Shown here piece after piece: positions 1-64,000 of a stretch of 64,000 nucleotides of DNA. How positions within the stretch are numbered: position 1 is the stretch's first letter; each line of letters begins with the position of its first letter. Source of the DNA: Acidovorax sp. RAC01 (lineage in GTDB: Bacteria > Pseudomonadota > Gammaproteobacteria > Burkholderiales > Burkholderiaceae_C); assembly GCF_001714725.1 (NCBI RefSeq), contig NZ_CP016447.1, forward strand, positions 2,185,001 through 2,249,000, read 5' to 3'. Under the pieces are notes generated by a model. The model made no database searches, had not been told where the DNA came from, and saw nothing but the letters and a program-made list of their open reading frames with translations. The position numbers and the translations under genes are program-made.

Positions 1-1329
1 GTGGTCCCGCACCGACAGGGCCACGCTGCCTGCATCCGCGCGCGCCATGCCGATGCGCAGGCGGCGTTCGGCGGGTGGCACCTGCTCCAGCGCCTGCAGG
101 GCGTTCATCAGCAGGTTGTGCACGATCTGCTGCAGAGCTACCGGGTCGGCCAGCACGGAGGGCAGGTCGGCGGCGGCAGACACCTCGGGCGCGATGCCGC
201 GCGCGGCCAGTTCGGGCTCCAGCAGGTGCAGCACGTCGCTGATGGCCGCGGGCAGCGCCAGCGGCTGGGTCTGCCCGGCCGGGTCGGCGCGCTCCACCAG
301 GCGGCGCAGCCGGCCCACCACGGCCGAGGCGCGGCGCGCCTGCTCCACGGCGCGCGCCATGGCGGTCTGGGCGGTAGCCAGGTCGGGCGGGTCTTCGGCC
401 AGCAGGCGCTGCGCGGCCTGGGTGCCCGACAACAGGGCCGTGAGCGGCTGGTTCAGCTCGTGCGCCATGCCGGCGGCCAGCTCGCCCAGTGTGTTCAGGC
501 GCGCCACCTGGCCCAGGCGCAGCAGCTCCTCGGCCCGCTGGCGGGCGATGCGCTGGCGGTGCAGGGCCAGCGCCGCTGCCCACAACGCGGCGGTCAGCAT
601 GCACCAGCCCAGCATGGACCACCAGGGCAGCTCGTGCAGGCCCACGCTGCGGCGGGCCACCACGTCAAAGGGCTGGCTGGCGGCGGCCAGCACCTTGTGA
701 AAGCCGTATTCGCGGCCCCATCCGCGCGGGTCGATGCCGCCGGGCTGCACCACAAATGCCTGGCCGCCGTGCTCCAGCGTCACGCGCACGGGGCTGGTGG
801 CCATGTCCATCGGCCACTCGTCACTCGGCACCGTGGCGCGCAGGTCGATGATCAGGGCGTGGCTGGCGGGGCGCCCCGCCATTACCAGGTAGTAGCGGCC
901 CGCGCTGGCATTGAGCAGCGCCATTTCGGCGTGGCCCGAGCGTTGGGAAACAGCCTCGGCTGCAGCCAGATCGGCCTGCACATTCGCGGGCCACTGCGCG
1001 CCGGGTGGGCGCTGCAGCACCGACAGGATTTGTGGGTACACGGCCGGCAGGCGGGGCAGGGCGTCGGCGCTGCCGGTGGTGCCCGCACCGCCGTTCGCGC
1101 CGGTGGCGGGCGGCTGCAGCAGGGCCAGCGTGGCCATCACCGCATCGTGCTGCACCACGCGCTGGCTCAGCAGCCGGTGCACGATGCGCGCGTCGGTCTC
1201 AAAGGCGGCCTGCAGGTCGTGCAGCCGCCACACCGCCAGGGCGCCCGCGCCCGCGCAGGCCACCAGCACGCAGGCCAGCAGGCTGACCAGGTGCAGCGGA
1301 AAAGTGCGGGGGCGCCAGGGCTGGGACAT
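1..1329 (-). CDS. Sensor histidine kinase, C-terminus cut by window edge
   Basis: Membrane sensor kinase of a two-component system; 443 codons are visible and the frame runs off the left edge. The minus-strand ATG at 1329 is followed by a hydrophobic segment at residues 12-33, a periplasmic sensor region without a recognised domain, and a second membrane segment near 255-275 (SMLGWCMLTAALWAAALAL). A DHp helix follows with the phosphoacceptor His near residue 289 in MAHELNQPL, then an N-box (NLLMNALQAL) near 406. The G boxes of the ATPase domain lie outside the window. The MAHELNQPL form is typical of DctB/FixL-like kinases, so a C4-dicarboxylate or similar sensor is possible, but the ligand cannot be told. 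No cognate regulator lies inside the window. It is divergent from the CDF transporter with 68 bp between. Confidence 0.88.
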   Translation of the reverse strand, partial: MSQPWRPRTFPLHLVSLLACVLVACAGAGALAVWRLHDLQAAFETDARIVHRLLSQRVVQHDAVMATLALLQPPATGANGGAGTTGSADALPRLPAVYPQILSVLQRPPGAQWPANVQADLAAAEAVSQRSGHAEMALLNASAGRYYLVMAGRPASHALIIDLRATVPSDEWPMDMATSPVRVTLEHGGQAFVVQPGGIDPRGWGREYGFHKVLAAASQPFDVVARRSVGLHELPWWSMLGWCMLTAALWAAALALHRQRIARQRAEELLRLGQVARLNTLGELAAGMAHELNQPLTALLSGTQAAQRLLAEDPPDLATAQTAMARAVEQARRASAVVGRLRRLVERADPAGQTQPLALPAAISDVLHLLEPELAARGIAPEVSAAADLPSVLADPVALQQIVHNLLMNALQALEQVPPAERRLRIGMARADAGSVALSVRDH

Positions 1330-1397
1330 GCGGCGGATTCTGTCACGCGGGCTCTGGTGTAATCCGGAGGCGTCCCTGTTCCGAACTGAAAGCTGCC

Positions 1398-2357
1398 ATG
1401 TCTGCGCCCGCCTCCGCATCTGCATTCCCCGCCTGGCTCACGCCGCGCAACCTGCTGATCACCTCGGTGGTGGTGGCGGTGGCCACCATCGTGCTCAAGA
1501 CGCTGGCCTGGTACGTCACGGGATCGGTGGGCCTGCTGTCGGATGCGATGGAATCGTTTGTGAACCTGGCCAGCGCCGTGTTTGCCCTGGCCATGGTGAC
1601 GGTGGCACAGCGCCCGGCGGACGACGACCACCCCTACGGCCACCACAAGGCCGAGTATTTTTCGTCGGGGTTCGAGGGCATCCTCATCATCGGCGTGTCG
1701 GCCGGCATCTTCTGGGCCGCGGGGCACCGGTTGTTCGACCCGCAGCCCATCGAGCAGCTGGGCTGGGGCCTGGGCCTGTCGATCTTCAGCTCGGCGCTCA
1801 ACGGCCTGCTGGCCTGGGTGATGTTCCGTTCCGCGCGCGAGCACCGCTCCATTGCGCTGGAGGCCGATGCGCGGCATCTGGTCACCGATGTGTGGACCTC
1901 GGCCGGCGTGCTGGTGGGCATTGCGGGCGCGGCGCTCACCGGCTGGCTGTGGCTGGATGCCGTGGCCGCCATGGCGGTGGCGCTCAACATCCTCAAGGAA
2001 GGCGTGGAGCTGGTGTGGCGCTCGTCGCAGGGGCTGATGGACTCGGCCGTGGAGCCCGAGGTGCAGGCAAGGATCGACGCCACGCTGCACCAGTTTGCGC
2101 AACAGGCCCAGCCGCCCGGCGCACTGCGGTTTGACCATGTCTCGTCGCGCCGCGCGGGCCAGCGCCAGTTTGTGGACATGCACCTGCACATGCCCGCCGA
2201 CTGGACGCTGGGCCACGCCGCCGAACTGCGCGGCCAGGTCGAACGCGCGCTGATGGCCGCCGTGCCCGGCCTGCGCGCCACCATCGAGTTGCTGCCCACC
2301 GATGTGGAGGCGCATTTCGACGACCCACGCGACAACCCCCAGGGAGCCATTCAATGA
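1398..2357 (+). CDS. Cation diffusion facilitator (CDF) transporter
   Basis: Inner-membrane proton-coupled exporter of divalent metal cations, 319 aa, the usual CDF length. Six hydrophobic segments occupy the first 200 residues. Family marks are the acidic DAMESFVN stretch in the second membrane helix, the [11 protein letters not shown] cytoplasmic loop motif and [11 protein letters not shown] in the fifth helix, followed by a soluble C-terminal domain of about 100 residues carrying HMPADW-like histidines. The metal (Zn, Fe, Mn, Co) cannot be decided from sequence alone. Its stop codon overlaps the ATG of the next gene (ATGA at 2354-2357), so the two are probably translationally coupled. Confidence 0.9.
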
Positions 2358-2830
2358 TCGGCGTGCTGCAGCGCGTGCGCGAGGCGCGCGTGGAGGTGGA
2401 CGGCCAGACCGTGGGCGCCATCGGCCAGGGCCTGCTGGTGCTGGTGTGCGCCGAGCGCGGCGACACCGAGGCCGAGGCCGACCGGCTGCTGGCCAAGCTG
2501 CTCAAGCTGCGCATCTTCAGCGACGACGCGGGCAAGATGAACCGCAGCGTGCAGGATGTGGATGGACGCGGAACGTGTGGCGGCCTGCTGCTGGTCAGCC
2601 AGTTCACCCTGGCGGCCGACACGGCGGGCGGCAACCGCCCCAGCTTCACCCAGGCGGCGGCGCCCGACGAAGGGCGGCGGCTGTACGACTACGTGGTGGC
2701 CCAGGCGCGCACGCTGCACCCCGTGGTGGCCACCGGCCAGTTTGCGGCCGACATGCAGGTGCATCTGGTCAACGATGGGCCGGTGACCATACCGCTGCGC
2801 ATGGCGCCGGCAGCTCAATTGCTATCATAA
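2354..2830 (+). CDS. dtd: D-aminoacyl-tRNA deacylase
   Basis: Cytoplasmic proofreading enzyme that hydrolyses D-aminoacyl-tRNA (and mischarged Gly-tRNA(Ala)). The 158-aa product carries both signature motifs: SQFTLAA in the middle, holding the catalytic backbone, and GPVTIPLRM at the C-terminus with the cross-subunit Gly-Pro. It overlaps the CDF gene by 4 bp. The natural end of the family is close to the PLRM motif. Here about eight extra residues follow, and the last few codons and the TAA come from an AT-rich dispersed repeat that begins at 2817, so the C-terminal tail looks repeat-derived. Confidence 0.95.
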
Positions 2831-2879
2831 ACATAGCTAAAGAGCTATATAAATCAAGCGATAAAGCCCGTTTTGGCTA
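2817..2879 (+). repeat. AT-rich dispersed repeat, copy 1 (gene-end type)
   Basis: A 60-bp low-GC block between two convergent genes. It matches the skeleton shared by nine other copies in this window: GCTAT, six or seven A/T-rich bases, ATAGC, a spacer, CAAGCG, then a G/C pair region and a T run. It supplies the TAA stop of dtd on one strand and the TAG stop of the MFS gene on the other (cta at 2877-2879). Confidence 0.8.
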
Positions 2880-4130
2880 TTTGTTTGAGCCTGACAGCAG
2901 CGGCGACACCGGCAGCAGCCTGAAACCCGCCGACGCCAGCGCCAGCCACACCGCAATGGCCAGCATGACGGCGCTGTAGCCATCCCAGCCCCACCGCTGC
3001 GCCCAGGTGGCCACGATGCCCGTGAACCACTGCATCAGCGCCACGCCCAGAAACATGGCCATCGTGTAGGCCGACAGCGCCCGGCCTGTGAGCGCAGGGG
3101 GGTACGAGGCGCGCACGTCGGCGTACTGCAGCACGCCGTAGCCCGACAGCAGCCCCATCAGCAGGATCAGCACCACGCTGGCGGCGGGGTGCACGCGCCA
3201 GAGCGCCAGCAGCGCAAACATCCCGGCCATCAGCAGCGAGGCGTTGCCGATCCAGCGCCGGCGGCGGGCAACGCCCGGGTCCAGCCGGCCCGCCAGGCCC
3301 GGCGCAAACAGTGCAATCAGCGACAGCCCGAGCGCCACGTTGCCGCTGTCCACCAGCGAGAGGTGGTAGCGGTCCATCAGCAGCGGCGCCAGCCACAGGC
3401 CACGCAGCGACAAAAACGCCGCATAGCCCGACATGCCCAGCAGCAAAATGCCCCAGGTGTGCGGCACCGTGAGCAGCTGGCCAAAACCCAGCAGCGCCTG
3501 GCCCCACGTTTCGCGCTGCGCCGCGGGCGGCACCAGCGGCGCGGGCTCGTGCACGCGCAGCCAGATCAGCAGCCACGACAGCGCACTGAGCACCGCCAGC
3601 ACGGCATACCCCATGCGCCAGCCGCCGCCGTGCTGCACCAGCCAGGCCAGCGGCGTGCCCGTGAACAGCAGGCCCAGCCCGCCCACACCCATGGCCACAC
3701 CCGACAGGTACGCAAACCGCTCTGCCGGAAACTGCCGCGCGATGAACAGGGTGCAGGCCAGAAAGGCGGGCGAGCAGCCCACGCCGATCAGGAGCTGCCC
3801 TGCCATCAGCCAGGGGTAGCTGGGCGCGGCGGCCGACAGCGCAGAGCCTGCCACCGCCAGCGGAAACGCGGCGAGCACCGTGCGCCGCAGGCCATACAGG
3901 TCCAGCCCCACGCCCATCAGCAGTTGCGCCACGCCAAACGACAGGCCGAACAGCCCGGCGAACGCACCCAGCGCTCCGGGCGACAGGCCGAAGTCGGCCA
4001 TCAACCCTTGCGCCACGATGCCCGTGGTGGTGCGAAACGCCTGGCTCAGCGCGAAGCCGCTGAGCAGCGTGAGCAGCATGGCCCACAGGGCGCGGGCAGG
4101 CGGGCGGCCGCTGCCCGCAGTGGCGGACAT
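2877..4130 (-). CDS. MFS transporter
   Basis: Major facilitator superfamily permease, 417 aa, with about twelve hydrophobic segments in two halves. The family loop between helices 2 and 3 is visible as GLDLYGLRRTV, matching G-x-x-D-x-x-G-R-R. The substrate is unknown. The ATG at 4130 was chosen (MSATAGSGRPP). An alternative GTG at 4154 would overlap the stop of the upstream TauE/SafE gene as GTGA, which would fit coupling, but it adds eight residues of little family character. It is probably co-transcribed with the TauE/SafE gene. The TAG stop lies inside dispersed repeat copy 1. Confidence 0.87.
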   Translation of the reverse strand: MSATAGSGRPPARALWAMLLTLLSGFALSQAFRTTTGIVAQGLMADFGLSPGALGAFAGLFGLSFGVAQLLMGVGLDLYGLRRTVLAAFPLAVAGSALSAAAPSYPWLMAGQLLIGVGCSPAFLACTLFIARQFPAERFAYLSGVAMGVGGLGLLFTGTPLAWLVQHGGGWRMGYAVLAVLSALSWLLIWLRVHEPAPLVPPAAQRETWGQALLGFGQLLTVPHTWGILLLGMSGYAAFLSLRGLWLAPLLMDRYHLSLVDSGNVALGLSLIALFAPGLAGRLDPGVARRRRWIGNASLLMAGMFALLALWRVHPAASVVLILLMGLLSGYGVLQYADVRASYPPALTGRALSAYTMAMFLGVALMQWFTGIVATWAQRWGWDGYSAVMLAIAVWLALASAGFRLLPVSPLLSGSNK

Positions 4131-4150
4131 CAGCGGCGGTGTGCTGTCCT

Positions 4151-4897
4151 TCACTGCCGCCAGAAGAAGACGCCCGCCATCACCAGCCCGGTGGCGACGA
4201 TGCCCCAGCGCAGCACGTTGGCCGGCAGCTTGCGCGCCACGCGTGCGCCGCCATAGCCGCCTGCCGTGGCGGCCACCATCATCATCAGCGCCTGCGGCCA
4301 CAGCACGATGCCGCCCGCGGCGTAGATGGCCACGGCAATGGCGGTGAGCAGGGCCGAGACCAGGTTCTTCATGCCGTTCATGGCGTTGAGCTGCGTTTGC
4401 CCCAGCAGGCCGAACAGCGCCAGCAGCAAGATGCCCAGCCCGCCATTGAAGTAGCCGCCATACCCCGCCACGGCCAGCATGCCCAGGGCTGCTTTCCACG
4501 GCTTCGCGGGGCCCTGGGCCGATGCCCCCGCCCACTGGCGCAGCCGCGGCCCGAAGGCAAACATGGCCGTGGCCGCCAGCAGCAGCCAGGGCACGACGCG
4601 CCTGAAGGTGGCATCGGGCGTGACCAGCAGCAGCGCCGCCCCCGCCGAGCCGCCGATGAGGGCCAGCAGCACGATGGCGCGCATCGACAGGCCGGGCGGC
4701 GGCTGCATGTCTTCGCGAAAGCCCCAGGCGCCCGCCATGTAGCCGGGCAGCAGGGCCACGGTGCCCGTGGCGTTGGCCACCACGGGGGGCACGCCGGTGA
4801 ACACCAGCGCAGGCAGGGTCAGAAAGCTGCCACCTCCGGCAACGGCATTGAGGGCCCCCGCGACGAAGGCAGCGGCAAGCAGCAGGACGGTATCCAC
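4151..4897 (-). CDS. TauE/SafE family membrane transporter
   Basis: Predicted inner-membrane exporter or importer of sulfur-containing or organic anions, 248 aa, with about eight hydrophobic helices. Family marks are the N-terminal GALNAVAGGGSFLTLP repeat signature and the second-half GYGGYFNGGLGI. The GTG at 4897 was chosen because an AAGGAGA Shine-Dalgarno sits about six bases upstream on the minus strand; a longer frame to 4933 lacks this and adds charged residues. It lies directly upstream of the MFS gene on the same strand and likely shares its mRNA. The transported anion cannot be inferred. Confidence 0.87.
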   Translation of the reverse strand: MDTVLLLAAAFVAGALNAVAGGGSFLTLPALVFTGVPPVVANATGTVALLPGYMAGAWGFREDMQPPPGLSMRAIVLLALIGGSAGAALLLVTPDATFRRVVPWLLLAATAMFAFGPRLRQWAGASAQGPAKPWKAALGMLAVAGYGGYFNGGLGILLLALFGLLGQTQLNAMNGMKNLVSALLTAIAVAIYAAGGIVLWPQALMMMVAATAGGYGGARVARKLPANVLRWGIVATGLVMAGVFFWRQ

Positions 4898-5037
4898 AAC
4901 ATCTCCTTGGCCGCGGCGTGGCGCACGCGGCATTGCACCGATCTTAGGTGCAGGTGGAGGGGTGGCCAGTCGTGATTGCGACTGTAAAAGGTGGGACTGC
5001 TTTGCCGGGCCCCCCGGCCTGCCACTGCGGCGATGGC

Positions 5038-5493
5038 TCAGGCGTACGGATCTTCAAACCCCATCTCACGCAGGATGTCGGTTTCGTACGCCTCCATGTC
5101 GTCCGCATCGGCCTCGCTGGTCTCGTGGTCCCAGCCCTGGGCGTGCAGGGTGCCGTGCACCAGCATGTGGGCGTAGTGCTCTTCCAGGGTCTTGTTCTGC
5201 TCCTGCGCCTCGCGCTCGATCACGGGGGCGCACAGCACCAGGTCGGCTGTCACCACAGGCTCTTGCGTGTAGTCGAACGTGAGCACATTGGTGGCGTAGT
5301 CCTTTTGGCGGTACTCGCGGTTGAGCTGGCGGCCTTCGTCCTCGCCCACGATGCGCACGGTGATCTCGGCGTCGGTGGCCAGCGCGTGGCGAATCCAGCG
5401 GGTGACCTTGTGGCGGGGCAGCACGGCGCGGTGGGTGGCTGCGCCGTCAAAGGTGCCGAACTGCAGCGACAGGGAGAGTTGGTTCAGGGGCAT
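5038..5493 (-). CDS. ybeY: Endoribonuclease YbeY
   Basis: Metal-dependent single-strand RNase involved in 16S rRNA 3' maturation and late ribosome quality control; 151 aa, full length. The zinc site is intact: HGTLHAQGWDH fits the family H-x3-H-x5-H motif. It lies downstream of phoH (ybeZ) on the same strand with a 77-bp spacer holding a dispersed repeat. In many proteobacteria the order is ybeZ-ybeY-ybeX(corC)-lnt; here corC-lnt are 48 kb away, so the classical cluster is split. Confidence 0.96.
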   Translation of the reverse strand: MPLNQLSLSLQFGTFDGAATHRAVLPRHKVTRWIRHALATDAEITVRIVGEDEGRQLNREYRQKDYATNVLTFDYTQEPVVTADLVLCAPVIEREAQEQNKTLEEHYAHMLVHGTLHAQGWDHETSEADADDMEAYETDILREMGFEDPYA

Positions 5494-5502
5494 TTTTTGG
5501 GT

Positions 5503-5562
5503 GTTTTAGGCCTCTGGGGCTCGATGGTAAAGCGCTGACAGCTATCAAATCAGGAGTGCAAT
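5503..5562 (-). repeat. AT-rich dispersed repeat, copy 2
   Basis: It lies between the phoH stop and the ybeY start. Read on the minus strand it shows TTTGATAGCTGTCAGCGCTT followed by a CCAGAGGCC block and an A run, aligning with the other copies. Being transcribed between two co-directional genes, it would sit in their mRNA. Confidence 0.75.
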
Positions 5563-5570
5563 CGAAGGGC

Positions 5571-6527
5571 TCAGTCGCGCGTGCGTGCTGCCACTGCGCG
5601 GCGCGGTGCGTCGTAGGCATCCACGATGCGGGCGACCAGCGGGTGGCGCACCACGTCGGCGCTGGTAAAGCGCGTGACCGAAATGCCCTTGACCCGCTTG
5701 AGCACCCGCTCGGCGTCCACCAGGCCGCTCATGGCGCCCTTGGGCAGGTCGATCTGGCTCACGTCGCCCGTCACCACCGCGCGCGATCCGAAGCCAATGC
5801 GGGTGAGGAACATCTTCATCTGCTCGGGCGTGGTGTTCTGGGCTTCGTCCAGGATCACAAAGGCGTTGTTGAGCGTGCGGCCGCGCATGAAGGCCAGCGG
5901 GGCGATCTCGATCGCGTTGCGCTCGAAGGCCTTGAGCACCTTGTCATGCCCCATCAGCTCGTACAGCGCGTCGTACAGCGGGCGCAGATAAGGGTCCACC
6001 TTTTGAGCCAGGTCGCCGGGCAGAAAGCCCAGGCGCTCGCCCGCCTCGACCGCGGGGCGCGTCAGCACGATGCGCTGCACGCTGCTGCGCTCCAGCGCAT
6101 CCACCGCGCAGGCCACGGCCAGGTACGTCTTGCCCGTGCCGGCCGGGCCGATGCCAAAGGTGATGTCGTGGCTGGCAATGTTCTGCAGGTACAGGTTCTG
6201 CGTGGGCGTGCGGCCGCGCAGGTCGGCCCGGCGGGTGTTGAGGACGATGGCGTCCTCGGGCGCATCCAGCAGTTCGCTGTCGCCAGCCAGCATGAGCTGC
6301 AGGTGGTCTTCGGCAATGGGCCGCTCGGCCATCTCGTAAAGGGCCTGCAGCAGCTCCATGGCTTGCGTGGCCTTGGCCTTGGGGCCATCGACCTTGAACT
6401 GCTCGTGCCGGTGCGCAATGCTCACCTGCAAGGCCGTCTCGATGGTGCGCAGGTGCGCATCGGCCGGGCCGCACAGGTTCGTGAGGCGCGTGTTGTTGTG
6501 GGGGGTGAAGGTGTGGCGCAGGATCAC
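5571..6527 (-). CDS. phoH: PhoH-like ATPase (YbeZ)
   Basis: Cytoplasmic PhoH/YbeZ family P-loop ATPase, partner of YbeY in RNA processing; 318 aa from the chosen start. Walker A is GPAGTGKT near residue 125 and Walker B is VILDEAQN near 225. An N-terminal KH-like region with LCGPADAHLRTIE precedes the ATPase core. The GTG at 6527 (ILRHTFTPHNN follows) was chosen because a longer frame to 6596 would overlap the start of divergent ruvA and has no family sequence. Only 68 bp separate it from ruvA, so the two promoters must lie very close together or overlap. Confidence 0.94.
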   Translation of the reverse strand: MILRHTFTPHNNTRLTNLCGPADAHLRTIETALQVSIAHRHEQFKVDGPKAKATQAMELLQALYEMAERPIAEDHLQLMLAGDSELLDAPEDAIVLNTRRADLRGRTPTQNLYLQNIASHDITFGIGPAGTGKTYLAVACAVDALERSSVQRIVLTRPAVEAGERLGFLPGDLAQKVDPYLRPLYDALYELMGHDKVLKAFERNAIEIAPLAFMRGRTLNNAFVILDEAQNTTPEQMKMFLTRIGFGSRAVVTGDVSQIDLPKGAMSGLVDAERVLKRVKGISVTRFTSADVVRHPLVARIVDAYDAPRRAVAARTRD

Positions 6528-6595
6528 GCTGATAATTCCAGTCTGGCTAGAAAAAGGGCGCTGCAGCGTGTGCGGTCGCCGGCAAAGGACTCCCA

Positions 6596-7174
6596 ATGAT
6601 AGGCAAGTTGACCGGCACCCTGCTGGAGAAGAATCCCCCCGAGGTGCTGCTGGACTGCCACGGCGTGGGCTACGAGGTCTATGTGCCCATGAGCACGTTC
6701 TACAACCTGCCAGCGCTGGGCGAGCGCGTGAGCCTGCTCACCCAGTTCATCGTGCGGGAAGACGCGCAGCTGCTCTACGGCTTTGCCACCGCAACCGAGC
6801 GCCAGGCCTTTCGCGAGCTGATCAAGATATCGGGCGTGGGGCCGCGCACGGCGCTGTCGGTGCTGTCGGGCATGGGCGTTGCCGACCTGGCCCAGGCCGT
6901 CACCCTGCAGGAGGCCGGCCGCCTGGTGAAGGTGCCTGGCATCGGCAAGAAGACGGCCGAGCGGCTGCTGCTGGAGCTCAAGGGCAAGCTGGGCGCCGAT
7001 ATGGGCGCCACCGGTGGCGGCGCCATGCACAGCGATGCGCAGGCCGACATCCTGCAGGCCCTGCTGGCACTCGGTTACAACGACAAGGAAGCGGCGGCGG
7101 CGCTCAAGGCACTGCCCGCGGACGTGGGCGTGAGCGACGGCATCAAGCTGGCGCTGAAGGCCCTGGCGCGCTGA
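6596..7174 (+). CDS. ruvA: Holliday junction DNA helicase subunit RuvA
   Basis: Tetrameric subunit that binds four-way DNA junctions and loads the RuvB motor for branch migration. It has 192 aa, full length: an OB-fold N-terminal domain ([24 protein letters not shown]), two helix-hairpin-helix motifs ([22 protein letters not shown]) and a C-terminal RuvB-binding domain after a Gly-rich linker. AAAGGA lies six bases before the ATG. In most bacteria ruvB follows directly; here 3.3 kb of accessory DNA intervenes. Confidence 0.97.
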
Positions 7175-7270
7175 TAATCCTCTCGGTTCCCATGGACTTG
7201 CCGCGGCCTTCCGCGGGCTCTGGCCGCTACACCAACAGGCGGTTGTGCACAGTTAAGCAAAGGACTTGAA

Positions 7271-9214
7271 ATGAAGCGAATCTTCACCGGGCGCTGGACC
7301 GCCGGTTTTACCGTAGCTGCCGCCGCGCTGCTGTCTGCATGTGGCGGGGGTTCTGCCGGTGGCAGCGCCTCAGCGCCCGCCCTCAGCGCCCCGACCACCT
7401 CCATGGCGTCGCGGGTGCAACCCGCCAGCGCGGTCCAGGATGTGGCAAGCATCAAATCGCGCAGCGTAGACGCTGCGCCCCGAGCCGTGGTGGTCAGTCT
7501 GAGTGAACTGGACACCGCCAAGACGGCCGCGGCAGCGCCCTCTGTAGGCCCCCGCCTGGTGGGTGTAGGGCGCGATGTGGACGCCACCAAGAGCGCGTCT
7601 GCGACCCAGGCCCAGTGGAAATGGGCCGATACCGCTGTGGGTGGCAAGGTGGCGGCCATCAGTTTCCAGGCCAAGGGGGCTTACGGCGTGCGTCTGGGGG
7701 TATTGGTTGACCAGCTGCCTGGCAGCGCTCTGCTGCGCGTGTACACCCAGGCCGCTGCCGCCAAGCCTTACCAGGTGGCCGGGCAGGAAATCCTGCAAAT
7801 CATCGAGCGCAACCAGGCCGCCGGCGACCGCACCGACGCTGCCCGCACCTGGTGGACGCCTGACACGGGCGAAGGCGAGGCCACGCTCGAGGTGGAGCTG
7901 CCCCCGGGCGTGCCGGTGAGCGCGCTGCGCATCTCGGTGCCGCAGCTCTCGCACATTTTTGAAAACCTGTCACTGCCCACCGAGGCCGATCTCGTTGCAA
8001 TCGAGCAGCCGGGCACCAAGGACATCGGCGACGCTGACCTGTGCAACCTCGACTCCACCTGCTACAGCGAAGGCGCGAGTGAACGCAACGCCGTGGCACG
8101 GATGGTCTATGTCAAGGGAGCCAGCGCATTCCTGTGCACGGGCACCCTGCTCAACGACGGGAACGCTTCCGGAACACCGTATTTCCTGAGCGCCAACCAC
8201 TGCATCTCCGAGCAGACCGTGGCCTCCACGCTGCAGACCAACTGGTTCTTCCGCTCATCGGCCTGCAACAGTGGCGCGCTGCAAAGTTCGTCGACCAGAA
8301 AAGTCGGTGGCGCGCGCCTGCTGTACGCCAGCGCTGACACGGATGTATCGCTCCTGCAGCTCAACGACACGCCGCCCGCAGGCGCGGTGTTTGCGGGCTG
8401 GGACGCTTCGGCCGTCGCCGCCGGCTCGTCGATCATCGGCCTGCACCACCCGCGTGGCGATCTGCTCAAGCTCAGCATGGGGGCAGTGGCTGGCCAGTCG
8501 AGCTGCTCCAGCATTTCAGCCACCCAGTTCACCTGCTCGGGTACCACCGGCAACTTCTACCGCGTGACCTGGAACCAGGGCACCACCGAAGGCGGCAGCA
8601 GCGGTTCGGCGATTTTCCGCGCAGGCAAGGTGATTGGGACCCTGTACGGGGGGGCGGCCATCTGCTCGAACCGATCCTCGTCGGACTACTACGGCCGTTT
8701 TGATGTGGCCTACAACGCCGCCCTGAAGAACTGGCTTGCCGGCAGTGTGACGCCGCCGCAACCCTCGGCGCGCACGCCCATCTACCGCTTCTTCAACGTG
8801 CAGTCGGGTGCGCACTTCTACACGTCGAGCGTGGCCGAGAGAGACCTGGTCATCCGGAACTCGCCGCAGTTCCAGTACGAAAACGTCGCTTTCTATGCGT
8901 ATGCGCAACCTGCGAGCGGGCTGAGCAGTGTGTACCGGTTCTTCAACACGGCGAACGGCGCGCACTTCTACACCATCAACCAGGCCGAGAGTGACCTGGT
9001 GCGCAACAACTACCCGGCATTCGTATACGAAGGGCCCATCTGGTACGCGCAACAATCGGCCGTCGCAGGCAGCACGCCGATCTACCGCTTCTACAGACCG
9101 GCGACCGGCGCGCACTTCTACACCATCAGCGCCGCTGAGCGTGACTACATCATTGCCAACAACCGAGAGTTCCGCTACGAGGGTGTGGGATACCACGCCT
9201 GGACCAGCCAGTGA
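7271..9214 (+). CDS. Secreted lipoprotein trypsin-like serine protease with three C-terminal DUF5648-type repeats
   Basis: A 647-aa exported protein. The signal peptide ends in a lipobox (LLSAC, Cys near residue 22), predicting a lipid-anchored protein. A Ser/Ala-rich linker is followed by a chymotrypsin-fold S1 domain with the whole triad: His in SANHC, Asp in DTDVSLLQL, Ser in EGGSSGSAIF. The arrangement (paired cysteines, LCNLDSTCY, FLCTGTLLND) resembles lysyl-endopeptidase-like proteases of Lysobacter and Achromobacter. Residues about 500-647 hold three tandem repeats of roughly 45-50 aa, each with IYRF(F/Y)...GAHFYT...E(R/S)D, as in the DUF5648 family of secreted bacterial proteins. AAAGGA precedes the ATG. 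It sits between ruvA and ruvB with no visible link to recombination. Target unknown. Confidence 0.88.
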   Translation: MKRIFTGRWTAGFTVAAAALLSACGGGSAGGSASAPALSAPTTSMASRVQPASAVQDVASIKSRSVDAAPRAVVVSLSELDTAKTAAAAPSVGPRLVGVGRDVDATKSASATQAQWKWADTAVGGKVAAISFQAKGAYGVRLGVLVDQLPGSALLRVYTQAAAAKPYQVAGQEILQIIERNQAAGDRTDAARTWWTPDTGEGEATLEVELPPGVPVSALRISVPQLSHIFENLSLPTEADLVAIEQPGTKDIGDADLCNLDSTCYSEGASERNAVARMVYVKGASAFLCTGTLLNDGNASGTPYFLSANHCISEQTVASTLQTNWFFRSSACNSGALQSSSTRKVGGARLLYASADTDVSLLQLNDTPPAGAVFAGWDASAVAAGSSIIGLHHPRGDLLKLSMGAVAGQSSCSSISATQFTCSGTTGNFYRVTWNQGTTEGGSSGSAIFRAGKVIGTLYGGAAICSNRSSSDYYGRFDVAYNAALKNWLAGSVTPPQPSARTPIYRFFNVQSGAHFYTSSVAERDLVIRNSPQFQYENVAFYAYAQPASGLSSVYRFFNTANGAHFYTINQAESDLVRNNYPAFVYEGPIWYAQQSAVAGSTPIYRFYRPATGAHFYTISAAERDYIIANNREFRYEGVGYHAWTSQ

Positions 9215-9822
9215 GTAACGCTGCAGGGAGTGAACCGGACAGCCGCTGCGGGAGCTCAGCGTGAGCTGAGCTGTGCGGTGCACCCCGGCATCTGAACGCT
9301 GACGGGGCGGAATGTCCGGCGGTTGTCCGGACACTTGATCCCGTCAGACGGGTGGCGTGCCGAACAGGCGGTCGCTGCCATCGGCGGGCTGCCTCGATTC
9401 ACCAGCCTGTGCTCGCTTCAATCGTCAGTTCGGCGGTCCTTCAAGGAGCCCCTGCACAAACCAGCGCGCCTTGCGCATCTGCGGTGCCGGGTGGCCTGCC
9501 TCGCTGCAAATGCTCGCAATAACCGGGCTGCTGCCGCGTTCTGCGCCTTGCAGGCCATCCCGATTCGCAGCGCCTGGAGACCGCGTGACCCATGCAGCGG
9601 CTTCTTGAGCGAAAGTCCGTCCCACTCGGCGGCACTCGGTGCTCAAGGTGCCCCACCGGGGCACCCGCTGACTGCGCGGGGCCGTGCACTGCGGCGTGGA
9701 GCACGACCCCGCGTGGGAGGTTGATCACATCGATGGCAAAAAATCCGCCTTGGCCGGCCAGCCATCAGCGTGTCCGACCCCTTGCCATTGCCGCCGGATG
9801 CGATCTTGGGAGGGCAAGAAAA
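9215..9822. other. 608-bp non-coding accessory stretch with hairpins and a decayed repeat
   Basis: No convincing gene. Contents in order: a perfect 8-bp stem AGCTCAGC/GCTGAGCT (9253-9272), a 7-bp stem TGTCCGG/CCGGACA (9313-9333), a compact CCCGTC-A-GACGGG palindrome near 9341, a decayed copy of the MITE-like element (9443-9606), and an 8-bp stem GGTGCCCC/GGGGCACC near 9648. A short frame around 9684-9760 encodes WEVDHIDGKKS, reminiscent of an HNH nuclease core, but nothing else supports a gene. None of the hairpins has a T-tract. Confidence 0.6.
9443..9606 (+). repeat. Decayed copy of the 170-bp MITE-like element
   Basis: It aligns over its full length with the element at 31585-31754: it shares the GGAGCC-CTGCAC end, CAGCGCGCC, GCATCTG, CTCGCAATA, CTGCG..CTGCGCCTTGCAG and CATCCCGAT.CGCAGCGC. 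Its own termini are only partly inverted (AAGGAGCCCCTGCA versus AAGAAGCCGCTGCA read from the other end), and the central hairpin is broken, so it looks older or from another subfamily. Confidence 0.75.
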
Positions 9823-10368
9823 TCACTTTTCACCAAGAAGCGTCCCAAGAACTCCGCCGTCTGCTTCTGCGGTACTTCTTATCACGATAGGCGTGATGTC
9901 GGTGATGGAAATGCTGACGCGCTTCAAATTATCCGTGGCTCTTTCTTTTGAAAACGCGCATACGGCTTCCCCAGGAGGGAAAGCTACCAAAATGGCTGCA
10001 TCGGTGAGGCGGCCCGGCGTTCTTCCCACTCCGGACAGATAAACGCTTCGGACGCTGGCAGCATCGCCGCCACGCAGGCTACCGTTCAGATACCGTGCTC
10101 CCAGCCAGTCATCATTGGACCAAACGTTGATCCCGTTGAGGTCTTGTACGACCAGTGTAGGGTCCGAGTTTTCTTCGGAAGACTCGGTGAAGACAACCAA
10201 TACTTTGGCACCTTGAAACGTGGGGCCGCTGTTTTCGATAATGGTGCATCCGGATGCCGTGGTGGTTCGGGATTGCAGGCTGTTGGTGCTGATGTTCAAC
10301 AGCCCTGCGTGAGACGAAGCGGCGGCGCACAAGAGCGCCGAGATAAATGTCAGCTTGATTTTGGTCAT
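9823..10368 (-). CDS. Secreted hypothetical protein, probably foreign
   Basis: A 181-aa protein with a signal peptide (MTKIKLTFISALLCAAASSHA, cleavage probably after SHA). The mature part is rich in Ser, Thr, Asn and Asp and in predicted beta strands, with two cysteines (SGCTII and EAVCAF). No known family was recognised. Base composition is clearly lower in G+C than the neighbours and codon use is less biased, suggesting recent acquisition. It ends next to the repeat-bearing non-coding block and reads away from ruvB. Function unknown; a surface or secreted role is inferred only from the signal peptide. Confidence 0.65.
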   Translation of the reverse strand: MTKIKLTFISALLCAAASSHAGLLNISTNSLQSRTTTASGCTIIENSGPTFQGAKVLVVFTESSEENSDPTLVVQDLNGINVWSNDDWLGARYLNGSLRGGDAASVRSVYLSGVGRTPGRLTDAAILVAFPPGEAVCAFSKERATDNLKRVSISITDITPIVIRSTAEADGGVLGTLLGEK

Positions 10369-10497
10369 GGATGTATCGGTCGATATTGGTGATAAAACAT
10401 TTATGGTACGTTTACTTACTTTCAGGGTTGTAGGTGTTAACCCGTGTGCTGAAAACCGCTTTGTGCAATACGCGGTGTGCGATTATTTTGGAATGCC

Positions 10498-11556
10498 ATG
10501 ACCATCCAGACCGACGACTTCGCCCCGGCCCCTTCCAAACGCGTCATTTCTGCTGTACCCGCGTCCCCGCAAGAGGAAGCGATCGAGCGGGCGCTGCGCC
10601 CCAAGCTGCTGCAGGAGTACGTGGGCCAGGCCAAGGCGCGCGAGCAGCTGGAGATCTTCATCGGTGCGGCCCGCAAGCGCGGCGAGGCGCTGGACCATGT
10701 GTTGCTGTTCGGCCCGCCCGGGCTGGGCAAGACGACGCTCAGCCACATCATCGCGGCCGAGCTGGGCGTGAACCTGCGCCAGACCAGCGGGCCCGTGCTC
10801 GAAAAGCCCAAGGACCTTGCGGCGCTGCTGACCAACCTGGAAAAGAACGACGTTCTCTTCATTGACGAGATCCACCGCCTCTCGCCCGTGGTCGAAGAAA
10901 TCCTCTACCCCGCCCTGGAGGACTACCAGATCGACATCATGATCGGCGAGGGGCCGGCGGCGCGCAGCATCAAGCTCGATCTGCAGCCCTTCACGCTGGT
11001 GGGTGCCACCACCCGCGCCGGGATGTTGACCAACCCGCTGCGCGACCGATTTGGCATCGTGGCGCGGCTGGAGTTCTACACGGCCGAGGAGCTGGCGCGC
11101 ATCGTCAAGCGCAGCGCCGGGCTGCTCAATGCGCCCATGGATGACGAAGGCGGTTTTGAGATCGCCCGCCGCTCGCGCGGCACGCCCCGCATTGCCAACC
11201 GCCTGCTGCGCCGCGTGCGCGACTATGCCGAGGTCAAGAGCGATGGCCGCATCACCAAGGATATTGCCGACCGGGCGCTGGCCATGCTGGACGTGGACCC
11301 GCAGGGCTTTGACGTGATGGACCGCAAGCTGCTCGAAGCCGTGATCCACCGCTTTGACGGCGGCCCCGTGGGGCTGGACAACATTGCCGCCAGCATCGGC
11401 GAAGAGGCCGGCACCATCGAGGACGTGATCGAGCCCTACCTGATCCAGCAAGGCTTTTTGCAGCGCACACCGCGCGGGCGCATTGCCACGCTGGCGGCGT
11501 TCCGGCACCTGGGGGTGGCACCACCGCAGGCGGCGGGCGGGCTGTTTTCCGAATAG
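10498..11556 (+). CDS. ruvB: Holliday junction DNA helicase ATPase RuvB
   Basis: Hexameric AAA+ motor that, with RuvA, drives branch migration at Holliday junctions; 352 aa, full length. Walker A is GPPGLGKTT near residue 77, Walker B is VLFIDEIH, sensor 1 is GATTRAG with arginine finger region LRDRFG, and a winged-helix C-terminal domain follows ([20 protein letters not shown]). The ATG at 10498 (MTIQTDD) was chosen over an in-frame codon seven residues upstream because the family N-terminus starts here. It is separated from ruvA by the protease and the orphan secreted gene, so it needs its own promoter; the AT-rich 10380-10490 stretch is the likely place. Confidence 0.97.
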
Positions 11557-11620
11557 CGCCCCATTGGCTACCGGTGGTACCCATGGCATTCATTGCATTC
11601 ACGAACCCCGGGACAGTGCG

Positions 11621-12907
11621 GTGAACACGCGCCGCATGGCCCTTGTGGTGGGCGCGGTGCTGCTGGCGGGCGCTGCAGCTATCGGTTCCCTGGCGCTGCG
11701 CGGCCCGCAGGTCGATGCGCTGGTGGTGCAGTCGGCGCCGCTCGTACGCACCTTGCAGTTTTCAGCCCGCGTGGCCACGCTGTCGCGGGTGGATGTGGGC
11801 AGCACGGTGACCGGCCGGGTGGCGCAGGTGCGCGTGGCTGAAGGCGCGCAGGTGCGCCAGGGCGATGTGCTGATCGAGCTGGAGTCCGACGAGCTGCGCG
11901 CCGCGCTGGCACAGGCTGTGGCTTCCGAGCAGCAGGCGCGTGCGCGTCTGGCCGGGCTGCGCAGCAGTGGCCGCAGCGCAGCGGTGGCAGCGCGTGCCCA
12001 GGCCGATGCCACGCAGCAGGCGGCCACGGCCAGCCTGGCGCGGGTGCAAAAGCTCGTGGCCGAAGGTTTCTACAGCCCGGCGCAGCTCGACGATGCCCGG
12101 CGCGCCGTCGAGGTCGCGCGCGCCCAGCAGCAAAGCGCGCAGGCGCAGATCGAGGCCAATGCCGAGGCAGGGACCGATGTGGCACAGGCGCAGGCGCAGC
12201 TGGCGCTGGCCCAGGCGGCCACGGCGGCAGCACGGGCGCGCCTGGCACAGGCAGCGGTGCTGGCACCGGCCGATGCCCGCGTGCTGGTGCGTGAGGTCGA
12301 GCCCGGGCAGATCGTGCAGCCCGGCAAGGCGCTGCTCAGCCTGGCACTGGCCGGGCCCACCCAGCTGGTGGCGCCGGTGGATGAGCGCTTTCTGGACCAG
12401 CTTCAGCCCGGCCAGAAGGCATCGGTGGTGGCCGATGCATTTGCCGGCCAGCGCTTTGCAGCGCGTGTGCTGTCCATTGCCCCCGCCGTGGATGCCCAGC
12501 GCGGCGCCATCGAAGTGAAATTTGCCCTGGAGCAGCAGGCGCCTGCGTTTCTGCGCGAGGACATGACACTGTCGGTGGAGGTGGAGACTGCCCGGCGCGA
12601 CAAGGCACTCGTCTTGCCGCAGACCGCCCTGCGCAGCACCGGAGGTGCGGACTCAGCCATCGTGCTGGTGCTGCAGGACGGCCGTGCCCAGGCGCGCGGT
12701 GTTCGGCTGGGCCTGCGTACGCTCGATGCGGTCGAGGTGATGGACGGCCTGAAAGAAGGCGACACCGTACTGCGCGGCGGCGACCTGCAGGCGGGTGACC
12801 GGGTACGGCCCCGCACGGTGCCGTGGGCGGCAGGCCTGCCAGCGAAAATCGGTCCGGGGGCGGGTGCCGATGCAGGCGCCGCCCTCACCAACGCCATGGG
12901 CCGCTGA
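11621..12907 (+). CDS. Periplasmic adaptor (HlyD/MacA type) of an ABC export system
   Basis: Membrane fusion protein linking an inner-membrane ABC exporter to an outer-membrane channel; 428 aa. An N-terminal membrane anchor (ALVVGAVLLAGAAAIGSLAL) is followed by a lipoyl/biotinyl half (VTGRVAQVRVAEGAQVRQGDVL), a long Ala/Gln-rich coiled coil (about residues 85-205), the second lipoyl half (APADARVLVREVEPGQIVQPG) and beta-barrel and membrane-proximal domains. The GTG at 11621 was chosen; an ATG five codons later is possible. It is followed after 9 bp by the permease and then the ATPase, which together make a MacAB-like tripartite set without its own TolC in the window. Substrate unknown. Confidence 0.9.
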   Translation: MNTRRMALVVGAVLLAGAAAIGSLALRGPQVDALVVQSAPLVRTLQFSARVATLSRVDVGSTVTGRVAQVRVAEGAQVRQGDVLIELESDELRAALAQAVASEQQARARLAGLRSSGRSAAVAARAQADATQQAATASLARVQKLVAEGFYSPAQLDDARRAVEVARAQQQSAQAQIEANAEAGTDVAQAQAQLALAQAATAAARARLAQAAVLAPADARVLVREVEPGQIVQPGKALLSLALAGPTQLVAPVDERFLDQLQPGQKASVVADAFAGQRFAARVLSIAPAVDAQRGAIEVKFALEQQAPAFLREDMTLSVEVETARRDKALVLPQTALRSTGGADSAIVLVLQDGRAQARGVRLGLRTLDAVEVMDGLKEGDTVLRGGDLQAGDRVRPRTVPWAAGLPAKIGPGAGADAGAALTNAMGR

Positions 12908-12916
12908 GCAGTCCCC

Positions 12917-14155
12917 ATGCGGATCTGGCCCGGCTTCGAGTTCCGCGTGGCGCTGCGCTTTCTGCGCGAAGGGCGCATGCAGACCGTGCTCATCATCGTG
13001 GGTGTGGCGGCGGGCGTGGCAGTCATTGCCTACATCTCGGCGCTCATCAGCGGCCTGCAGGCCAACACCCTGAACAAGACCCTGGGCGCGCAGGCGCACA
13101 TCACCCTGCGGGCGCCCGATGACGCCGTCACCCCGGCGGCATTGGCTGTGCCGGGCGTTGCCGTGCTGACGGACACCCAGCCGCGCGCGCAGCGCCTGCG
13201 ATCGGTGGCCAACTGGCAGGCACTGGTGCCGCTGCTGGAGGCAATGCCCGAAGTTGCAGGCGTCTCGCCCATGGTGTCGGGCGCAGGCCTTGCGCTGCGC
13301 GGCGAGGCCACGCAGGCCATTGCCCTGATGGGCGTGGACCTGGACCGCTACGACCGCGTGGTGGGGCTGCGCGCCAAGGTCATCAGCGGCAGCGCACGGC
13401 TGGCGCCAGGCGAGGCCATCGTGGGGCGCGAGCTGGCGGCCGACCTGGGGGTGCGCGTGGGCGACCGCCTCACGGTGCAGACCGGCAGCGCCAGCGGCAC
13501 CGTGAGCGATTCGGTGCGCGTGACCGCGCTGGTGGACCTGGGCGTGAAGGACCTCAACCGCCGCACCGTGATCGTGCCGCTGCGCGCAGCACAAAGCCTG
13601 CTGGCATTGCCCGGCGGTGCCAGCCAGCTCGACCTGACCCTGCATGACGTGTGGGTGGCGAAATCGCTGGCGCAAGACCTGCAAAACCGATTTCCCTACA
13701 AGATTGAAAGCTGGCAGGAGACCAATGCCCAGCTGGTGTCGGCCCTCAACGCGCAGTCCATCAGCACGGCCATCATCCGGGGCGTGGTGCTGGCGGTGGT
13801 GGTGCTGGGCATGGCCAGCGTGCTGGTGGTGTCGGTGGTGCAAAAGGGCCGCGAGATTGGCATCCTGCGCGCCATGGGCGCCACGCGCGGGCAGGTGCTA
13901 CGGGTGTTTCTGGTGCAGGGCGCGGTGGTGGGCGCGCTGGGCTCGGTGCTGGGGCTGCTGCTGGCGGTGGGCTTGATCTGGGTGTTTACCCACTTTGTTC
14001 GCGGCTCGGATGGCCTGCCGCTGTTTTCGATTGCGCTGCCGCCGGTCATGGCCTTGCAGATTGCGCTGATCGCGGCCGTGTGCGGCGTGCTGGCCGCCGT
14101 GGCGCCTGCGCGCAGGGCCGCTGCGCTGGACCCGGCCCAGGCCATCAGGCTGTGA
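12917..14155 (+). CDS. ABC transporter permease, FtsX/MacB type
   Basis: Inner-membrane permease, 412 aa, with the four-helix MacB/LolC topology: one N-terminal helix (VLIIVGVAAGVAVIAYISALISGL), a large periplasmic domain (about residues 50-270) and three C-terminal helices. The FtsX core is marked by VSVVQKGREIGILRAMGATRGQV just after the second helix, and ARRAAALDPAQAIRL ends the protein as is usual in the family. It sits between the adaptor and the ATPase; its TGA overlaps the ATPase ATG (TGATG at 14153-14157). It probably exports a lipoprotein, peptide or amphiphile by mechanotransmission (family knowledge). Confidence 0.92.
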   Translation: MRIWPGFEFRVALRFLREGRMQTVLIIVGVAAGVAVIAYISALISGLQANTLNKTLGAQAHITLRAPDDAVTPAALAVPGVAVLTDTQPRAQRLRSVANWQALVPLLEAMPEVAGVSPMVSGAGLALRGEATQAIALMGVDLDRYDRVVGLRAKVISGSARLAPGEAIVGRELAADLGVRVGDRLTVQTGSASGTVSDSVRVTALVDLGVKDLNRRTVIVPLRAAQSLLALPGGASQLDLTLHDVWVAKSLAQDLQNRFPYKIESWQETNAQLVSALNAQSISTAIIRGVVLAVVVLGMASVLVVSVVQKGREIGILRAMGATRGQVLRVFLVQGAVVGALGSVLGLLLAVGLIWVFTHFVRGSDGLPLFSIALPPVMALQIALIAAVCGVLAAVAPARRAAALDPAQAIRL

Positions 14156-14916
14156 TGACCCCCGCCGCCACCACCCGCCCCGCTGCCGGCCACGGCGATG
14201 CCCTGATCGCGCTGGATGCCGTGCGCAAAAGCTACAACATCGGCCGCCCCAGCGAGGCCGAGGTGCTGCACGGCATCGACCTGCGCGTGGGCCGAGGTGA
14301 GTTCATTGCGTTGATGGGCCCCTCCGGCTCGGGCAAGAGCACGCTGCTGAACATCCTGGGGCTGCTCGAACGCATGACGTCGGGCAGCTACCGGCTGGGC
14401 GGCGAAGAAGTCCAGGGCCTCGATGATGCGGCGCTGACCTTGCGCCGGCGCAGCACGCTCGGGTTCGTCTTCCAGTTCCACCACCTGCTGCCTGCGTTTT
14501 CGGCACTGGAGAACGTCACGCTGCCCGCCCTGATGGCCGAGGGCCGCGTGAGCGCCACGCACCTGGCGCATGCGCGCAGCCTGCTCGACGCCGTGGGCCT
14601 GGCACAGGCCATGCACAAGCGCCCGTCGGAGCTTTCGGGCGGCATGCAGCAGCGGGTGGCCATTGCGCGCGCGCTGGTCATGAACCCGCCGCTGGTGCTG
14701 GCCGACGAGCCCACGGGCAATCTGGATACCGCCTCGTCGTCCGAGGTGTTTGCGCTGCTGCGGCGCATCCATGCCGAGCGGGGCACGAGTTTTGTGGTGG
14801 TCACGCACGACCCGCGTCTGGCCGCGCGTTGCGACCGGCTGGTGGAGCTGGTCGATGGCCGCATCGCGCGCGACGAAGCCATCACCTGGGGCGCGGAGCC
14901 TGCCCACGCCGGGTGA
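14155..14916 (+). CDS. ABC transporter ATP-binding protein, LolD/MacB type
   Basis: Cytoplasmic ATPase of the tripartite exporter, 253 aa. It has Walker A GPSGSGKST, a Q-loop region FVFQFHHLLPAFSALENV, the ABC signature LSGGMQQR, Walker B LVLADEPTGNLD and H-loop VVTHD, all intact. The LLPAFSALENV segment is typical of the LolD/FtsE/MacB group. The start overlaps the permease stop by one base (TGATG), strong evidence for coupling. It is followed by dispersed repeat copy 3 and a convergent gene. Confidence 0.95.
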   Translation: MTPAATTRPAAGHGDALIALDAVRKSYNIGRPSEAEVLHGIDLRVGRGEFIALMGPSGSGKSTLLNILGLLERMTSGSYRLGGEEVQGLDDAALTLRRRSTLGFVFQFHHLLPAFSALENVTLPALMAEGRVSATHLAHARSLLDAVGLAQAMHKRPSELSGGMQQRVAIARALVMNPPLVLADEPTGNLDTASSSEVFALLRRIHAERGTSFVVVTHDPRLAARCDRLVELVDGRIARDEAITWGAEPAHAG

Positions 14917-14929
14917 GTGTGAGACTTTC

Positions 14930-15000
14930 AGTTTGCTATTCAATCAATAGCTTAAAAGGCTTTGGGAGTAAGCGCTACGGGCTAATCTGGCCTTGAAAAC
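14930..15000 (+). repeat. AT-rich dispersed repeat, copy 3 (between convergent genes)
   Basis: It starts TTTGCTATTCAATCAATAGC and continues through AAGCGCTA to CTGGCCTTGAAAA. It lies between the stop of the ABC ATPase and the stop of the convergent hydroxylase/lysoplasmalogenase gene, and is one of the best-preserved copies in the window. Confidence 0.8.
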
Positions 15001-15017
15001 ACCGAGCGCCGCGATTC

Positions 15018-16838
15018 TCAGGACGGCCGTGCCGCCGTCTCGGCGCGAGTGTCCATGGGCGTGTGCGCGCAGGCCTCGCCCTGGACTGCGCGCTGTGCTG
15101 CACGGTCCCGGGCCAGGCCCGACAGCCACCCGCCGACGATCAACGCCTGCGCTGCGTAGTAGGTGCCCAGCACCCAGACCTGCGCCATCGGCAGCGGCGT
15201 CACAAAACGGTTCGTAGCCAGCAGCGAATCGCTGAGCATGAAGAACCCCGCGCCGACGGCCACCATCACCGAAGGCGCATCGCGCAATACCGTCGCCCGC
15301 CCGATGGCCTGGGCCGCCATCAGCGCGATCACCAGCACATAGGCGGCCACCGGCACGCGCAGCGCCGGGGGCAAGCCGCCAGTCCACAGGAAGGCATACA
15401 TGGCCACACCAATGCCCAGGGTGGTGGCCAGGGCGCCCCGGTGCGGAAACCACTGCTGGCCGCCTTTGAACAGCGCCACGTAAAACAGGTGCGCCACCAG
15501 AAAGCTCACCAGCCCAGGGATGAAGAACCCGGGCAGCATGAGAAACACATCGCCCGCCAGCGATCCGGTGAGCGCTGCCAGCATGAAAACACGGTTCTTC
15601 GTGCTGAATTGGCCGCCATCGCTTGCCTTGGTTGAATTAATGGCTATTAAAATAATAGCAATCACCATGGTCAGCGGCTTGAACAGCAGGTGCCACTGCG
15701 CCAGCCCCAGCGCACTGGTGGCGGTGGCCAGGGCCGCGCTTTGCAGCATCAGTGCCATCAGCATGCCGATGCGCCCCTGCATCACGGCGCCCAGTGACCA
15801 TTGGGCCGTCAGCAGCACGGCAAACCAGATGGCGTTGTGCGCCAGCGGCGCTGCATCGGCCCGCCACAGAAAGACCGCCACGCCCGCCAGCAGCGCGGCA
15901 AACTGCGCCAGCGCAAACCACTGCACGGCGCGCGACATGGGCGGCTGGTACCGCTGCATCTGCGCCAGGCTGAACGCCGGCTTTGGAAAGCGCTGCGCCA
16001 CATCGGACGGTCGCCAGCCGGGGGGCTTGACCCACACCCGGAGCTTGTCAGCCCAGCTGCGGGCGTGCCAGCTGTCGTGCGCCAGCCCCGCGTACACCTG
16101 TGCGTTGGCCCACAGCGGGTCCCAGCTGTTGAGCAGGCCGCGTGTGCCGTACACGCACTTCTCGCGGTCATCCTCGTCCTTGAAGGTGCCAAAGAGCCGG
16201 TCCCACACGATGAGGATGCCGCCGTAGTTCTTGTCCAGGTAAGGGTCGTTCACCGCATGGTGCACCCGGTGGTTGCTGGGGCTGCAAAACCACCGGTCAA
16301 ACCAGCCGAGCTTGCCGACCTGCTCGGTGTGCACCCAGAACTGGTAGAGCAGGTCGATGAGCGCCACCACCGCAAACACCAGCGGCGGCACGCCCGCCAG
16401 CGCCATGGGCACGTAGAACACCCAGCCCAGCAGCGCGCCCGAGCTGGTCTGGCGCAAGGCGGTGGAAAGGTTGTAGTCCTGGCTCTGGTGGTGCACGGCG
16501 TGCGCGGCCCACAGCACGGCCGATTCGTGCCCCATGCGGTGCAGCCAGTAGTAGCAAAAATCGTAGAACACCAGCGCCAGCAGCCAGCCGGGCAGGCTGG
16601 TCCAGAAGGCGTCGCTGCGCCACAGCGCCACATGCTCGAACAGTGCGGTGTAGATGCCCATGCGCAGCAGGCGCGTGAACACGGCACTGGTCTGGCTCAG
16701 CATCCCCAGGCTGATGCTGCTCACCGCATCGGCCAGGCGGTAGGTGTTGCGCTGGCGACGGTAGCCCACAGCCAGCTCGACTGCGATCAGCAACAGAAAA
16801 ACCGGCGTGGCAAGAACAATGATCTGGGTGGGGCTCAT
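15018..16838 (-). CDS. Fusion: fatty-acid-hydroxylase (sterol desaturase/AGMO-like) plus lysoplasmalogenase (YhhN/TMEM86-like)
   Basis: A 606-aa polytopic membrane protein. The N-terminal half (about residues 1-260) belongs to the di-iron fatty acid hydroxylase superfamily: histidine clusters HRMGHE near residue 101, AVHHQ near 117 and NHRVHH near 195 are complete. The C-terminal half (about 345-590) shows the YhhN/TMEM86 pattern: FKPLTM, SLAGDVFLMLPG, LVAHLFYVALF and a final GTYYAAQALIV. The first family includes alkylglycerol monooxygenase and the second hydrolyses the vinyl-ether bond of lysoplasmalogens, so a single ether-lipid-cleaving polypeptide is plausible (inference). Residues about 392-411 (IILIAINSTKASDGGQ) are encoded by an AT-rich dispersed repeat lying in frame. 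The ATG at 16838 precedes MSPTQIIVL, a membrane helix. Confidence 0.88.
   Translation of the reverse strand: MSPTQIIVLATPVFLLLIAVELAVGYRRQRNTYRLADAVSSISLGMLSQTSAVFTRLLRMGIYTALFEHVALWRSDAFWTSLPGWLLALVFYDFCYYWLHRMGHESAVLWAAHAVHHQSQDYNLSTALRQTSSGALLGWVFYVPMALAGVPPLVFAVVALIDLLYQFWVHTEQVGKLGWFDRWFCSPSNHRVHHAVNDPYLDKNYGGILIVWDRLFGTFKDEDDREKCVYGTRGLLNSWDPLWANAQVYAGLAHDSWHARSWADKLRVWVKPPGWRPSDVAQRFPKPAFSLAQMQRYQPPMSRAVQWFALAQFAALLAGVAVFLWRADAAPLAHNAIWFAVLLTAQWSLGAVMQGRIGMLMALMLQSAALATATSALGLAQWHLLFKPLTMVIAIILIAINSTKASDGGQFSTKNRVFMLAALTGSLAGDVFLMLPGFFIPGLVSFLVAHLFYVALFKGGQQWFPHRGALATTLGIGVAMYAFLWTGGLPPALRVPVAAYVLVIALMAAQAIGRATVLRDAPSVMVAVGAGFFMLSDSLLATNRFVTPLPMAQVWVLGTYYAAQALIVGGWLSGLARDRAAQRAVQGEACAHTPMDTRAETAARPS
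15606..15662 (-). repeat. AT-rich dispersed repeat, copy 4, in frame inside the hydroxylase/lysoplasmalogenase gene
   Basis: On the minus strand it reads TTGCTATTATTTTAATAGCC, then about 20 bases, then CAAGCGATGGCGGCCAA, the same skeleton as intergenic copies. It has the same orientation as the gene and codes without a stop, forming the end of a membrane helix and the next loop in the lysoplasmalogenase half. Confidence 0.8.
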
Positions 16839-16891
16839 GGGTCACCGCGGGCGCCCGGCGTGGCACGCGCATCGCCCCATTCTTGCGCCGA

Positions 16892-18061
16892 TCAGGTCAG
16901 CGCGCCTCTGGCATCAACCCTGATGATGCGTTCCACCACGCCGTCCAGCAGGCCACCGCGCACGCCGATCATGAAGTCGTACAGGTTCACGGTGGGGTCG
17001 CAGTGGCCCGGAATCAGCCAGAGCATCTGCCCCAGTCCAGGCAGCCGTGCCTGGGGCCCCTGGGCGTACAGCAGGCCATGCTCGTCACCTGCATTGGCGT
17101 AGCGCAAGGCGTAGTCGGGCGACAGCAGGGCCACGGTGGGCAGGCCCGAGTCGATGGCGTGGCTCTTGTGGCCTGCATCGCACACGGCGTGGCCTTCGTG
17201 CACCGAAATCACCTGCGTCTTGATGAAGGCGGCGTGCTCAAACTGCGGCTGGGCCGGCTCGCGCTCGTTGCGGGCGTAGTCGGCATCCATGAACAGGAAG
17301 GAACCCGCCTGCAGCTCGCCAAACACGCCGCTGGCGGCCTCGTGCACCAGCGTGCCGGTGCCCGAGCCGGTGACCAGCGGCACGGGCAGGCCCGCGTCTT
17401 CGATCAGCTGGCGGGTGTGCCGCGCGGCGGCCACCACGTCGGCAATGGCCGATCTGCGGCCCACCGTGCTGGCCATGTGCTGCGCGCGCCCGTGGTATGC
17501 CTGCAGGCCCGCGAACCGCAGGCGGCCATGCTGTGCCACGGCCTGCGCCAGTGCCACGGCGGCCTCGCCGGGCGGCACGCCGCAGCGGCCCTGGCCCACG
17601 TCAATTTCCACCAGCACGTCAATGCCCGCATCGCTGCCATGCTGCGCCATGGCGTCGGCCAGCCGCGCAATGCCTTCGGCGTGGTCCACCGCAATCGCCA
17701 GGCGCCCGCCCTGGGCGGCCAGGCGTGCGGCCAGCCGCGCGGCGCGCTGCAGCTTGGGCATGGCCACCACCTCGTTGGTGATGGCGATATCGGTCACGCC
17801 GCCGTCGGCCAGCGCCTCGGCTTCCGACACCTTCTGCACGCAGACGCCCTGAGCACCGGCCCGCTGCATCTGCAGCGCCAGCGCGGCGCTCTTGTGCATC
17901 TTGGCGTGCGGGCGCCAGCGCACCTGGTGCTTGCGGGCAAAGTCGGCCATGCGCTGGATGTTGCGCTCCATGGCGTCGAGGTCGATCACCAGCGCAGGCG
18001 TGTCGATCAGGTCCACGCGCTGGCCGATGGCCGACTTGAGGGTGTCAGGTATGGGTTTCAT
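16892..18061 (-). CDS. D-threonine aldolase/D-serine dehydratase-like PLP enzyme
   Basis: PLP-dependent enzyme of the alanine racemase N-terminal fold (DSD1/D-threonine aldolase family), 389 aa. The PLP lysine is likely in RPHAKMHKS near residue 60. LIDTPALVIDLDAMERNI opens the TIM barrel, and IPGHCDPTVNLYDFMIG near the C-terminus carries the conserved His-x-Cys metal site. The family cleaves D-threonine to glycine and acetaldehyde or dehydrates D-serine; which reaction applies is not decidable here. The ATG at 18061 (MKPIPDTLK) was chosen; an upstream Met adds four residues. The start overlaps the end of the histidine phosphatase gene by 17 bp on the same strand, so they are probably one transcript. 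Confidence 0.87.
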   Translation of the reverse strand: MKPIPDTLKSAIGQRVDLIDTPALVIDLDAMERNIQRMADFARKHQVRWRPHAKMHKSAALALQMQRAGAQGVCVQKVSEAEALADGGVTDIAITNEVVAMPKLQRAARLAARLAAQGGRLAIAVDHAEGIARLADAMAQHGSDAGIDVLVEIDVGQGRCGVPPGEAAVALAQAVAQHGRLRFAGLQAYHGRAQHMASTVGRRSAIADVVAAARHTRQLIEDAGLPVPLVTGSGTGTLVHEAASGVFGELQAGSFLFMDADYARNEREPAQPQFEHAAFIKTQVISVHEGHAVCDAGHKSHAIDSGLPTVALLSPDYALRYANAGDEHGLLYAQGPQARLPGLGQMLWLIPGHCDPTVNLYDFMIGVRGGLLDGVVERIIRVDARGALT

Positions 18062-18683
18062 CGCGGGCGGCATCGTCCAGGTGCTGGGTGTCGGCCCAAC
18101 CGATCAGGGTCAGGCCGTCGGGGGTCCATAAAAGGCGGTTGATGGCGGCGTTGGCCAGCTGCCAGGTGCGGGGGGCCTGCAGGTCCTGGCGCGTGGCCAG
18201 GCGGTACAGCACATCCAGCACGCCGCCATGGGCCACCATCACGATCTGCTCGCCGGCATGTGCGCTGGCCAGGGCCGTGACGGTGCGCTCGATGCGGTCG
18301 CGCAGTGTGGTCAGCGACTCGCCGCCGTCTGGGGTGTATTGGGGGTCGCGCTTGCGCCAGCGCAGGGCGTCTTCGGGCAGCTCGGTTTCGATCTCGGCAA
18401 ACGTGCGGCCCTGAAAGTGACCAAAGCTGCGTTCGCGCAGCCCGGTGTGCGTGACCAGCGGCGCGCCGGTGCTGTGGGCCACGGCCTGTGCCGTGGCGTG
18501 GGCGCGCTGCAGGTCGCTGGTGTACACGGTGGCCACAGGCTCGCCGGCAAGGGCCCTGGCCACCTGGCGGGCCTGCCACAGCCCGGTGTCGTTCAGTGGT
18601 ATGTCAAGGTGGCCCTGGATGCGGGTGTCCACGTTCCAGGCGGTTTCGCCGTGGCGGATGGCGACGATGCGGGTGGCGTCCAT
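18045..18683 (-). CDS. Histidine phosphatase family protein (phosphoglycerate-mutase-like)
   Basis: A 212-aa phosphatase of the histidine phosphatase superfamily. The catalytic RHGET follows the first strand (MDATRIVAIRHGETAWN); the conserved acid-base region is ERSFGHFQGRTFAEIE near residue 85, and the second catalytic His is in VMVAHGGVLDVL. The family covers GpmB, CobC and nonspecific phosphatases, so the substrate stays open. The ATG at 18683 was chosen because the RHGET motif must lie about ten residues from the N-terminus; a longer open frame upstream has no family sequence. It overlaps the PLP enzyme gene downstream by 17 bp. Confidence 0.88.
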   Translation of the reverse strand: MDATRIVAIRHGETAWNVDTRIQGHLDIPLNDTGLWQARQVARALAGEPVATVYTSDLQRAHATAQAVAHSTGAPLVTHTGLRERSFGHFQGRTFAEIETELPEDALRWRKRDPQYTPDGGESLTTLRDRIERTVTALASAHAGEQIVMVAHGGVLDVLYRLATRQDLQAPRTWQLANAAINRLLWTPDGLTLIGWADTQHLDDAARDETHT

Positions 18684-18786
18684 GCAGGCGTTTGATGTAT
18701 CGATGCGGGGCTGGCAAGGCAGCCTGGCGGGATGCCGTGGCGTCCGCGCCTGGCCGACTGGTGGCGGCCGCTGGCGTCGCGCAAGC

Positions 18787-19521
18787 TTACCGCGTTGCGG
18801 GCGCACCGGGGGGCGAAATTGTGTCCTGCGTTGCCGTGGCTGGGCCGGCGCCGGGCTCCACCACCCCACCGGGGGATGCCGCCGCGCCGCGCACGGTCCC
18901 TGGCGGCACGAAGGGCAGGCGCACCTGGCGCAAGCCCGGTGGTGGCGAAGGGAAGCCTTGCAGCGCCGCATCAAACAGCACGCCGTACACCCCGGGGTCG
19001 CTCACCCACACGTCTTCATGCACGGCCGAGGTCTCGTACACCACGGCCTGGTCGCGGGCGCTGCGCAGCACCACGCTGACGGCACGCCGGTACAGCGGCG
19101 TGGGCGCGCCCATGCCCCACAGGCCACCCACGCCCCAGCCCCGGCCATGCCAGCCGCCGCCAAATGCCCAGGGCGATGGGCCCCAACCGCCGTAAGGCCC
19201 GTAGGGGGAGCCCCACGGGTCGGCGCGGGGCACGGTATCGGCCTGCACAGTGATCTGGGCCAGCAGCTGCGGCGCAGCATCGTTGCGCTGCAGTCCTGCG
19301 CGCGCCAGGGCCTGTTCGGCCAGTGCAGCCACCGGGTCGAACGCCGGGCCTTGCTGGGAAGGCAGGCGCTCCAGCCGGTAGGTGGCGGGTGCGGTCAGCG
19401 CGCCGGGTGTGGCAAAGCTCTGTACCCGGCCATCCACGGTGCGCGGGCCGGTACTGCAGCCCGTCAGCACCAGGGCGGCAAGCGCTGCCACCAGGGCGGG
19501 GGCATGGCGGCGAAAGGTCAT
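18787..19521 (-). CDS. DUF4136-like lipoprotein
   Basis: A 244-aa predicted lipoprotein: the signal peptide ends ALVLTGCSTG with the lipidated Cys near residue 22. The body resembles DUF4136 proteins (YRLERLPSQQ at the start of the domain; VVYETSAVHEDVW toward the end). A Gly/Trp/Pro-rich insertion (about residues 105-140: DPWGSPYGPYGGWGPSPWAFGG) interrupts it, and a Pro/Gly-rich tail follows. The ATG at 19521 was chosen because AGGAG lies eight bases upstream; a GTG three codons earlier would sit on the Shine-Dalgarno. Function unknown. Confidence 0.78.
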   Translation of the reverse strand: MTFRRHAPALVAALAALVLTGCSTGPRTVDGRVQSFATPGALTAPATYRLERLPSQQGPAFDPVAALAEQALARAGLQRNDAAPQLLAQITVQADTVPRADPWGSPYGPYGGWGPSPWAFGGGWHGRGWGVGGLWGMGAPTPLYRRAVSVVLRSARDQAVVYETSAVHEDVWVSDPGVYGVLFDAALQGFPSPPPGLRQVRLPFVPPGTVRGAAASPGGVVEPGAGPATATQDTISPPGAPATR

Positions 19522-19630
19522 GGCAGTCACTCCTGGGAGATGTCGGCAGCGGGACGATTCAGGGCCTGTTCACACGGGCAAAAAACAGGGTGAGCAGGCC
19601 CCCGGTGAGACACGGCCAGCCCCGGCAGGT

Positions 19631-20605
19631 TCACGACAGTTGCACCACCTGTACACCTGGTAACGAAGGAGATGGCGCTGTGAACTCTTCCTTGTCAAAG
19701 GCCTTGTCGCCATCTTCGCTGGCCACGCCGGTAGCCCGGGCGTTCTTGAAGTCGTACAGGCTGGCGTCGAGCAGGTGCGAGGGCACCACGTTCTGCAGGG
19801 CGTTGAACATGTTCTCCACGCGTCCGGGAAAGCGCTTTTCCCATTCGCGCAGCATCTCGCCCACCTGCTTGCGCTGCAGGTTCTCCTGGCTGCCGCACAG
19901 GTTGCACGGGATGATGGGGAAGTTGCGGTGCGCAGCCCAGCGGGCGGTGTCTTTTTCGGCCACGTAGGCCAGGGGGCGGATCACTACATGCCTGCCGTCG
20001 TCGCTCACCAGCTTCGGGGGCATGCTCTTCATCTTGCCGCCAAAGAACATGTTGAGCAGCAGCGTCTGCAGGATGTCGTCGCGGTGGTGGCCCAGCGCGA
20101 TCTTGGTGCAGCCCAGTTCGTCGGCCACGCGGTAAAGAATGCCCCGGCGCAGGCGGCTGCACAGGCTGCAGGTGGTCTTGCCCTCGGGGATCAGCTTCTT
20201 GACGATGCTGTAGGTGTCCTCGTTCTCGATGTGGAACGGCACGCCGGTGCTGGCCAGGTACTCAGGCAGCACATGCTCGGGGAAGCCGGGTTGCTTCTGG
20301 TCGAGGTTGACCGCGACCAGATCAAAGTGGATGGGCGCGCGCGCCTTGAGCTTGAGCAGGATGTCGAGCAGGGCGTAGCTGTCCTTGCCGCCCGACATGC
20401 ACACCATCACCTTGTCGCCTTCTTCGATCATGTTGAAGTCGACGATGGCCTTGCCGACCTCGCGGCACAGGCGCTTTTCGAGCTTGTGGGTTTCGCGCTC
20501 GATCTTCATGCGGGCGGCGCCGGCGGTTGCCATGTCGGCGGGTTCATCGGCGGATTCAGCGGTCCAGTGGGTGGGGTCCGAGGGTGCTTGCATCACGGTG
20601 CTCAT
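19631..20605 (-). CDS. ttcA: tRNA 2-thiocytidine biosynthesis protein TtcA
   Basis: ATP-dependent Fe-S enzyme that thiolates C32 of certain tRNAs; 324 aa. The PP-loop is [14 protein letters not shown] near residue 70, and the two Cys pairs that hold the [4Fe-4S] cluster are present as CSLC and [24 protein letters not shown] is the conserved central block. The ATG at 20605 (MSTVMQAP) was chosen; it starts four bases after the folB stop, consistent with co-transcription. The last 20 residues are a variable Pro/Ser/Val-rich tail. Confidence 0.95.
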
Positions 20606-20609
20606 GGGG

Positions 20610-20981
20610 TCACCACTGTCCTGTCTCGACGCGAATGGCCACTTCGCAGTCGTCAAAAATTTCCAGCTTCGCAATCTTCACCCGCACGCCCCGCACGCCG
20701 GGCAGCTGCATCAGGCGCTTGGCGAGCTTGCCGATCAGGCTCTCGAGCAGATTCACGTGCTCGGCCGTGCACTCGTCGATGATGATCTGGCGCACCTTGC
20801 GGTAGTCCAGCACGTGGCTGATGTCGTCGTCGTGCGGCAGCAGCGGCTGGCGGCCCTGGTTCAGCTCGGCATCGACCTGGATGGGCTGGGGGGCGGTGCG
20901 CTCGTGGTCGAGGATGCCCAGGTTGGCATCAAAGCGCAAACCGGTGAGCGTGAGGATCTGGGTGCCTGCAGCGTCTGTCAT
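20610..20981 (-). CDS. folB: Dihydroneopterin aldolase
   Basis: Folate pathway enzyme converting 7,8-dihydroneopterin to 6-hydroxymethyl-dihydropterin and glycolaldehyde; 123 aa. Recognised by [21 protein letters not shown] at the start, [14 protein letters not shown], the E-H-N-L-L-E-S-L catalytic/pterin-binding stretch, and the [11 protein letters not shown] strand. It lies immediately upstream of ttcA and downstream of the pteridine-reductase-like SDR (37 bp), a small pterin-related cluster. Confidence 0.92.
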
Positions 20982-21018
20982 GAAAAGGGTCCTGGATGGA
21001 GTGGCGGCTTGCGCGCGC

Positions 21019-21813
21019 TCACATCAACGAAAAATCGCGGTCGAACTTCATCAGGTGCTGGCCGCCGTCGACCAGCAGCGTGGTGCCGGTGATGGACCGG
21101 TTTTCCAGCGCGAACTTCACGGTGGCTGCCACGTCTTCAGGGGTGGACGAGCGGCCCAGCGGGCTCAGGGAATGCAGCTGGGCAAACTTGTCGTCGCTGA
21201 GCATGTGGCTGGTGAGCGTGAGGCCCGGGGCCACGCCCACCACGCGCACGCGCGGTGCCAGCGCCAGGGCCAGCATGGTGCCGGCGGCTTCCAGCGCGGC
21301 CTTGGAGAGCGTGTAGCTCAGAAAGTCGGGGTTCTGGTTCCAGAGCTTCTGGTCCAGCAGGTTCACCACGGCGCCCTGCGCATCGGCTTCGCCCCGGGCC
21401 GCGCGGTCGGCGATGTGCTGGTGCAGCGCCTGCGCCAGCAGCACCGGCGCCCCGGTGTTGCTGCGCAGGTGCTTTTGCAGCGCGTCAAAGCCGAAGGTAT
21501 CCACGCTGTCGTGCTCGAACAGCGAGGCGCTGTTGACCACGGCATCCACGCTGCCGAAGTGCGTCACCACGCGGGGCAGCAGGGCCCGTACGGCGGCTTC
21601 GTCGTCAAAATCGGCCTCAAAATGGGCGCTGGCGCTTGTCAGCGAAGCACATTCAGCTACTGTATTAATAGCATCCTGCTCTGACGAGCGGTAGTGCACC
21701 GCCACCTGCCAGCCGCCGGCGGCCAGGGCCAGTGCGATGTGGCGGCCCAGGCGCTTGGCAGCGCCAGTGACCAGCACCGTGCGGGGGCGTGTGGGAAGGG
21801 GTGGGGTGGACAT
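21019..21813 (-). CDS. Short-chain dehydrogenase, pteridine reductase (PTR1/FolM)-like
   Basis: NADPH-dependent SDR, 264 aa. The nucleotide-binding motif is VTGAAKRLG, the form seen in pteridine reductases, rather than the common TGxxxGxG. The catalytic set appears as Asp in NLLDQ (PTR1 uses Asp where classical SDRs have Ser), Tyr and Lys in YTLSK, then VGVAPGLTL. This and the position next to folB favour a dihydropterin or dihydromonapterin reductase. Residues about 47-66 (DAINTVAECASLTSASAHF) are encoded by an in-frame dispersed repeat. The ATG at 21813 was chosen; the gene is divergent from, and about 10 bp away from, the methyltransferase start. Confidence 0.85.
   Translation of the reverse strand: MSTPPLPTRPRTVLVTGAAKRLGRHIALALAAGGWQVAVHYRSSEQDAINTVAECASLTSASAHFEADFDDEAAVRALLPRVVTHFGSVDAVVNSASLFEHDSVDTFGFDALQKHLRSNTGAPVLLAQALHQHIADRAARGEADAQGAVVNLLDQKLWNQNPDFLSYTLSKAALEAAGTMLALALAPRVRVVGVAPGLTLTSHMLSDDKFAQLHSLSPLGRSSTPEDVAATVKFALENRSITGTTLLVDGGQHLMKFDRDFSLM
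21614..21673 (-). repeat. AT-rich dispersed repeat, copy 5, in frame inside the SDR gene
   Basis: The minus strand reads TGCTATTAATACAGTAGC, then about 19 bases, then ACAAGCGCCAGCGCCCATTTT, the same skeleton as the intergenic copies. It lies in gene orientation and forms residues about 47-66, in the second beta-alpha unit after the cofactor-binding loop. Confidence 0.8.
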
Positions 21814-21823
21814 GTGGGGGACA

Positions 21824-22942
21824 ATGCGGGCCGTGACCCAAAGACCCGAGAGTTTAACGACCGCCCTTGCGCAGCACATCGCCCAGGCCATTGCCGCCGC
21901 GGGCGGCTGGCTGGGCTTTGACCGCTTCATGGAACTGGCCCTGTACACCCCGGGGCTGGGCTACTACGCCAACGATTCCACCAAGTTCGGTGCCATGCCG
22001 GACTCGGGCAGCGACTTTGTGACCGCACCCGAGCTGACGCCGCTGTTTGGCCAGACGCTGGCCGTGCAGGTGGGCCAGGCGCTGGCGCAGACCGGAACCG
22101 ACGAGGTGTGGGAGTTCGGGGCGGGCTCGGGCGCACTGGCGCTGCAGCTGCTCGATGCCCTGGGCGACCAGGTGCAGCGCTACACCATCGTGGATCTGTC
22201 GGGCAGCCTGCGGGCGCGCCAGCAGGCAAAGCTGGTGGCGCACGCGCACAAGGTGAAGTGGGTGGATGCGCTGCCCGAAACCTTCAGCGGCGTGGTGGTG
22301 GGCAACGAGGTGCTGGACGCCATGCCCGTGCAGCTGCTGGCGCGCCACGGCGGCCACCAGGCCGGGGTGTGGCACGAGCGCGGCGTGGTGCTGGCCGATG
22401 ACGGCAGCTTTGCCTGGGCAGACCGCCCCTCGCACCTGCGCCCGCCGATCGCCATCGAAGGCCCGCAGGACTACCTGACCGAAACCCACGCCCAGGGCGA
22501 AGGGTTCATCCGCATGCTGGCCGACCGGCTCACGCGCGGCGCGGCCTTTTTGCTGGACTACGGCTTTGGCGAAGACGAGTACTACCACCCGCAGCGCCAC
22601 ATGGGCACCGTGATGTGCCACCAGGGCCACATGGCCGACGGTGATCCGCTGGTGAACGTGGGGCTCAAGGACATCACCGCCCATGTCAACTTCACCGCCA
22701 TGGCGCTGGCGGCGCAGGATGCGGGCCTGCAGGTGCTGGGCTACACCACGCAGGCGCATTTCCTCATCAATTGCGGATTGCTACCAAAAATGGAGCATCT
22801 CACCCAGGCGGAGCGTGCCACAGCGGCCAAATTGATCATGGAACATGAAATGGGCGAGCTGTTCAAGGTGCTGGCACTGGGCGCTGGCGAGCCGTGGGAG
22901 CCGCTGGGCTTTGCGCACGGCGACCGCTCGCACCGCCTCTGA
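21824..22942 (+). CDS. MidA/NDUFAF7-like SAM-dependent methyltransferase
   Basis: Class I methyltransferase of the MidA (DUF185, NDUFAF7) family, 372 aa from the chosen ATG. Family marks are GWLGFDRFMELALYTPGLGYY at the N-terminus, DFVTAPELTPLFGQ, the SAM loop WEFGAGSGALA, GNEVLDAMPV, and the late block LLDYGFGEDEYYHPQRHMGT. In mitochondria the homologue methylates an arginine of a complex I subunit; the bacterial target is unproven. Possible starts are ATG 21812, ATG 21824 or GTG 21833; 21824 follows a G-rich Shine-Dalgarno-like stretch. It is divergent from the SDR with almost no spacer. Confidence 0.88.
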   Translation: MRAVTQRPESLTTALAQHIAQAIAAAGGWLGFDRFMELALYTPGLGYYANDSTKFGAMPDSGSDFVTAPELTPLFGQTLAVQVGQALAQTGTDEVWEFGAGSGALALQLLDALGDQVQRYTIVDLSGSLRARQQAKLVAHAHKVKWVDALPETFSGVVVGNEVLDAMPVQLLARHGGHQAGVWHERGVVLADDGSFAWADRPSHLRPPIAIEGPQDYLTETHAQGEGFIRMLADRLTRGAAFLLDYGFGEDEYYHPQRHMGTVMCHQGHMADGDPLVNVGLKDITAHVNFTAMALAAQDAGLQVLGYTTQAHFLINCGLLPKMEHLTQAERATAAKLIMEHEMGELFKVLALGAGEPWEPLGFAHGDRSHRL

Positions 22943-22983
22943 TCTGCTGGCCAGGCCCGACCCGCCCTCTTTACCGATCGCAC

Positions 22984-23178
22984 ATGCTCCGCTGGCTCAT
23001 CGTCATGTTTCTGGCGCTCATGCTGCTGAGCTGGCTGTCGCCCTTTTTACGGCGCCTGGGGTTTGGCCAGCTGCCGGGCGACTTGCGCTTTCGGTGGCTG
23101 GGGCGCGACTGGGATGTGCCGCTGGCTTCCACGCTGCTGCTGAGCTTCCTGGTGAGCCTGATCATGAAGCTGCTGTGA
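22984..23178 (+). CDS. DUF2905 family small membrane protein
   Basis: A 64-aa protein with two hydrophobic helices (about residues 3-19 and 45-62) around the conserved centre RLGFGQLPGDLRFR, the signature of the DUF2905 family. Function unknown; the family is widespread next to housekeeping genes. It starts 41 bp after the MidA gene on the same strand and is probably co-transcribed. Confidence 0.85.
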   Translation: MLRWLIVMFLALMLLSWLSPFLRRLGFGQLPGDLRFRWLGRDWDVPLASTLLLSFLVSLIMKLL

Positions 23179-23202
23179 GCGCTGAGCAGCCCGAGCGGCC
23201 GT

Positions 23203-24582
23203 TCAGGCCCCGGCGGTTTCCAGCGCGCCGAGAAATTCCCGGCGCCACCAGTGCACATCGTGCTCGCGGATGCCCGCCATCAGCTTTTGGTGGCGTTCCT
23301 GCCGCTCGGCCAGCGGCATCTGCAGCGCCTGCTGAATGCTGTCGGCCATGCCCTGGGTGTCATACGGGTTCACCAGCAGCGCTTCTTTCAGCTGCTCGGC
23401 CGCGCCCGCAAAGCGCGACAGCACCAGCACGCCCGGGTCCTCTGGGTCTTGCGCCACCACGTATTCCTTGGCCACCAGGTTCATGCCGTCGCGCAGCGGC
23501 GTCACCAGCCCCACCGACGCCGCCCGGCACAGGCCCGGCACGCGCTTGCGCGCCACCATGCGGTGGATGTAGCGCACGGGCATCCAGTCCAGCTCGCCAT
23601 AGTCGCCGTTGACGGCGCCGCACAGGCCCTCCAGCTCCTGGCGCAGGTCTGAATAGGCGTTCACATCGTCGCGCGAGGGGGACGCGATCATGATCAGCGT
23701 GGCGCTTTTGCGGTTTTCGGGGTAGCGGTCCAGCAACTCGCGGTAGGCGCGTACGCGGTGCGGCAGGCCCTTGGAATAGTCGAGCCGGTCTACGCCCATC
23801 AGCAGGCGGCGGCGCGAGTACTCCTCGCGCATGCGTTCGCAGGTTTCCACGGCTTCGGGCGCGTTGGCCAGGCGTGTGAATTCGTCCACATCGATGCCGA
23901 TGGGGAAGGCCCGCACGACCACTGTGGCACCAAAGGCGCGCACGCGGCTGTCTTCCAGTTCCTCGGCGCTGGCCTCGTTGCGCACATAGCGGGTGAAGTG
24001 GGCCACATCGCATTCGCTTTGCAGCCCCACCAGGTCGTAGGCGAACAGCGAACGCATCAGCCACTCGTGCTGCGGTATGGCCGCCATGATGAGCGGTGGG
24101 GGCACGGGGATGTGCAGGAAGAATCCGATGCGCTGCTTGCAGCCCATGGCGCGCAGCTCGGCGGCCAGCGGAATCAGGTGGTAGTCGTGCACCCAAATGA
24201 TGTCGTCGTTCTTCAGCAGCGGCAGCAGCTTGCGCGCGTACATCTGGTTCACGCGCCGATAGCCGGCGATGTAGCTGGCGTTGAAGTCGGCCAGGTCCAG
24301 CCGGTAGTGGAACACCGGCCACAGCACGCTGTTGCTGTAGCCCAGGTAGTAGCTGTCGTGGTCTTCGCGCGAAAGGTCCACCGTGGCCAGGGTCACGGCC
24401 CCTGCCTGGCGCACGCGCAGGTCGCCCTCGCCCGGCGTGCCGTCTTCGGTGATGTTGCCGCTCCAGCCAAACCACAGTCCCCCGGTTTGGCTCAGCGCAT
24501 CGCCCAGTGCAACGGCCAGGCCCCCCGCGGCAGGTTTACGGGGATCGGCAAGGCGGTTGGAAATGACTACGAGACGGCTCAT
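23203..24582 (-). CDS. otsA: Trehalose-6-phosphate synthase
   Basis: GT20 glycosyltransferase joining UDP-glucose and glucose-6-phosphate; 459 aa, full length. Recognised by VVISNR and the GGL donor-loop region near the N-terminus, [25 protein letters not shown], the [14 protein letters not shown] block with phosphate-binding Arg/Lys, and [11 protein letters not shown] near the C-terminus. It is on the same strand as otsB, 140 bp downstream of it, forming a trehalose synthesis pair, usually an osmotic or desiccation response. Confidence 0.96.
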
Positions 24583-24722
24583 CTGTAAATCATTGCGTCC
24601 CCCCTGCGGTCACCCTGTCGGACAAGTGCGCGAATGCCCGGGGCCGAATGGCGCATGCACGGAACGTCCGGCGCAGGCAGCGCACGCAGCGCGGTTCGCC
24701 CGGCGCGGGCAAGGCCCGGGGT

Positions 24723-25460
24723 CTACCGCTCGCGGTCCCAGCTGGTGCGCGCGGCCGACAGCCAGCCGCGCAGCGCCGCCGGCGTCATGCAGCGGTGCTG
24801 GGCCATGGTGGGGCCCTCGCCCACCTTGATGCCCCAGCCGCCCAGGGCCTGCACGGCCGCAAAGCCGGCCTCGTCGGTCACGTCGTCGCCCACAAACACC
24901 GGCATGCGCCCGGCAAAGGGCGGCTGTGTCATGAAGTCGATGATGGCCTGGCCCTTGTGCACGCCGCGGGGCTTGACTTCCAGCACGCACTTGCCTCGCA
25001 GCAGCTCCACGCCATCGAGGCCGTGCACGGCGCGCTCCATGGCGTGCAGGCATTGCGCTTCCAGCTGGGGTGCCTGCCGGTAGTGCAGGGCGATGCTGGC
25101 GCGCTTGGTTTCCACCAGCAGGCCGGCGTGGCGCGCAGCCAGCGCCTGGGCGGCCTGCAGCACCTGCGTGAGGTCGGGCGTGGCCACGGAGGCAAGCGAC
25201 TCGCCAAACAGGCGGTACTGCGCGCCATGCTCGCTGGCCAGCGGCAGCCGCAGGGGCGCCAGAAAACCGTCGATATCGGCTTCGGGCCGGCCCGTGACGA
25301 TGGCCAGTGCACCGCCCAGGTGGGCCTGCATGGCCGCCAGCGTGGGCACCAGCCCCGAGGCAATGCGCACCGCTTCGGGCCGCGGCGCCAGTTCGGTCAG
25401 GGTGCCGTCAAAGTCGAGAAAAAGCGCATGGGCAGTGGTCAGTATCGGGAGCAGCTGCAT
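24723..25460 (-). CDS. otsB: Trehalose-6-phosphate phosphatase
   Basis: HAD-superfamily phosphatase that removes the phosphate from trehalose-6-phosphate; 245 aa. Motif I FLDFDGTL holds the nucleophile Asp near residue 16; IVTGR is motif II; KPRGVHKG and GDDVTDEAGF supply motifs III and IV. The upstream partner is otsA on the same strand. The start at 25460 gives the usual short N-terminus before DFDGT. Confidence 0.95.
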   Translation of the reverse strand: MQLLPILTTAHALFLDFDGTLTELAPRPEAVRIASGLVPTLAAMQAHLGGALAIVTGRPEADIDGFLAPLRLPLASEHGAQYRLFGESLASVATPDLTQVLQAAQALAARHAGLLVETKRASIALHYRQAPQLEAQCLHAMERAVHGLDGVELLRGKCVLEVKPRGVHKGQAIIDFMTQPPFAGRMPVFVGDDVTDEAGFAAVQALGGWGIKVGEGPTMAQHRCMTPAALRGWLSAARTSWDRER

Positions 25461-25643
25461 GGCCGGGGACCTTAGCAGAGCGCATCGGCCAGAAAGTCCC
25501 TGCGGCCTGTTTCAGTGCTCATGCACGCGTAACTTTGTGTAGTACCGGCGTGTCGGGTTGGCACCGCGTCCAGCCCTTGAAATCATCCGATCCAGCCGCA
25601 CTCTCTGCATACAGCCTGTCACTTCTTTCCGAGACCCACGCGC

Positions 25644-26078
25644 ATGTCCGAATCCCTTCACATCGTCTGCCCGCACTGCCACACCACCAACCGCGTGCAA
25701 AGCGCAGACATGGCCAACGCGCCCGACTGCGGCAAGTGCCACCAGCCGCTGTTTGCAGGCGCGCCGCTGGAGCTGGCAGGCGATGCGTTTGACCGCCACA
25801 TCGGGCGCAACCATCTGCCGGTGCTGGTGGACTTCTGGGCGCCGTGGTGCGGCCCCTGCCGCCAGATGGCCCCCGCCTACGCGCAGGCTGCGCGCGAGCT
25901 GGAGCCCGCCGTGCGGCTGGCCAAGCTCAACACCGAGGCCGAGCCGGAGATTGCCGGGCGCTACGGCATCCGCAGCATTCCGACCATGATCCTGTTCCGC
26001 CAGGGGCGCGAGGTCTCGCGCATCTCGGGCGCGCTACCCGCGGCAGACATCGTGCGCTGGGTGCGTTCGGTGGTCTGA
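25644..26078 (+). CDS. trxC: Thioredoxin 2
   Basis: Cytoplasmic disulfide reductase of the TrxC type, 144 aa. It has the extra N-terminal zinc module with two Cys pairs (CPHC and CGKC), then the thioredoxin fold with the active site FWAPWCGPCRQM near residue 70 and cis-Pro in SIPTMILF. The zinc module distinguishes it from TrxA; in enterobacteria trxC belongs to the oxidative stress (OxyR) response, but no OxyR site was identified here. It is divergent from otsB with 183 bp between. Confidence 0.95.
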   Translation: MSESLHIVCPHCHTTNRVQSADMANAPDCGKCHQPLFAGAPLELAGDAFDRHIGRNHLPVLVDFWAPWCGPCRQMAPAYAQAARELEPAVRLAKLNTEAEPEIAGRYGIRSIPTMILFRQGREVSRISGALPAADIVRWVRSVV

Positions 26079-26095
26079 AAAAACGGTCTGCCGAA

Positions 26096-26131
26096 GGCGC
26101 GGCGCCCCGCCATGGCGCGCGGCGCTTTTCC
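26096..26131 (+). terminator. Possible terminator after trxC
   Basis: A GC-rich dyad (GCGCC...GGCGC arms within a longer imperfect stem) starts about 17 bases after the trxC stop and is followed by only four T residues. The T-tract is weak, so this may be an inefficient or non-functional terminator. Confidence 0.35.
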
Positions 26132-26149
26132 CATGCTTTGCTCCGGGTT

Positions 26150-26185
26150 TTGACTGATTCGTTTTAAAAACATACTATTCAGTCA
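26150..26185 (+). promoter_or_regulatory. Sigma-70-type promoter with overlapping 7-bp dyad, upstream of the MipA-like gene
   Basis: TTGACT (26150-26155), exactly 17 bases, then TACTAT (26173-26178). A perfect inverted repeat, TGACTGA (26151-26157) and TCAGTCA (26179-26185), overlaps the -35 box and directly follows the -10 box. The layout fits an operator for a dimeric repressor, probably TetR- or MarR-like by spacing, though the regulator is unknown. The block is AT-rich against the surrounding high-GC DNA. Confidence 0.7.
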
Positions 26186-26215
26186 TTTTGTAACTATCAT
26201 GTCTTGGAGCCAATC

Positions 26216-27046
26216 ATGCCCTCTGCCGCGCTTGCACCTTCGCCCGCTGTTGTCCGCGGAGCAGCCCTGCTGACCGTCACCGCGCTGGGCGCAGCGCTGT
26301 CCTTCGGCGCCCGCGCCCAGGCCTTTGACGCCGTGCGCCTGTACGGCGCGGTGCCCGACCGCAATGGCGGCACCGTGGGGGTGGCCGTGGTGGCGGGCCA
26401 TGAGTACATGGGGTCGGACGAGCGCCGCACGCGGGCCTACCCGGCCATCGACTACCGCTGGGCCAACGGCTGGTTTGCCGGTACCACCAACGGCATTGGC
26501 TACAACTTCTCGCGCCAGCCGGGCGTGCAGTACGGCCTGCGCATGACGGCGGACTTCGGGCGTGACGAAAGCCGGTCTCCGGTGCTGCGCGGCCTGGGTG
26601 ATGTGGATGCGCGCGCGGAGTTGGGCGCGTTCTACAACCTGCAACCCACGGCGCACACCTTTGTGACTTCATCGCTGCGCTACGGCTCGGGCCAGGGGCG
26701 CGATGGCCTGCTGATCGACGTGGGTGCGGGCGTGACGGCACCGCTGTCCCCCGCATGGCGCGTGGGCGCGGGTGTGGCCGCCACCTGGGCCAACGCCGAG
26801 TACACGCAGTCCTACTTTGGCGTGGATGCCGCCCAGTCCGCCCGCAGCGGCCTGGGCCTGTACCAGGCGAGTGCCGGGGTGCGCGATGTGCGCGTGTCGG
26901 TGTCGGCCACCTATGCGATCTCGCCGCGCGCATCGGCCACGGCAGGGCTGTCGTTCAGCCGCCTGCAGGGCGATGCGGCCAACAGCCCCATCGTGCGGGA
27001 CCGCGCTGGCGTCAACGGCGTGCTGGCCGTCACCTACGCCTTCTGA
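26216..27046 (+). CDS. MipA/OmpV family outer-membrane protein
   Basis: A 276-aa outer-membrane beta-barrel protein. The signal peptide runs to about residue 30 (AALSFGARAQA). The mature protein has alternating polar/hydrophobic strands, with family marks GVAVVAGHEYMGSDERRTRAYPAIDYRW, FAGTTNGIGYNF and a terminal aromatic (LAVTYAF*) typical of barrels recognised by BamA. The family includes MltA-interacting protein and OmpV; the exact role here is unknown. The ATG at 26216 was chosen, about 37 bases after the predicted -10 box. A strong regulated promoter lies upstream. Confidence 0.87.
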   Translation: MPSAALAPSPAVVRGAALLTVTALGAALSFGARAQAFDAVRLYGAVPDRNGGTVGVAVVAGHEYMGSDERRTRAYPAIDYRWANGWFAGTTNGIGYNFSRQPGVQYGLRMTADFGRDESRSPVLRGLGDVDARAELGAFYNLQPTAHTFVTSSLRYGSGQGRDGLLIDVGAGVTAPLSPAWRVGAGVAATWANAEYTQSYFGVDAAQSARSGLGLYQASAGVRDVRVSVSATYAISPRASATAGLSFSRLQGDAANSPIVRDRAGVNGVLAVTYAF

Positions 27047-27095
27047 CGGCCACCGGTGGCTGCCGCCACGCGCAGCGCGGCGCAGCCCTTGTGTG

Positions 27096-28346
27096 TCAGT
27101 GCGCCCGGGCGCCTTCGAGCCACTGCCCCACAGCCGCCACTCGCGCCTGGTGAATCAGCGTGCCCACCTGCGGGCCGCTCATGCCGCGGGCTGCGGCATC
27201 GGCCGCAATGTCGCGCGTGACCACAGCCTGCACGGCGCCCAGCGCTGCCAGCAGGCGAGGGCGCTGCGGGTAGGCGGCTTCTTCCAACCCCAGCCGGCCG
27301 CGCGCATCGCATTCACACGCCAGCAGAATGTCGGCAAAGCGCTCGGGCTTGCGGATGGCATCGCAGCGCTCCAGCAGCCGCACGAGTGCCGCGGCTGAAA
27401 GCTCTCCGCTGCGGTGGATGTTGCCGTGCTCGCGCGCCACCACGTCGGCGGTCTCGCGGCAATCCAGCGGTACGCGCAGGCGCTCGGCCACGGCCTTGAG
27501 CAGGCGGGCGCTGCGCTCCTCGTGGCCGATGTGGCGCGGCAGCACATGGGCGGGCGTGGTGCCCTTGCCCAGGTCGTGCGCCAGGCAGGCAAAGCGCACC
27601 ACCAGCGGCGCCTGCAGCCGGGCGGCCATGTCCAGCACCATCATCAGGTGCACGCCGGTGTCCACCTCCGGGTGGTATTCGGCGCGCTGGGGCACGCCCC
27701 ACAGGCGGTCCACCTCGGGCAGCAGCACCTTCAGGGCCCCACACGCGCGCAGCACCTCGAACATGCGCGAGGGTTTTGCCTCCATCAGCCCCCGGGCCAG
27801 TTCCTGCCACACGCGCTCGGCCACCAGGTGGTCAGCTTCGCCATGCTCGACCATCTCGCGCATGAGTCCCATGGTCTCGGGCGCCACCGTGAAGTCGGTA
27901 AAGCGCGCGGCAAAGCGGGCCACGCGCAGGATGCGCACCGGGTCTTCGCGGAAGGCATCGGTCACATGGCGCAGAACGCGTGCCTGGAGGTCTGTGGCAC
28001 CGGAGTGGGGGTCAAAAAGGCCTTTGGCGCTTGAACCAATTGGTCCTTCTGCTATGGAATTAATAGTAAGGTCGCGCCGCGAGAGGTCCTGCTCCAGCGT
28101 GACGTCGGGCGAGCTTTGCACCACAAAACCGCGGTAGCCCTTGCCGCTTTTGCGCTCCGTGCGGGCCAGCGCGTACTCCTCGCGCGTGTCGGGGTGCAAA
28201 AACACCGGAAAGTCGCGCCCCACCGGCAGGTAGCCCAGCTCCAGCATCTGCTCAGGCGTAGCGCCCACCACCACCCAGTCGTGGTCGTTCACGGGGCGGC
28301 CCAGCAGCTTGTCGCGGACAGCGCCGCCCACCATGTAGATTTGCAT
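27096..28346 (-). CDS. cca: CCA tRNA nucleotidyltransferase with HD domain
   Basis: Adds or repairs the 3' CCA end of tRNA; 416 aa from ATG 28346. The start [12 protein letters not shown] begins the nucleotidyltransferase domain with NDHDW (catalytic Asp pair), [18 protein letters not shown] and [23 protein letters not shown] sequence (here [13 protein letters not shown]). An HD domain follows (LAHDLGKG). Between RRDLTIN and the DPHSG motif lies a loop, residues about 92-111, encoded by an in-frame dispersed repeat; relatives usually have a shorter link there (from memory). The frame extends 32 codons upstream, but this has no family sequence. Confidence 0.95.
28012..28070 (-). repeat. AT-rich dispersed repeat, copy 6, in frame inside cca
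   Basis: The minus strand reads ACTATTAATTCCATAGCAG, a spacer, then TTCAAGCGCCAAAGGCCTTTT, with end-to-end match to gene-end copies. It encodes [19 protein letters not shown], starting within the conserved RRDLTIN motif and ending at the DP of the next motif. Confidence 0.82.
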
Positions 28347-28429
28347 GGGGCGCAGTGTAGAACCAGCGCGCGGGGCCTTGGAGTGCGCGTGGCCTGCGGG
28401 CGCCGCGCGGCAGTTATCCTGTGGCCACC

Positions 28430-28894
28430 ATGGCCCTTCCACCGTCCCTCACGTCCCTGACCATTGCCCAGCCCAACCCTGACGGCAGCCTGCCCATACC
28501 CGCTGCGCCCGATGCCGCTGCCAACGCCGCGGCCGAGGCGCTGCAGCGCGAGGCGCGCATGGAGGCCATGCAGGCCAGGCTCGATGAACTGCAGGAGATC
28601 CTGGCCAAACCCCTGACCGAGATCCTGGCCGAGCACGACCGGTTCAAGGAAGCCGCCGCCGCCTGGGACGCCTTTGGCGCGATGTGGATGCTGTCGCAAC
28701 GCGCCATGAAGCGCGTGGCCCTGGACCTGGCCGCCCAGCAGGGCGTGAGCGACGAAGACGTGGTGGCCCGCGCGCTGGCCTATGCCAACAACGTGCTCAA
28801 CGGCGACGGCGAAGACCTGGGCGGCACCATTGCCCCGGCGCAGATGGCGCACATCGCGCGGCACAAGCCGTTTCTGCGCAAGCAGTTCCGGTAA
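28430..28894 (+). CDS. Conserved hypothetical protein, helical
   Basis: A 154-aa protein without recognised family. The N-terminal 35 residues are Pro/Ala-rich and probably disordered; residues about 40-75 ([22 protein letters not shown]) form a clear amphipathic or coiled-coil helix; the C-terminal half contains [34 protein letters not shown] and ends in [14 protein letters not shown]. No signal or membrane segment. It is divergent from cca with 83 bp between. Codon bias is normal for the genome, so it is probably a real native gene. ATG 28430 was chosen; GTG 28421 is three codons earlier. Confidence 0.7.
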
Positions 28895-29044
28895 GGGTGG
28901 CCCAGGGTCGCGTTGGCGTACCGGGCGCCCCGAGCGCGCCTTGGTTTGCAGCCGGGCTGCCACTGCCGCGAGGGTCAAAGGGGTTGAAACAACCGGTAAC
29001 ATTCACCGGTGCGCATCACGGACGCGCAAGCCGGGGAGCATTTC

Positions 29045-30685
29045 ATGAGCACAGTCAGCGGTAAGCAGAACGTTCGGGCTGACGCAACGACCGCCTCCGC
29101 GGTGGTCAACTACAGGCTTTTGGTGGAAAGCCTCAAGGATGTGTTGTGGGTGGTGGATGTCGAGGCCTCGCGGCTGATGTACGTCAGCCCTTCCGTGGTC
29201 GAGCTGCGCGGCATGACCCCCGCCGAGGCCATCGCCGAGTCCGCTACTTTCCCCGGCGGATCGGGCGATCTGGCGCGGTTTTATGTGCAGATGAAAGAGC
29301 GGGCAACGGATTTTCAGTTGGGCCGCATCTCCGAGGTTCACCGCTTTGTGGATGAGCTGGAGCTATCGCACAAGGACGGATCGACCGTGTACGCCGAAAT
29401 GATCAGCCACTACCAGCACAACCCCTCCAGTGGCAGGCTGGAAGCCTATGGGCTCGCCCGCGACATCACCCAGCGCCGCAAGGCTGAAGAGGACCTGCGC
29501 CTGAGCGAAATCCGCCACCGGCTGCTGGCCGAATACGCCAACGACGTGATCTGGACCATGGGGCCGGACGGTGCGGTCACCTATGTCAGCCCGGCTGTGC
29601 AAAAGGTGCGCGGATTCACCCAGGAAGAGGCCGCGGCGCAGACCATTGACCAGATCCTCACGCCACCCTCGCAGGCCAGCGCCATGGGCTACTTTGCCCA
29701 GATGCTCCAGGCTATCGCCGATGGGCGCACGCCCCCGGTGTACGAAGCCGAGCAGGAGTACTACTGCAAGGACGGCTCCACGATCTGGACGGAGGTGCGC
29801 GCCTTTCCCGTGCTGGCGCGCGATGGCAGTCTGATTGAACTGCTGGGCATGACGCGCGACATCCACGTGCGCAAGCGCTACGAGGACGAGCTGCGCCAGG
29901 CCCACGCGCAGCTGGCCACCGCCAACGAGCAGCTGATTGCGGCCAACCGCAAGCTGGCGCGCCTGGCCGATGTGGCACAGCAGCAGGCCGCCACCGAACG
30001 CACCCTGCGCGAGGAGCAGGAACGCCTGTTCACCATGCTGGCGCACGAGCTCAAGACGCCCCTGGCCACCGTGCGCATGGTGGCTGCAGACCTGCCGGGC
30101 AGCCCCGCCACCACCATCGCCAGCGCAGTGCGCGACATGAACGACGTGATCGAGCGCTGTGTTCAGTCAGGTCAGCTCAACGATGGCCGCATGGTGCCGC
30201 GGCGGGAGCAATGCGACCTGGGAGTGCTGCTTTCGCAGGCCGTGCAGTCTGGCCGCTGGCGAGGCCGCGTGGACACCACCTTGCCTGTCGTGCCTGCGGT
30301 AGTTCACAGCGACGAGCAGATGGTGCGGATCATCATCGACAACCTCATCGACAACGCAGCCAAGTACAGCGCCCCGGGTTCGCGCGTGAGCGTGGCGGTG
30401 TCGGTGCACAGGCAGGGCGCAGTGGCGGGCCACGCCATCCGGATCGCCAACCTGCCGGGCCCCGCGGGCTGGCCCGACCCCGGGAGTGTGTTTCAGAAGT
30501 ACTACCGCGCTCCGCATGCGCAGCGCCAGTCGGGTGCCGGACTGGGGCTGTTCCTGGTGGACAGCCTCACGCGACTTCTGGGCGGGCACATCGACTATGC
30601 GCCCACCGATACCGAAGTGGCTTTTGTCTGCTGGCTGCCGCTCGATGGTGCGCGGGCCGTTAAGCCGGGTCGGGGCGCAGCATGA
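29045..30685 (+). CDS. PAS-domain histidine kinase
   Basis: A soluble sensor kinase, 546 aa, with no membrane segment. PAS 1 is at about residues 20-150 (ending GLARDITQRRKAEED) and PAS 2 at about 155-290 (ending LGMTRDIHVRKRYED). A coiled coil runs about 285-330, then the DHp helix with the phosphoacceptor His in MLAHELKTPLATV near residue 333. The ATPase domain has an N-box (IIDNLIDNAAKYSAPGS), an F-box (FQKYYRAP) and a G2 box (GAGLGLFLV), but the usual DxGxG G1 box is replaced by a Pro/Gly-rich PGPAGWPDPGS. GGGGAG lies before the ATG. It overlaps the response regulator by 4 bp (ATGA), so the pair is a two-component system; the ligand of the PAS domains is unknown. Confidence 0.92.
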   Translation: MSTVSGKQNVRADATTASAVVNYRLLVESLKDVLWVVDVEASRLMYVSPSVVELRGMTPAEAIAESATFPGGSGDLARFYVQMKERATDFQLGRISEVHRFVDELELSHKDGSTVYAEMISHYQHNPSSGRLEAYGLARDITQRRKAEEDLRLSEIRHRLLAEYANDVIWTMGPDGAVTYVSPAVQKVRGFTQEEAAAQTIDQILTPPSQASAMGYFAQMLQAIADGRTPPVYEAEQEYYCKDGSTIWTEVRAFPVLARDGSLIELLGMTRDIHVRKRYEDELRQAHAQLATANEQLIAANRKLARLADVAQQQAATERTLREEQERLFTMLAHELKTPLATVRMVAADLPGSPATTIASAVRDMNDVIERCVQSGQLNDGRMVPRREQCDLGVLLSQAVQSGRWRGRVDTTLPVVPAVVHSDEQMVRIIIDNLIDNAAKYSAPGSRVSVAVSVHRQGAVAGHAIRIANLPGPAGWPDPGSVFQKYYRAPHAQRQSGAGLGLFLVDSLTRLLGGHIDYAPTDTEVAFVCWLPLDGARAVKPGRGAA

Positions 30686-31377
30686 ACGTCATCGTCATCG
30701 AGGACAACGACAACCTGCGCCAGGCCACCGTGGCCATGCTGGTGCGCAATGGACATTGGGCCAGCGGCCTGGTCTGCGCAGAAGACCTGGCCGACGTGCA
30801 ACTGGTTCCGCAACCAGACCTGTTTGTGGTGGACCTGAACCTGCCCGGTGAGGACGGGCTGAGCCTGGCCCGGCGGTTGCGCGCCCTGCAGCCCCTGGTG
30901 GGGATCATCATGGTTACGGCCCGCACGCTGCTGGGCGACAGGCTCGCGGGCTACCACAGCGGTGCAGACATCTACCTGCCCAAGCCGGTCGACCCGTCGG
31001 AGCTGCTGGCGGCGGTCGAGTCGCTGGGGCGGCGGCTTCGCCATACCGCGCCGGCCGAACCGCCAGCCGACACGCGTGCGAGGCTGCGGCTGGCCCCGGC
31101 CGCACGGTTGCTGACCGGCCCGGTGGCCGAGGTGCCGCTGTCCGAGAGCGAAGTGGTCATCCTGGTAGGGCTGGGCAGTGCGCAGGCTGGCCGGCTGGAG
31201 TACGCGGAAATCATGACGTTGCTGGGCGAAGACCCGCACTCGTATGCGCAGGCCGCTCTGGAGGTCCGCATCGTCCGGCTGCGCCACAAGCTCGTGCGCT
31301 CCGGTGCGTCTACCGGCGCCATCAGCTCGGTGCGCGGCATCGGCTACCGCCTGACCGTACCGCTCACGGTGGTCTAG
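30682..31377 (+). CDS. OmpR/PhoB-type response regulator
   Basis: A 231-aa regulator. The receiver domain (1-120) has the acidic pair in VIEDND, the phospho-acceptor Asp in LFVVDLNLPGEDG near residue 51 and Lys in YLPKPVD. A linker rich in Ala/Pro follows, then a winged-helix DNA-binding domain ending LEVRIVRLRHKLV...ISSVRGIGYRL, the recognition-helix region of OmpR-type regulators. The N-terminal part of the winged-helix domain is divergent. Start and kinase stop overlap as ATGA. Confidence 0.93.
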   Translation: MNVIVIEDNDNLRQATVAMLVRNGHWASGLVCAEDLADVQLVPQPDLFVVDLNLPGEDGLSLARRLRALQPLVGIIMVTARTLLGDRLAGYHSGADIYLPKPVDPSELLAAVESLGRRLRHTAPAEPPADTRARLRLAPAARLLTGPVAEVPLSESEVVILVGLGSAQAGRLEYAEIMTLLGEDPHSYAQAALEVRIVRLRHKLVRSGASTGAISSVRGIGYRLTVPLTVV

Positions 31378-31995
31378 AGAGCCTGCACGGCAGAAGGATC
31401 ATCGGCTGCAACAGGCGACAAACCGGTTGCAGCACTACTACTCCCTGCCGCGCAGGCTGCTGGCCCGTGCCACCGCCCCACCCGCCGGGGCCAGTGATGC
31501 GTGTGTGGCCCACCCGGTGGCTGTGCCCCTTGCTGTGCGTTGCGCCGCACGCTTTCCATGACGCAGCGCTTGCGAAAGTGCACTCCTAGGGAGCCTCTGC
31601 ACGAATCAGCGCGCCGTGTGCATCTGTGGCCTCGGGCGGTCTGCTGCGTTGCAAATACTCGCAATAGCTGGGCTATTGCTGCGTTTTGCGCCTTGCAGCG
31701 CATCCCGATCCGCAGCGCTCACTTACCGCTTGATTCGTGCGGAGGCTCCCTAGGCACCCTTGCATCCCGCTGGCGGCCAACACAGGCGAAGGCTTGAACA
31801 AGGGGTGCCAGGCACCTGCACGGCCCGGGCCTGTGTGCAATGACGGTGCCGCAGGGCAAGCCCTACTCTGGCCACCATCGGGCCAACGCGCAAACTTTCT
31901 TTGCTAAATGTTGCTTATGTGATACATTTGATAATCCCTACGGTTTTCCTTCGCCTGATGGCGGCCGCCTGCAACTTCTGGTGAAAGCGGAAAAT
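31378..31995. other. 618-bp intergenic stretch holding the MITE-like element
   Basis: After the regulator stop there is a perfect 8-bp stem GCTGCAAC/GTTGCAGC (31405-31433) without T-tract, then about 150 bp of GC-rich DNA with no gene, the 170-bp MITE-like element (31585-31754), an inverted pair GGCACCCTTG / CAAGGGGTGCC (31753-31762 and 31799-31809), and an AT-rich segment (31890-31995) that probably carries the promoter of the next receiver gene (ATTTGATAAT near 31930 is a possible -10 region). Confidence 0.6.
31585..31754 (+). mobile_element. MITE-like element with 24-bp terminal inverted repeats
   Basis: A 170-bp non-coding element. The left end CCTAGGGAGCCTCTGCACGA (continuing ATCA) and the right end are inverted copies matching at 23 of 24 positions. 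The interior has a perfect hairpin CAATAGC-TGG-GCTATTG (about 31664-31680). No coding capacity. A related, decayed copy is at 9443-9606. Ends and size fit a non-autonomous insertion-sequence derivative; the parent transposase is not in the window. A clear target-site duplication could not be defined because the ends themselves are palindromic (CCTAGG). Confidence 0.75.
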
Positions 31996-32373
31996 ATGAA
32001 AAAAATCCTGATCATCGAGGATCACGCCTCCGTACGCGATCTGTTCCGGCTGGCGCTCGAAGATGGTCCCTTCCAGTTCCATGAGGCCGGCACGGGTGAT
32101 GCCGGCTGGGAGATGGCCTGCGAGATCCTGCCTGACATCGTGCTGCTGGATGTGTTGCTGCCCGGGCAATTGGGTGGGCTGGACGTTTGCAGGCTCATCA
32201 AGGCGGACCCTCGCACGCGCGGGGCGCGGGTGATCATCGTGAGCGGTGCCCGGGTGCACGCCGCAGACCGGGCAGACGGGGTGGCGGCAGGCGCAGACCA
32301 TTACCTTGTCAAGCCCTTCAGCACGGCGCGCCTGATCGAGGCCGTTCATGCTGCACACACGGCCATGTACTGA
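31996..32373 (+). CDS. Stand-alone receiver-domain protein (1 of 3)
   Basis: A 125-aa CheY-like single-domain response regulator without an output domain. It has acidic residues in LIIEDHAS, the phospho-acceptor Asp in DIVLLDVLLPG near residue 52, Thr/Ser in VSGAR and Lys in YLVKPFS. It shares an unusual set of blocks with the proteins at 36994 and 37461: GDAGW after the second strand, P-D-I-V-L-L-D-V and (D/E)VCRLIKA(D/E)P. ATG 31996 was chosen (MKKILIIED); a longer frame upstream has no domain. It lies directly after the MITE-like element. Confidence 0.9.
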   Translation: MKKILIIEDHASVRDLFRLALEDGPFQFHEAGTGDAGWEMACEILPDIVLLDVLLPGQLGGLDVCRLIKADPRTRGARVIIVSGARVHAADRADGVAAGADHYLVKPFSTARLIEAVHAAHTAMY

Positions 32374-32706
32374 GCGGGGCCTGTCGGGCTGTCTGTCGCC
32401 CGCTGTGGCGCATTCGCCCGGGGTGTGCGTGGATGTCGTGCACGCACCGCCTCCAGTGCAGGGTCCGTGGCGTCCATTGAATGACGCGCACACATTGCCG
32501 TGCGCGGGATCGTGGGCCGCCGCCAATACATCATTGTTGGCAATAAAACAAGGGTATAAAAGGGTCAAATAAATCAGATTGGCAGAATACTTTTGGTAAC
32601 ATAGATGCAAGAATGATGTTGGTTGCGCTCTTGTAAAGCATCTGAATCAATTTGAACTTCGGAAAGCCAGCCCCCAGCCTCTTTGGCCCACCCATTACTG
32701 CCCGCC
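32374..32706. other. 333-bp intergenic stretch, AT-rich promoter region
   Basis: No gene seen. The first 150 bp are GC-rich. From about 32520 to 32665 base composition drops sharply to AT-rich (ATTGTTGGCAATAAAACAAGG, then GGGTATAAAAGG), the likely promoter region of the GGDEF-EAL gene. No box pair with correct spacing is convincing; TATAAA near 32555 is the best -10 candidate. Confidence 0.45.
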
Positions 32707-35247
32707 ATGAAAAGCATCCAGTCCGTCCGCGAGTTCGAGCGTCGCAAGGCCTTTCTCTCGCTGACCTCGCAAGACGAGGCTGCCTTGCGCAAGCTGCACG
32801 ATGTGCTGGGCGGCGACATGACGGCATTTGTCGACTCGCTGTACGAGCACCTGCTGTCCTTCAGCGAAACCCGGGCGCTCATCAAGGGCGATGACATGCT
32901 CGCGCAGCTGAAGAAAACCCAGGCGGTGTACTTTGGCAAGCTCACGGCCGGCCCGTACGACGCCAACTACCTGGAGGACCGCAGCAAGGTGGGGCTGGCA
33001 CATGCGCGGGTGGGGCTCTCGCCCGGCTGGTACCTCGGCGCGTACAGCCAGTACCTGTCGGGACTGCTGCCCCTGGTGGCCGAAAGCACTGGCGGCGGGC
33101 AGCCCGAATTCATCGACGCATTCCGGGCGCTCATCAAGGTGGTGTTCCTCGACATCAGTGTGGCCCTCGACGCCTACATCGCCCACCGCGACGACCTCAT
33201 TGCAGACCTGCGCGACTACGGCGCCGCCTTCGCGCACCTGCCGTACGGCACGCTGGTCACCACCGATGACCTGAAGGTGGTGTTTGCCAATCAGGCCTTC
33301 GAGAAGCTGTTTGGCTTTGCGCCCCAGAGCGTGCGGGGAACGTTGCTCAACAACCTGATGAACATCAAGGCGCTGGAGAAGCTCACGCGCCGCGCGCTCA
33401 AGGGCGCCATGGTCAAAGAGTCCATCGAGCTGTTGCCGGTTCACAGTTCCCTGGGGGTTCAGGTCAGCGTGACTGTGCATTGCCTTCCGTCGCAACTGCC
33501 TGGTGACGAGGTTCGCCTGCTGTTTGTGTTTGAAGACCTGCGGGAGCAGACCAAGCTGCTGCGTGACCTGCTGGATGCGCAGTCGGTGGCGCGCATCGGC
33601 ACATGGCAGACGTACTTTGATGGCTCCATGTCCCTCACGCCCCAGGCCGCCCGGATCATGGGCGTCCGCAGCGAGACCGTGACCTTCGAGAAAATCCTCA
33701 CGCAGATCCACCCTGCAGACTTCGAGCGGGTGATGACGCGCTGGGAGGCAGCCTCGCGCGGCGGACCCTTGCACGCCGAGTTCAGGGTGCAGCGTTCCAA
33801 CAGCATCGTGTGGGTGGAAGTGCGCGGGAAAATCGTGCGCGACGAAGCCGACAACCCGGTACATGCCTACGGTACGGTGCTGGACATCACCGAGCGAAAG
33901 GCTGCGGAGAAGGCCATGGAGCAACTGGCGTTCTATGACACCCTGACGCGGCTGCCCAACCGGGCCCACGGCGTGGTGCTGGCCAAGAACGCGCTGGAGC
34001 GTGCCCACCAGAAGGGGCGGCGCGCGGTGGTGATGTTCATCGATCTGGACCGCTTCAAGGACATCAACGACTCGCAGGGCCACACCGTGGGAGACCATGT
34101 GCTGGTCGAAGTGGCGCGCCGTTGCGAAGCCGTACTGGACGAACACGATGCCGCAGCGCGCATGGGGGGCGACGAATTCATGTGTGTGCACCTGCTGGAT
34201 GAGGCCGAATCCGTGTCCGCATTCGCCGAGCGGCTGCACGGCGTCATTGCCGGGCCGATCAAGGTGGGGCACCTGTCGCTTGACGTGGGCGCCAGCATCG
34301 GCATTGCGCTGTACAAAACACGTGCGGACAGCATCGACCTGCTCTTGCAGAACGCCGATATCGCCATGTATGCGTCCAAGGCGCGCGGGGGCGGCTGGCT
34401 GCAGTACACCGGCGAGATGCGCGACGAAATCCACCGCCGCACCAGCATCGGCAACAAGCTGGGTCACGCGATCACGTCATCGCATCTGCAGTTGCACTAC
34501 CAGGCCAAGGTGAACATCGAGACCGGTGCGCTGGTGGGCGTGGAGGCGCTCACGCGCTGGGATGACGCCGAGCTGGGAACCGTGAGCCCGTCGGAATTCA
34601 TCCCCATTGCCGAGAGCCGCGGGCTTATCTCGCAGCTGGGCGACTGGGCGCTGACCGAGGCCTGCGCGCTGCTGGCGCAATGGCAGGCGCTCGGTGTCTC
34701 GCCCATGCCTCCTATCGCGGTCAATGTGGCGCCTTCGCAGATTGCCGACGAGGATTTCCCGCAGCGGGCGCTGCACACGGTACTGGGCTGCGGCGTTCAG
34801 CCGCAGTGGATCGAGTTCGAGATCACCGAATCGGCCCTGATGCAGGACCCGGACAAGGCGCGCAACGTGGCCCTGCGCCTGACACGGGCGGGTTTCTCGC
34901 TGTCGATCGACGACTTCGGTACCGGGTACTCATCCCTGGCGCGGCTGCGGTCGTTTCCGGTGTCCAAGCTCAAGGTGGACATGTCATTCGTGCGCGACAT
35001 GATCGAGAACGAGGACAGCCTGGCCATCGTGACCGCCGTGATCAGCATGGCCAAGGCCCTGCACATGCATACCGTGGCCGAGGGTGTGGAAACCGCGCAG
35101 CAGCTGCAGGTCCTGGGCGGCCTGCAATGCGACCAGGCGCAGGGCTACTACGTGGGCAAGCCCATGTCTGGCGACGACATCACCGCGCGCTGGTTGCCTG
35201 CGGCAGTTGTGACGCAGTTGCCAATGACTTCCCTGCAGGAGTCCTGA
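32707..35247 (+). CDS. Globin-coupled sensor with PAS, GGDEF and EAL domains
   Basis: An 846-aa cytoplasmic cyclic-di-GMP enzyme. Residues 1-165 form a globin-coupled sensor; the proximal heme His is probably residue 99 in VGLAHARVGLSPGWYLGAY, a typical GCS helix F. A PAS-like domain (about 175-290) and a second PAS (about 300-400, ending GTVLDITERK) follow. The GGDEF domain (about 405-575) keeps the motif GGDEF near residue 487, but the inhibitory I-site RxxD is replaced by DEHD. The EAL domain (about 585-835) keeps EAL, NVAPSQ, EITES, DDFGTGYSSL, KVD and AEGVET, so phosphodiesterase activity is expected. Oxygen or NO sensing is inferred. Aer follows after 3 bp. Confidence 0.93.
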   Translation: MKSIQSVREFERRKAFLSLTSQDEAALRKLHDVLGGDMTAFVDSLYEHLLSFSETRALIKGDDMLAQLKKTQAVYFGKLTAGPYDANYLEDRSKVGLAHARVGLSPGWYLGAYSQYLSGLLPLVAESTGGGQPEFIDAFRALIKVVFLDISVALDAYIAHRDDLIADLRDYGAAFAHLPYGTLVTTDDLKVVFANQAFEKLFGFAPQSVRGTLLNNLMNIKALEKLTRRALKGAMVKESIELLPVHSSLGVQVSVTVHCLPSQLPGDEVRLLFVFEDLREQTKLLRDLLDAQSVARIGTWQTYFDGSMSLTPQAARIMGVRSETVTFEKILTQIHPADFERVMTRWEAASRGGPLHAEFRVQRSNSIVWVEVRGKIVRDEADNPVHAYGTVLDITERKAAEKAMEQLAFYDTLTRLPNRAHGVVLAKNALERAHQKGRRAVVMFIDLDRFKDINDSQGHTVGDHVLVEVARRCEAVLDEHDAAARMGGDEFMCVHLLDEAESVSAFAERLHGVIAGPIKVGHLSLDVGASIGIALYKTRADSIDLLLQNADIAMYASKARGGGWLQYTGEMRDEIHRRTSIGNKLGHAITSSHLQLHYQAKVNIETGALVGVEALTRWDDAELGTVSPSEFIPIAESRGLISQLGDWALTEACALLAQWQALGVSPMPPIAVNVAPSQIADEDFPQRALHTVLGCGVQPQWIEFEITESALMQDPDKARNVALRLTRAGFSLSIDDFGTGYSSLARLRSFPVSKLKVDMSFVRDMIENEDSLAIVTAVISMAKALHMHTVAEGVETAQQLQVLGGLQCDQAQGYYVGKPMSGDDITARWLPAAVVTQLPMTSLQES

Positions 35248-35250
35248 ACC

Positions 35251-36882
35251 ATGCGAACCAATCTGCCCGTCACCCAGCGCGAGTACACGTTTCCGCCCCA
35301 TGAGACTCTGGTGTCCGTCACGGATGCGAAGGGCCGCATCACTTATTGCAACAGTGCCTTTGTGCATGTGAGCGGCTTTCAGCGGGAGGAGCTGCTGGGG
35401 CAGGCGCACAACCTGGTACGCCACCCTGATATGCCGTCTGAAGCCTTCCGCGACATGTGGGACACCATTCAGGCGGGCCTGCCCTGGACCGGGCTGGTCA
35501 AGAACCGCCGCAAGGACGGCGATCACTACTGGGTGCGTGCCAATGCGACGCCAATGTTTGATGGGGAGAGGATCACCGGATTCCTGTCGGTGCGTACGGT
35601 GCCTGGTCGTGAGGCTGTGGCGCAGGCCGAAAAGCTGTACGCCGCCATGCGCGATGAGGCGAAGACCGGGCGTACAAGGCATGTGCTTCATCGCGGTGCC
35701 GTGATGCGCAAGGGCGCAGGCGGCCTGATCGATCGTGTACTCAGACCCACCACAGCCGTCAAATTGACACTGGTGCAGGCTGTGGCGCTGGCGTGTGCGG
35801 TGGCGCCCGAGCTGTTGCGGGCCCACTGGAGCATCACCCTGGTGGCGGCCGCTGCGGCGTTGGTGCTCAGCAGCTGGTTTGCGCGCAGGCTGGTCGTTGC
35901 GCCCCTCCATCAACTCATCAAGGACGCCAACCGCCTGGCATCCGGCGACCTGTCTCACCCCGTACAGACAGGCGCTACCGATCTTGCAGGGCAGCTGCAG
36001 CAGGCGCTCAATCAGGTGAGTGTGAACCTCCGGACGGTGGTGCACGATGTTCGAGAGGAGGTGAGCCAGCTGGACAGCACGGTGCAGGAGATCGCGTCGG
36101 GCAATAACGATCTGTCCTCGCGCACGGAATCCCAGGCCAGCAGTCTGGAGCAGACGGCGGCATCGATGGAAGAGATCAACAGCACCATCCAGAACAGCGC
36201 GACCGCCGCAGAGGCGGGCGCCCATCGGGCGCATTCGGCGTCCGACGTCGCGCGGCGCAGTGACGAAGTCGTGCAAAAGGTGGCGCAGACCATGGAAGGC
36301 ATTGCTGGCTCGTCGCGACGCATCGAGGACATCATCCAGCTCATCGAAGGTATTGCCTTCCAGACCAATATCCTGGCCCTGAACGCTGCTGTGGAGGCCG
36401 CGCGCGCCGGGGAACAGGGCCGGGGCTTTGCGGTGGTGGCGTCGGAGGTGCGGGCGCTGGCCCAGCGCAGCGCCAGCGCGGCCAAAGACATCGCGGGGCT
36501 CATCGATGAGTCGGGCTCGCAGGTCGCATCTGGCGTAACAAGCGCGCACGAAGCCCGCCGGCGCATGCAGGAAGCCGTGTCCTCCATCACCGAGGTGAGC
36601 CGCATTCTTGACGAAATCAGCGCTACCGCATCCGAGCAGAAAGTGGGCGTGGCCCAGATCAATGAGGCGGTCGCGCACATGGATTCGATCACGCAACAAA
36701 ATGCAGCCATGGTCGAAGAGCTGGCGGCGGCTGCACAATCGGTTTATGGTCAGGTCCAGAGCGTGAGCAATTCCATGCGTCTGTTCCGTCTGGCATCGGG
36801 GGAGCAGTCGCTTTCGCAGATCGATGCAGTGCAACTTCGGCGCAGCCATGCGCAAGTGCTAGGGCATTTTGAGCCAGACTGA
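35251..36882 (+). CDS. Aer-like PAS chemoreceptor
   Basis: A 543-aa energy-taxis-type receptor. An N-terminal PAS domain (about residues 20-130) carries the Aer hallmarks [27 protein letters not shown] and [12 protein letters not shown], which in Aer binds FAD. Two short hydrophobic stretches (about 175-210) form the membrane hairpin, followed by a HAMP-like piece ([23 protein letters not shown]) and the methyl-accepting signalling domain, whose tip is [37 protein letters not shown] lies nine bases before the ATG, 3 bp after the GGDEF-EAL stop. Together they suggest linked redox/oxygen control of c-di-GMP and taxis. Confidence 0.94.
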
Positions 36883-36993
36883 GCCGGACTTGATGCTCGT
36901 CGGGGCGGAGCCGGCATGTCGGTGGTCTACTGGCAAGTGTGGCGGTAGTGCTGAAGAGAAAATGCCCCAGTTACGTGAATTGACGAGCCCTTT

Positions 36994-37380
36994 ATGACCC
37001 GTATCCTGATCGTGGAAGATCAACTCGACATCCGCAAACTCCTGCGCATGACGCTGGAGTTCGATGTCTCGGAAATTCGCGAGGCCGAAACGGGCGACGC
37101 AGGCTGGGCCATCGCGATGGAAATGCGCCCCGACATCGTCCTGCTGGACGTGATGCTGCCCGGCAAGCTCAATGGGCTGGAGGTCTGCCGCCTGATCAAG
37201 GCCGAGCCTTCGCTCAAGCACACCAAGGTGGTGATGATCTCGGCCCGCGCCCTGTCGGAAGACAAGGACGCCGGCCTGGCCCAAGGTGCTGACGTGTACA
37301 TGGCAAAACCGTTCAGCGCCGTACAGCTGATCGACGTGATCTACCGGCTGCAGGAACCCGACGGCGCTGCGGCCCCATAG
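36994..37380 (+). CDS. Stand-alone receiver-domain protein (2 of 3)
   Basis: A 128-aa CheY-like protein. Acidic pair in LIVEDQLD, phospho-acceptor Asp in DIVLLDVMLPG near residue 52, conserved Ser in MISAR and Lys in YMAKPFS. It shares GDAGW and LEVCRLIKAEP blocks with its two paralogues here. No output domain. It may act as a phosphate sink or by protein contact with the neighbouring kinase, receptor or c-di-GMP enzyme (inference). Confidence 0.9.
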   Translation: MTRILIVEDQLDIRKLLRMTLEFDVSEIREAETGDAGWAIAMEMRPDIVLLDVMLPGKLNGLEVCRLIKAEPSLKHTKVVMISARALSEDKDAGLAQGADVYMAKPFSAVQLIDVIYRLQEPDGAAAP

Positions 37381-37460
37381 CGGCTGGCCCGTGGAAGGCA
37401 CGCGGCTCCCCTGCAGCGGCGCCGCGTGGGTCACTGCCTACGGGAACCACCCGCCCCCCT

Positions 37461-37889
37461 GTGAGATCCGATCCCCGTACACCGACCCTGCTGGCCGCCC
37501 CCATCTTGAGAACCGTCCTCATCATTGAAGACCAGGCAGACATCCGGCAGCTCATACGGCTCACGCTGGAGGACCAGCCCTTGGCTCTGCACGAGGCCGA
37601 TAACGGCGGCGCCGGCTGGGACGCCGCGCAGGCGCTGCGGCCCGACATCGTGCTGCTGGATGTGACCATGCCTGGCGCGCTCAACGGGGTGGACGTCTGC
37701 CGCCTCATCAAGGCGGACCCGCGCACGCGCCATGCCGCGGTCATCATGCTCACGGCCCGCTCGCAGCTTGCAGACCGCAAGGCTGCGATAGCGGCCGGTG
37801 CCAATGCCTACCTGGTCAAGCCGTTCAGTGGCAAGGGGCTGGTCAAGGCCGTGCACAGCGTCACGGGTGATTCCGACGCGATGGGGTGA
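37461..37889 (+). CDS. Stand-alone receiver-domain protein (3 of 3)
   Basis: A 142-aa CheY-like protein, or about 127 aa if translation starts at TTG 37506. LIIEDQAD, phospho-acceptor Asp in DIVLLDVTMPG, Thr in MLTAR and Lys in YLVKPFS are present. It shares GAGW and VDVCRLIKADPRTR with the protein at 31996, to which it is closer than to the 36994 one. The GTG at 37461 gives a 15-residue extension without domain character, so the start is uncertain. It lies 80 bp downstream of the second receiver gene on the same strand. Confidence 0.87.
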   Translation: MRSDPRTPTLLAAPILRTVLIIEDQADIRQLIRLTLEDQPLALHEADNGGAGWDAAQALRPDIVLLDVTMPGALNGVDVCRLIKADPRTRHAAVIMLTARSQLADRKAAIAAGANAYLVKPFSGKGLVKAVHSVTGDSDAMG

Positions 37890-37970
37890 CGACGACGAAG
37901 ACCGAAGACCGGAGACCGAAGACGCGCGCGCGAGCGCAGCCAGCCGTCCGCTGGCCACCCTGTGCTGCCG

Positions 37971-38660
37971 TCAGCCCCCGGCGCTCAGCCGGTAAGGCTC
38001 TTCAAAGTCCAGAAAATCCTTTTCGGCCAGCGCGTCGTCCATCCACGCCTTCACACCGGGCAACGCGCGCACGCGGTCCACGTAGGCCGCGATGTGCGCT
38101 GGCAGCGGCAGGGCGTACGTGGCCAGGCGCATGCACACCGGCGCAAAGTACGCGTCGGCCACGGTGAACTGGCCAAACAGCATGGGGCCGCCGTGCTCTT
38201 GCAGCAGTGCGCTCCACATGTCGACCAGGCGCTGCACATCGGCGCGCACGCCCGACTTGTCGCGCCAGATCAGGGCGCCCGTGTCGGGCAGGTGGGCCTC
38301 GATGTTCATGGGGCAGTGGCTGCGCAGGGCCGTGAAGCCGCTGTGCATCTCGGCGCAGATGCTGCGGGCGCGGGCGCGCGCCTTGCGGTCGGCGGGCCAC
38401 AGCTGCTTGTCGGGCCAGGTCTCGGCGACGTACTCGGCAATGGCCAGCGTGTCCCACACCACCAGGTCGCCGTCCACCAGCACCGGCACCTTGCCCGTGG
38501 GGTTCACGGCGCCGATCGCACGCTTGAATTCGGAGCCGGCGTCAAAGCTGTCGAAGCGCACGCGCACTTCCTCGAAGTCAATGCCGGCCTGGCGCAGCAG
38601 CACCCAGGGGCGCATGGACCAGGAGGAATAGTTCTTGTTGCCGATGTAGAGCTTGGGCAT
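37971..38660 (-). CDS. Glutathione S-transferase family protein
   Basis: A 229-aa cytosolic GST-fold protein. The thioredoxin-like N-domain starts KLYIGNKNYSSWSMRPWVLL, with Ser in the SSWS stretch in the usual catalytic place, and contains NPTGKVPVLVDG and VVWDTLAIAEYVAE (the glutathione gamma-Glu site D/E-S/T). The all-helical C-domain contains FGQFTVADAYFAPV, the N-capping box. The substrate is unknown. ATG 38660 was chosen; it faces the receiver genes convergently. Confidence 0.9.
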   Translation of the reverse strand: MPKLYIGNKNYSSWSMRPWVLLRQAGIDFEEVRVRFDSFDAGSEFKRAIGAVNPTGKVPVLVDGDLVVWDTLAIAEYVAETWPDKQLWPADRKARARARSICAEMHSGFTALRSHCPMNIEAHLPDTGALIWRDKSGVRADVQRLVDMWSALLQEHGGPMLFGQFTVADAYFAPVCMRLATYALPLPAHIAAYVDRVRALPGVKAWMDDALAEKDFLDFEEPYRLSAGG

Positions 38661-38795
38661 GGTGTGGCACCTGTCAATCAGAGCGATGGAGCCTGCCATG
38701 CTAGCGGCAATGCACGGCCCGAGCGATGCCGATGCGCAGGCCGATTGATGCGTGCTGCGCATCACCCACCGTGCAGTGCCACGGCGGGTGGTGCC

Positions 38796-39368
38796 TCAAA
38801 AAGGCCAGACCACGCCGTTGTCGTTCAGGATCGCATCGAGCGGCAGGTCGTGTTCGCCGGGCTCGAACTCATCCAGGTAGCCGTGCGTAAAGCCCAGCCC
38901 CACCGTGAACGGCTTGGGCTGCAGCGTGGCCAGGGTGCGGTCGTAAAAACCGCCGCCGTAGCCCAGCCGGTAGCCGCCGGCCGCGTAGCCCACGCAGGGC
39001 ACGAACAGCAGTGTGGGCACGATGACCTCGGTGTCCTTGGGCTTGGGGATGCCGTAGGCATCTTCCTCCATGGGGCAGCCGGGGTACCAGGCGTGAAAGG
39101 TCAGGGTCTTGTGCAGCTTGTTGACCACCGGCAGGCCGATGCGGCGGCGCTGGGGCTCGTCCAGCAGCTCGCCGTCTTCCTTCCAGCGGTGCAGGGCGGG
39201 CAGGGGGTCGAACTCGCCCTTGATGGGCCAGTAGGCGCCGATTACCGTGTCAGGCCGGTTGATGAGCCAGATGCGCATGACCTGCTGCAACAGGTCAGAC
39301 CGCTGTAGGCGGTCGGGCAGGTTCAGGCGTTCTTCTACCAACGCGCGCCGAAGGGCTGCTTTGTCCAT
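38796..39368 (-). CDS. fau: 5-formyltetrahydrofolate cyclo-ligase
   Basis: ATP-dependent conversion of 5-formyl-THF to 5,10-methenyl-THF; 190 aa, full length. The ATP/folate signature is present as GYRLGYGGGFYDRTLA near residue 130, with IGAYWPIKGEFDP toward the N-terminus. It is divergent from the lytic transglycosylase gene with only 14 bp between, so promoters overlap coding DNA. No 6S RNA gene, often found next to this gene in other proteobacteria, fits in the available space. Confidence 0.95.
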   Translation of the reverse strand: MDKAALRRALVEERLNLPDRLQRSDLLQQVMRIWLINRPDTVIGAYWPIKGEFDPLPALHRWKEDGELLDEPQRRRIGLPVVNKLHKTLTFHAWYPGCPMEEDAYGIPKPKDTEVIVPTLLFVPCVGYAAGGYRLGYGGGFYDRTLATLQPKPFTVGLGFTHGYLDEFEPGEHDLPLDAILNDNGVVWPF

Positions 39369-39382
39369 CAGATAATTCCCCC

Positions 39383-41368
39383 ATGCATTTGCTCAGAGCG
39401 ATTTTGACACCCCTTGTTGCAGCCACGGTACTGGTTGCTGCCGCGCCCCTTGTCATGGCGCAAAACCGGGGCGACGACACCTTGCTGGAGATGCACCAGG
39501 CGTTCCGCAAGGGCGACCGCAAGAAGCTCGAACAGCTGCTGCCCGCCGCCCGCGGCCATGCGCTGGAGCCCTGGGCGGCGTACTGGGAACTGCGGGCGCG
39601 CCTGTCCGAAGCATCGCCCCAGGAAATCCAGGGCTTTTTGCAGCGCTACGCGGGCACCTACCAGGAAGACCGACTGCGCAACGACTGGCTGCTGCTGCTG
39701 GGCCAGCGCCGTGACTGGCCGCGCTTTGCCGAGCAGCACCCGCTGTACCGCATGTCGGACGACCGCGAGGTGCGCTGCTATGCGCTCCTGATCGACCAGA
39801 TCAAGGGCACCGCGCCCGCCACCGTGGCCGAGGATGTGCGCAGCAGCTGGTACGCCCAGCGCGACGCGGACGACGGCTGCACCCATGCTGCGGGTGAGCT
39901 CTACAGCTACAAGCTGCTGGCGCCGCTCGATATCTGGCGCAAGGCGCGGCTGGCGGCGGAAGCCAACCGCCCGCGTTCCGTGCGCGCTGCGGTCGAGATC
40001 GTCTCGCCCGATGCGCTGCCCCAGCTCAAGGACGTGCTGGATTCGCCCACCAAATACCTGCTCTCGCGCGCCACCGCGCGCGGCACGGTGCGCCAGGAAC
40101 TGGTGACGCTGGCGCTGATCCGGCTGGCCACCAGCGATGCCGACAACGCCGCGCAGCAGCTCGACAGCAAATGGAGCGTTCACCTGTCGCCCGAAGAACG
40201 CAACTGGGTCTGGGGCGTGATTGGCAAGAATTCGGCGCAAAAGCTCAGCGCCAGTGCGGCGGGCTACTTTGCCAACATCACCAAGAGCAGCGACCTCAAC
40301 GACGACCTGCTGGGCTGGAAGGTGCGTGCCGCCCTGCGCGCAGGCCAGTGGCGTGTGGTGGGCAAGGCGGTTGATGCCATGAGCCCGCAGGCGCGGCAGG
40401 ACAGCACCTGGGCGTACTGGAAGGCGCGCTCACTGCTGGCCGGCAAGCCCACCGAGGCCGACCGCGCCGAGGCCCGGCAAATCTTCGAAGCCATTGCGGG
40501 AACGCAGGGCTTTTACGAGCAGCTGGCGCTGGAAGAACTGGGCCAGCGCATCACCACGCCACCGGCCCCGGCCCCGCTCACGGCCGAGGAAAAAGCCGCG
40601 GCGCGTGCCAACCCGGGGCTCAACCGCGCGCTGTATGCCATCTTGCTCGGCATTCGCGGCGAAGGCGTGCGCGAGTGGAACTACACCACCAACCTGCACC
40701 AGAGCGGCGGCATGCCCGAACGCGAGCTGCTGGCCGCAGCCGACTTTGCCTGCCAGCGCGAGGTGTGGGACCGCTGCATCAACACCAGCGAACGCACCAA
40801 GGGCGTCATCGACGCATCGCAGCGCTTTCCCACGCCGTTTCGCCGCAGCGTGGTCGAGCGTGCGCAGGCCATCGGGCTCGACCCGGCCTATGTGTACGGC
40901 CTGATCCGCCAGGAAAGCCGCTTCATCATGGACGCGCGCTCGCATGTGGGGGCCTCGGGGCTCATGCAGGTGATGCCCGCCACGGCCCGCTGGACGGCCA
41001 AGAAGATCGGCCTGAACAACTTCACGGCCGACCAGATCAACGACCGCGAGACCAACATCACCATCGGCACGGCTTACCTCAAGCTGGCGCTCGATGACTT
41101 TGCAGGCTCGATGCCGCTGGCTGCCGCCGCCTACAACGCCGGCCCGGGCCGGCCGCGCAACTGGCGCAACGGCCCCGTGCTGGAGGCCGCCATCTGGGCC
41201 GAGAACGTGCCCTTTGCCGAAACCCGCGACTACGTGAAGAAGGTGCTGGCCAACACCACCAACTACGCCGCGCTGCTCACCGGCCAGCCGCAGTCGCTCA
41301 AGGCGCGGCTGGGCACCGTGGGCCCGCGCGATGCGGCGCAACCTGAGGTGAACAAGGATCTGCCCTGA
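39383..41368 (+). CDS. slt: Soluble lytic murein transglycosylase
   Basis: Periplasmic GH23-type enzyme cleaving peptidoglycan with formation of 1,6-anhydro-muramic acid; 661 aa. A signal peptide (about residues 1-25, VLVAAAPLVMA) is followed by a long superhelical alpha domain (about 30-480) and the catalytic domain (about 490-630). The catalytic Glu is near residue 511 in YGLIRQESRF, followed by SGLMQVMPATA and the AAYNAGPGR motif. It is the usual Slt70 architecture and length. Start MHLLRAIL is supported by the signal sequence. Confidence 0.95.
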   Translation: MHLLRAILTPLVAATVLVAAAPLVMAQNRGDDTLLEMHQAFRKGDRKKLEQLLPAARGHALEPWAAYWELRARLSEASPQEIQGFLQRYAGTYQEDRLRNDWLLLLGQRRDWPRFAEQHPLYRMSDDREVRCYALLIDQIKGTAPATVAEDVRSSWYAQRDADDGCTHAAGELYSYKLLAPLDIWRKARLAAEANRPRSVRAAVEIVSPDALPQLKDVLDSPTKYLLSRATARGTVRQELVTLALIRLATSDADNAAQQLDSKWSVHLSPEERNWVWGVIGKNSAQKLSASAAGYFANITKSSDLNDDLLGWKVRAALRAGQWRVVGKAVDAMSPQARQDSTWAYWKARSLLAGKPTEADRAEARQIFEAIAGTQGFYEQLALEELGQRITTPPAPAPLTAEEKAAARANPGLNRALYAILLGIRGEGVREWNYTTNLHQSGGMPERELLAAADFACQREVWDRCINTSERTKGVIDASQRFPTPFRRSVVERAQAIGLDPAYVYGLIRQESRFIMDARSHVGASGLMQVMPATARWTAKKIGLNNFTADQINDRETNITIGTAYLKLALDDFAGSMPLAAAAYNAGPGRPRNWRNGPVLEAAIWAENVPFAETRDYVKKVLANTTNYAALLTGQPQSLKARLGTVGPRDAAQPEVNKDLP

Positions 41369-41393
41369 GGCTGTGGGGTGGATGGTGGCTGAA

Positions 41394-41453
41394 ATGCTAT
41401 TTAATCAGTAGCTATAAAAGCTTTGCAGGAGCGCCTTAAAGGCCTTTTTGGTG
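41394..41453 (+). repeat. AT-rich dispersed repeat, copy 7 (between convergent genes)
   Basis: It begins 26 bp after the slt stop: TGCTATTTAATCAGTAGC, spacer, GGAGCGCCTTAAAGGCCTTT. It lies between slt and the convergent metallo-beta-lactamase-fold gene. The rest of 41454-41600 is GC-rich with no gene seen. Confidence 0.8.
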
Positions 41454-41600
41454 CTCAAAAGATACGAAGGGGCTCGCTGCGCGGCTGATGCGCCTGGTGG
41501 CAGCGCGCGGTCACGCAGATGGCCGGCGGTGCCTTCAGACCCGTGCCAGAGGAGGTGAGGCACCACCCTGCGCCCTGGCGCCTTGCCGACGCCCCTGGCT

Positions 41601-42533
41601 TCAGGCGTTGTGCAGCATCTCACCCTGCCGCACTGCAGCGCCCGAGCGCACCAGTTCGCCCGCGAGGCTGCCCAGCCATTCGGGCTCGGGCTGGTCGCCA
41701 AAATGGCGCTCGCGCAGCATGCCGAAATACGGTGTGGCGGCAGCCCAGGCCGACAGGTCGGCCATGCTGATCTGCTGCCACTCCAGCAGCTTGTACTTGA
41801 GCAGCACCTTGGCGGCATACAGCGCGTGTTTTTCGGGGTTGCGCACAAAGCCGTCGAGCCGACGGCGCGCCACCTCCAGCGCCCGGGGCGCGTCGGCAAA
41901 CACGGCACCGTGGCCGGGAATGACCACTGCGGGCGCGAGCTTTTCAATGAGGTCGAGCGTGGCGGCCACCTCGGCAAAGGCGCGCTCGCCCTCCAGCTCG
42001 GGAAACACCACGCCAAAGCCGTTTTCCCACAGTGCATCGGCCGAGATCATGAGCCGTGCCCGGGGCTCGAACAGCACCACCGAATGCGGGTCGTGCCCCG
42101 GTGCGGCATGCACCTGCCAGGGCTTGTCGCCCAGCATCACCGACGAGCCGGGTTCCAGCACCGTGTCGAAGCGAAAGGGCGGGCATTCCTGTCCGGTAGG
42201 GGTGTAGCTCAGGGCATACGGGTCCCAGTGGCGCACATGGGGCGCCTGGCCGGGGGGTATGGCCGTGCGCAGCGCGGGCCAGGCGCGCTGCAGCGCCGCG
42301 TTGCCGCCGCAGTGGTCGCTGTGCAGGTGGGTGTTGAGCACGCGGTCCAGCGCGCGGCCGTCCAGGCTGGCGCGCACCAGTTCCACCGTCTGGTCGGCAT
42401 GGCTGCAGTAGCCGGTATCCACCAGCGCCGTATCGCGCTGGCCGATGAAGAGGATGTTGTTGGCCGACAGCCAGCCCCGCTCCAGGACGGTGATCTCGGG
42501 CGGCAGCAGCGTGTGGACGGGGGAAGGTGACAT
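41601..42533 (-). CDS. Metallo-beta-lactamase-fold hydrolase
   Basis: A 310-aa binuclear metal hydrolase. The metal motif is NTHLHSDHCGG near residue 75; further ligands are the His in AAPGHDPHS, the Asp in ISADALWE and the His in VIPGHGAVF. No signal peptide. The family includes glyoxalase II-like enzymes and quorum-signal lactonases; substrate not decidable. Three in-frame Met codons lie within 33 bases (42533, 42542, 42566) and none has a Shine-Dalgarno, so the start is uncertain. Confidence 0.87.
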   Translation of the reverse strand: MSPSPVHTLLPPEITVLERGWLSANNILFIGQRDTALVDTGYCSHADQTVELVRASLDGRALDRVLNTHLHSDHCGGNAALQRAWPALRTAIPPGQAPHVRHWDPYALSYTPTGQECPPFRFDTVLEPGSSVMLGDKPWQVHAAPGHDPHSVVLFEPRARLMISADALWENGFGVVFPELEGERAFAEVAATLDLIEKLAPAVVIPGHGAVFADAPRALEVARRRLDGFVRNPEKHALYAAKVLLKYKLLEWQQISMADLSAWAAATPYFGMLRERHFGDQPEPEWLGSLAGELVRSGAAVRQGEMLHNA

Positions 42534-42729
42534 GGCGGGCATGGGCAAAGACGCTGTCGCAGGCAATCGGACATGGAGGGCCTGCGGGCAACCCGCAAGC
42601 CTGTTCAGGGCCAGCCTACCCCAGCCCGCAGCCTGCCCGCGTCCTCCAAAACCCGTATTCCGGCAAGACGGAGCGCAGGCGGGCGCTGCTGCGCAGTGCC
42701 GCGCCCGCCCTGGGGCTTTTTCGGGTGCC

Positions 42730-44415
42730 CTACTTCTGGGTGCGCAGCTCGCGCCGCAGGATCTTGCCCACGTTGCTCTTGGGCAGCTCGTCGCGGAACT
42801 CGATGTACTTGGGTCGCTTGTAGCCCGTGAGGTTCTCGTGGCAGTACTTGGCCACGTCGTCCTCGGTCAGGGCCGGATCGCTCTTGATGATGAACACCTT
42901 GATCGCTTCGCCCTGCTTCTCGTCGGGGATGCCGATGGCCGCGCATTCGACCACGCCCGGGCACAGGCTGATGACCTGCTCCAGCTCGTTGGGGAACACG
43001 TTGAAGCCGCTCACCAGGATCATGTCCTTCTTGCGGTCGATGATGCGGGTGTAGCCCTGCGCATCCATGATGCCGATGTCGCCCGTGCGCATGAAGCCGT
43101 CGGCGGTGAAGGCCTTGGCGTTTTCTTCGGGCTGGTTGTAGTAGCCCGTCATCACGTTGGGGCCGCGGATGCAGATCTCGCCCGACTCGCCCTGCGGCAC
43201 GCTGTTGCCGTCATCGTCCTTGATCGCAATGTCGATGCTGGGCAGCGGCAGGCCGATGTTGCCGCTGAAGGTGGTGCTGATGACCGGGTTGTTGGTGCCG
43301 ATGGCACAGGTCTCGCTCATGCCCCAGCCTTCGATCATGGTGCTGCCCGTGGCCTTTTGCCAGGCCTTGGCCGTGCCCTCGCTGGCCGCCATGCCACCCG
43401 CCTGCGACACGCACAGATGCGAAAAATCGAGCGTCTTGAATTGCGGGTTCAGCAGCAGCGCGTTGAACAGCGTGTTCACCGCGGGCAGCATGTGGAAGGG
43501 GCGCTTTTTCAGCTCGGCAATGAACTTGGGGATGTCGCGCGGGTTGGGGATCAGCGTGAGGCTGGAGCCCTGGCGGATGGCCAGCAGGCACAGCGTGAGC
43601 GCAAAGATGTGATACAGCGGCAGCGCGGCAATGGAGTTAGCCTTGGAGAGGTCGCCCACCTTGGACAGGGCAGGGCTGAACCACGCCTCGGCCTGCAGCG
43701 TGGCTGCCACGATGTTGCGGTGGGTCAGCACCGCGCCCTTCGAGAGGCCAGTTGTGCCGCCCGTGTACTGCAGGAACGCAATCGAGTCGAGCGTGGCCTG
43801 GCTGGGCGCCAGGGGCTTGTTTTCGCCCAGCGCCAGCGCCTTCTTGAACGTGACGACCTTGCGCCCGTTCGACAGTGGCAGCTCGTAGGCGGGCACCATC
43901 TTGGCGAGATGCCGCACGGCAAAGGTGATCCATTGGCCATACCAGAAGCCCAGCAGGTCGCCCATGGAGGCCATCACCACATGCTTGATGTGCGTGCGGT
44001 CCACCACTTCAGACAGCGTGTGCGCAAAGTTTTCCAGGATGACGATGGCCGTGGCGCCCGAATCCTTGAGCTGGTGCTCCAGCTCGCGTGCGGTGTACAG
44101 CGGGTTGACGTTGACGCAGGTGTAGCCCGCGCGCAGCACGGCGGCCATGGTCACGCCAAACTGCGGGATGTTGGGCAGCATGATGGCCACGCGCGCGCCC
44201 GGCTCCAGGCCCAGGCTCTGCAGGTAGGCGCCGAGCGCAGCCGAGCGGCGTTCCAGCTCGCCATAGCTCATCCATTGGTCCATGCAGACCGAAAACGGGC
44301 TCGATGCGTGTTTGCGGAAGGACTCTTCCAGCAGATGGGCCACGGAGCGGTATTGCTCGGGCTGCACTTCGTGCGGTACGCCCGGGGGGTAGCTCTTGAG
44401 CCAGATCTTTTCCAT
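42730..44415 (-). CDS. fadD: Long-chain acyl-CoA synthetase
   Basis: AMP-forming ligase activating fatty acids with ATP and CoA; 561 aa, matching FadD length. The AMP-binding P-loop is QYTGGTTGLSKGA near residue 217, GWGMSETCAIG is the adenine-binding A5 motif, RTGDIGIMDAQGY the ribose-binding A7 motif, and GYKRPKYIEF with KSNVGKILRREL carries the C-terminal catalytic Lys. ATG 44415 (MEKIWLKSYPPGVP) was chosen; AAGGA lies eight bases upstream. The uncharacterised gene at 44574 lies upstream on the same strand. Confidence 0.94.
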   Translation of the reverse strand: MEKIWLKSYPPGVPHEVQPEQYRSVAHLLEESFRKHASSPFSVCMDQWMSYGELERRSAALGAYLQSLGLEPGARVAIMLPNIPQFGVTMAAVLRAGYTCVNVNPLYTARELEHQLKDSGATAIVILENFAHTLSEVVDRTHIKHVVMASMGDLLGFWYGQWITFAVRHLAKMVPAYELPLSNGRKVVTFKKALALGENKPLAPSQATLDSIAFLQYTGGTTGLSKGAVLTHRNIVAATLQAEAWFSPALSKVGDLSKANSIAALPLYHIFALTLCLLAIRQGSSLTLIPNPRDIPKFIAELKKRPFHMLPAVNTLFNALLLNPQFKTLDFSHLCVSQAGGMAASEGTAKAWQKATGSTMIEGWGMSETCAIGTNNPVISTTFSGNIGLPLPSIDIAIKDDDGNSVPQGESGEICIRGPNVMTGYYNQPEENAKAFTADGFMRTGDIGIMDAQGYTRIIDRKKDMILVSGFNVFPNELEQVISLCPGVVECAAIGIPDEKQGEAIKVFIIKSDPALTEDDVAKYCHENLTGYKRPKYIEFRDELPKSNVGKILRRELRTQK

Positions 44416-44454
44416 GCGCTTGTTCCTTGTGCTCGCTCGTTTCAGGGGAATGCG

Positions 44455-44491
44455 GGGCCGCGGGCGGCCTTGGCCGCGGTTGCCGCGGCCC
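44455..44491. other. GC-rich inverted repeat between fadD and the upstream gene
   Basis: GGGCCGCGG (44455-44463) and CCGCGGCCC (44483-44491) form a perfect 9-bp stem around a 19-base loop that is itself rich in GGCC. No T-tract follows on either strand. It lies in the spacer upstream of fadD; it could be a factor-dependent pause site or a regulator target, or be chance in GC-rich DNA. Confidence 0.35.
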
Positions 44492-44573
44492 AAGGCCTCG
44501 GTCCGTCAGCGCGGGGGCGCGCCGGCCGGCTGCCGTTGGGCCACAGATTGTGGAAGCGCAGGGCCGCGCGCGG

Positions 44574-45329
44574 TTACCGGGCTTGTCCTAGGGTGACGGC
44601 CAGTTGCGTCCCGCAAGTGACAGGATCGCCATCGAACAGGCTGGCAATGAGCGCCGCTTCGCGCTGCTCGATGGTCTGCAAAAACCGCTCGACCGCGCCG
44701 CGCTGGCGCGCCAGCTGGCCGAAGGTGTCAAACCCTGCCTCCAGAAACTGCTGCAGCGCCCCCATGCCCGCCGCATGGGCGGGGCCGCGCATCATTCGCA
44801 GCATCATGCGCAGGCCGGGCGTGCGGGTCAGCCGCGCCAGGTCGGTGCCCATGGCCAGCACGCGCTGCAGCTGCTGCTCGCGCGCATGGCGCTGGGCCAC
44901 CTGGCGCCAGGCGGCCACGTAGCGCGTTGCGGCCACCGCGGTGTCCGGGGCGGCAGCGGATAGGCTGCAGGCCCAGGCGCGGCCCATGTCCTGGTCCAGG
45001 CCCTCGGTCTGCGCATGCAGCACGGCCAGCGCCACGGCCGTGGCCACCACGGGTTGCGGAAACACGGTTTGCAATGTGCCAGCGATGCGGCTGAACTGCT
45101 GGTCGCGGTCGGTGTAATCGGCGTCGCTGTAGAGCTCTTCCAGAAAAAACCGGGTGGCCGGCGCGAATGAGGGCGACACCATCAGGTCGGCATACGTGCC
45201 GCGAAACCGCCGTGCCTGCAGCGCCTTGACCTGCCCCACGGCCTCGCCCAGTGCAGGGTCGCCCCTGCGGTGCAGGCGCATCGCGTTCACATCGGCAATG
45301 CTGTCGCGGATGGTCTGGGCGGCATCCAT
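44574..45329 (-). CDS. Conserved hypothetical protein (FFLEELY family), helical
   Basis: A 251-aa soluble, nearly all-helical protein. A recognisable block is YADLMVSPSFAPATRFFLEELYS..DYTDRDQQFSRI, which I recall as a conserved uncharacterised beta-proteobacterial family; no function is known to me. No signal peptide or membrane helix. It lies upstream of fadD on the same strand with a 158-bp spacer, and divergent from the alpha/beta hydrolase. ATG 45329 was chosen; a longer frame upstream lacks character. Confidence 0.75.
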   Translation of the reverse strand: MDAAQTIRDSIADVNAMRLHRRGDPALGEAVGQVKALQARRFRGTYADLMVSPSFAPATRFFLEELYSDADYTDRDQQFSRIAGTLQTVFPQPVVATAVALAVLHAQTEGLDQDMGRAWACSLSAAAPDTAVAATRYVAAWRQVAQRHAREQQLQRVLAMGTDLARLTRTPGLRMMLRMMRGPAHAAGMGALQQFLEAGFDTFGQLARQRGAVERFLQTIEQREAALIASLFDGDPVTCGTQLAVTLGQAR

Positions 45330-45461
45330 GGGGCGGGCTTTCCTGATGGCGGTGGTGCGGGCAAGGCAGCGCCGGAAGGCGCCGCACAATGGCGTGGCTG
45401 ACGGTTTGTTTTTGCTGTCGCAGTCTGCCAAATTACATCATCCCCACCGGGCAACTCCACC

Positions 45462-46361
45462 ATGATCGCGCGCTGGCAACAAATCCTTTTTTTCATCCAC
45501 TGGCTGGGCGTGGCCGCCTGGCTGGCCTGGCAATGGCCCCAGTCACCGGCGCGGGCAGTGGCGGGTGCGCTGGCGCCGCTGGCGATCTTTGTGCTGGTGA
45601 TGACAGTGGAATTTGCGCTGATGCACCACGCCAACCGGCGCGACCCGGCGCCCCGGGCACGGCTAGCCGAGGTGGTGGCGGCCTGGTGGGCCGAGCTGCG
45701 TGTGGCGCTGCTGGTGTTCGGCTGGCGTCAGCCCTTTCGCCACCGGGCCGTGCCCGACTGGCTGCCACCCGTGCCCACCGGCCAGCGTGGAGTGGTGCTG
45801 GTGCACGGCTTCATGTGCAACCGCGCGCTGTGGCTGCCGTGGTTGCCGCTGTTGCGCGAGCGGGGGCATGCGCACATGGCGGTCAACCTGGAGCCCCCAA
45901 TGGGCTCCATTGACGACTATTCCCACATCATTGACGCAGCCGTGCAGCGGGTGACGGCTGCCACCGGCATGCCACCCGTGCTGCTGTGCCACAGCATGGG
46001 CGGCCTGGCGGCCCGTGCCTGGCTGCGTGCGCACCCGGATGCGCAGGCGCGGGTGCACAAGGTGCTAACGCTGGGCACGCCCCACGGCGGTACGTGGCTG
46101 GGGCGCTTCAGCACGGCGGTGAACGGGCGGCAAATGAGCCTGGCGGGGGACTGGGTGGTGGCGCTCGGGCGTTCAGAGTCGCCGGAGTTGGGGAGGAAGT
46201 TTGTGTGCTGGTTTTCCAACTGCGACAACATCGTTTTTCCGGCGAGTACGGCTGCGTTGGCGGGGGCGGATAACCGGCTGGTGCAGGGGGTGGCGCATGT
46301 GGAGATGGCGCTGGATGAGGGGGTGGTGCGGGAGTGCCTGGAGGAGGTGGGGCGGGGGTGA
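45462..46361 (+). CDS. Membrane-anchored alpha/beta hydrolase (lipase-like)
   Basis: A 299-aa protein. Two N-terminal membrane helices (about residues 8-25 and 32-54) tether an alpha/beta hydrolase domain. GVVLVHGFMCNRALW is the oxyanion-hole region. The nucleophile elbow is LLCHSMGGLAARAW near residue 172, i.e. C-H-S-M-G instead of G-H-S-x-G, and TLGTPHGGTWLGRF follows. The catalytic His is probably the one in QGVAHVEMAL near the C-terminus. An esterase, lipase or thioesterase role is likely; substrate unknown. The 3' end is less GC-biased at third positions. Repeat copy 8 follows. Confidence 0.85.
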   Translation: MIARWQQILFFIHWLGVAAWLAWQWPQSPARAVAGALAPLAIFVLVMTVEFALMHHANRRDPAPRARLAEVVAAWWAELRVALLVFGWRQPFRHRAVPDWLPPVPTGQRGVVLVHGFMCNRALWLPWLPLLRERGHAHMAVNLEPPMGSIDDYSHIIDAAVQRVTAATGMPPVLLCHSMGGLAARAWLRAHPDAQARVHKVLTLGTPHGGTWLGRFSTAVNGRQMSLAGDWVVALGRSESPELGRKFVCWFSNCDNIVFPASTAALAGADNRLVQGVAHVEMALDEGVVRECLEEVGRG

Positions 46362-46369
46362 ATTTGAGG

Positions 46370-46427
46370 TTGAAGTGGGGTGTAGCGCTTGTTGCGTAAA
46401 GGGTGGTTGCTATCTAATTTGATGATT
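46370..46427 (-). repeat. AT-rich dispersed repeat, copy 8
   Basis: It lies directly after the alpha/beta hydrolase stop. On the minus strand it reads AATCATCAAATTAGATAGCA, spacer, CAACAAGCGCTACACCCC, matching the family skeleton, with more divergence in the final GGCC block. It forms the left border of the 1.2-kb gene-free region. Confidence 0.65.
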
Positions 46428-47505
46428 GGGTTCGGCTTCTGGCGCGGTGTTTGTCTGTTTGCACTGGGCGTGCCAAAGGGCCGTGGCACGCGCTACATCC
46501 GTTCGGGCGGAGCCCGTCGAAGCCCGGGTGCTACCCATACCCGTTCGGGCTGAGCCTGTCGAAGCCGGGGCGTGCTGGTTTGAAAGGCATGCCCGGGTTG
46601 AGGGCGGGAGCCGGGAGTCGCCCGGCGTGCGAGTAACTTTCTTTTGGCTCGCCAAAAGAAAGTCACCAAAGAAAAGGCGACCCTCAGTCTGCGACCCCTT
46701 CGCTTCGCTGCGGGGCAAACCTGCGCCGGGGCGGTTGCGGGGTGCGCCGCGGAACTCGCTTTGCGCTGGCGCGCGCCGCTCGGACAACCACGGCGAGTCA
46801 GATCACGAAGCACGCGCGCTCCGACGCGCGTGCCACCCCGCAACCGCCCCGGCGCAGGCGCAGCCAGAAGGGGTGGGGGGCCGAACAGCCGAACAGCCAC
46901 ACGGGTCATCGCTGCGCTCGACCCGCAACGCGCGGCGCGCAGCGCTCGCGCTCCCCTGCCGGGGCCGAGCGAAGCAATGGCCCGAAGGGATGTCCTCTCC
47001 CCAATCCCCTCTGTATGCGCCGAGGAGCGCAGCGGGCGGGGTGGCGCGTGTGCCGAAGGACACGCGCGCTTCGTGAACTGACTCGCCGCAGCTGTTTGAG
47101 CGGAGCTGCAACGCAGCGCAGCGAGTTCTGCGGCGCACCCCGCCCGCGAGCACCGCAGGTTGCCCCGGAGCGAAGCGCAGGGGACGCAGACAGTGGGGTC
47201 GCCCTTTCTTTGGTTCCTTTCTTTCGGCGACGCGAAAGAAAGGGACTCGCACGCCGGGCGACTCCCGGCTCCTGCCCTGAACAAAGGCACGCGGTAACCA
47301 CCGCCAAACCAGGCTTCGACAAGCTCAGCCCGAACGGGTTGGAGCAGTGCTCAGGCTTCGTCAACCTCAGCTCGAACGGACACGGGCACTGCGCAGGCTT
47401 CGACAGCACAGCCCAAACGGTTAACGGCAAGTGACAGAGCTTCGACAAGTCTCCTCAGGAAGACCTGCACTGCGCTCCCCCCAAAGCCACCCATCCAACC
47501 CCTAA
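46428..47505. repeat. Gene-free nested inverted-repeat structure
   Basis: Two imperfect arms face each other: 46601 to about 46850 and about 47030 to 47278, reading GGAGCCGGGAGTCGCCCGGC inward from both ends and continuing through ACCAAAGAAA, GGCGACC, CGCTTCGCT, GGGGCAA, GCGCCGC, GCGAGTCAG and CACGAAGC. Each arm holds its own hairpin: ACTTTCTTTTGGC/GCCAAAAGAAAGT (46636-46663) and CCTTTCTTTCG/CGAAAGAAAGG (47217-47244). Outside the arms lie 25-bp REP-like units (TTCGGGC-GAGCC-GTCGAAGCC): two in one orientation (46501-46524, 46542-46566) and three or four inverted (47312-47336, 47354-47378, 47396-47420, decayed 47438-47460). Long frames on both strands mirror each other and are not believable genes. 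Confidence 0.8.
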
Positions 47506-47565
47506 AAAGCTATGAAATAAATAGCATAAAGAGTCAATAAAACAAGCCCTGAAGGCTTATTTGAC
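47506..47565 (+). repeat. AT-rich dispersed repeat, copy 9
   Basis: AAAGCTATGAAATAAATAGCA, a spacer of AT-rich sequence, then AACAAGCCCTGAAGGCTTATTT. It ends 8 bp beyond the phhA stop codon. With copy 8 on the other side it brackets the inverted-repeat region. Confidence 0.78.
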
Positions 47566-47572
47566 TGAAAAA

Positions 47573-48430
47573 TCAAGCCGCGACGACCACCCCATCCCGC
47601 TCATCCGCCGCAAACTCTGCCAACCCCTGCAACTCCTCATAAATCGGCGCAAAGTCCGCCGCCGTCATGTCAAACAGCTGCTCAAAACTGTCGATCACAA
47701 AATACGTCTGCTGGTACGTATCAATCTTGTAGCGCGTGCGCATGGTGCGCGCCAGCGCCAGCGGAATCCGCTGCGGCTCGGGGCTTTGCACGGCGTAGGC
47801 CAGTTCGCCCGCTGAACTCAAAATACCCGCCCCATACGCCCGCAGCCCGCCCGCCTCGCGGATCAGGCCGAACTCTATGGTGTACCAGTACAGCCGGCTG
47901 AGCATCTCGCAGGCGCCCAGGCCCTGGGCCTTCAGGCCGCCCTGGCCGTAGCGCTGCACGTAGTCAGCAAACACCGGGTTGAACAGCAGCGGCACATGGC
48001 CGAACAGGTCGTGAAAGATGTCGGGTTCGACGATGTAGTCGAACTCCTCGGGCTTTCGGATCCAGTCCGTCACCGGGAATTGGCGGTTGGCCAGCAGGGT
48101 GAAGAACGGCACCTCGGGGATCAGCCCCGGCACGCCCACCAGCTCCCAGCCGGTGGCCTTGTGCAGGCGCTCGTTCACCTCTTCAAAGCGCGGAATCCGG
48201 TCGCTCGCGCCCAGCGAGGGCAGGGCGGCGATGAACGCCTCGCTGGCCAGCCCGGGCAGCAGTGCGCGCTGGCGTTCGTACAGGCGGCGGTAGGTGTCGT
48301 GGTCGGCCTCGGTGTAGGCGGCAAAGTTCTGGGCACAGGTGTAGTCGGCCTGGGCGCGGCTGTAGTCGCCGCGGGGCGGGCGCTCGCTGGCGCCATACAC
48401 GACAGGTTTGACAACCGGTTCGGTGACCAT
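47573..48430 (-). CDS. phhA: Phenylalanine 4-monooxygenase
   Basis: Non-heme iron, tetrahydropterin-dependent hydroxylase converting phenylalanine to tyrosine; 285 aa, bacterial monomeric length. The iron ligands are in PDIFHDLFGHVPLL (two His) and the Glu of YWYTIEFGLI; VPGLIPEVPFFTLLANRQFPVTDWIR is the conserved pterin-binding part. It lies 14 bp downstream of hpd on the same strand, making a Phe-to-homogentisate unit. The pterin carbinolamine dehydratase (phhB) usually paired with it is not in the window. Confidence 0.96.
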   Translation of the reverse strand: MVTEPVVKPVVYGASERPPRGDYSRAQADYTCAQNFAAYTEADHDTYRRLYERQRALLPGLASEAFIAALPSLGASDRIPRFEEVNERLHKATGWELVGVPGLIPEVPFFTLLANRQFPVTDWIRKPEEFDYIVEPDIFHDLFGHVPLLFNPVFADYVQRYGQGGLKAQGLGACEMLSRLYWYTIEFGLIREAGGLRAYGAGILSSAGELAYAVQSPEPQRIPLALARTMRTRYKIDTYQQTYFVIDSFEQLFDMTAADFAPIYEELQGLAEFAADERDGVVVAA

Positions 48431-48444
48431 GGCGTCTGCTCCGC

Positions 48445-49563
48445 TTACTTCTTGGTGTCGAGCACGCCGCGGGCGATCTGGTCGCGCTCCAGCGATTCGA
48501 ACAGCGCCTTGAAGTTGCCTTCGCCAAAGCCGTCGCGGTAGTCGCCCTTGCGCTGGATGAATTCAAAGAACACAGGGCCCAGCATGGGCGTCGAGAAGAT
48601 CTGCAGCAGCAGGCGGGGCGTGCCGTCGGCCGTGGTGCCATCGAGCAGAATGCCGCGCGACTGCAGTTCGGCCACCGGCTGGCCGTGGCCGGGCAGGCGG
48701 GTTTCGAGCATCTGGTAGTAGATGTCGTTGGGCGCCGGGGCGGTGGGCACACCGGCCAGGCCCAGCTTGTCCACGGTGGCCAGGATGTCGTCGCAGATCA
48801 GCGCGATGTGCTGGATGCCTTCGCCGTTGAACTGCATCAAAAATTCTTCGATCTGCCCGCCGCCCTGCTTGGACTCTTCGTTCAGCGGGATGCGGATCTT
48901 GCCGTCGGGTGCCGTCATGGCCTTCGATGTAAGGCCCGTGTATTCGCCCTGGATGTCGAAGTAGCGGATCTCGCGGAAACCGAAAAGCTTTTCATAAAAG
49001 CCAGCCCAGAAGCCCATGCGGCCGCGGTACACGTTGTGCGTGAGGTGGTCGATTTCGTTGAGGCCGTGGCCCGCGGGGCGGCGGTCCACGCCCTCGATGA
49101 ATTCAAAGTCGATGTCGTAGATCGACTTGCCGTCTTCAAACCGGTCGATCAGGTACAGCGGCGCGCCGCCAATGCCCTTGATGGCGGGCAGGCGCAGTTC
49201 CATGGGGCCGGTGGGGATCTCGATGGGCTGGGCGCCCAGCTCCAGCGCGCGCTTGTAGGCCTTGTGCGCATCCTTCACGCGAAACGCCAGGCCGCAGGCC
49301 GAGGGGCCGTGCTCGGCGCCAAAGTAGGCCGCCTGGCTGTGGGGCTCGCGGTTGATGATGAAGTTGATGCCGTTCTGGCGGTACAGCACCACGTCCTTGG
49401 AGCGGTGGCGGGCCACCAGCGTGAAGCCGAGCTTTTCGAACACGTTTTCCAGCACGCCCGGCGTGGGCGAGGTGAATTCGACGAACTCGAACCCCATCAG
49501 GCCCATGGGGTTGTCCCAGGCTTCGATCTGGGCGGCGGCTTGTTGCGGCAGGGCGGCGGTCAT
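48445..49563 (-). CDS. hpd: 4-hydroxyphenylpyruvate dioxygenase
   Basis: Fe(II) enzyme making homogentisate from 4-hydroxyphenylpyruvate; 372 aa. It has the two vicinal-oxygen-chelate halves. Iron ligands are expected at the His in [10 protein letters not shown], the His in [13 protein letters not shown] and the Glu near the C-terminus in [16 protein letters not shown] 49563 ([21 protein letters not shown]) was chosen: GGAGA lies about seven bases upstream. It forms an operon with phhA downstream. A dyad resembling an Lrp/AsnC site lies about 110-140 bp upstream. Confidence 0.96.
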
Positions 49564-49670
49564 GGGGTTGTCTCCGGCATTCGTGATGGATGGATGAATG
49601 CCTCGGACTTTAGGCGCGGCATGCCTCATGTTTTGGGCGAAATCAAGAGCCTTTGGCGTGCGATTTGCAG

Positions 49671-49704
49671 GATTTTTGCGAATCGTCAATCGCCGGCGCA
49701 AATC
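49671..49704 (-). promoter_or_regulatory. Candidate Lrp/AsnC-type operator upstream of hpd
   Basis: An inverted pair GATTTTTGCG ... CGCAAATC with an AT-containing centre (AATCGTCAATCGCCGG) in the 186-bp spacer upstream of hpd. On the minus strand TTGACG within it could act as a -35 box. An AsnC/Lrp regulator is encoded 2.1 kb away at 51844. The link is inferred from layout only. Confidence 0.35.
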
Positions 49705-49749
49705 CCGCGCGCTGCGCAGCGGCAGCCACGCAATGGGTGGGCGCTGCAG

Positions 49750-50733
49750 TCAGGAGCCGGCCTGCGTGCGCCGCAGGGCCAGCGCAGCATCCACGCGCTG
49801 CTGCTCTTCGCTGGAAAACAGCTGGTGGCGCAGTTGCTCGAGCGCCGCGCCCTCGCCCTGGGCGGCGCGGGCCTGGCTGTACTGGTCCAGGCGCTGCTGC
49901 CAGTGGCGTTCTTCGCGGTCGAGCTGGGCCATGGCTTGCGCGGCTGTTTCGCCGTACTGGGCGGCGCGGGTGGCGTGGCGCGTGGGGTCGTCGGTGTTCT
50001 GGGCGTTGAACGCGGCGGTCTGTGCGGCGGCGTCCAGGTGGGCCGTGGCGGCGCTGCGCTCGGCCCGGCGGTCTGCGGGCAACTCGGCTTCGGCATCGCG
50101 CAGGGCTTTGGCCCGCTGCTCGGGCGTAAGGGCGGTGTTGCGCGCTATCTCCAGCCGGGCCAGCGTGTAGCGGTCCAGGTCGGCCTCGCGGGCAAACAGT
50201 GCGTCGTACTCGTCGCCATCAAAGAATTGCTGGCGCACCTTGTGGCGCGCCTCCAGTGCTTCGCGCAGTGCGCCGGGGTCGGTGGTGGCATCTTTGGGGG
50301 CGCGCAGCTGTCCCAGGGCCACGCGGTAGTCCACATAGCGGCCCGCAAGCGCCAATGCGCGCGGCACCAGGTCGGCCGGGAAATGCTTTCCGGCCAGCGC
50401 CGCCAGCCGTGCCTTGAGTGTGGCCGGATCGGTCACGTCGCCAGCCTGCGCTTCCATCAAAAGCGCTTCCAGCGTGTGGCGCAGGCCGTGCACCAGCAGG
50501 GGGTCGGTGGCCTGGCCGGGGCTGGCACCGCGGCGCGCAGCAAAAAAGCTGTCTTCCATGGGCCGCCTTGGCGCCGCGTTGTCGCCCGCCGCCCCGGACA
50601 TGGCCGAAGACGCCCCCGCGGGCAGGCTACCCGCACCCGCACCGGCGGGTTCGCGCAGGCCCAGCCACCAGGCCAGGCCGGCTGCGGCCGCCGCCAGCGC
50701 CATGCCGGCGGCGAGGGTGCGGGTGCTGGCCAT
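49750..50733 (-). CDS. Lipase-specific foldase (lipase chaperone)
   Basis: A 327-aa steric chaperone of the LifO/LimK family. A short cytoplasmic N-terminus and one membrane anchor (about residues 7-26) are followed by an Ala/Pro/Gly-rich linker and a long, mostly helical periplasmic domain with Gln/Glu/Arg-rich stretches (ARHKVRQQFFDGDEYDALFAREADLDRYTLARLEIA). The family signature RxxFDY(F/C)LSALGE appears changed: the corresponding region here reads LLVHGLRHTLEALLMEAQ. It begins 3 bp after the lipase stop on the same strand, the canonical lipase-foldase pair. Confidence 0.87.
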   Translation of the reverse strand: MASTRTLAAGMALAAAAAGLAWWLGLREPAGAGAGSLPAGASSAMSGAAGDNAAPRRPMEDSFFAARRGASPGQATDPLLVHGLRHTLEALLMEAQAGDVTDPATLKARLAALAGKHFPADLVPRALALAGRYVDYRVALGQLRAPKDATTDPGALREALEARHKVRQQFFDGDEYDALFAREADLDRYTLARLEIARNTALTPEQRAKALRDAEAELPADRRAERSAATAHLDAAAQTAAFNAQNTDDPTRHATRAAQYGETAAQAMAQLDREERHWQQRLDQYSQARAAQGEGAALEQLRHQLFSSEEQQRVDAALALRRTQAGS

Positions 50734-50736
50734 CGC

Positions 50737-51678
50737 TTACAGGCCCTGCGCCTTCAGGCGGTTGGCGTGCTGGCGGTACAGCGTGACCGGGTCGGTGGAG
50801 AACCAGTCGCGCAGGCCCAGCAGCTGGTTGACTTCGTCCAGGTGGTTCTGGCGGTAGTCGCCCAGGTGCCGGCCAAGGCGCGAGGAGCAGGCCGATACCA
50901 GGCCGTCATTGGCTTCGCCAAATACCAGGCTCATCACGCTGAGCAGGCCGTCGCTGGCGTCCAGCACGTTGGTCAGGGGCAGGGTGCCCGTCCACGAGTA
51001 GTAGCGCACGCCGTTGACCACCTCGGCACCGTTGCCGCAGCCCGATGTGGGAACGCCCTGCGGAAAGCGTGTGTTGAACTTGGCCGAGCCCGCGGTGGTG
51101 AGCGAATCCAGTGCTGCGGTGGGCATCTGGGGCAGGCCGCTGCCGCCCGAGGTGAGGTTGATCAGGCCGACCAGCGCCTTGGCAGCGGCATTCGCCACGG
51201 CTTCAGACACCGAACCGGCAGGTGCCACACCGCGCAGGATGTCGGCCACGCGCGATCCGCGGTTGACGCCGCCGATCGACGTGACCGATGCCACCAGCTG
51301 GGGCGCCACGCCCGCCACGTAGCGGGTGGTGGGGCCGCCATGCGAATGGCCCACCAGGTTGACCTTTTGCGCGCCGGTGATGGCCAGGATGGTCTTGACC
51401 TGGGACAGCAGCTGCTCGCCGCGCACCTCGGTGCTGTTGGCGGCCGATACCTGCGCCACGTACACGCGGGCTCCGCCCTGGCGCAACGAATCCGGAATAC
51501 CGTAGAAGTAGTCGATGCCCAGCGCCGAGTCAAAGCCGAAAAGGCCATGCACCAGCACGATGGGGTAGCGCGTCTGGGTGTAGCCGGTTTGGGCATGGGC
51601 GCTGGCCCCCAGCAGCAAAAGCCCGGCGGTGGCGGCCAGGGCAAGGCGCCGCAGGAAGCGGCTCAGAAATCCGGTCAT
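50737..51678 (-). CDS. Secreted triacylglycerol lipase, family I
   Basis: A 313-aa exported lipase. Signal peptide about residues 1-29 (LALAATAGLLLLGASAHA). The oxyanion hole is in IVLVHGLFGFD; the nucleophile Ser is in VNLVGHSHGG near residue 112; Asp is in EANDGLVSACSS; His is in RQNHLDEVNQ. Two Cys (TSGCGNG and VSACSS) can form the family disulfide. It depends on the downstream foldase for folding before type II export (family knowledge). GGAGA lies seven bases upstream of the ATG, and a perfect 14-bp inverted repeat lies 29 bp upstream of the start. Confidence 0.95.
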   Translation of the reverse strand: MTGFLSRFLRRLALAATAGLLLLGASAHAQTGYTQTRYPIVLVHGLFGFDSALGIDYFYGIPDSLRQGGARVYVAQVSAANSTEVRGEQLLSQVKTILAITGAQKVNLVGHSHGGPTTRYVAGVAPQLVASVTSIGGVNRGSRVADILRGVAPAGSVSEAVANAAAKALVGLINLTSGGSGLPQMPTAALDSLTTAGSAKFNTRFPQGVPTSGCGNGAEVVNGVRYYSWTGTLPLTNVLDASDGLLSVMSLVFGEANDGLVSACSSRLGRHLGDYRQNHLDEVNQLLGLRDWFSTDPVTLYRQHANRLKAQGL

Positions 51679-51706
51679 GTCGTTGTCTCCGTTGGTATGG
51701 GTTTTA

Positions 51707-51744
51707 TGCTCGCAAAAACGAACGACCGTGCGTTTTTGCGAGCA
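51707..51744 (-). promoter_or_regulatory. Perfect 14-bp inverted repeat in the lipase leader
   Basis: TGCTCGCAAAAACG (51707-51720), ten bases, then CGTTTTTGCGAGCA (51731-51744): all 14 positions pair. It is 29 bp upstream of the lipase ATG, so it lies in the expected 5' UTR or core promoter. It could be an operator for a dimeric regulator or an mRNA hairpin affecting lipase translation. On the plus strand a T-run (ACTATTTTTTC) follows, but no plus-strand gene ends here. Confidence 0.6.
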
Positions 51745-51843
51745 CTATTTTTTCTGCGGAGGCAGCGCTGTCACCATCAGGACATACCCGGGCATGCTGC
51801 GCGGCGGGCGTAGCGTTTCCCATAATTCGTAATATCCTGCGCC

Positions 51844-52326
51844 ATGCAACCGATCAACGCACTCGACAAGCTGGACAAGGCCATCCTGCGCCGCCTACAG
51901 GACAACGGCCGTGAAACCTATGACGTGATCGGGGAGCAGGTGGGCCTGTCGCCCAGTGCCGTGCTGCGCCGCGTCAAGCGGCTGGAAGAGGCCGGCATCA
52001 TCAGCCGCTATGTGGCCCTGGTGCCCCCCGAGGCGGTGGGCCTGGGCCTCACGGCCTACCTGAATGTGCGGCTCGAAAAGCACACAGAAAGCCACAAGCG
52101 CAACCCCATGGACCTGTTTCGCGCCAGCGTGCAGACCTGGCCGGAGGTGGTGGAATGCGCGTCCCTTACGGGCGAAATGGACTACCTGCTGCGCGTGGTG
52201 GTGGCCGACATGGCGCACTACAGCCGCTTCATCATGGACACGCTGCTCAAGCACCCCAGCGTGCAGGACTGCAAGACCAGCTTTGTGCTCGACCGCGTGA
52301 AGGCCACCACGGCGGTGCCGGTGTAG
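51844..52326 (+). CDS. AsnC/Lrp family transcriptional regulator
   Basis: A 160-aa feast/famine regulator. The N-terminal winged helix-turn-helix is LDKLDKAILRRLQDNGRETYDVIGEQVGLSPSAVLRRVKRLEEAGII, and the C-terminal RAM ligand-binding domain runs from about residue 70 (WPEVVECASLTGEMDYLLRVVVADM). It is divergent from the lipase operon (165 bp between) and 2 kb from hpd-phhA; in related genomes this type of regulator often sits next to hpd, so it may control aromatic amino acid catabolism (inference). Confidence 0.93.
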   Translation: MQPINALDKLDKAILRRLQDNGRETYDVIGEQVGLSPSAVLRRVKRLEEAGIISRYVALVPPEAVGLGLTAYLNVRLEKHTESHKRNPMDLFRASVQTWPEVVECASLTGEMDYLLRVVVADMAHYSRFIMDTLLKHPSVQDCKTSFVLDRVKATTAVPV

Positions 52327-52774
52327 TCCGGGCGGCCGCACCCACCGCTGCGCCCGTCGCCTGCTTCCGGGGGCCGTGTGCCGTCGCATCGGCAACAGGG
52401 TTGCCGCGGCGCAGGGTTGATCTGCCGGTCTCCGGGCGATACCCTGCGCTTTCACGGCCCGCATATCCCTGCCAACCCGGCCCGTCGGCGCGGCATGCGG
52501 TAGGTAGAACTACTTGATGTGCTTCGCTTTTCATAGCGCAAAACCCATGCCCAACCTGCCCAGAGGTCGATTTATGCCCCAATGGAGCCTCCCCACTAAA
52601 TTGTTGCAGTGCAGCAAGCAGGTCTGGAAATGATCAGGGATAACCCTTATATTTCTAACCATGATCGCAACAAAAGACTGGTTCAAGGCCTCCTGGGAAG
52701 CTGGCAGGGGCCTCTTGCACCCCGTGACGGGCCGCTCCTCACATGAGCGCGACCGGTCAAAGGAGGCGCCGGTG
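52327..52774. other. Intergenic stretch upstream of the GNAT gene
   Basis: GC-rich first half with a 7-bp stem CGGCAAC-AGG-GTTGCCG (52390-52406) but no T-tract; AT-richer second half. TTATAT at about 52645 could be a -10 box. An in-frame ATG at 52661 would start the GNAT gene 114 bases earlier than called. No other gene was seen. Confidence 0.45.
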
Positions 52775-53395
52775 ATGGTCCCCATCCGTTCCCTGGGCCC
52801 CTCGTACCGCGAGCGGATCACCCAGCACCTGCTGCAGCTCGAACCCGCCGACCGCTACCTGCGCTTTGGCTACGCCGCCAACGACGAGCAGATCCGCCGC
52901 TACGCCGAGCAGCTGGACTTTGACCGCGACGAGATCTTTGGCATCTACAACCGCCGCCTCGAACTCATCGCGATGGCGCACTTGGCGTTTTCCGAGCACC
53001 CCGAGCACAAGCACTGCGCCGAGTTTGGCGTGTCGGTGCTCACGCAGGCACGCGGCCGGGGCTTTGGTGCCCGGCTGTTCGAGCGCGCCGTGATGCACGC
53101 CCGCAACGAGGGCGTGAACATGGTGTTCATCCATGCGCTGTCTGAAAACACCGCCATGCTCAAGATCGCCCGCAACGCGGGTGCCACCGTGCGGCGCGAT
53201 GGGTCCGAATCCGAGGCGTACCTGCAGATTCCCCCCGCCAACCTTGACACGCGCATGACCGAAATGGTCGAGCAGCAGATCGCCGAGGTGGACTACCAGC
53301 TCAAGCGGCAGGCCAAGCAGTTCTGGGATTTCCTGGCCAACGTGCAGGAAGTGCGCAGCGGCGTGCAAAACGCCCGCCACCAATCTGCAGAGTAG
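52775..53395 (+). CDS. GNAT family acetyltransferase
   Basis: A 206-aa N-acetyltransferase. The acetyl-CoA-binding region is VSVLTQARGRGFGARLFERAVMHARNEG (R/Q-x-x-G-x-G/A), preceded by the central strands MAHLAFSEHPEHKHCAEFGV; the last 40 residues are a charged helix. ATG 52775 (MVPIRSLGPSYRERI) was chosen because a strong AAAGGAGG lies eight bases upstream. An earlier in-frame ATG at 52661 lies close to a possible -10 box and has no Shine-Dalgarno, but would add 38 residues. Substrate unknown. Confidence 0.82.
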   Translation: MVPIRSLGPSYRERITQHLLQLEPADRYLRFGYAANDEQIRRYAEQLDFDRDEIFGIYNRRLELIAMAHLAFSEHPEHKHCAEFGVSVLTQARGRGFGARLFERAVMHARNEGVNMVFIHALSENTAMLKIARNAGATVRRDGSESEAYLQIPPANLDTRMTEMVEQQIAEVDYQLKRQAKQFWDFLANVQEVRSGVQNARHQSAE

Positions 53396-53536
53396 TCCTG
53401 CCTTCGTGTCGCCAGGCCGGCCCCAGTGCAGGCGCTCGCGGTGAACAGGTGACGTGCAGTCTTCGTCTGACGGCGTCCTGTCACGGCGATCCGCTATCCT
53501 AGGGGCCTGATTCACTACCGCACGTCGTGCACTCCA

Positions 53537-54421
53537 GTGTCTGACCCGCACCCCGCGCACCCCGGGCGACCGCCCGAACGGGAAGACAAGCGCACCTTCC
53601 TGCAAAAAGTGGCCGAGTTCATTCACCCGGGGCCTGATTCCCGGGAAGAACTCATCGAAACCCTGGCCGATGCCGAAGACAACGACGTCATCGGGGCTGA
53701 GTCCCGCGTGATGCTGGAGCGGGTGATCCGCATGGCCGACATGAGCGCGCGCGATGTGATGGTGGCCACCCCGCGCATGGATCTCGTCAACATCGACGCG
53801 CCGTTTGAAGACCTGCTCCACCTGGTGATCACCACCGCGCATTCGCGGTTTCCGGTATACCAGGGCGAGCGCGACAACATCATCGGCATCCTGATGGCCA
53901 AGGACCTGCTCAAGCTGCAGCGCGCCCCCGAGCTGAACATCCGCGCGCTGCTGCGCCCGGCGGTGTTCGTGCCCGAGAGCAAGGGCCTGAACGACCTGCT
54001 GCGCGAGTTTCGTGGCAACCGCAACCACCTGGCGATCGTGATCGACGAGTTCGGCCGCGTGGCGGGCCTCGTCACCATCGAAGACGTGCTCGAACAGATC
54101 GTGGGCGAGATTGAAGACGAGTTCGACATCCCCGAAGACAACGGCGACATTTTTGGCCTGGCCGACCGCACCTACCGCGTGAGCGGCGACACGCCGGTGG
54201 AGCGCGTGGCCGAGGCGTTTGAAGTGACCTTGCAGGGCACCGACCCCGATGCGCAGTTCGACACCATCGGCGGGCTGATCGCCCACGAGATGGGCCACCT
54301 GCCGCGCCGCGGCGAACAGGTGCAGCTCGGTGGACTGCAGTTTGTGGTGCTCCATGCCAAGGGCGGATCGGTGCGCTGGTTCAAGGTATCGCGGGTCGAC
54401 GACACCAGCGCTGACGGCTGA
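53537..54421 (+). CDS. corC: CorC/YbeX-type CBS-pair protein
   Basis: A 294-aa cytoplasmic protein with two CBS domains (about residues 68-190; DVMVATPRMDLVNID and LLREFRGNRNHLAIVIDEFGRVAGLVTIEDVLEQIVGEIEDEF) and a C-terminal CorC/HlyC transporter-associated domain (about 205-285). It lacks the DUF21 membrane part, as YbeX does. Linked to Mg/Co homeostasis and ribosome-related phenotypes in other bacteria. It starts with GTG, and its TGA overlaps the lnt ATG (TGATG). Confidence 0.93.
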   Translation: MSDPHPAHPGRPPEREDKRTFLQKVAEFIHPGPDSREELIETLADAEDNDVIGAESRVMLERVIRMADMSARDVMVATPRMDLVNIDAPFEDLLHLVITTAHSRFPVYQGERDNIIGILMAKDLLKLQRAPELNIRALLRPAVFVPESKGLNDLLREFRGNRNHLAIVIDEFGRVAGLVTIEDVLEQIVGEIEDEFDIPEDNGDIFGLADRTYRVSGDTPVERVAEAFEVTLQGTDPDAQFDTIGGLIAHEMGHLPRRGEQVQLGGLQFVVLHAKGGSVRWFKVSRVDDTSADG

Positions 54422-56055
54422 TGGCGCGCAGCCGATCCCGTGCGGGGCTGCCGTTGGCCCTGCAGTGCGTGCTGGCGCTGGGTGCGGGCCTGGCCCAGGC
54501 CGCATCCTTGGCGTGGCCGGGCACAGGGCAGCCGCTGTGGTGGCTGCAGATGCTTTCCATGATGGTCTTGGCCGCGCTGCTGCTGCAGGCGCAGCGGCAC
54601 CCGGCGCCGTTTCGGCGCGGGGCGCTTCTGGGCGGCGTGTTTGCCACCGCCTGGCTGGCGGGCACGTTCTGGTGGCTGTTCATATCCATGCACACCTACG
54701 GCGGGCTGGCGGCGCCGCTGGCGGTGGCCGCCGTTTTGGGGCTGGCCGCGTTCTTGGGAAGCTACTACGCAGTCGTTTTGGGGTTTTTTAGCCGCCTTGC
54801 GCCCGTCAATCATGCTTTTTCAGCTATCTTTTTCGGAGCATTCTGGTTGCTGGCCGAACTGGCGCGCGCCACGTGGTGGACGGGTTTCCCGTGGGGAGCC
54901 GTGGGCTACGCCCATGTGGACGGACCGCTCGGTGTGCTGGCGCGCAGCGTCGGCGTGTACGGCGTGGGCGCGGTGGCCGCAGCGCTGGCCCTGCTGCTGG
55001 TGCAGTGCCGCCCCGCGCATCTGCGCAGCGCGCGGGCCTGGGCCCTGGCGGCCGTGCTGTTAGCAGTGTGGGGTGCGGCTGCCGTGCAGCGCCACTGCGC
55101 GGTAGAGCTGTGCCAAACACCGGTGGCCCGCGCAGCAGCGCCCATCACCCTGGAACTGCTGCAGGGCAACATCCCGCAGGATGAAAAGTTCCAGCCCGGC
55201 AGCGGCGTGCCGCTGGCGCTCAAGTGGTATGCCGACACCCTCAAGGCCGCCACAGCCGACCTGGTGGTGGCGCCTGAAACCGCCATTCCGCTGTTGCCCC
55301 AGCAGCTGATGCCGGGCTACCTCGAAGGCATCGCCGGGCACTTTGCACAGACGGGCCGCGCCGTGCTGCTGGGCATCCCCATGGGCGACGAGGCGCAGGG
55401 CTACACCAACTCGGTGCTGGGCATGGGCCCGGGGCAGGGTGATGCGGCATCGGCCTACCGGTATGACAAGCACCATCTGGTGCCCTTTGGCGAATTCATC
55501 CCACCCTTCTTCCGGTGGTTCACAGCCATGATGAACATCCCCCTGGGCGACTTCAACCGTGGCGAGGTGGGGCAGCCCTCGTTTGAGTGGAAAGGGCAGC
55601 GTATTGCGCCCAACATCTGCTATGAGGATCTCTTTGGTGAAGAAATCGGTGCGCGCTTCATCGACCCGGCCCAGGCCCCCACCGTGCTGCTCAACTTCAG
55701 CAACATCGGCTGGTTTGGCGATTCGCTGGCCATCGACCAGCACCTGCACATCAGCCGCATGCGGGCGCTGGAGTTCGAGCGGCCCATGGTGCGCGCCACC
55801 AACACCGGTGCCACGGCCGTCATCGACCACCGCGGCGTGGTCACCCACGCATTGCAGCGCCACACGCGCGGCGTGCTGCAGGCCGAGGTGCACGGCCGCG
55901 GCGTGGATGCCGCAAGCGGCTGGGCGATCACGCCTTATGCGTGGTGGGTGTCGCGGTGGGGGCTGTGGCCGTTGTGGGCCGTGGGGGCGCTGGCGCTGGC
56001 AGGGGCCCTGTTCGCCAACAGGGCGGCACGGGGCCGCCGGGGGCTTGGCGATTGA
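54421..56055 (+). CDS. lnt: Apolipoprotein N-acyltransferase
   Basis: Inner-membrane enzyme that N-acylates the lipid-modified Cys of lipoproteins; 544 aa. Several N-terminal membrane helices are followed by a nitrilase-fold periplasmic domain: catalytic Glu in VVAPETAIPLLP, Lys in YDKHHLVPFGEFIP and Cys in APNICYEDLF, with FSNIGWFGDS after. Residues about 118-140 (VVLGFFSRLAPVNHAFSAIFFG) are encoded by a diverged dispersed repeat lying opposite to gene direction. Coupled to corC by TGATG overlap. Confidence 0.95.
   Translation: MARSRSRAGLPLALQCVLALGAGLAQAASLAWPGTGQPLWWLQMLSMMVLAALLLQAQRHPAPFRRGALLGGVFATAWLAGTFWWLFISMHTYGGLAAPLAVAAVLGLAAFLGSYYAVVLGFFSRLAPVNHAFSAIFFGAFWLLAELARATWWTGFPWGAVGYAHVDGPLGVLARSVGVYGVGAVAAALALLLVQCRPAHLRSARAWALAAVLLAVWGAAAVQRHCAVELCQTPVARAAAPITLELLQGNIPQDEKFQPGSGVPLALKWYADTLKAATADLVVAPETAIPLLPQQLMPGYLEGIAGHFAQTGRAVLLGIPMGDEAQGYTNSVLGMGPGQGDAASAYRYDKHHLVPFGEFIPPFFRWFTAMMNIPLGDFNRGEVGQPSFEWKGQRIAPNICYEDLFGEEIGARFIDPAQAPTVLLNFSNIGWFGDSLAIDQHLHISRMRALEFERPMVRATNTGATAVIDHRGVVTHALQRHTRGVLQAEVHGRGVDAASGWAITPYAWWVSRWGLWPLWAVGALALAGALFANRAARGRRGLGD
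54776..54840 (-). repeat. AT-rich dispersed repeat, copy 10, inside lnt (diverged, antisense)
   Basis: The minus strand reads TGCTCCGAAAAAGATAGCTG, AAAAAGCATGATTGAC, then GGGCGCAAGGCGGCTAAAAAA: the ATAGC, the GCGCAAG(G)CGGC and the A run correspond to the family skeleton, but the first CTAT is lost. It covers a membrane helix of Lnt. A local drop in G+C supports it; it is the weakest of the ten copies. Confidence 0.55.
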
Positions 56056-56215
56056 TACAGGTCAGGCATTGCGTCCGGCGGTGCGCGTGCTTGCGCCACC
56101 CCGTGTTTAGAGGCAGCTCCCTATGCCTTGATAATGGAGCCCCGCAGGCGGGGGCTTGCGGTCGAAAAATGACGAATTCAAGCGGGTACACCGCGGTTCT
56201 GGAGCACGATTGAAG

Positions 56216-56737
56216 ATGGCTGATTCCTTTTCCTACGAACAACTGATTGCCTCGGGCGAAGGCCGGCTGTTCGGCGCCGACAGCGGCCGCCTGCCGCTGC
56301 CGCCCATGCTGATGTTCGACCGCATCACGCACATCGACGGCGATGGCGGTGCCCACGGGCTGGGAATGATCCGCGCCGAACTCGACGTGAAGCCGGACCT
56401 GTGGTTTTTTGCCTGCCACTTCCAGGGCGACCCGGTCATGCCCGGCTGCCTGGGGCTGGATGCCATGTGGCAGCTGATTGGCTTTTACCTGACCTGGCTG
56501 CAACTGCCGGGCCGCGGCCGCGCCCTGGGTGCGGGCGAGGTCAAGTTCACTGGCGAGGTGGGGCCCGACGTGAAGCTCGTCACGTATGAAATCGACATCA
56601 AGCGCGTCATCAAGCGCAAGCTGGTCATGGCCATTGGCGATGCCCGCCTGCTGGCCGATGGCAAGGAAATCTATGTAGCCAACGACCTGCGTGTGGGCCT
56701 GTTCAAGCGCGAGGAAGACGGCAAGGACGCAGCATGA
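56216..56737 (+). CDS. fabA: 3-hydroxydecanoyl-ACP dehydratase/isomerase
   Basis: Makes trans-2- and cis-3-decenoyl-ACP, the branch point of unsaturated fatty acid synthesis; 173 aa. The active site is [25 protein letters not shown], with the His of CHF and the Asp of GLDAMWQ. ATG 56216 ([14 protein letters not shown]) was chosen as the family start. fabB follows with a 4-bp overlap (ATGA), the classical fabAB unit. Confidence 0.96.
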
Positions 56738-57957
56738 CCACCAAGAAGCGCGTAGTCATCACCGGCGCGGGCATCGTCTCGTGCATTGGCAACGATCTGG
56801 CAACCGTGGAGGCCTCGCTGCGTGCGGGCACCAGCGGCATCAAGGCGGTGGAAAAGTTCAAGGAACTGGGCTTGCGCAGCCAGGTGGGCGGCGCGCCCGA
56901 GATCGACATCGAAGCGCGCATTGACCGCAAGCAGCTGCGCTTCATGGGCGATGCGGCGGCCTACGCTCAGATCGCGCTGGAAGACGCCATCCAGCAAGCA
57001 GGTCTTACGCCCAGCCAGGTCAGCCACCCGCGCACCGGCCTCATCATGGGCTCGGGCGGCGGCTCGCCCGCCAACCAGATCGAGGCGGCCGACACCCTGC
57101 GCGAAAAAGGCATCCGCCGTGTGGGGCCCTACCAGGTCACGCGCTGCATGAGCAGCACAGTGTCTGCCTGCCTGGCCACCAACTTCAAGGTCAAGGGCAT
57201 CAACTACTCCATCACTTCGGCCTGCTCCACCTCGGCCCACTGCATTGGCGCAGCTGCGCAGCAGATCGCCTGGGGCGTGCAGGACGTGATGTTTGCGGGC
57301 GGTGGCGAAGAGCTGAGCTGGGGCATGTCGCTGCTGTTTGACGGCATGGGCGCCATGTCCAGCAAGTACAACGAAACGCCCGAGAGAGCCTCGCGCGCCT
57401 ACGACGCCAACCGCGATGGCTTCGTGATTGCCGGCGGCGGCGGTGCCGTGGTGCTGGAAAGCCTGGAGCACGCCCTGGCCCGTGGCGCCAACATCCTGGC
57501 CGAGGTGGTGGGCTTTGGCGCCACCAGCGACGGCGAAGACATGGTGGCGCCCTCCGGCGACGGCGCCATTGCCTGCATGCAGCAAGCGATGGAGGGGCTC
57601 GATGCCCCCATCGACTACATCAACACCCACGGCACCTCCACCCCCGTGGGCGACATGCAGGAAGTGCGCGCGATGCGTGCGCTGTTTGGCGACAAGGTGC
57701 CCCCGTTCTCGTCCACCAAGTCGCTCACCGGCCACTCGCTGGGCGCGACCGGCGTGCAGGAAGCCATCTACTGCATGATCATGCTGGACAAGGGCTTCAT
57801 TGCGGGGTCGGCCAATGTTGAAACGCCCGACCCGGCGCTGGGCGACATGCCCCTGGTCACGCAAACGCGCGATGCGCAGCTGACCACGGTGCTGTCCAAC
57901 AGCTTCGGCTTTGGCGGCACCAATGCCAGCCTCGTGCTGCGCCGCTGGACAGACTGA
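56734..57957 (+). CDS. fabB: Beta-ketoacyl-ACP synthase I
   Basis: Elongates acyl-ACP, including the cis-3-decenoyl intermediate from FabA; 407 aa. The Cys-His-His triad is visible: [19 protein letters not shown] and [12 protein letters not shown], followed by [11 protein letters not shown]. The start overlaps the fabA stop by four bases. A strong intrinsic terminator lies 35 bp downstream. Confidence 0.97.
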
Positions 57958-57992
57958 GCGATCCCTGACGCGTCTTGCGCCTCGGTCGTGAG

Positions 57993-58027
57993 CCCGCCCC
58001 GCTAACGCGGAGGCGGGTTTTTCTTTT
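57993..58027 (+). terminator. Rho-independent terminator of fabAB
   Basis: CCCGCC-CCGC, loop TAAC, then GCGG-A-GGCGGG (one bulged A) followed by TTTTTCTTTT. It is the clearest intrinsic terminator in the window. The end of the convergent LysR gene (58002) lies within it, so the hairpin is also partly coding on the other strand. Confidence 0.85.
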
Positions 58028-58937
58028 CTGCAGCAGGAGTTCGCGGCGAGAGCGCGGCGTGCAGCAGCCCCGGAAGCATCGCCAGCATGCGCGTGGCGTG
58101 CAGGCCGGGCGGGTGCGCGCGGGCGTGGTAGCTGTACAGCGACATGGGCGGCAGCTCATGCAGCTCCAGCGTGACGAACTGCGCCGGGTCCAGACGGGCG
58201 GCCGTGAAAAAGTCCACCACCGTCCAGCCCATTCCCAGCTTCACGAGTTCCAGCGCCAGGCGCGACGTCTGCACCTGCACACCCGGGCCGTCGGGCGCGG
58301 CCATGCGCTGGGCCAGGTCGTCAATCGCCTGCCGCATCGGGTCGTCGCCCACGAGGCGGATCACGGGCACGCGGGCCAGGCGCGCGGCCGGCGTGGCGGC
58401 GCGCGGTGCACGGCTCCACAGCGTGGGCGCCACGGCCAGGTACATGCGCCCGCTCACCAGCAGTTCGCTGCCCACCTGCGGGTGCGGGTGCTTGAAAAAG
58501 CCCAGGCCAAAGTCCACGCTGCGCGTGAGCAGCGCCTGCGTCATCTGGTCCTGGTGCAGTGTGCGCACCTCCACGCCCACCTGCGGGTGCTGCGCCGCGT
58601 GCTGCTGCAAAAGCTGCGGCAGAAACTCGTGGCTGACGGAGGGGATGGCTGCCAGCCGCACATCGCCCGAATCGCTGGTGGCCAGGTTGCGCGCCGTGCG
58701 CTTCAAGGCATCCAGCTGGCGGTAGATGCCGGTGGATTCCGATGCCAGGACCTGCGCCTCGGGCGTGGGTGTGAGCCCTGCCGGGGTGCGCACAAACAGG
58801 CGGTAGCCCAGCTGCAGTTCGGTGTGCGCTACCGCCTTGCTCACCGCCGAAGGCGTGATGCACAGCAGGCGCGCCGCAGCGCTCATGTTGCCGGTCTGGA
58901 ACACGGCCTGGAAGACTTCGAGCTGGCGCAGGTTCAT
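58002..58937 (-). CDS. LysR family transcriptional regulator
   Basis: A 311-aa regulator. The N-terminal helix-turn-helix is MNLRQLEVFQAVFQTGNMSAAARLL..TPSAVSKAVAHTELQLG, followed by a periplasmic-binding-like effector domain from about residue 90. Divergent from the asparaginase gene (177 bp between), which LysR regulators frequently control, so an amino acid or nitrogen signal is possible (inference). Its last codons lie within the fabB terminator hairpin. Confidence 0.92.
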   Translation of the reverse strand: MNLRQLEVFQAVFQTGNMSAAARLLCITPSAVSKAVAHTELQLGYRLFVRTPAGLTPTPEAQVLASESTGIYRQLDALKRTARNLATSDSGDVRLAAIPSVSHEFLPQLLQQHAAQHPQVGVEVRTLHQDQMTQALLTRSVDFGLGFFKHPHPQVGSELLVSGRMYLAVAPTLWSRAPRAATPAARLARVPVIRLVGDDPMRQAIDDLAQRMAAPDGPGVQVQTSRLALELVKLGMGWTVVDFFTAARLDPAQFVTLELHELPPMSLYSYHARAHPPGLHATRMLAMLPGLLHAALSPRTPAAEKKNPPPR

Positions 58938-58988
58938 GGCAACGGGTGCGGAATCACCCCGGCATCGGGCTGTGAATTTGACTCATAG

Positions 58989-60203
<1,215 letters not shown>

Positions 60204-60204
60204 A

Positions 60205-60316
60205 GGGCACCCCCTGAGGCGCTTCGCGCCTTCCCCCTCTCTCGCATTGCTGCGCAATGCGGGAGGGGGACGCTCCCGGCGCGGCGGGGCGGCCCTTGCG
60301 CGGGAGCGCTGGCCTT
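60205..60316 (+). repeat. Hairpin repeat element C, copy 1
   Basis: ACCCCCTGAGGCGCTTCGCG, then CCTTCCCCCTCTCTCGCATTG-CTG-CGCAATGCGGGAGGGGG (a long stem), then GGCGCGGCGGGGCGGCCCTT. A second copy after glyS keeps the outer sequence but has a different stem that still pairs. It lies directly downstream of the asparaginase gene. Confidence 0.8.
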
Positions 60317-60457
60317 GGCAGCGACAGTTTTCGCGTGTGTGACGAATGACGCGGGGACATCTGACACGAAACTTGGCGCACTACGCGTGCGCCGACAGGC
60401 TGCCTGAAACGGTGGTCACTGGTGCGCAACGGCTTACCGCTTGCGTGGCTGGTTGGG

Positions 60458-60492
60458 AAGGCTGGGGCTCCAAAAGGGCTCCGGCCTTTTTT
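60458..60492 (+). terminator. Possible intrinsic terminator
   Basis: AAGGCTGGGGCTCC, loop AAAA, then GGGCTCCGGCC followed by TTTTTT. About eight of eleven stem positions pair. It could end transcription from the asparaginase side before glyQ. Confidence 0.5.
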
Positions 60493-60671
60493 CATGGGCG
60501 GCCGGCCTTTGTGTGCCAGGGCGGGCGGCCCGCTGGGGCGCCGTAAAATCGACGGTTTGCGCGTGCTCCATCGTGCGCGGCTGCTGCGGGGCCGCCGATG
60601 CGGTTCGCTGCAGTTCCTGTTTCCACCCTTCCAAGGCCGGCCTGGCTTGCCAGTGCCCACAATTTCTGACC

Positions 60672-61577
<906 letters not shown>

Positions 61578-61598
61578 GCGCGCGGAAAGAACAAGAAC

Positions 61599-63740
61599 AT
61601 GACCACCCAAAACCTTCTCGTTGAACTGTTTGTGGAAGAGCTGCCCCCGAAGGCGCTCCAGAAACTGGGCGATGCCTTCGCGACCGTGTTGGCCGACCAG
61701 CTCAAGGCCCTGGGCCTGGCCACCGCCGCATCGGCCGTGACGCCTTTTGCCTCGCCCCGCCGCCTGGCTGCGCATGTGACGGCCGTGGCCGACAAGGCGG
61801 CCGACAAGGCCGTGCAGCAAAAGCTGATGCCCGTGACTGTGGGCCTCGACGCCAGCGGCAACGCCACGCCCGCACTGCTGAAAAAGCTGCAGGCGCTGGG
61901 TGCGGATGTGTCTGACCCCTCAGCCGCCGTGGCCGCCTTGAAGCGCGCGCAGGACGGCAAGGCCGAGGCCCTGTTCTATGACAGCGTGGTGCCTGGTGCC
62001 ACGTTGGCGGCTGGCCTGCAAAAGGCGCTGGATGAAGCCATTGCCAAGCTGCCGATCCCCAAGGTGATGAGCTACCAGCTCGAAACCGACTGCGAGCTGC
62101 CCGGCTGGACCAGCGTGAACTTCGTGCGCCCCGCGCACGGCCTGGTGGCGCTGCATGGCAGCACCCTGGTGCCCGTGAAGGCGCTGGGCCTGACGGCTGG
62201 CAACAGCACGCAAGGCCACCGCTTTGAAGCCGCCGTGTCGCCCGTGGTGCTGGCCGATGCCGACAGCTACGCCGCCACGCTGCGCAAGGATGGCGCCGTG
62301 ATCGCATCGTTTGCGGAGCGCAAGGCCGAAATCGCCCGCCAGCTGGCTGCAGCAGCTGCCCAGGTGGGCAATGGCGCCCGCCCCATCGAAGACGAGGCCT
62401 TGCTCGACGAAGTGACCGCGCTGGTCGAGCGCCCCAATGTGGTCATCTGCCAGTTTGAAGAGCAGTTCCTGGGCGTGCCGCAGGAGTGCCTCATCCTCAC
62501 GATGAAGGCCAATCAGAAGTACTTCCCGCTGCTGGACGCCGCAGGCAAGCTCACCAACAAGTTTTTGGTGGTGAGCAACATCAGCCCCGAAGACACCAGC
62601 TTTGTGACCGGCGGCAACGAGCGCGTGGTGCGCCCGCGCCTGGCCGATGCCAAGTTCTTCTTTGACCAGGACCGCAAGAAGACGCTGGCCTCGCGCGTCG
62701 AGGGTCTGGGCAAGGTCGTGTATCACAACAAGCTGGGCACGCAGGGCGAGCGCGTGGAGCGCGTGCGGGCCATTGCCAAAGCCATTGCAACGCAGCTGGG
62801 CGATACGCAACTGGTGGCAGATGCCGACAAGGCTGCGCAACTGGCCAAGACCGACCTCGTGACCGACATGGTGGGCGAGTTCCCCGAGCTGCAAGGCATC
62901 ATGGGCGGCTACTACGCCCTGAACGACGGCCTCGGCGAAACCGTGGCCCACGCCATTGAAGACCACTACAAGCCCCGCTTTGCGGGCGACGCACTGCCGC
63001 GCAACATGGCGGGCGTGGTGGTGGCGCTGGCCGACAAGCTGGAAACGCTGGTGGGCATGTTCGGCATCGGCAACCTGCCCACGGGCGATCGCGACCCGTT
63101 TGCGCTGCGCCGCCATGCGCTGGGCGTGATCCGCATGCTGGTCGAAAAAGACGTGCCGCTCGACTTGAGCGCGCTGCTGGCCGGTGCCGTGCCGGCCTTT
63201 GGTGACAAGATCACTGATGCATCGGCCGCGCTGGCCGACTTCATCTACGACCGGCTGGCCGGCAGCTTGCGCGAACAGGGTTACAGCGCCCAGGAAGTCG
63301 ACGCCGTGCTGGCCCTGCGCCCGCAGCGTCTGGCGCTGATTGAAAAGCAGCTCGCCGCCGTGCGCGCCTTCGCCTCGCTGCCCGAAGCCCCGGCCCTGGC
63401 CGCCGCCAACAAGCGCGTGGGCAACATCCTGAAAAAGGCTGAAGTCGAAGGCCCTGTGGATGCCCACGTGAACCCCGCGCTGCTGGCTGAGCAGGCCGAG
63501 AAAGACCTCTTCGCCGCCCTGCAGCGCTTTGTGCCCGAGGCCGATGCGCAGTACGAAGCCGGCGACTACACCGCCAGCCTGCAGACCCTGGCCGTGCTGC
63601 GCGCGCCGGTGGATGCGTTCTTTGACGACGTGATGGTCAACGCCGAGCAGCTGGACTTGCGCCTGAACCGCCAGGGCCTGCTCAAGAGTCTGCACAAGGC
63701 CATGAACCGCGTGGCTGACTTGTCGCGCCTGGTGGCCTAG
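61599..63740 (+). CDS. glyS: Glycyl-tRNA synthetase beta subunit
   Basis: tRNA-binding partner of GlyQ, 713 aa. Family blocks: LLVELFVEELPPKAL at the start, GQHR-like region NSTQGHRFEA, QLLDEVTALVERPNVV with FLGVPQECLILTMKANQKYFPL, the HD-like segment LVTDMVGEFPELQGIMGGYYA, GDRDPFALRRHALGVIRML, and a C-terminal anticodon-binding region with FDDVMVNAE. Co-transcribed with glyQ. Confidence 0.97.
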   Translation: MTTQNLLVELFVEELPPKALQKLGDAFATVLADQLKALGLATAASAVTPFASPRRLAAHVTAVADKAADKAVQQKLMPVTVGLDASGNATPALLKKLQALGADVSDPSAAVAALKRAQDGKAEALFYDSVVPGATLAAGLQKALDEAIAKLPIPKVMSYQLETDCELPGWTSVNFVRPAHGLVALHGSTLVPVKALGLTAGNSTQGHRFEAAVSPVVLADADSYAATLRKDGAVIASFAERKAEIARQLAAAAAQVGNGARPIEDEALLDEVTALVERPNVVICQFEEQFLGVPQECLILTMKANQKYFPLLDAAGKLTNKFLVVSNISPEDTSFVTGGNERVVRPRLADAKFFFDQDRKKTLASRVEGLGKVVYHNKLGTQGERVERVRAIAKAIATQLGDTQLVADADKAAQLAKTDLVTDMVGEFPELQGIMGGYYALNDGLGETVAHAIEDHYKPRFAGDALPRNMAGVVVALADKLETLVGMFGIGNLPTGDRDPFALRRHALGVIRMLVEKDVPLDLSALLAGAVPAFGDKITDASAALADFIYDRLAGSLREQGYSAQEVDAVLALRPQRLALIEKQLAAVRAFASLPEAPALAAANKRVGNILKKAEVEGPVDAHVNPALLAEQAEKDLFAALQRFVPEADAQYEAGDYTASLQTLAVLRAPVDAFFDDVMVNAEQLDLRLNRQGLLKSLHKAMNRVADLSRLVA

Positions 63741-63743
63741 GAT

Positions 63744-63846
63744 GGGACAACCCCCTGAGGCGCTGCGCGCCTTCCCCCTTCTCTCAGCTATCGCTGGGAA
63801 GGGGGACGACGCCAGCGCGGCGGGGCGGCCCTTGCGCGGCGTCCGC
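63744..63846 (+). repeat. Hairpin repeat element C, copy 2
   Basis: CAACCCCCTGAGGCGCTGCG, then CCTTCCCCCTTCTCTCAGC-TATC-GCTGGGAAGGGGG, then GCGCGGCGGGGCGGCCCTTG. Compared with copy 1 the outer blocks are the same, but the hairpin arms changed on both sides and still pair. It lies directly after the glyS stop. Confidence 0.8.
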
Positions 63847-63923
63847 TCGCTCGGGCCGCGCCCGTATCATCTGCCGAGCGCTTGGCATGCTTCAGCGTTG
63901 AACTCCAGACGGCCTCTCATCCC

Positions 63924-64000
63924 ATGAAACTCGCCATCCTCGACCGCGACGGCACGCTCAACCCGCTGGGCGATGAGTACATCACCTCGCCCGAGGAGTG
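63924..64000 (+). CDS. gmhB: D-glycero-beta-D-manno-heptose 1,7-bisphosphate 7-phosphatase, N-terminus only
   Basis: The first 25 codons are visible before the window ends. MKLAILDRDGTLNP carries the HAD nucleophile motif DRDGT with the GmhB/HisB-type Asn after it; position after glyS matches the lnt-glyQ-glyS-gmhB order recalled from Burkholderiales. It acts in LPS inner-core heptose synthesis. The 183-bp spacer after glyS is occupied mainly by repeat element C. Confidence 0.8.
   Translation, partial: MKLAILDRDGTLNPLGDEYITSPEE

Follow-up and report, generated by a model that had tools for sequence, protein, structure and literature searches.

A dispersed motif of about 70 bp in Acidovorax sp. 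RAC01 is maintained as DNA, at synonymous positions, inside the four genes we tested, which encode a short-chain dehydrogenase (SDR), a CCA/polyA-polymerase-type enzyme (CCA), LpxB and PurL. It resembles neither a folded RNA nor a mobile repeat that is still active. Both observations are new here, and the best reading, a tentative one, is a duplex-DNA recognition signal that selection or drive would maintain at its sites, much as for DNA uptake sequences.

The starting point was a first-pass annotation of one 64-kb stretch of the chromosome (hereafter the window), which listed ten copies of an AT-rich repeat; the pattern it described, or part of it, is present at all ten positions. We seeded a profile with seven of these copies (those at 5503, 46370 and 54776 were non-seeds) and iterated it over 864 kb of the same genome, made up of the window and 40 further stretches of 20 kb each. 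This yielded 114 matches at E<0.1, while the reversed sequence of the same 864 kb, our control for chance matches in place of shuffles, yielded none at E<0.1, two at E<1 and five at E<10. Cutting at E<0.01 and taking out opposite-strand overlaps reduced 107 matches to 104 copies, confirming a real and abundant repeat. These 104 copies correspond to roughly 550 per genome, or about one per 8 kb. The unit proved longer than the original estimate of about 60 bp, as information reaches background only beyond model columns -2 to 67. Copies average 57% A+T in a window of 67% GC, bearing out the reported AT-richness, and are almost free of indels (net indel relative to the model in 2 of 107 matches). 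The string GCTATN7ATAGC alone occurs 207 times genome-wide, versus once in a backward control.

Individual copies differ in quality. Leave-one-out scores of copies outside genes range from -29 to 87 bits, so a few of these copies are poor. The seed-only model detected 5503 at E 0.12 and did not find 46370 or 54776. Model A1 (also R1), built from 54 of the 104 copies including 5503 and excluding 46370 and 54776, recovered the latter two, although the copy at 46370 remains weak at E 0.013. A1 also picked up a probable, weak copy at 22776-22845 that was missing from the list of ten (Table 1). By the gene calls of a home-made codon-usage caller, four of the ten listed copies (15594, 21607, 28002 and 54774) lie inside predicted genes, as the annotation had it.

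Table 1. Copies of the motif in the 64-kb window (positions within the window)
Feature	Position	Strand	Detection	Context
Element copy	2817..2886	+	Seed; E 5e-5 in iterated model	Covers last 14 nt of dtd (2354-2830, +) and last 10 nt of gene starting 2877 (-)
Element copy	5492..5561	-	Non-seed; E 0.12 seed-only, 1e-7 after iteration	Upstream of ybeY (5038-5493, -), touching ybeY start
Element copy	14931..15000	+	Seed; E 5.5e-8	Between convergent genes
Element copy	15594..15663	-	Seed	Within FA-hydroxylase/YhhN gene 15018-16838, same orientation, frame GCT ATT
Element copy	21607..21676	-	Seed	Within SDR gene 21019-21777; no net insertion; DNA-level constraint
Probable extra weak copy	22776..22845	+	E 0.0045 with A1; copy absent from A1	Within gene 21824-22942
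Element copy	28002..28071	-	Seed	Within CCA gene 27096-28346; DNA-level constraint; +4 aa versus other families
Element copy	41392..41461	+	Seed; E 7e-5	Between convergent genes
Weak, degraded copy	46360..46429	-	Non-seed; E 0.022 on model columns 8-46	Directly after gene ending 46361
Element copy	47505..47574	+	Seed; E 2e-4	3' end of biopterin-dependent hydroxylase gene 47573-48430 (-)
Element copy	54774..54843	-	Non-seed; E 1.3e-4 with A1; copy absent from A1	Within apolipoprotein N-acyltransferase (Lnt) gene 54421-56055, opposite orientation; net -1 aa versus solved homolog

Conservation inside genes was assessed with a profile built from only the 79 copies outside genes, against which each ortholog was compared with 1000 synonymous randomisations of its own region. 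Of 120 sequences, seven had gaps or lacked a frame and were set aside. Of the 113 Acidovorax sequences of SDR, CCA, LpxB and PurL that were scored, 112 exceeded all 1000 of their own randomisations, the sole failure being one of 30 LpxB sequences. Mean scores fell upon randomisation from 42.6 to -13.4 bits for SDR, 48.8 to -16.3 for CCA, 19.4 to -34.5 for LpxB and 55.1 to -14.3 for PurL. Codon choice tells the same story. Counting genomically rare codons that form the majority and are common to at least 80% of sequences, the four genes have 8/55 inside the element, where they spell the motif, versus 1/1913 outside (Fisher 2e-12). We settled on this measure with SDR and CCA (5/27 inside versus 0/499 outside) and then applied it unchanged to LpxB and PurL, where the enrichment was repeated (3/28 versus 1/1414, Fisher 2.6e-5). 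Only part of the columns is held, however, since mean synonymous diversity is not lower inside the element than outside it (0.308 versus 0.271 for SDR, 0.255 versus 0.247 for CCA). In these four genes, motif letters are kept even where the protein has no need of them, suggesting that something in the cell reads the motif. We also scanned 18 CCA and SDR homologs (17 from other families, plus the same-genus paralog L124) and obtained no match better than E 2.5; the motif is therefore not ordinary coding DNA conserved in distant families, an explanation that the first-pass annotation had wanted checked.

Within Acidovorax, intergenic copies are retained as well. Over four syntenic sites, counting only sequences that could be anchored, the copy is kept in the same orientation in 21 of 23 sequences. 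It is found in all eight aligned sequences at 5492 (one at E 0.1 only) and all seven at 41392, our own included in both; in four of five at 14931 (our own, G007, G015 and G011, absent in G030); and in G001 but not G018 at 2817. One of the two sequences lacking the copy belongs to the closest relative sampled. Nine further intervals without the element were inspected by eye only.

The first-pass annotation took the in-gene copies for coding insertions, which is mostly wrong, as nine of ten genes compared differ in net length by less than the element. SDR, LpxB and AnmK show no net change across the element, and Lnt and IleS differ by -1 and -9 aa, all of which argues against an old mobile repeat (MITE-like or akin to Rickettsia palindromic elements) that is now inactive and has some copies exapted and hence conserved. 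Such an origin would nevertheless suit several other genes. PurL, LeuS and CobU are longer than their homologs at the element by 7, about 6 and about 14 aa. Among ten other genera in which the CCA gene has a scoring element, four have a CCA that is 10 to 12 aa longer; this comparison left out 2 of 34 sequences on which the motif regex failed, and the regex reads some loops short (G157). YfiH, the sole exception among the ten genes compared, exceeds its homolog by about 32 aa, the outcome expected of an insertion. An old mobile repeat would also account for the sharp boundaries and fixed length of the motif, and for its information content of 58 bits over 70 bp, where 14 bits would be enough to mark about 550 sites. 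Rickettsia palindromic elements occur within protein genes in a preferred frame, and same-orientation in-gene copies of our motif likewise favour one frame (9/11), but such a preference can arise because reading the motif in another frame meets a TAG. In contrast to those elements, the motif mostly brings no net insertion of element length and is conserved at the DNA level across species, with synonymous constraint inside genes. Among the 104 copies there are no subfamilies or near-identical pairs (the closest pair is 75.7% identical), and inspection of the consensus revealed no terminal inverted repeats. The spread of pairwise identities (0.070) lies above the column-shuffled range of 0.052-0.057, a point against the recognition signal favoured below. 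Overall we consider a mobile origin rather unlikely.

An element acting as RNA, such as a terminator, an mRNA stabiliser or a riboswitch-like structure, seems the least credible reading. The motif does contain three dyads, all weak, and tends to sit at gene 3' ends, and a three-helix structure has 71.4% paired cells versus 69.8% in shuffles, a value reached by 11 of 500. Its covariation measures, however, are matched by 43 to 282 of 500 shuffles, leaving the conserved secondary structure proposed for checking unsupported, and mutual information over the 104 copies revealed strong linkage for close neighbours alone, where A-tracts swap with T-tracts, and none at long range. Copies next to tandem genes point the same way as the genes in 13 cases and the opposite way in 13, in-gene copies occur in both orientations, and the copies have no match in Rfam.

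A derivation from REP elements that the single-copy RAYT (Y1_Tnp, PF01797) of element-bearing genomes would serve was likewise judged weak, and we hold it to be very improbable. Like REP/REPIN sequences with their RAYT, the motif is abundant and mostly outside genes; our genome has one RAYT and 23 of 25 element-rich genomes encode RAYT, 9 of 20 genomes have an element-like sequence in the same orientation 10-90 bp past the RAYT stop (at E<0.01 in 4 of the 20, at E 0.2 to 7 in the rest of the nine), and an ATAG precedes the second dyad in a tag-like arrangement. Yet RAYT is also encoded by 65 of 95 other genomes, so co-occurrence is not specific, and RAYT genes mostly carry different 3' palindromes of their own. 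The dyads lack covariation (66.9% of cells are paired in helix 2), and whereas a REP is a palindrome of 20-40 bp (PMC3733652) with a tetranucleotide tag, the motif spans 70 bp without a maintained hairpin and is constrained inside genes.

Copies are three- to five-fold denser between convergent genes (1.26 per kb) than between tandem (0.39) or divergent (0.24) ones, based on 51 of 57 wholly intergenic copies, and the preference for gene 3' ends noted originally therefore holds. Among 150 matches in our genome, from a search that scored 150 of 1535 candidates, positions are Poisson-like and strands balanced (73 versus 77), with no regular spacing, strand bias or obvious replichore bias. Family searches, in which 42 or 33 candidates per genome were scored and counts are thus minimum values, found the motif abundant in 25 of 120 genomes sampled. 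This agrees with the annotation's mention of similar motifs in Comamonadaceae: the repeat family is real and abundant and occurs mainly there, with some copies in coding sequence. A Polaromonas genome of 6.0 Mb has at least 138 matches, whereas two Polaromonas plasmids hold two places in 353 kb and one in 360 kb (three in 714 kb).

This distribution bears on the main rival, a site for chromosome architecture or topology. On that reading the motif, lying close to gene ends where supercoils driven by transcription meet, would bind a nucleoid protein, a topoisomerase or a complex of the condensin type. The convergent density, the scarcity on the two plasmids, the DNA-level constraint inside genes and the A/T tracts that exchange AAA for TTT without base pairing all fit such a role. 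Tolerance alone could explain the convergent bias, however, and neither the Poisson-like positions nor the absence of strand and obvious replichore bias favours it. A 10-11 bp helical phasing of the A/T tracts, attractive by eye, failed to reach significance (with block sizes 1, 2 and 3, the observed value was matched by 204, 497 and 835 of 5000 permutations). We regard an architectural site as possible but somewhat doubtful.

To our knowledge, DNA-uptake specificity has so far been described in Neisseriaceae and Pasteurellaceae, and our literature search found no uptake specificity or receptor for Comamonadaceae. Even so, the likeliest explanation, held tentatively, is that the motif is a duplex-DNA recognition signal of about 70 bp on Comamonadaceae chromosomes that serves as a self-DNA tag like the uptake sequences of those two families. 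The motif would be older than the genera whose CCA genes have it in common, and a conserved protein or complex would read it as double-stranded DNA. Copies would be retained, and new ones fixed in tolerant places such as convergent gene ends and variable protein loops, because motif-bearing DNA is favoured; as a self-DNA tag, the motif would accumulate via biased uptake and recombination. A bolder and less probable version would make it a third, independent lineage of genomic self-identity tags, in which an as yet undescribed multi-contact protein complex in Comamonadaceae reads a 70-bp duplex signal governing DNA uptake and recombination or chromosome handling, and overriding codon choice in core genes.

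Uptake sequences are described as conserved core-genome features that lie in permissive places and are absent from recently acquired genes (PMC2397512). Our motif resembles the DUS and USS of Neisseria and Pasteurellaceae in having hundreds of conserved copies in permissive places and genes, in being abundant, chromosome-wide, orientation-neutral and conserved inside genes. It may also resemble them in being poor in acquired DNA, to judge by the two plasmids, although viral contigs picked for having a match carry one to five matches each. It differs in its 70 bp, 58 bits and one copy per 8 kb: DUS and USS are much shorter (a 10-12 nt core and a 9 nt consensus, respectively; PMC5217627, PMC2397512) and denser (about one DUS per 1.1-1.5 kb; PMC2397512). 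Fragments of the motif have been reported in a 2017 paper as 'potential novel motifs' in two Comamonadaceae, namely GCTTAT(N)5AAGCG in Acidovorax ebreus and ATAGCT(N)22CAAAAG in Polaromonas naphthalenivorans, with 114 and 125 copies (PMC5217627, Table 7). By register the former fits model columns 26-41 and the latter, as a variant, columns 14-47, and both share the intergenic and convergent bias; the relevant section treats short fragments and reports neither the 70-bp unit nor its range across the family, its copies within coding sequence in situ or its conservation. The Beta-proteobacterial repeat element (BRE) also occurs in Comamonadaceae and Bordetella, partly inside genes, but it is about 90 bp long, has a GC content of 69% in Bordetella and forms tandem arrays, with at most 29 copies listed per genome (PMC3110155); by these features it was rejected as the identity of our dispersed, 70-bp motif of 57% A+T. 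The accessible part of a Rhodoferax paper (PMC2755013) contained nothing bearing on the motif.

The motif represents hundreds of conserved sites in a common family of environmental bacteria, shaping codon choice and loop sequences of core genes such as those for the CCA/polyA-polymerase-type enzyme, LpxB and PurL. A reader protein, once found, would reveal a DNA-uptake specificity or a chromosome-organising system not described before, and the conservation test makes the question of this reader directly approachable by experiment.

All ten copies of the AT-rich repeat that the first-pass annotation had listed in the window, G000:C1:2185001-2249000, carry the element pattern, whole or in part. 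With seven of them as seeds, an iterated profile produced 114 matches at E<0.1 in 864 kb of the source genome (4,574,859 bp, single contig), versus none at that threshold and two at E<1 in the reversed 864-kb control; the seed-only profile gave 93 matches versus 0. Two of the listed copies were not found by the seed-only profile, and both were matched by model A1, a profile of 54 copies that included 5503 but neither of these two. After discarding overlaps on opposite strands, we retained 104 copies at E<0.01 in the 864 kb, about one per 8.3 kb, which extrapolates to ~550 per genome. A whole-genome profile search returned at least 150 matches, all at E<=1.9e-10 (150 of 1535 candidates were scored).

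Coordinates of element copies, element-bearing genes and neighbouring features (window positions unless a contig is named)
Feature	Position	Detail
Element copy	5503	E 0.12 with seed-only profile
Element copy	14931	missing in G030, the closest relative sampled
Element copy	22776	extra copy added by model A1, E 0.0045
Element copy	46370	not found by seed-only profile; model A1 match at 46360, E 0.013
Element copy	54776	not found by seed-only profile; model A1 match at 54774, E 1.3e-4
SDR gene	21019-21777	holds element
CCA-type gene	27096-28346	holds element; loop region 28002-28071, compared with L308-L335
Lnt gene	54421-56055	holds element
GC-rich inverted repeats	46498-47404	nested, arm length up to 97 nt with 85% complementarity; adjoin weak copy 46360
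Direct repeat, ~205 nt	32006-32210, 37004-37208, 37516-37720	three copies, 67-73% identity to reference copy
RAYT-type gene (PF01797)	G000:C1:838500-843300	L341, own genome; L342-L360 in addition

Information is limited to model columns -2 to 67, with the approximate consensus WWTTGCTATTAAATTNATAGCTATAAGNGCWTATNAANCAAGCGCTAGAGGCCNATTTTGACCCNAAAAT. The 54 copies align without gaps, a net indel relative to the model occurs in 2 of 107 matches, and all 104 copies share AGC at positions 16-18 as well as G39. The element holds 58.1 bits in total, where 14.0 would suffice to mark ~550 sites. Strong linkages are between columns lying close together, in which an AAA tract stands in for a TTT tract or the reverse, and a search for covarying stems among the copies found none. 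Pairwise identity has a mean of 0.50 and a maximum of 0.757, against maxima of 0.671-0.743 in column-shuffled copies. These values do not point to recent copying, although the copies vary in quality (spread of identities 0.070 versus 0.052-0.057 after shuffling).

With genes called by a home-made caller (84% coding), 57 of the 104 copies are intergenic, 22 lie across a gene end and 25 fall within genes, corresponding to 0.565 copies per kb of noncoding DNA (intergenic plus overlapping) versus 0.035 per kb of coding DNA. Intergenic density is 1.26 per kb between convergent genes, 0.39 between tandem and 0.24 between divergent ones. Orientation is even between tandem genes (13 same, 13 opposite); inside genes, 11 copies run with the gene and 14 against it, and the frame GCT ATN is used by 9 of these 11. 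Among the 150 matches scored genome-wide, spacing is Poisson-like and strands are balanced (73 versus 77). Two spaced motif pairs listed in PMC5217627, one from Acidovorax ebreus and one from Polaromonas naphthalenivorans, fit fragments of the element, have the same convergent bias and are given no function there; we found no fuller description in literature whose coverage mostly excludes subscription papers. The GC-rich inverted repeats beside one weak copy are of a different type and could be compared with BRE.

Four intergenic window copies could be followed across related genomes, with the element present in 2/3, 8/8, 4/5 and 7/7 anchorable sequences (own included), always in identical orientation, while the intergenic DNA around it differs in length and also, on visual inspection, in its sequence.

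In four genes, the copies show constraint at the DNA level. For SDR, CCA, LpxB and PurL we took 30 Acidovorax sequences each, own included, and scored them with a profile built from 79 copies outside genes; seven sequences with gaps or no frame were left out. The element region scored above all 1000 synonymous randomisations of itself in 112 of 113 sequences (SDR 28/28, CCA 30/30, LpxB 29/30, PurL 25/25). Of the codons for conserved residues, 61-68% inside the element have A/T as their last base, versus 12-19% elsewhere in the same genes. Rare conserved codons (majority form <12% of its amino acid, common to >=80% of sequences) number 8/55 inside versus 1/1913 outside (Fisher 2e-12); the measure was selected on SDR and CCA, and reapplied unchanged to LpxB and PurL alone it gave 3/28 versus 1/1414 (p 2.6e-5). 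In CCA, the Ile codon ATA (2.5% of Ile codons) and the Thr codon ACT are each kept in 29/30 sequences; in SDR, Val GTA occurs in 25/25 sequences having Val there and Ala GCT in 28/30. Since codons outside the element share the same phylogeny, common descent alone fails to explain this retention. As evidence to the contrary, mean synonymous diversity is not lower inside than outside (SDR 0.308 versus 0.271; CCA 0.255 versus 0.247), so element columns are held only in part.

These observations agree with a signal in duplex DNA that is read and retained, and a site serving chromosome architecture is almost equally likely. The element is not classed as a DNA uptake sequence because it differs in length, information content and density. 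A fossil mobile repeat is possible, and the protein regions over ten in-gene copies bear on it, with length differences that are indicative figures because homologs vary in distance. Net length is unchanged in SDR (one residue different from 1/6 homologs), LpxB and AnmK, shorter in Lnt (-1 aa) and IleS (-9 aa), and longer in PurL (+7 aa), LeuS (about +6), CobU (about +14) and YfiH (about +32). The gain in YfiH, the sole gene of the ten compatible with full element insertion, speaks for this possibility, as do the CCA loops: Acidovorax is +4 aa relative to 12/12 sequences from other families, and ten further family genera with a scoring element show, by regex reading, +4 in six (one, G157, is longer when read up to the next DP) and +10 to +12 in four. 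Longer loops also occur in some genera without the element, and full insertion is mostly not the case for in-gene copies. By regex reading, the loop after the RRDLTIN motif of this CCA/polyA-polymerase-type enzyme spans 7-23 aa across genera of the family, and the same reading gives 8 aa in each of three outgroup sequences.

A REP repeat served by RAYT is a weak alternative. RAYT is present in 23/25 element-rich genomes (24 or more matches; 25 of 120 family genomes), yet also in 65/95 others, and the 3' palindromes of RAYT genes mostly differ from the element. The gene occurs in 88/120 family genomes, mostly singly, and the recurring palindromes GGGGTCAGA... and GGGGACAYAT... appear in most of 20 loci read; the cognate repeat seems to be a different one. 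A term search of three REP/RAYT or HUH papers gave no mention of Acidovorax, Polaromonas, Delftia or Comamonas.

The element matches at E<=1e-3 in 43/120 family genomes and at E<=1e-5 in 3/150 of an order-wide sample. These three are our own genome, a second from the same family, and a third that belongs to a different family and has a single match. A strict pattern found at least 120 stretches among named genomes; among the 80 listed, Acidovorax predominates, with Simplicispira, Giesbergeria, Paracidovorax, Ottowia, Polaromonas, Ramlibacter, Comamonas, Rubrivivax MAGs, unplaced MAGs and one contig labelled Gammaproteobacteria. A contig binned as a Desulfobulbaceae MAG (L254) is also among the matches listed, possibly through mis-binning. 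On two Polaromonas plasmids the element was matched at 2 places (353 kb) and 1 place (360 kb), whereas Polaromonas sp. P2-4, a different strain, has at least 138 matches in its 6.0-Mb genome. The strict pattern also occurs in nine IMG/VR viral contigs (L299-L307); seven, searched in full, have 1-5 matches each, some several in 35-65 kb, suggesting that phages of the family carry the element or that host DNA is included. The window's ~205-nt direct repeat copies overlap predicted genes.
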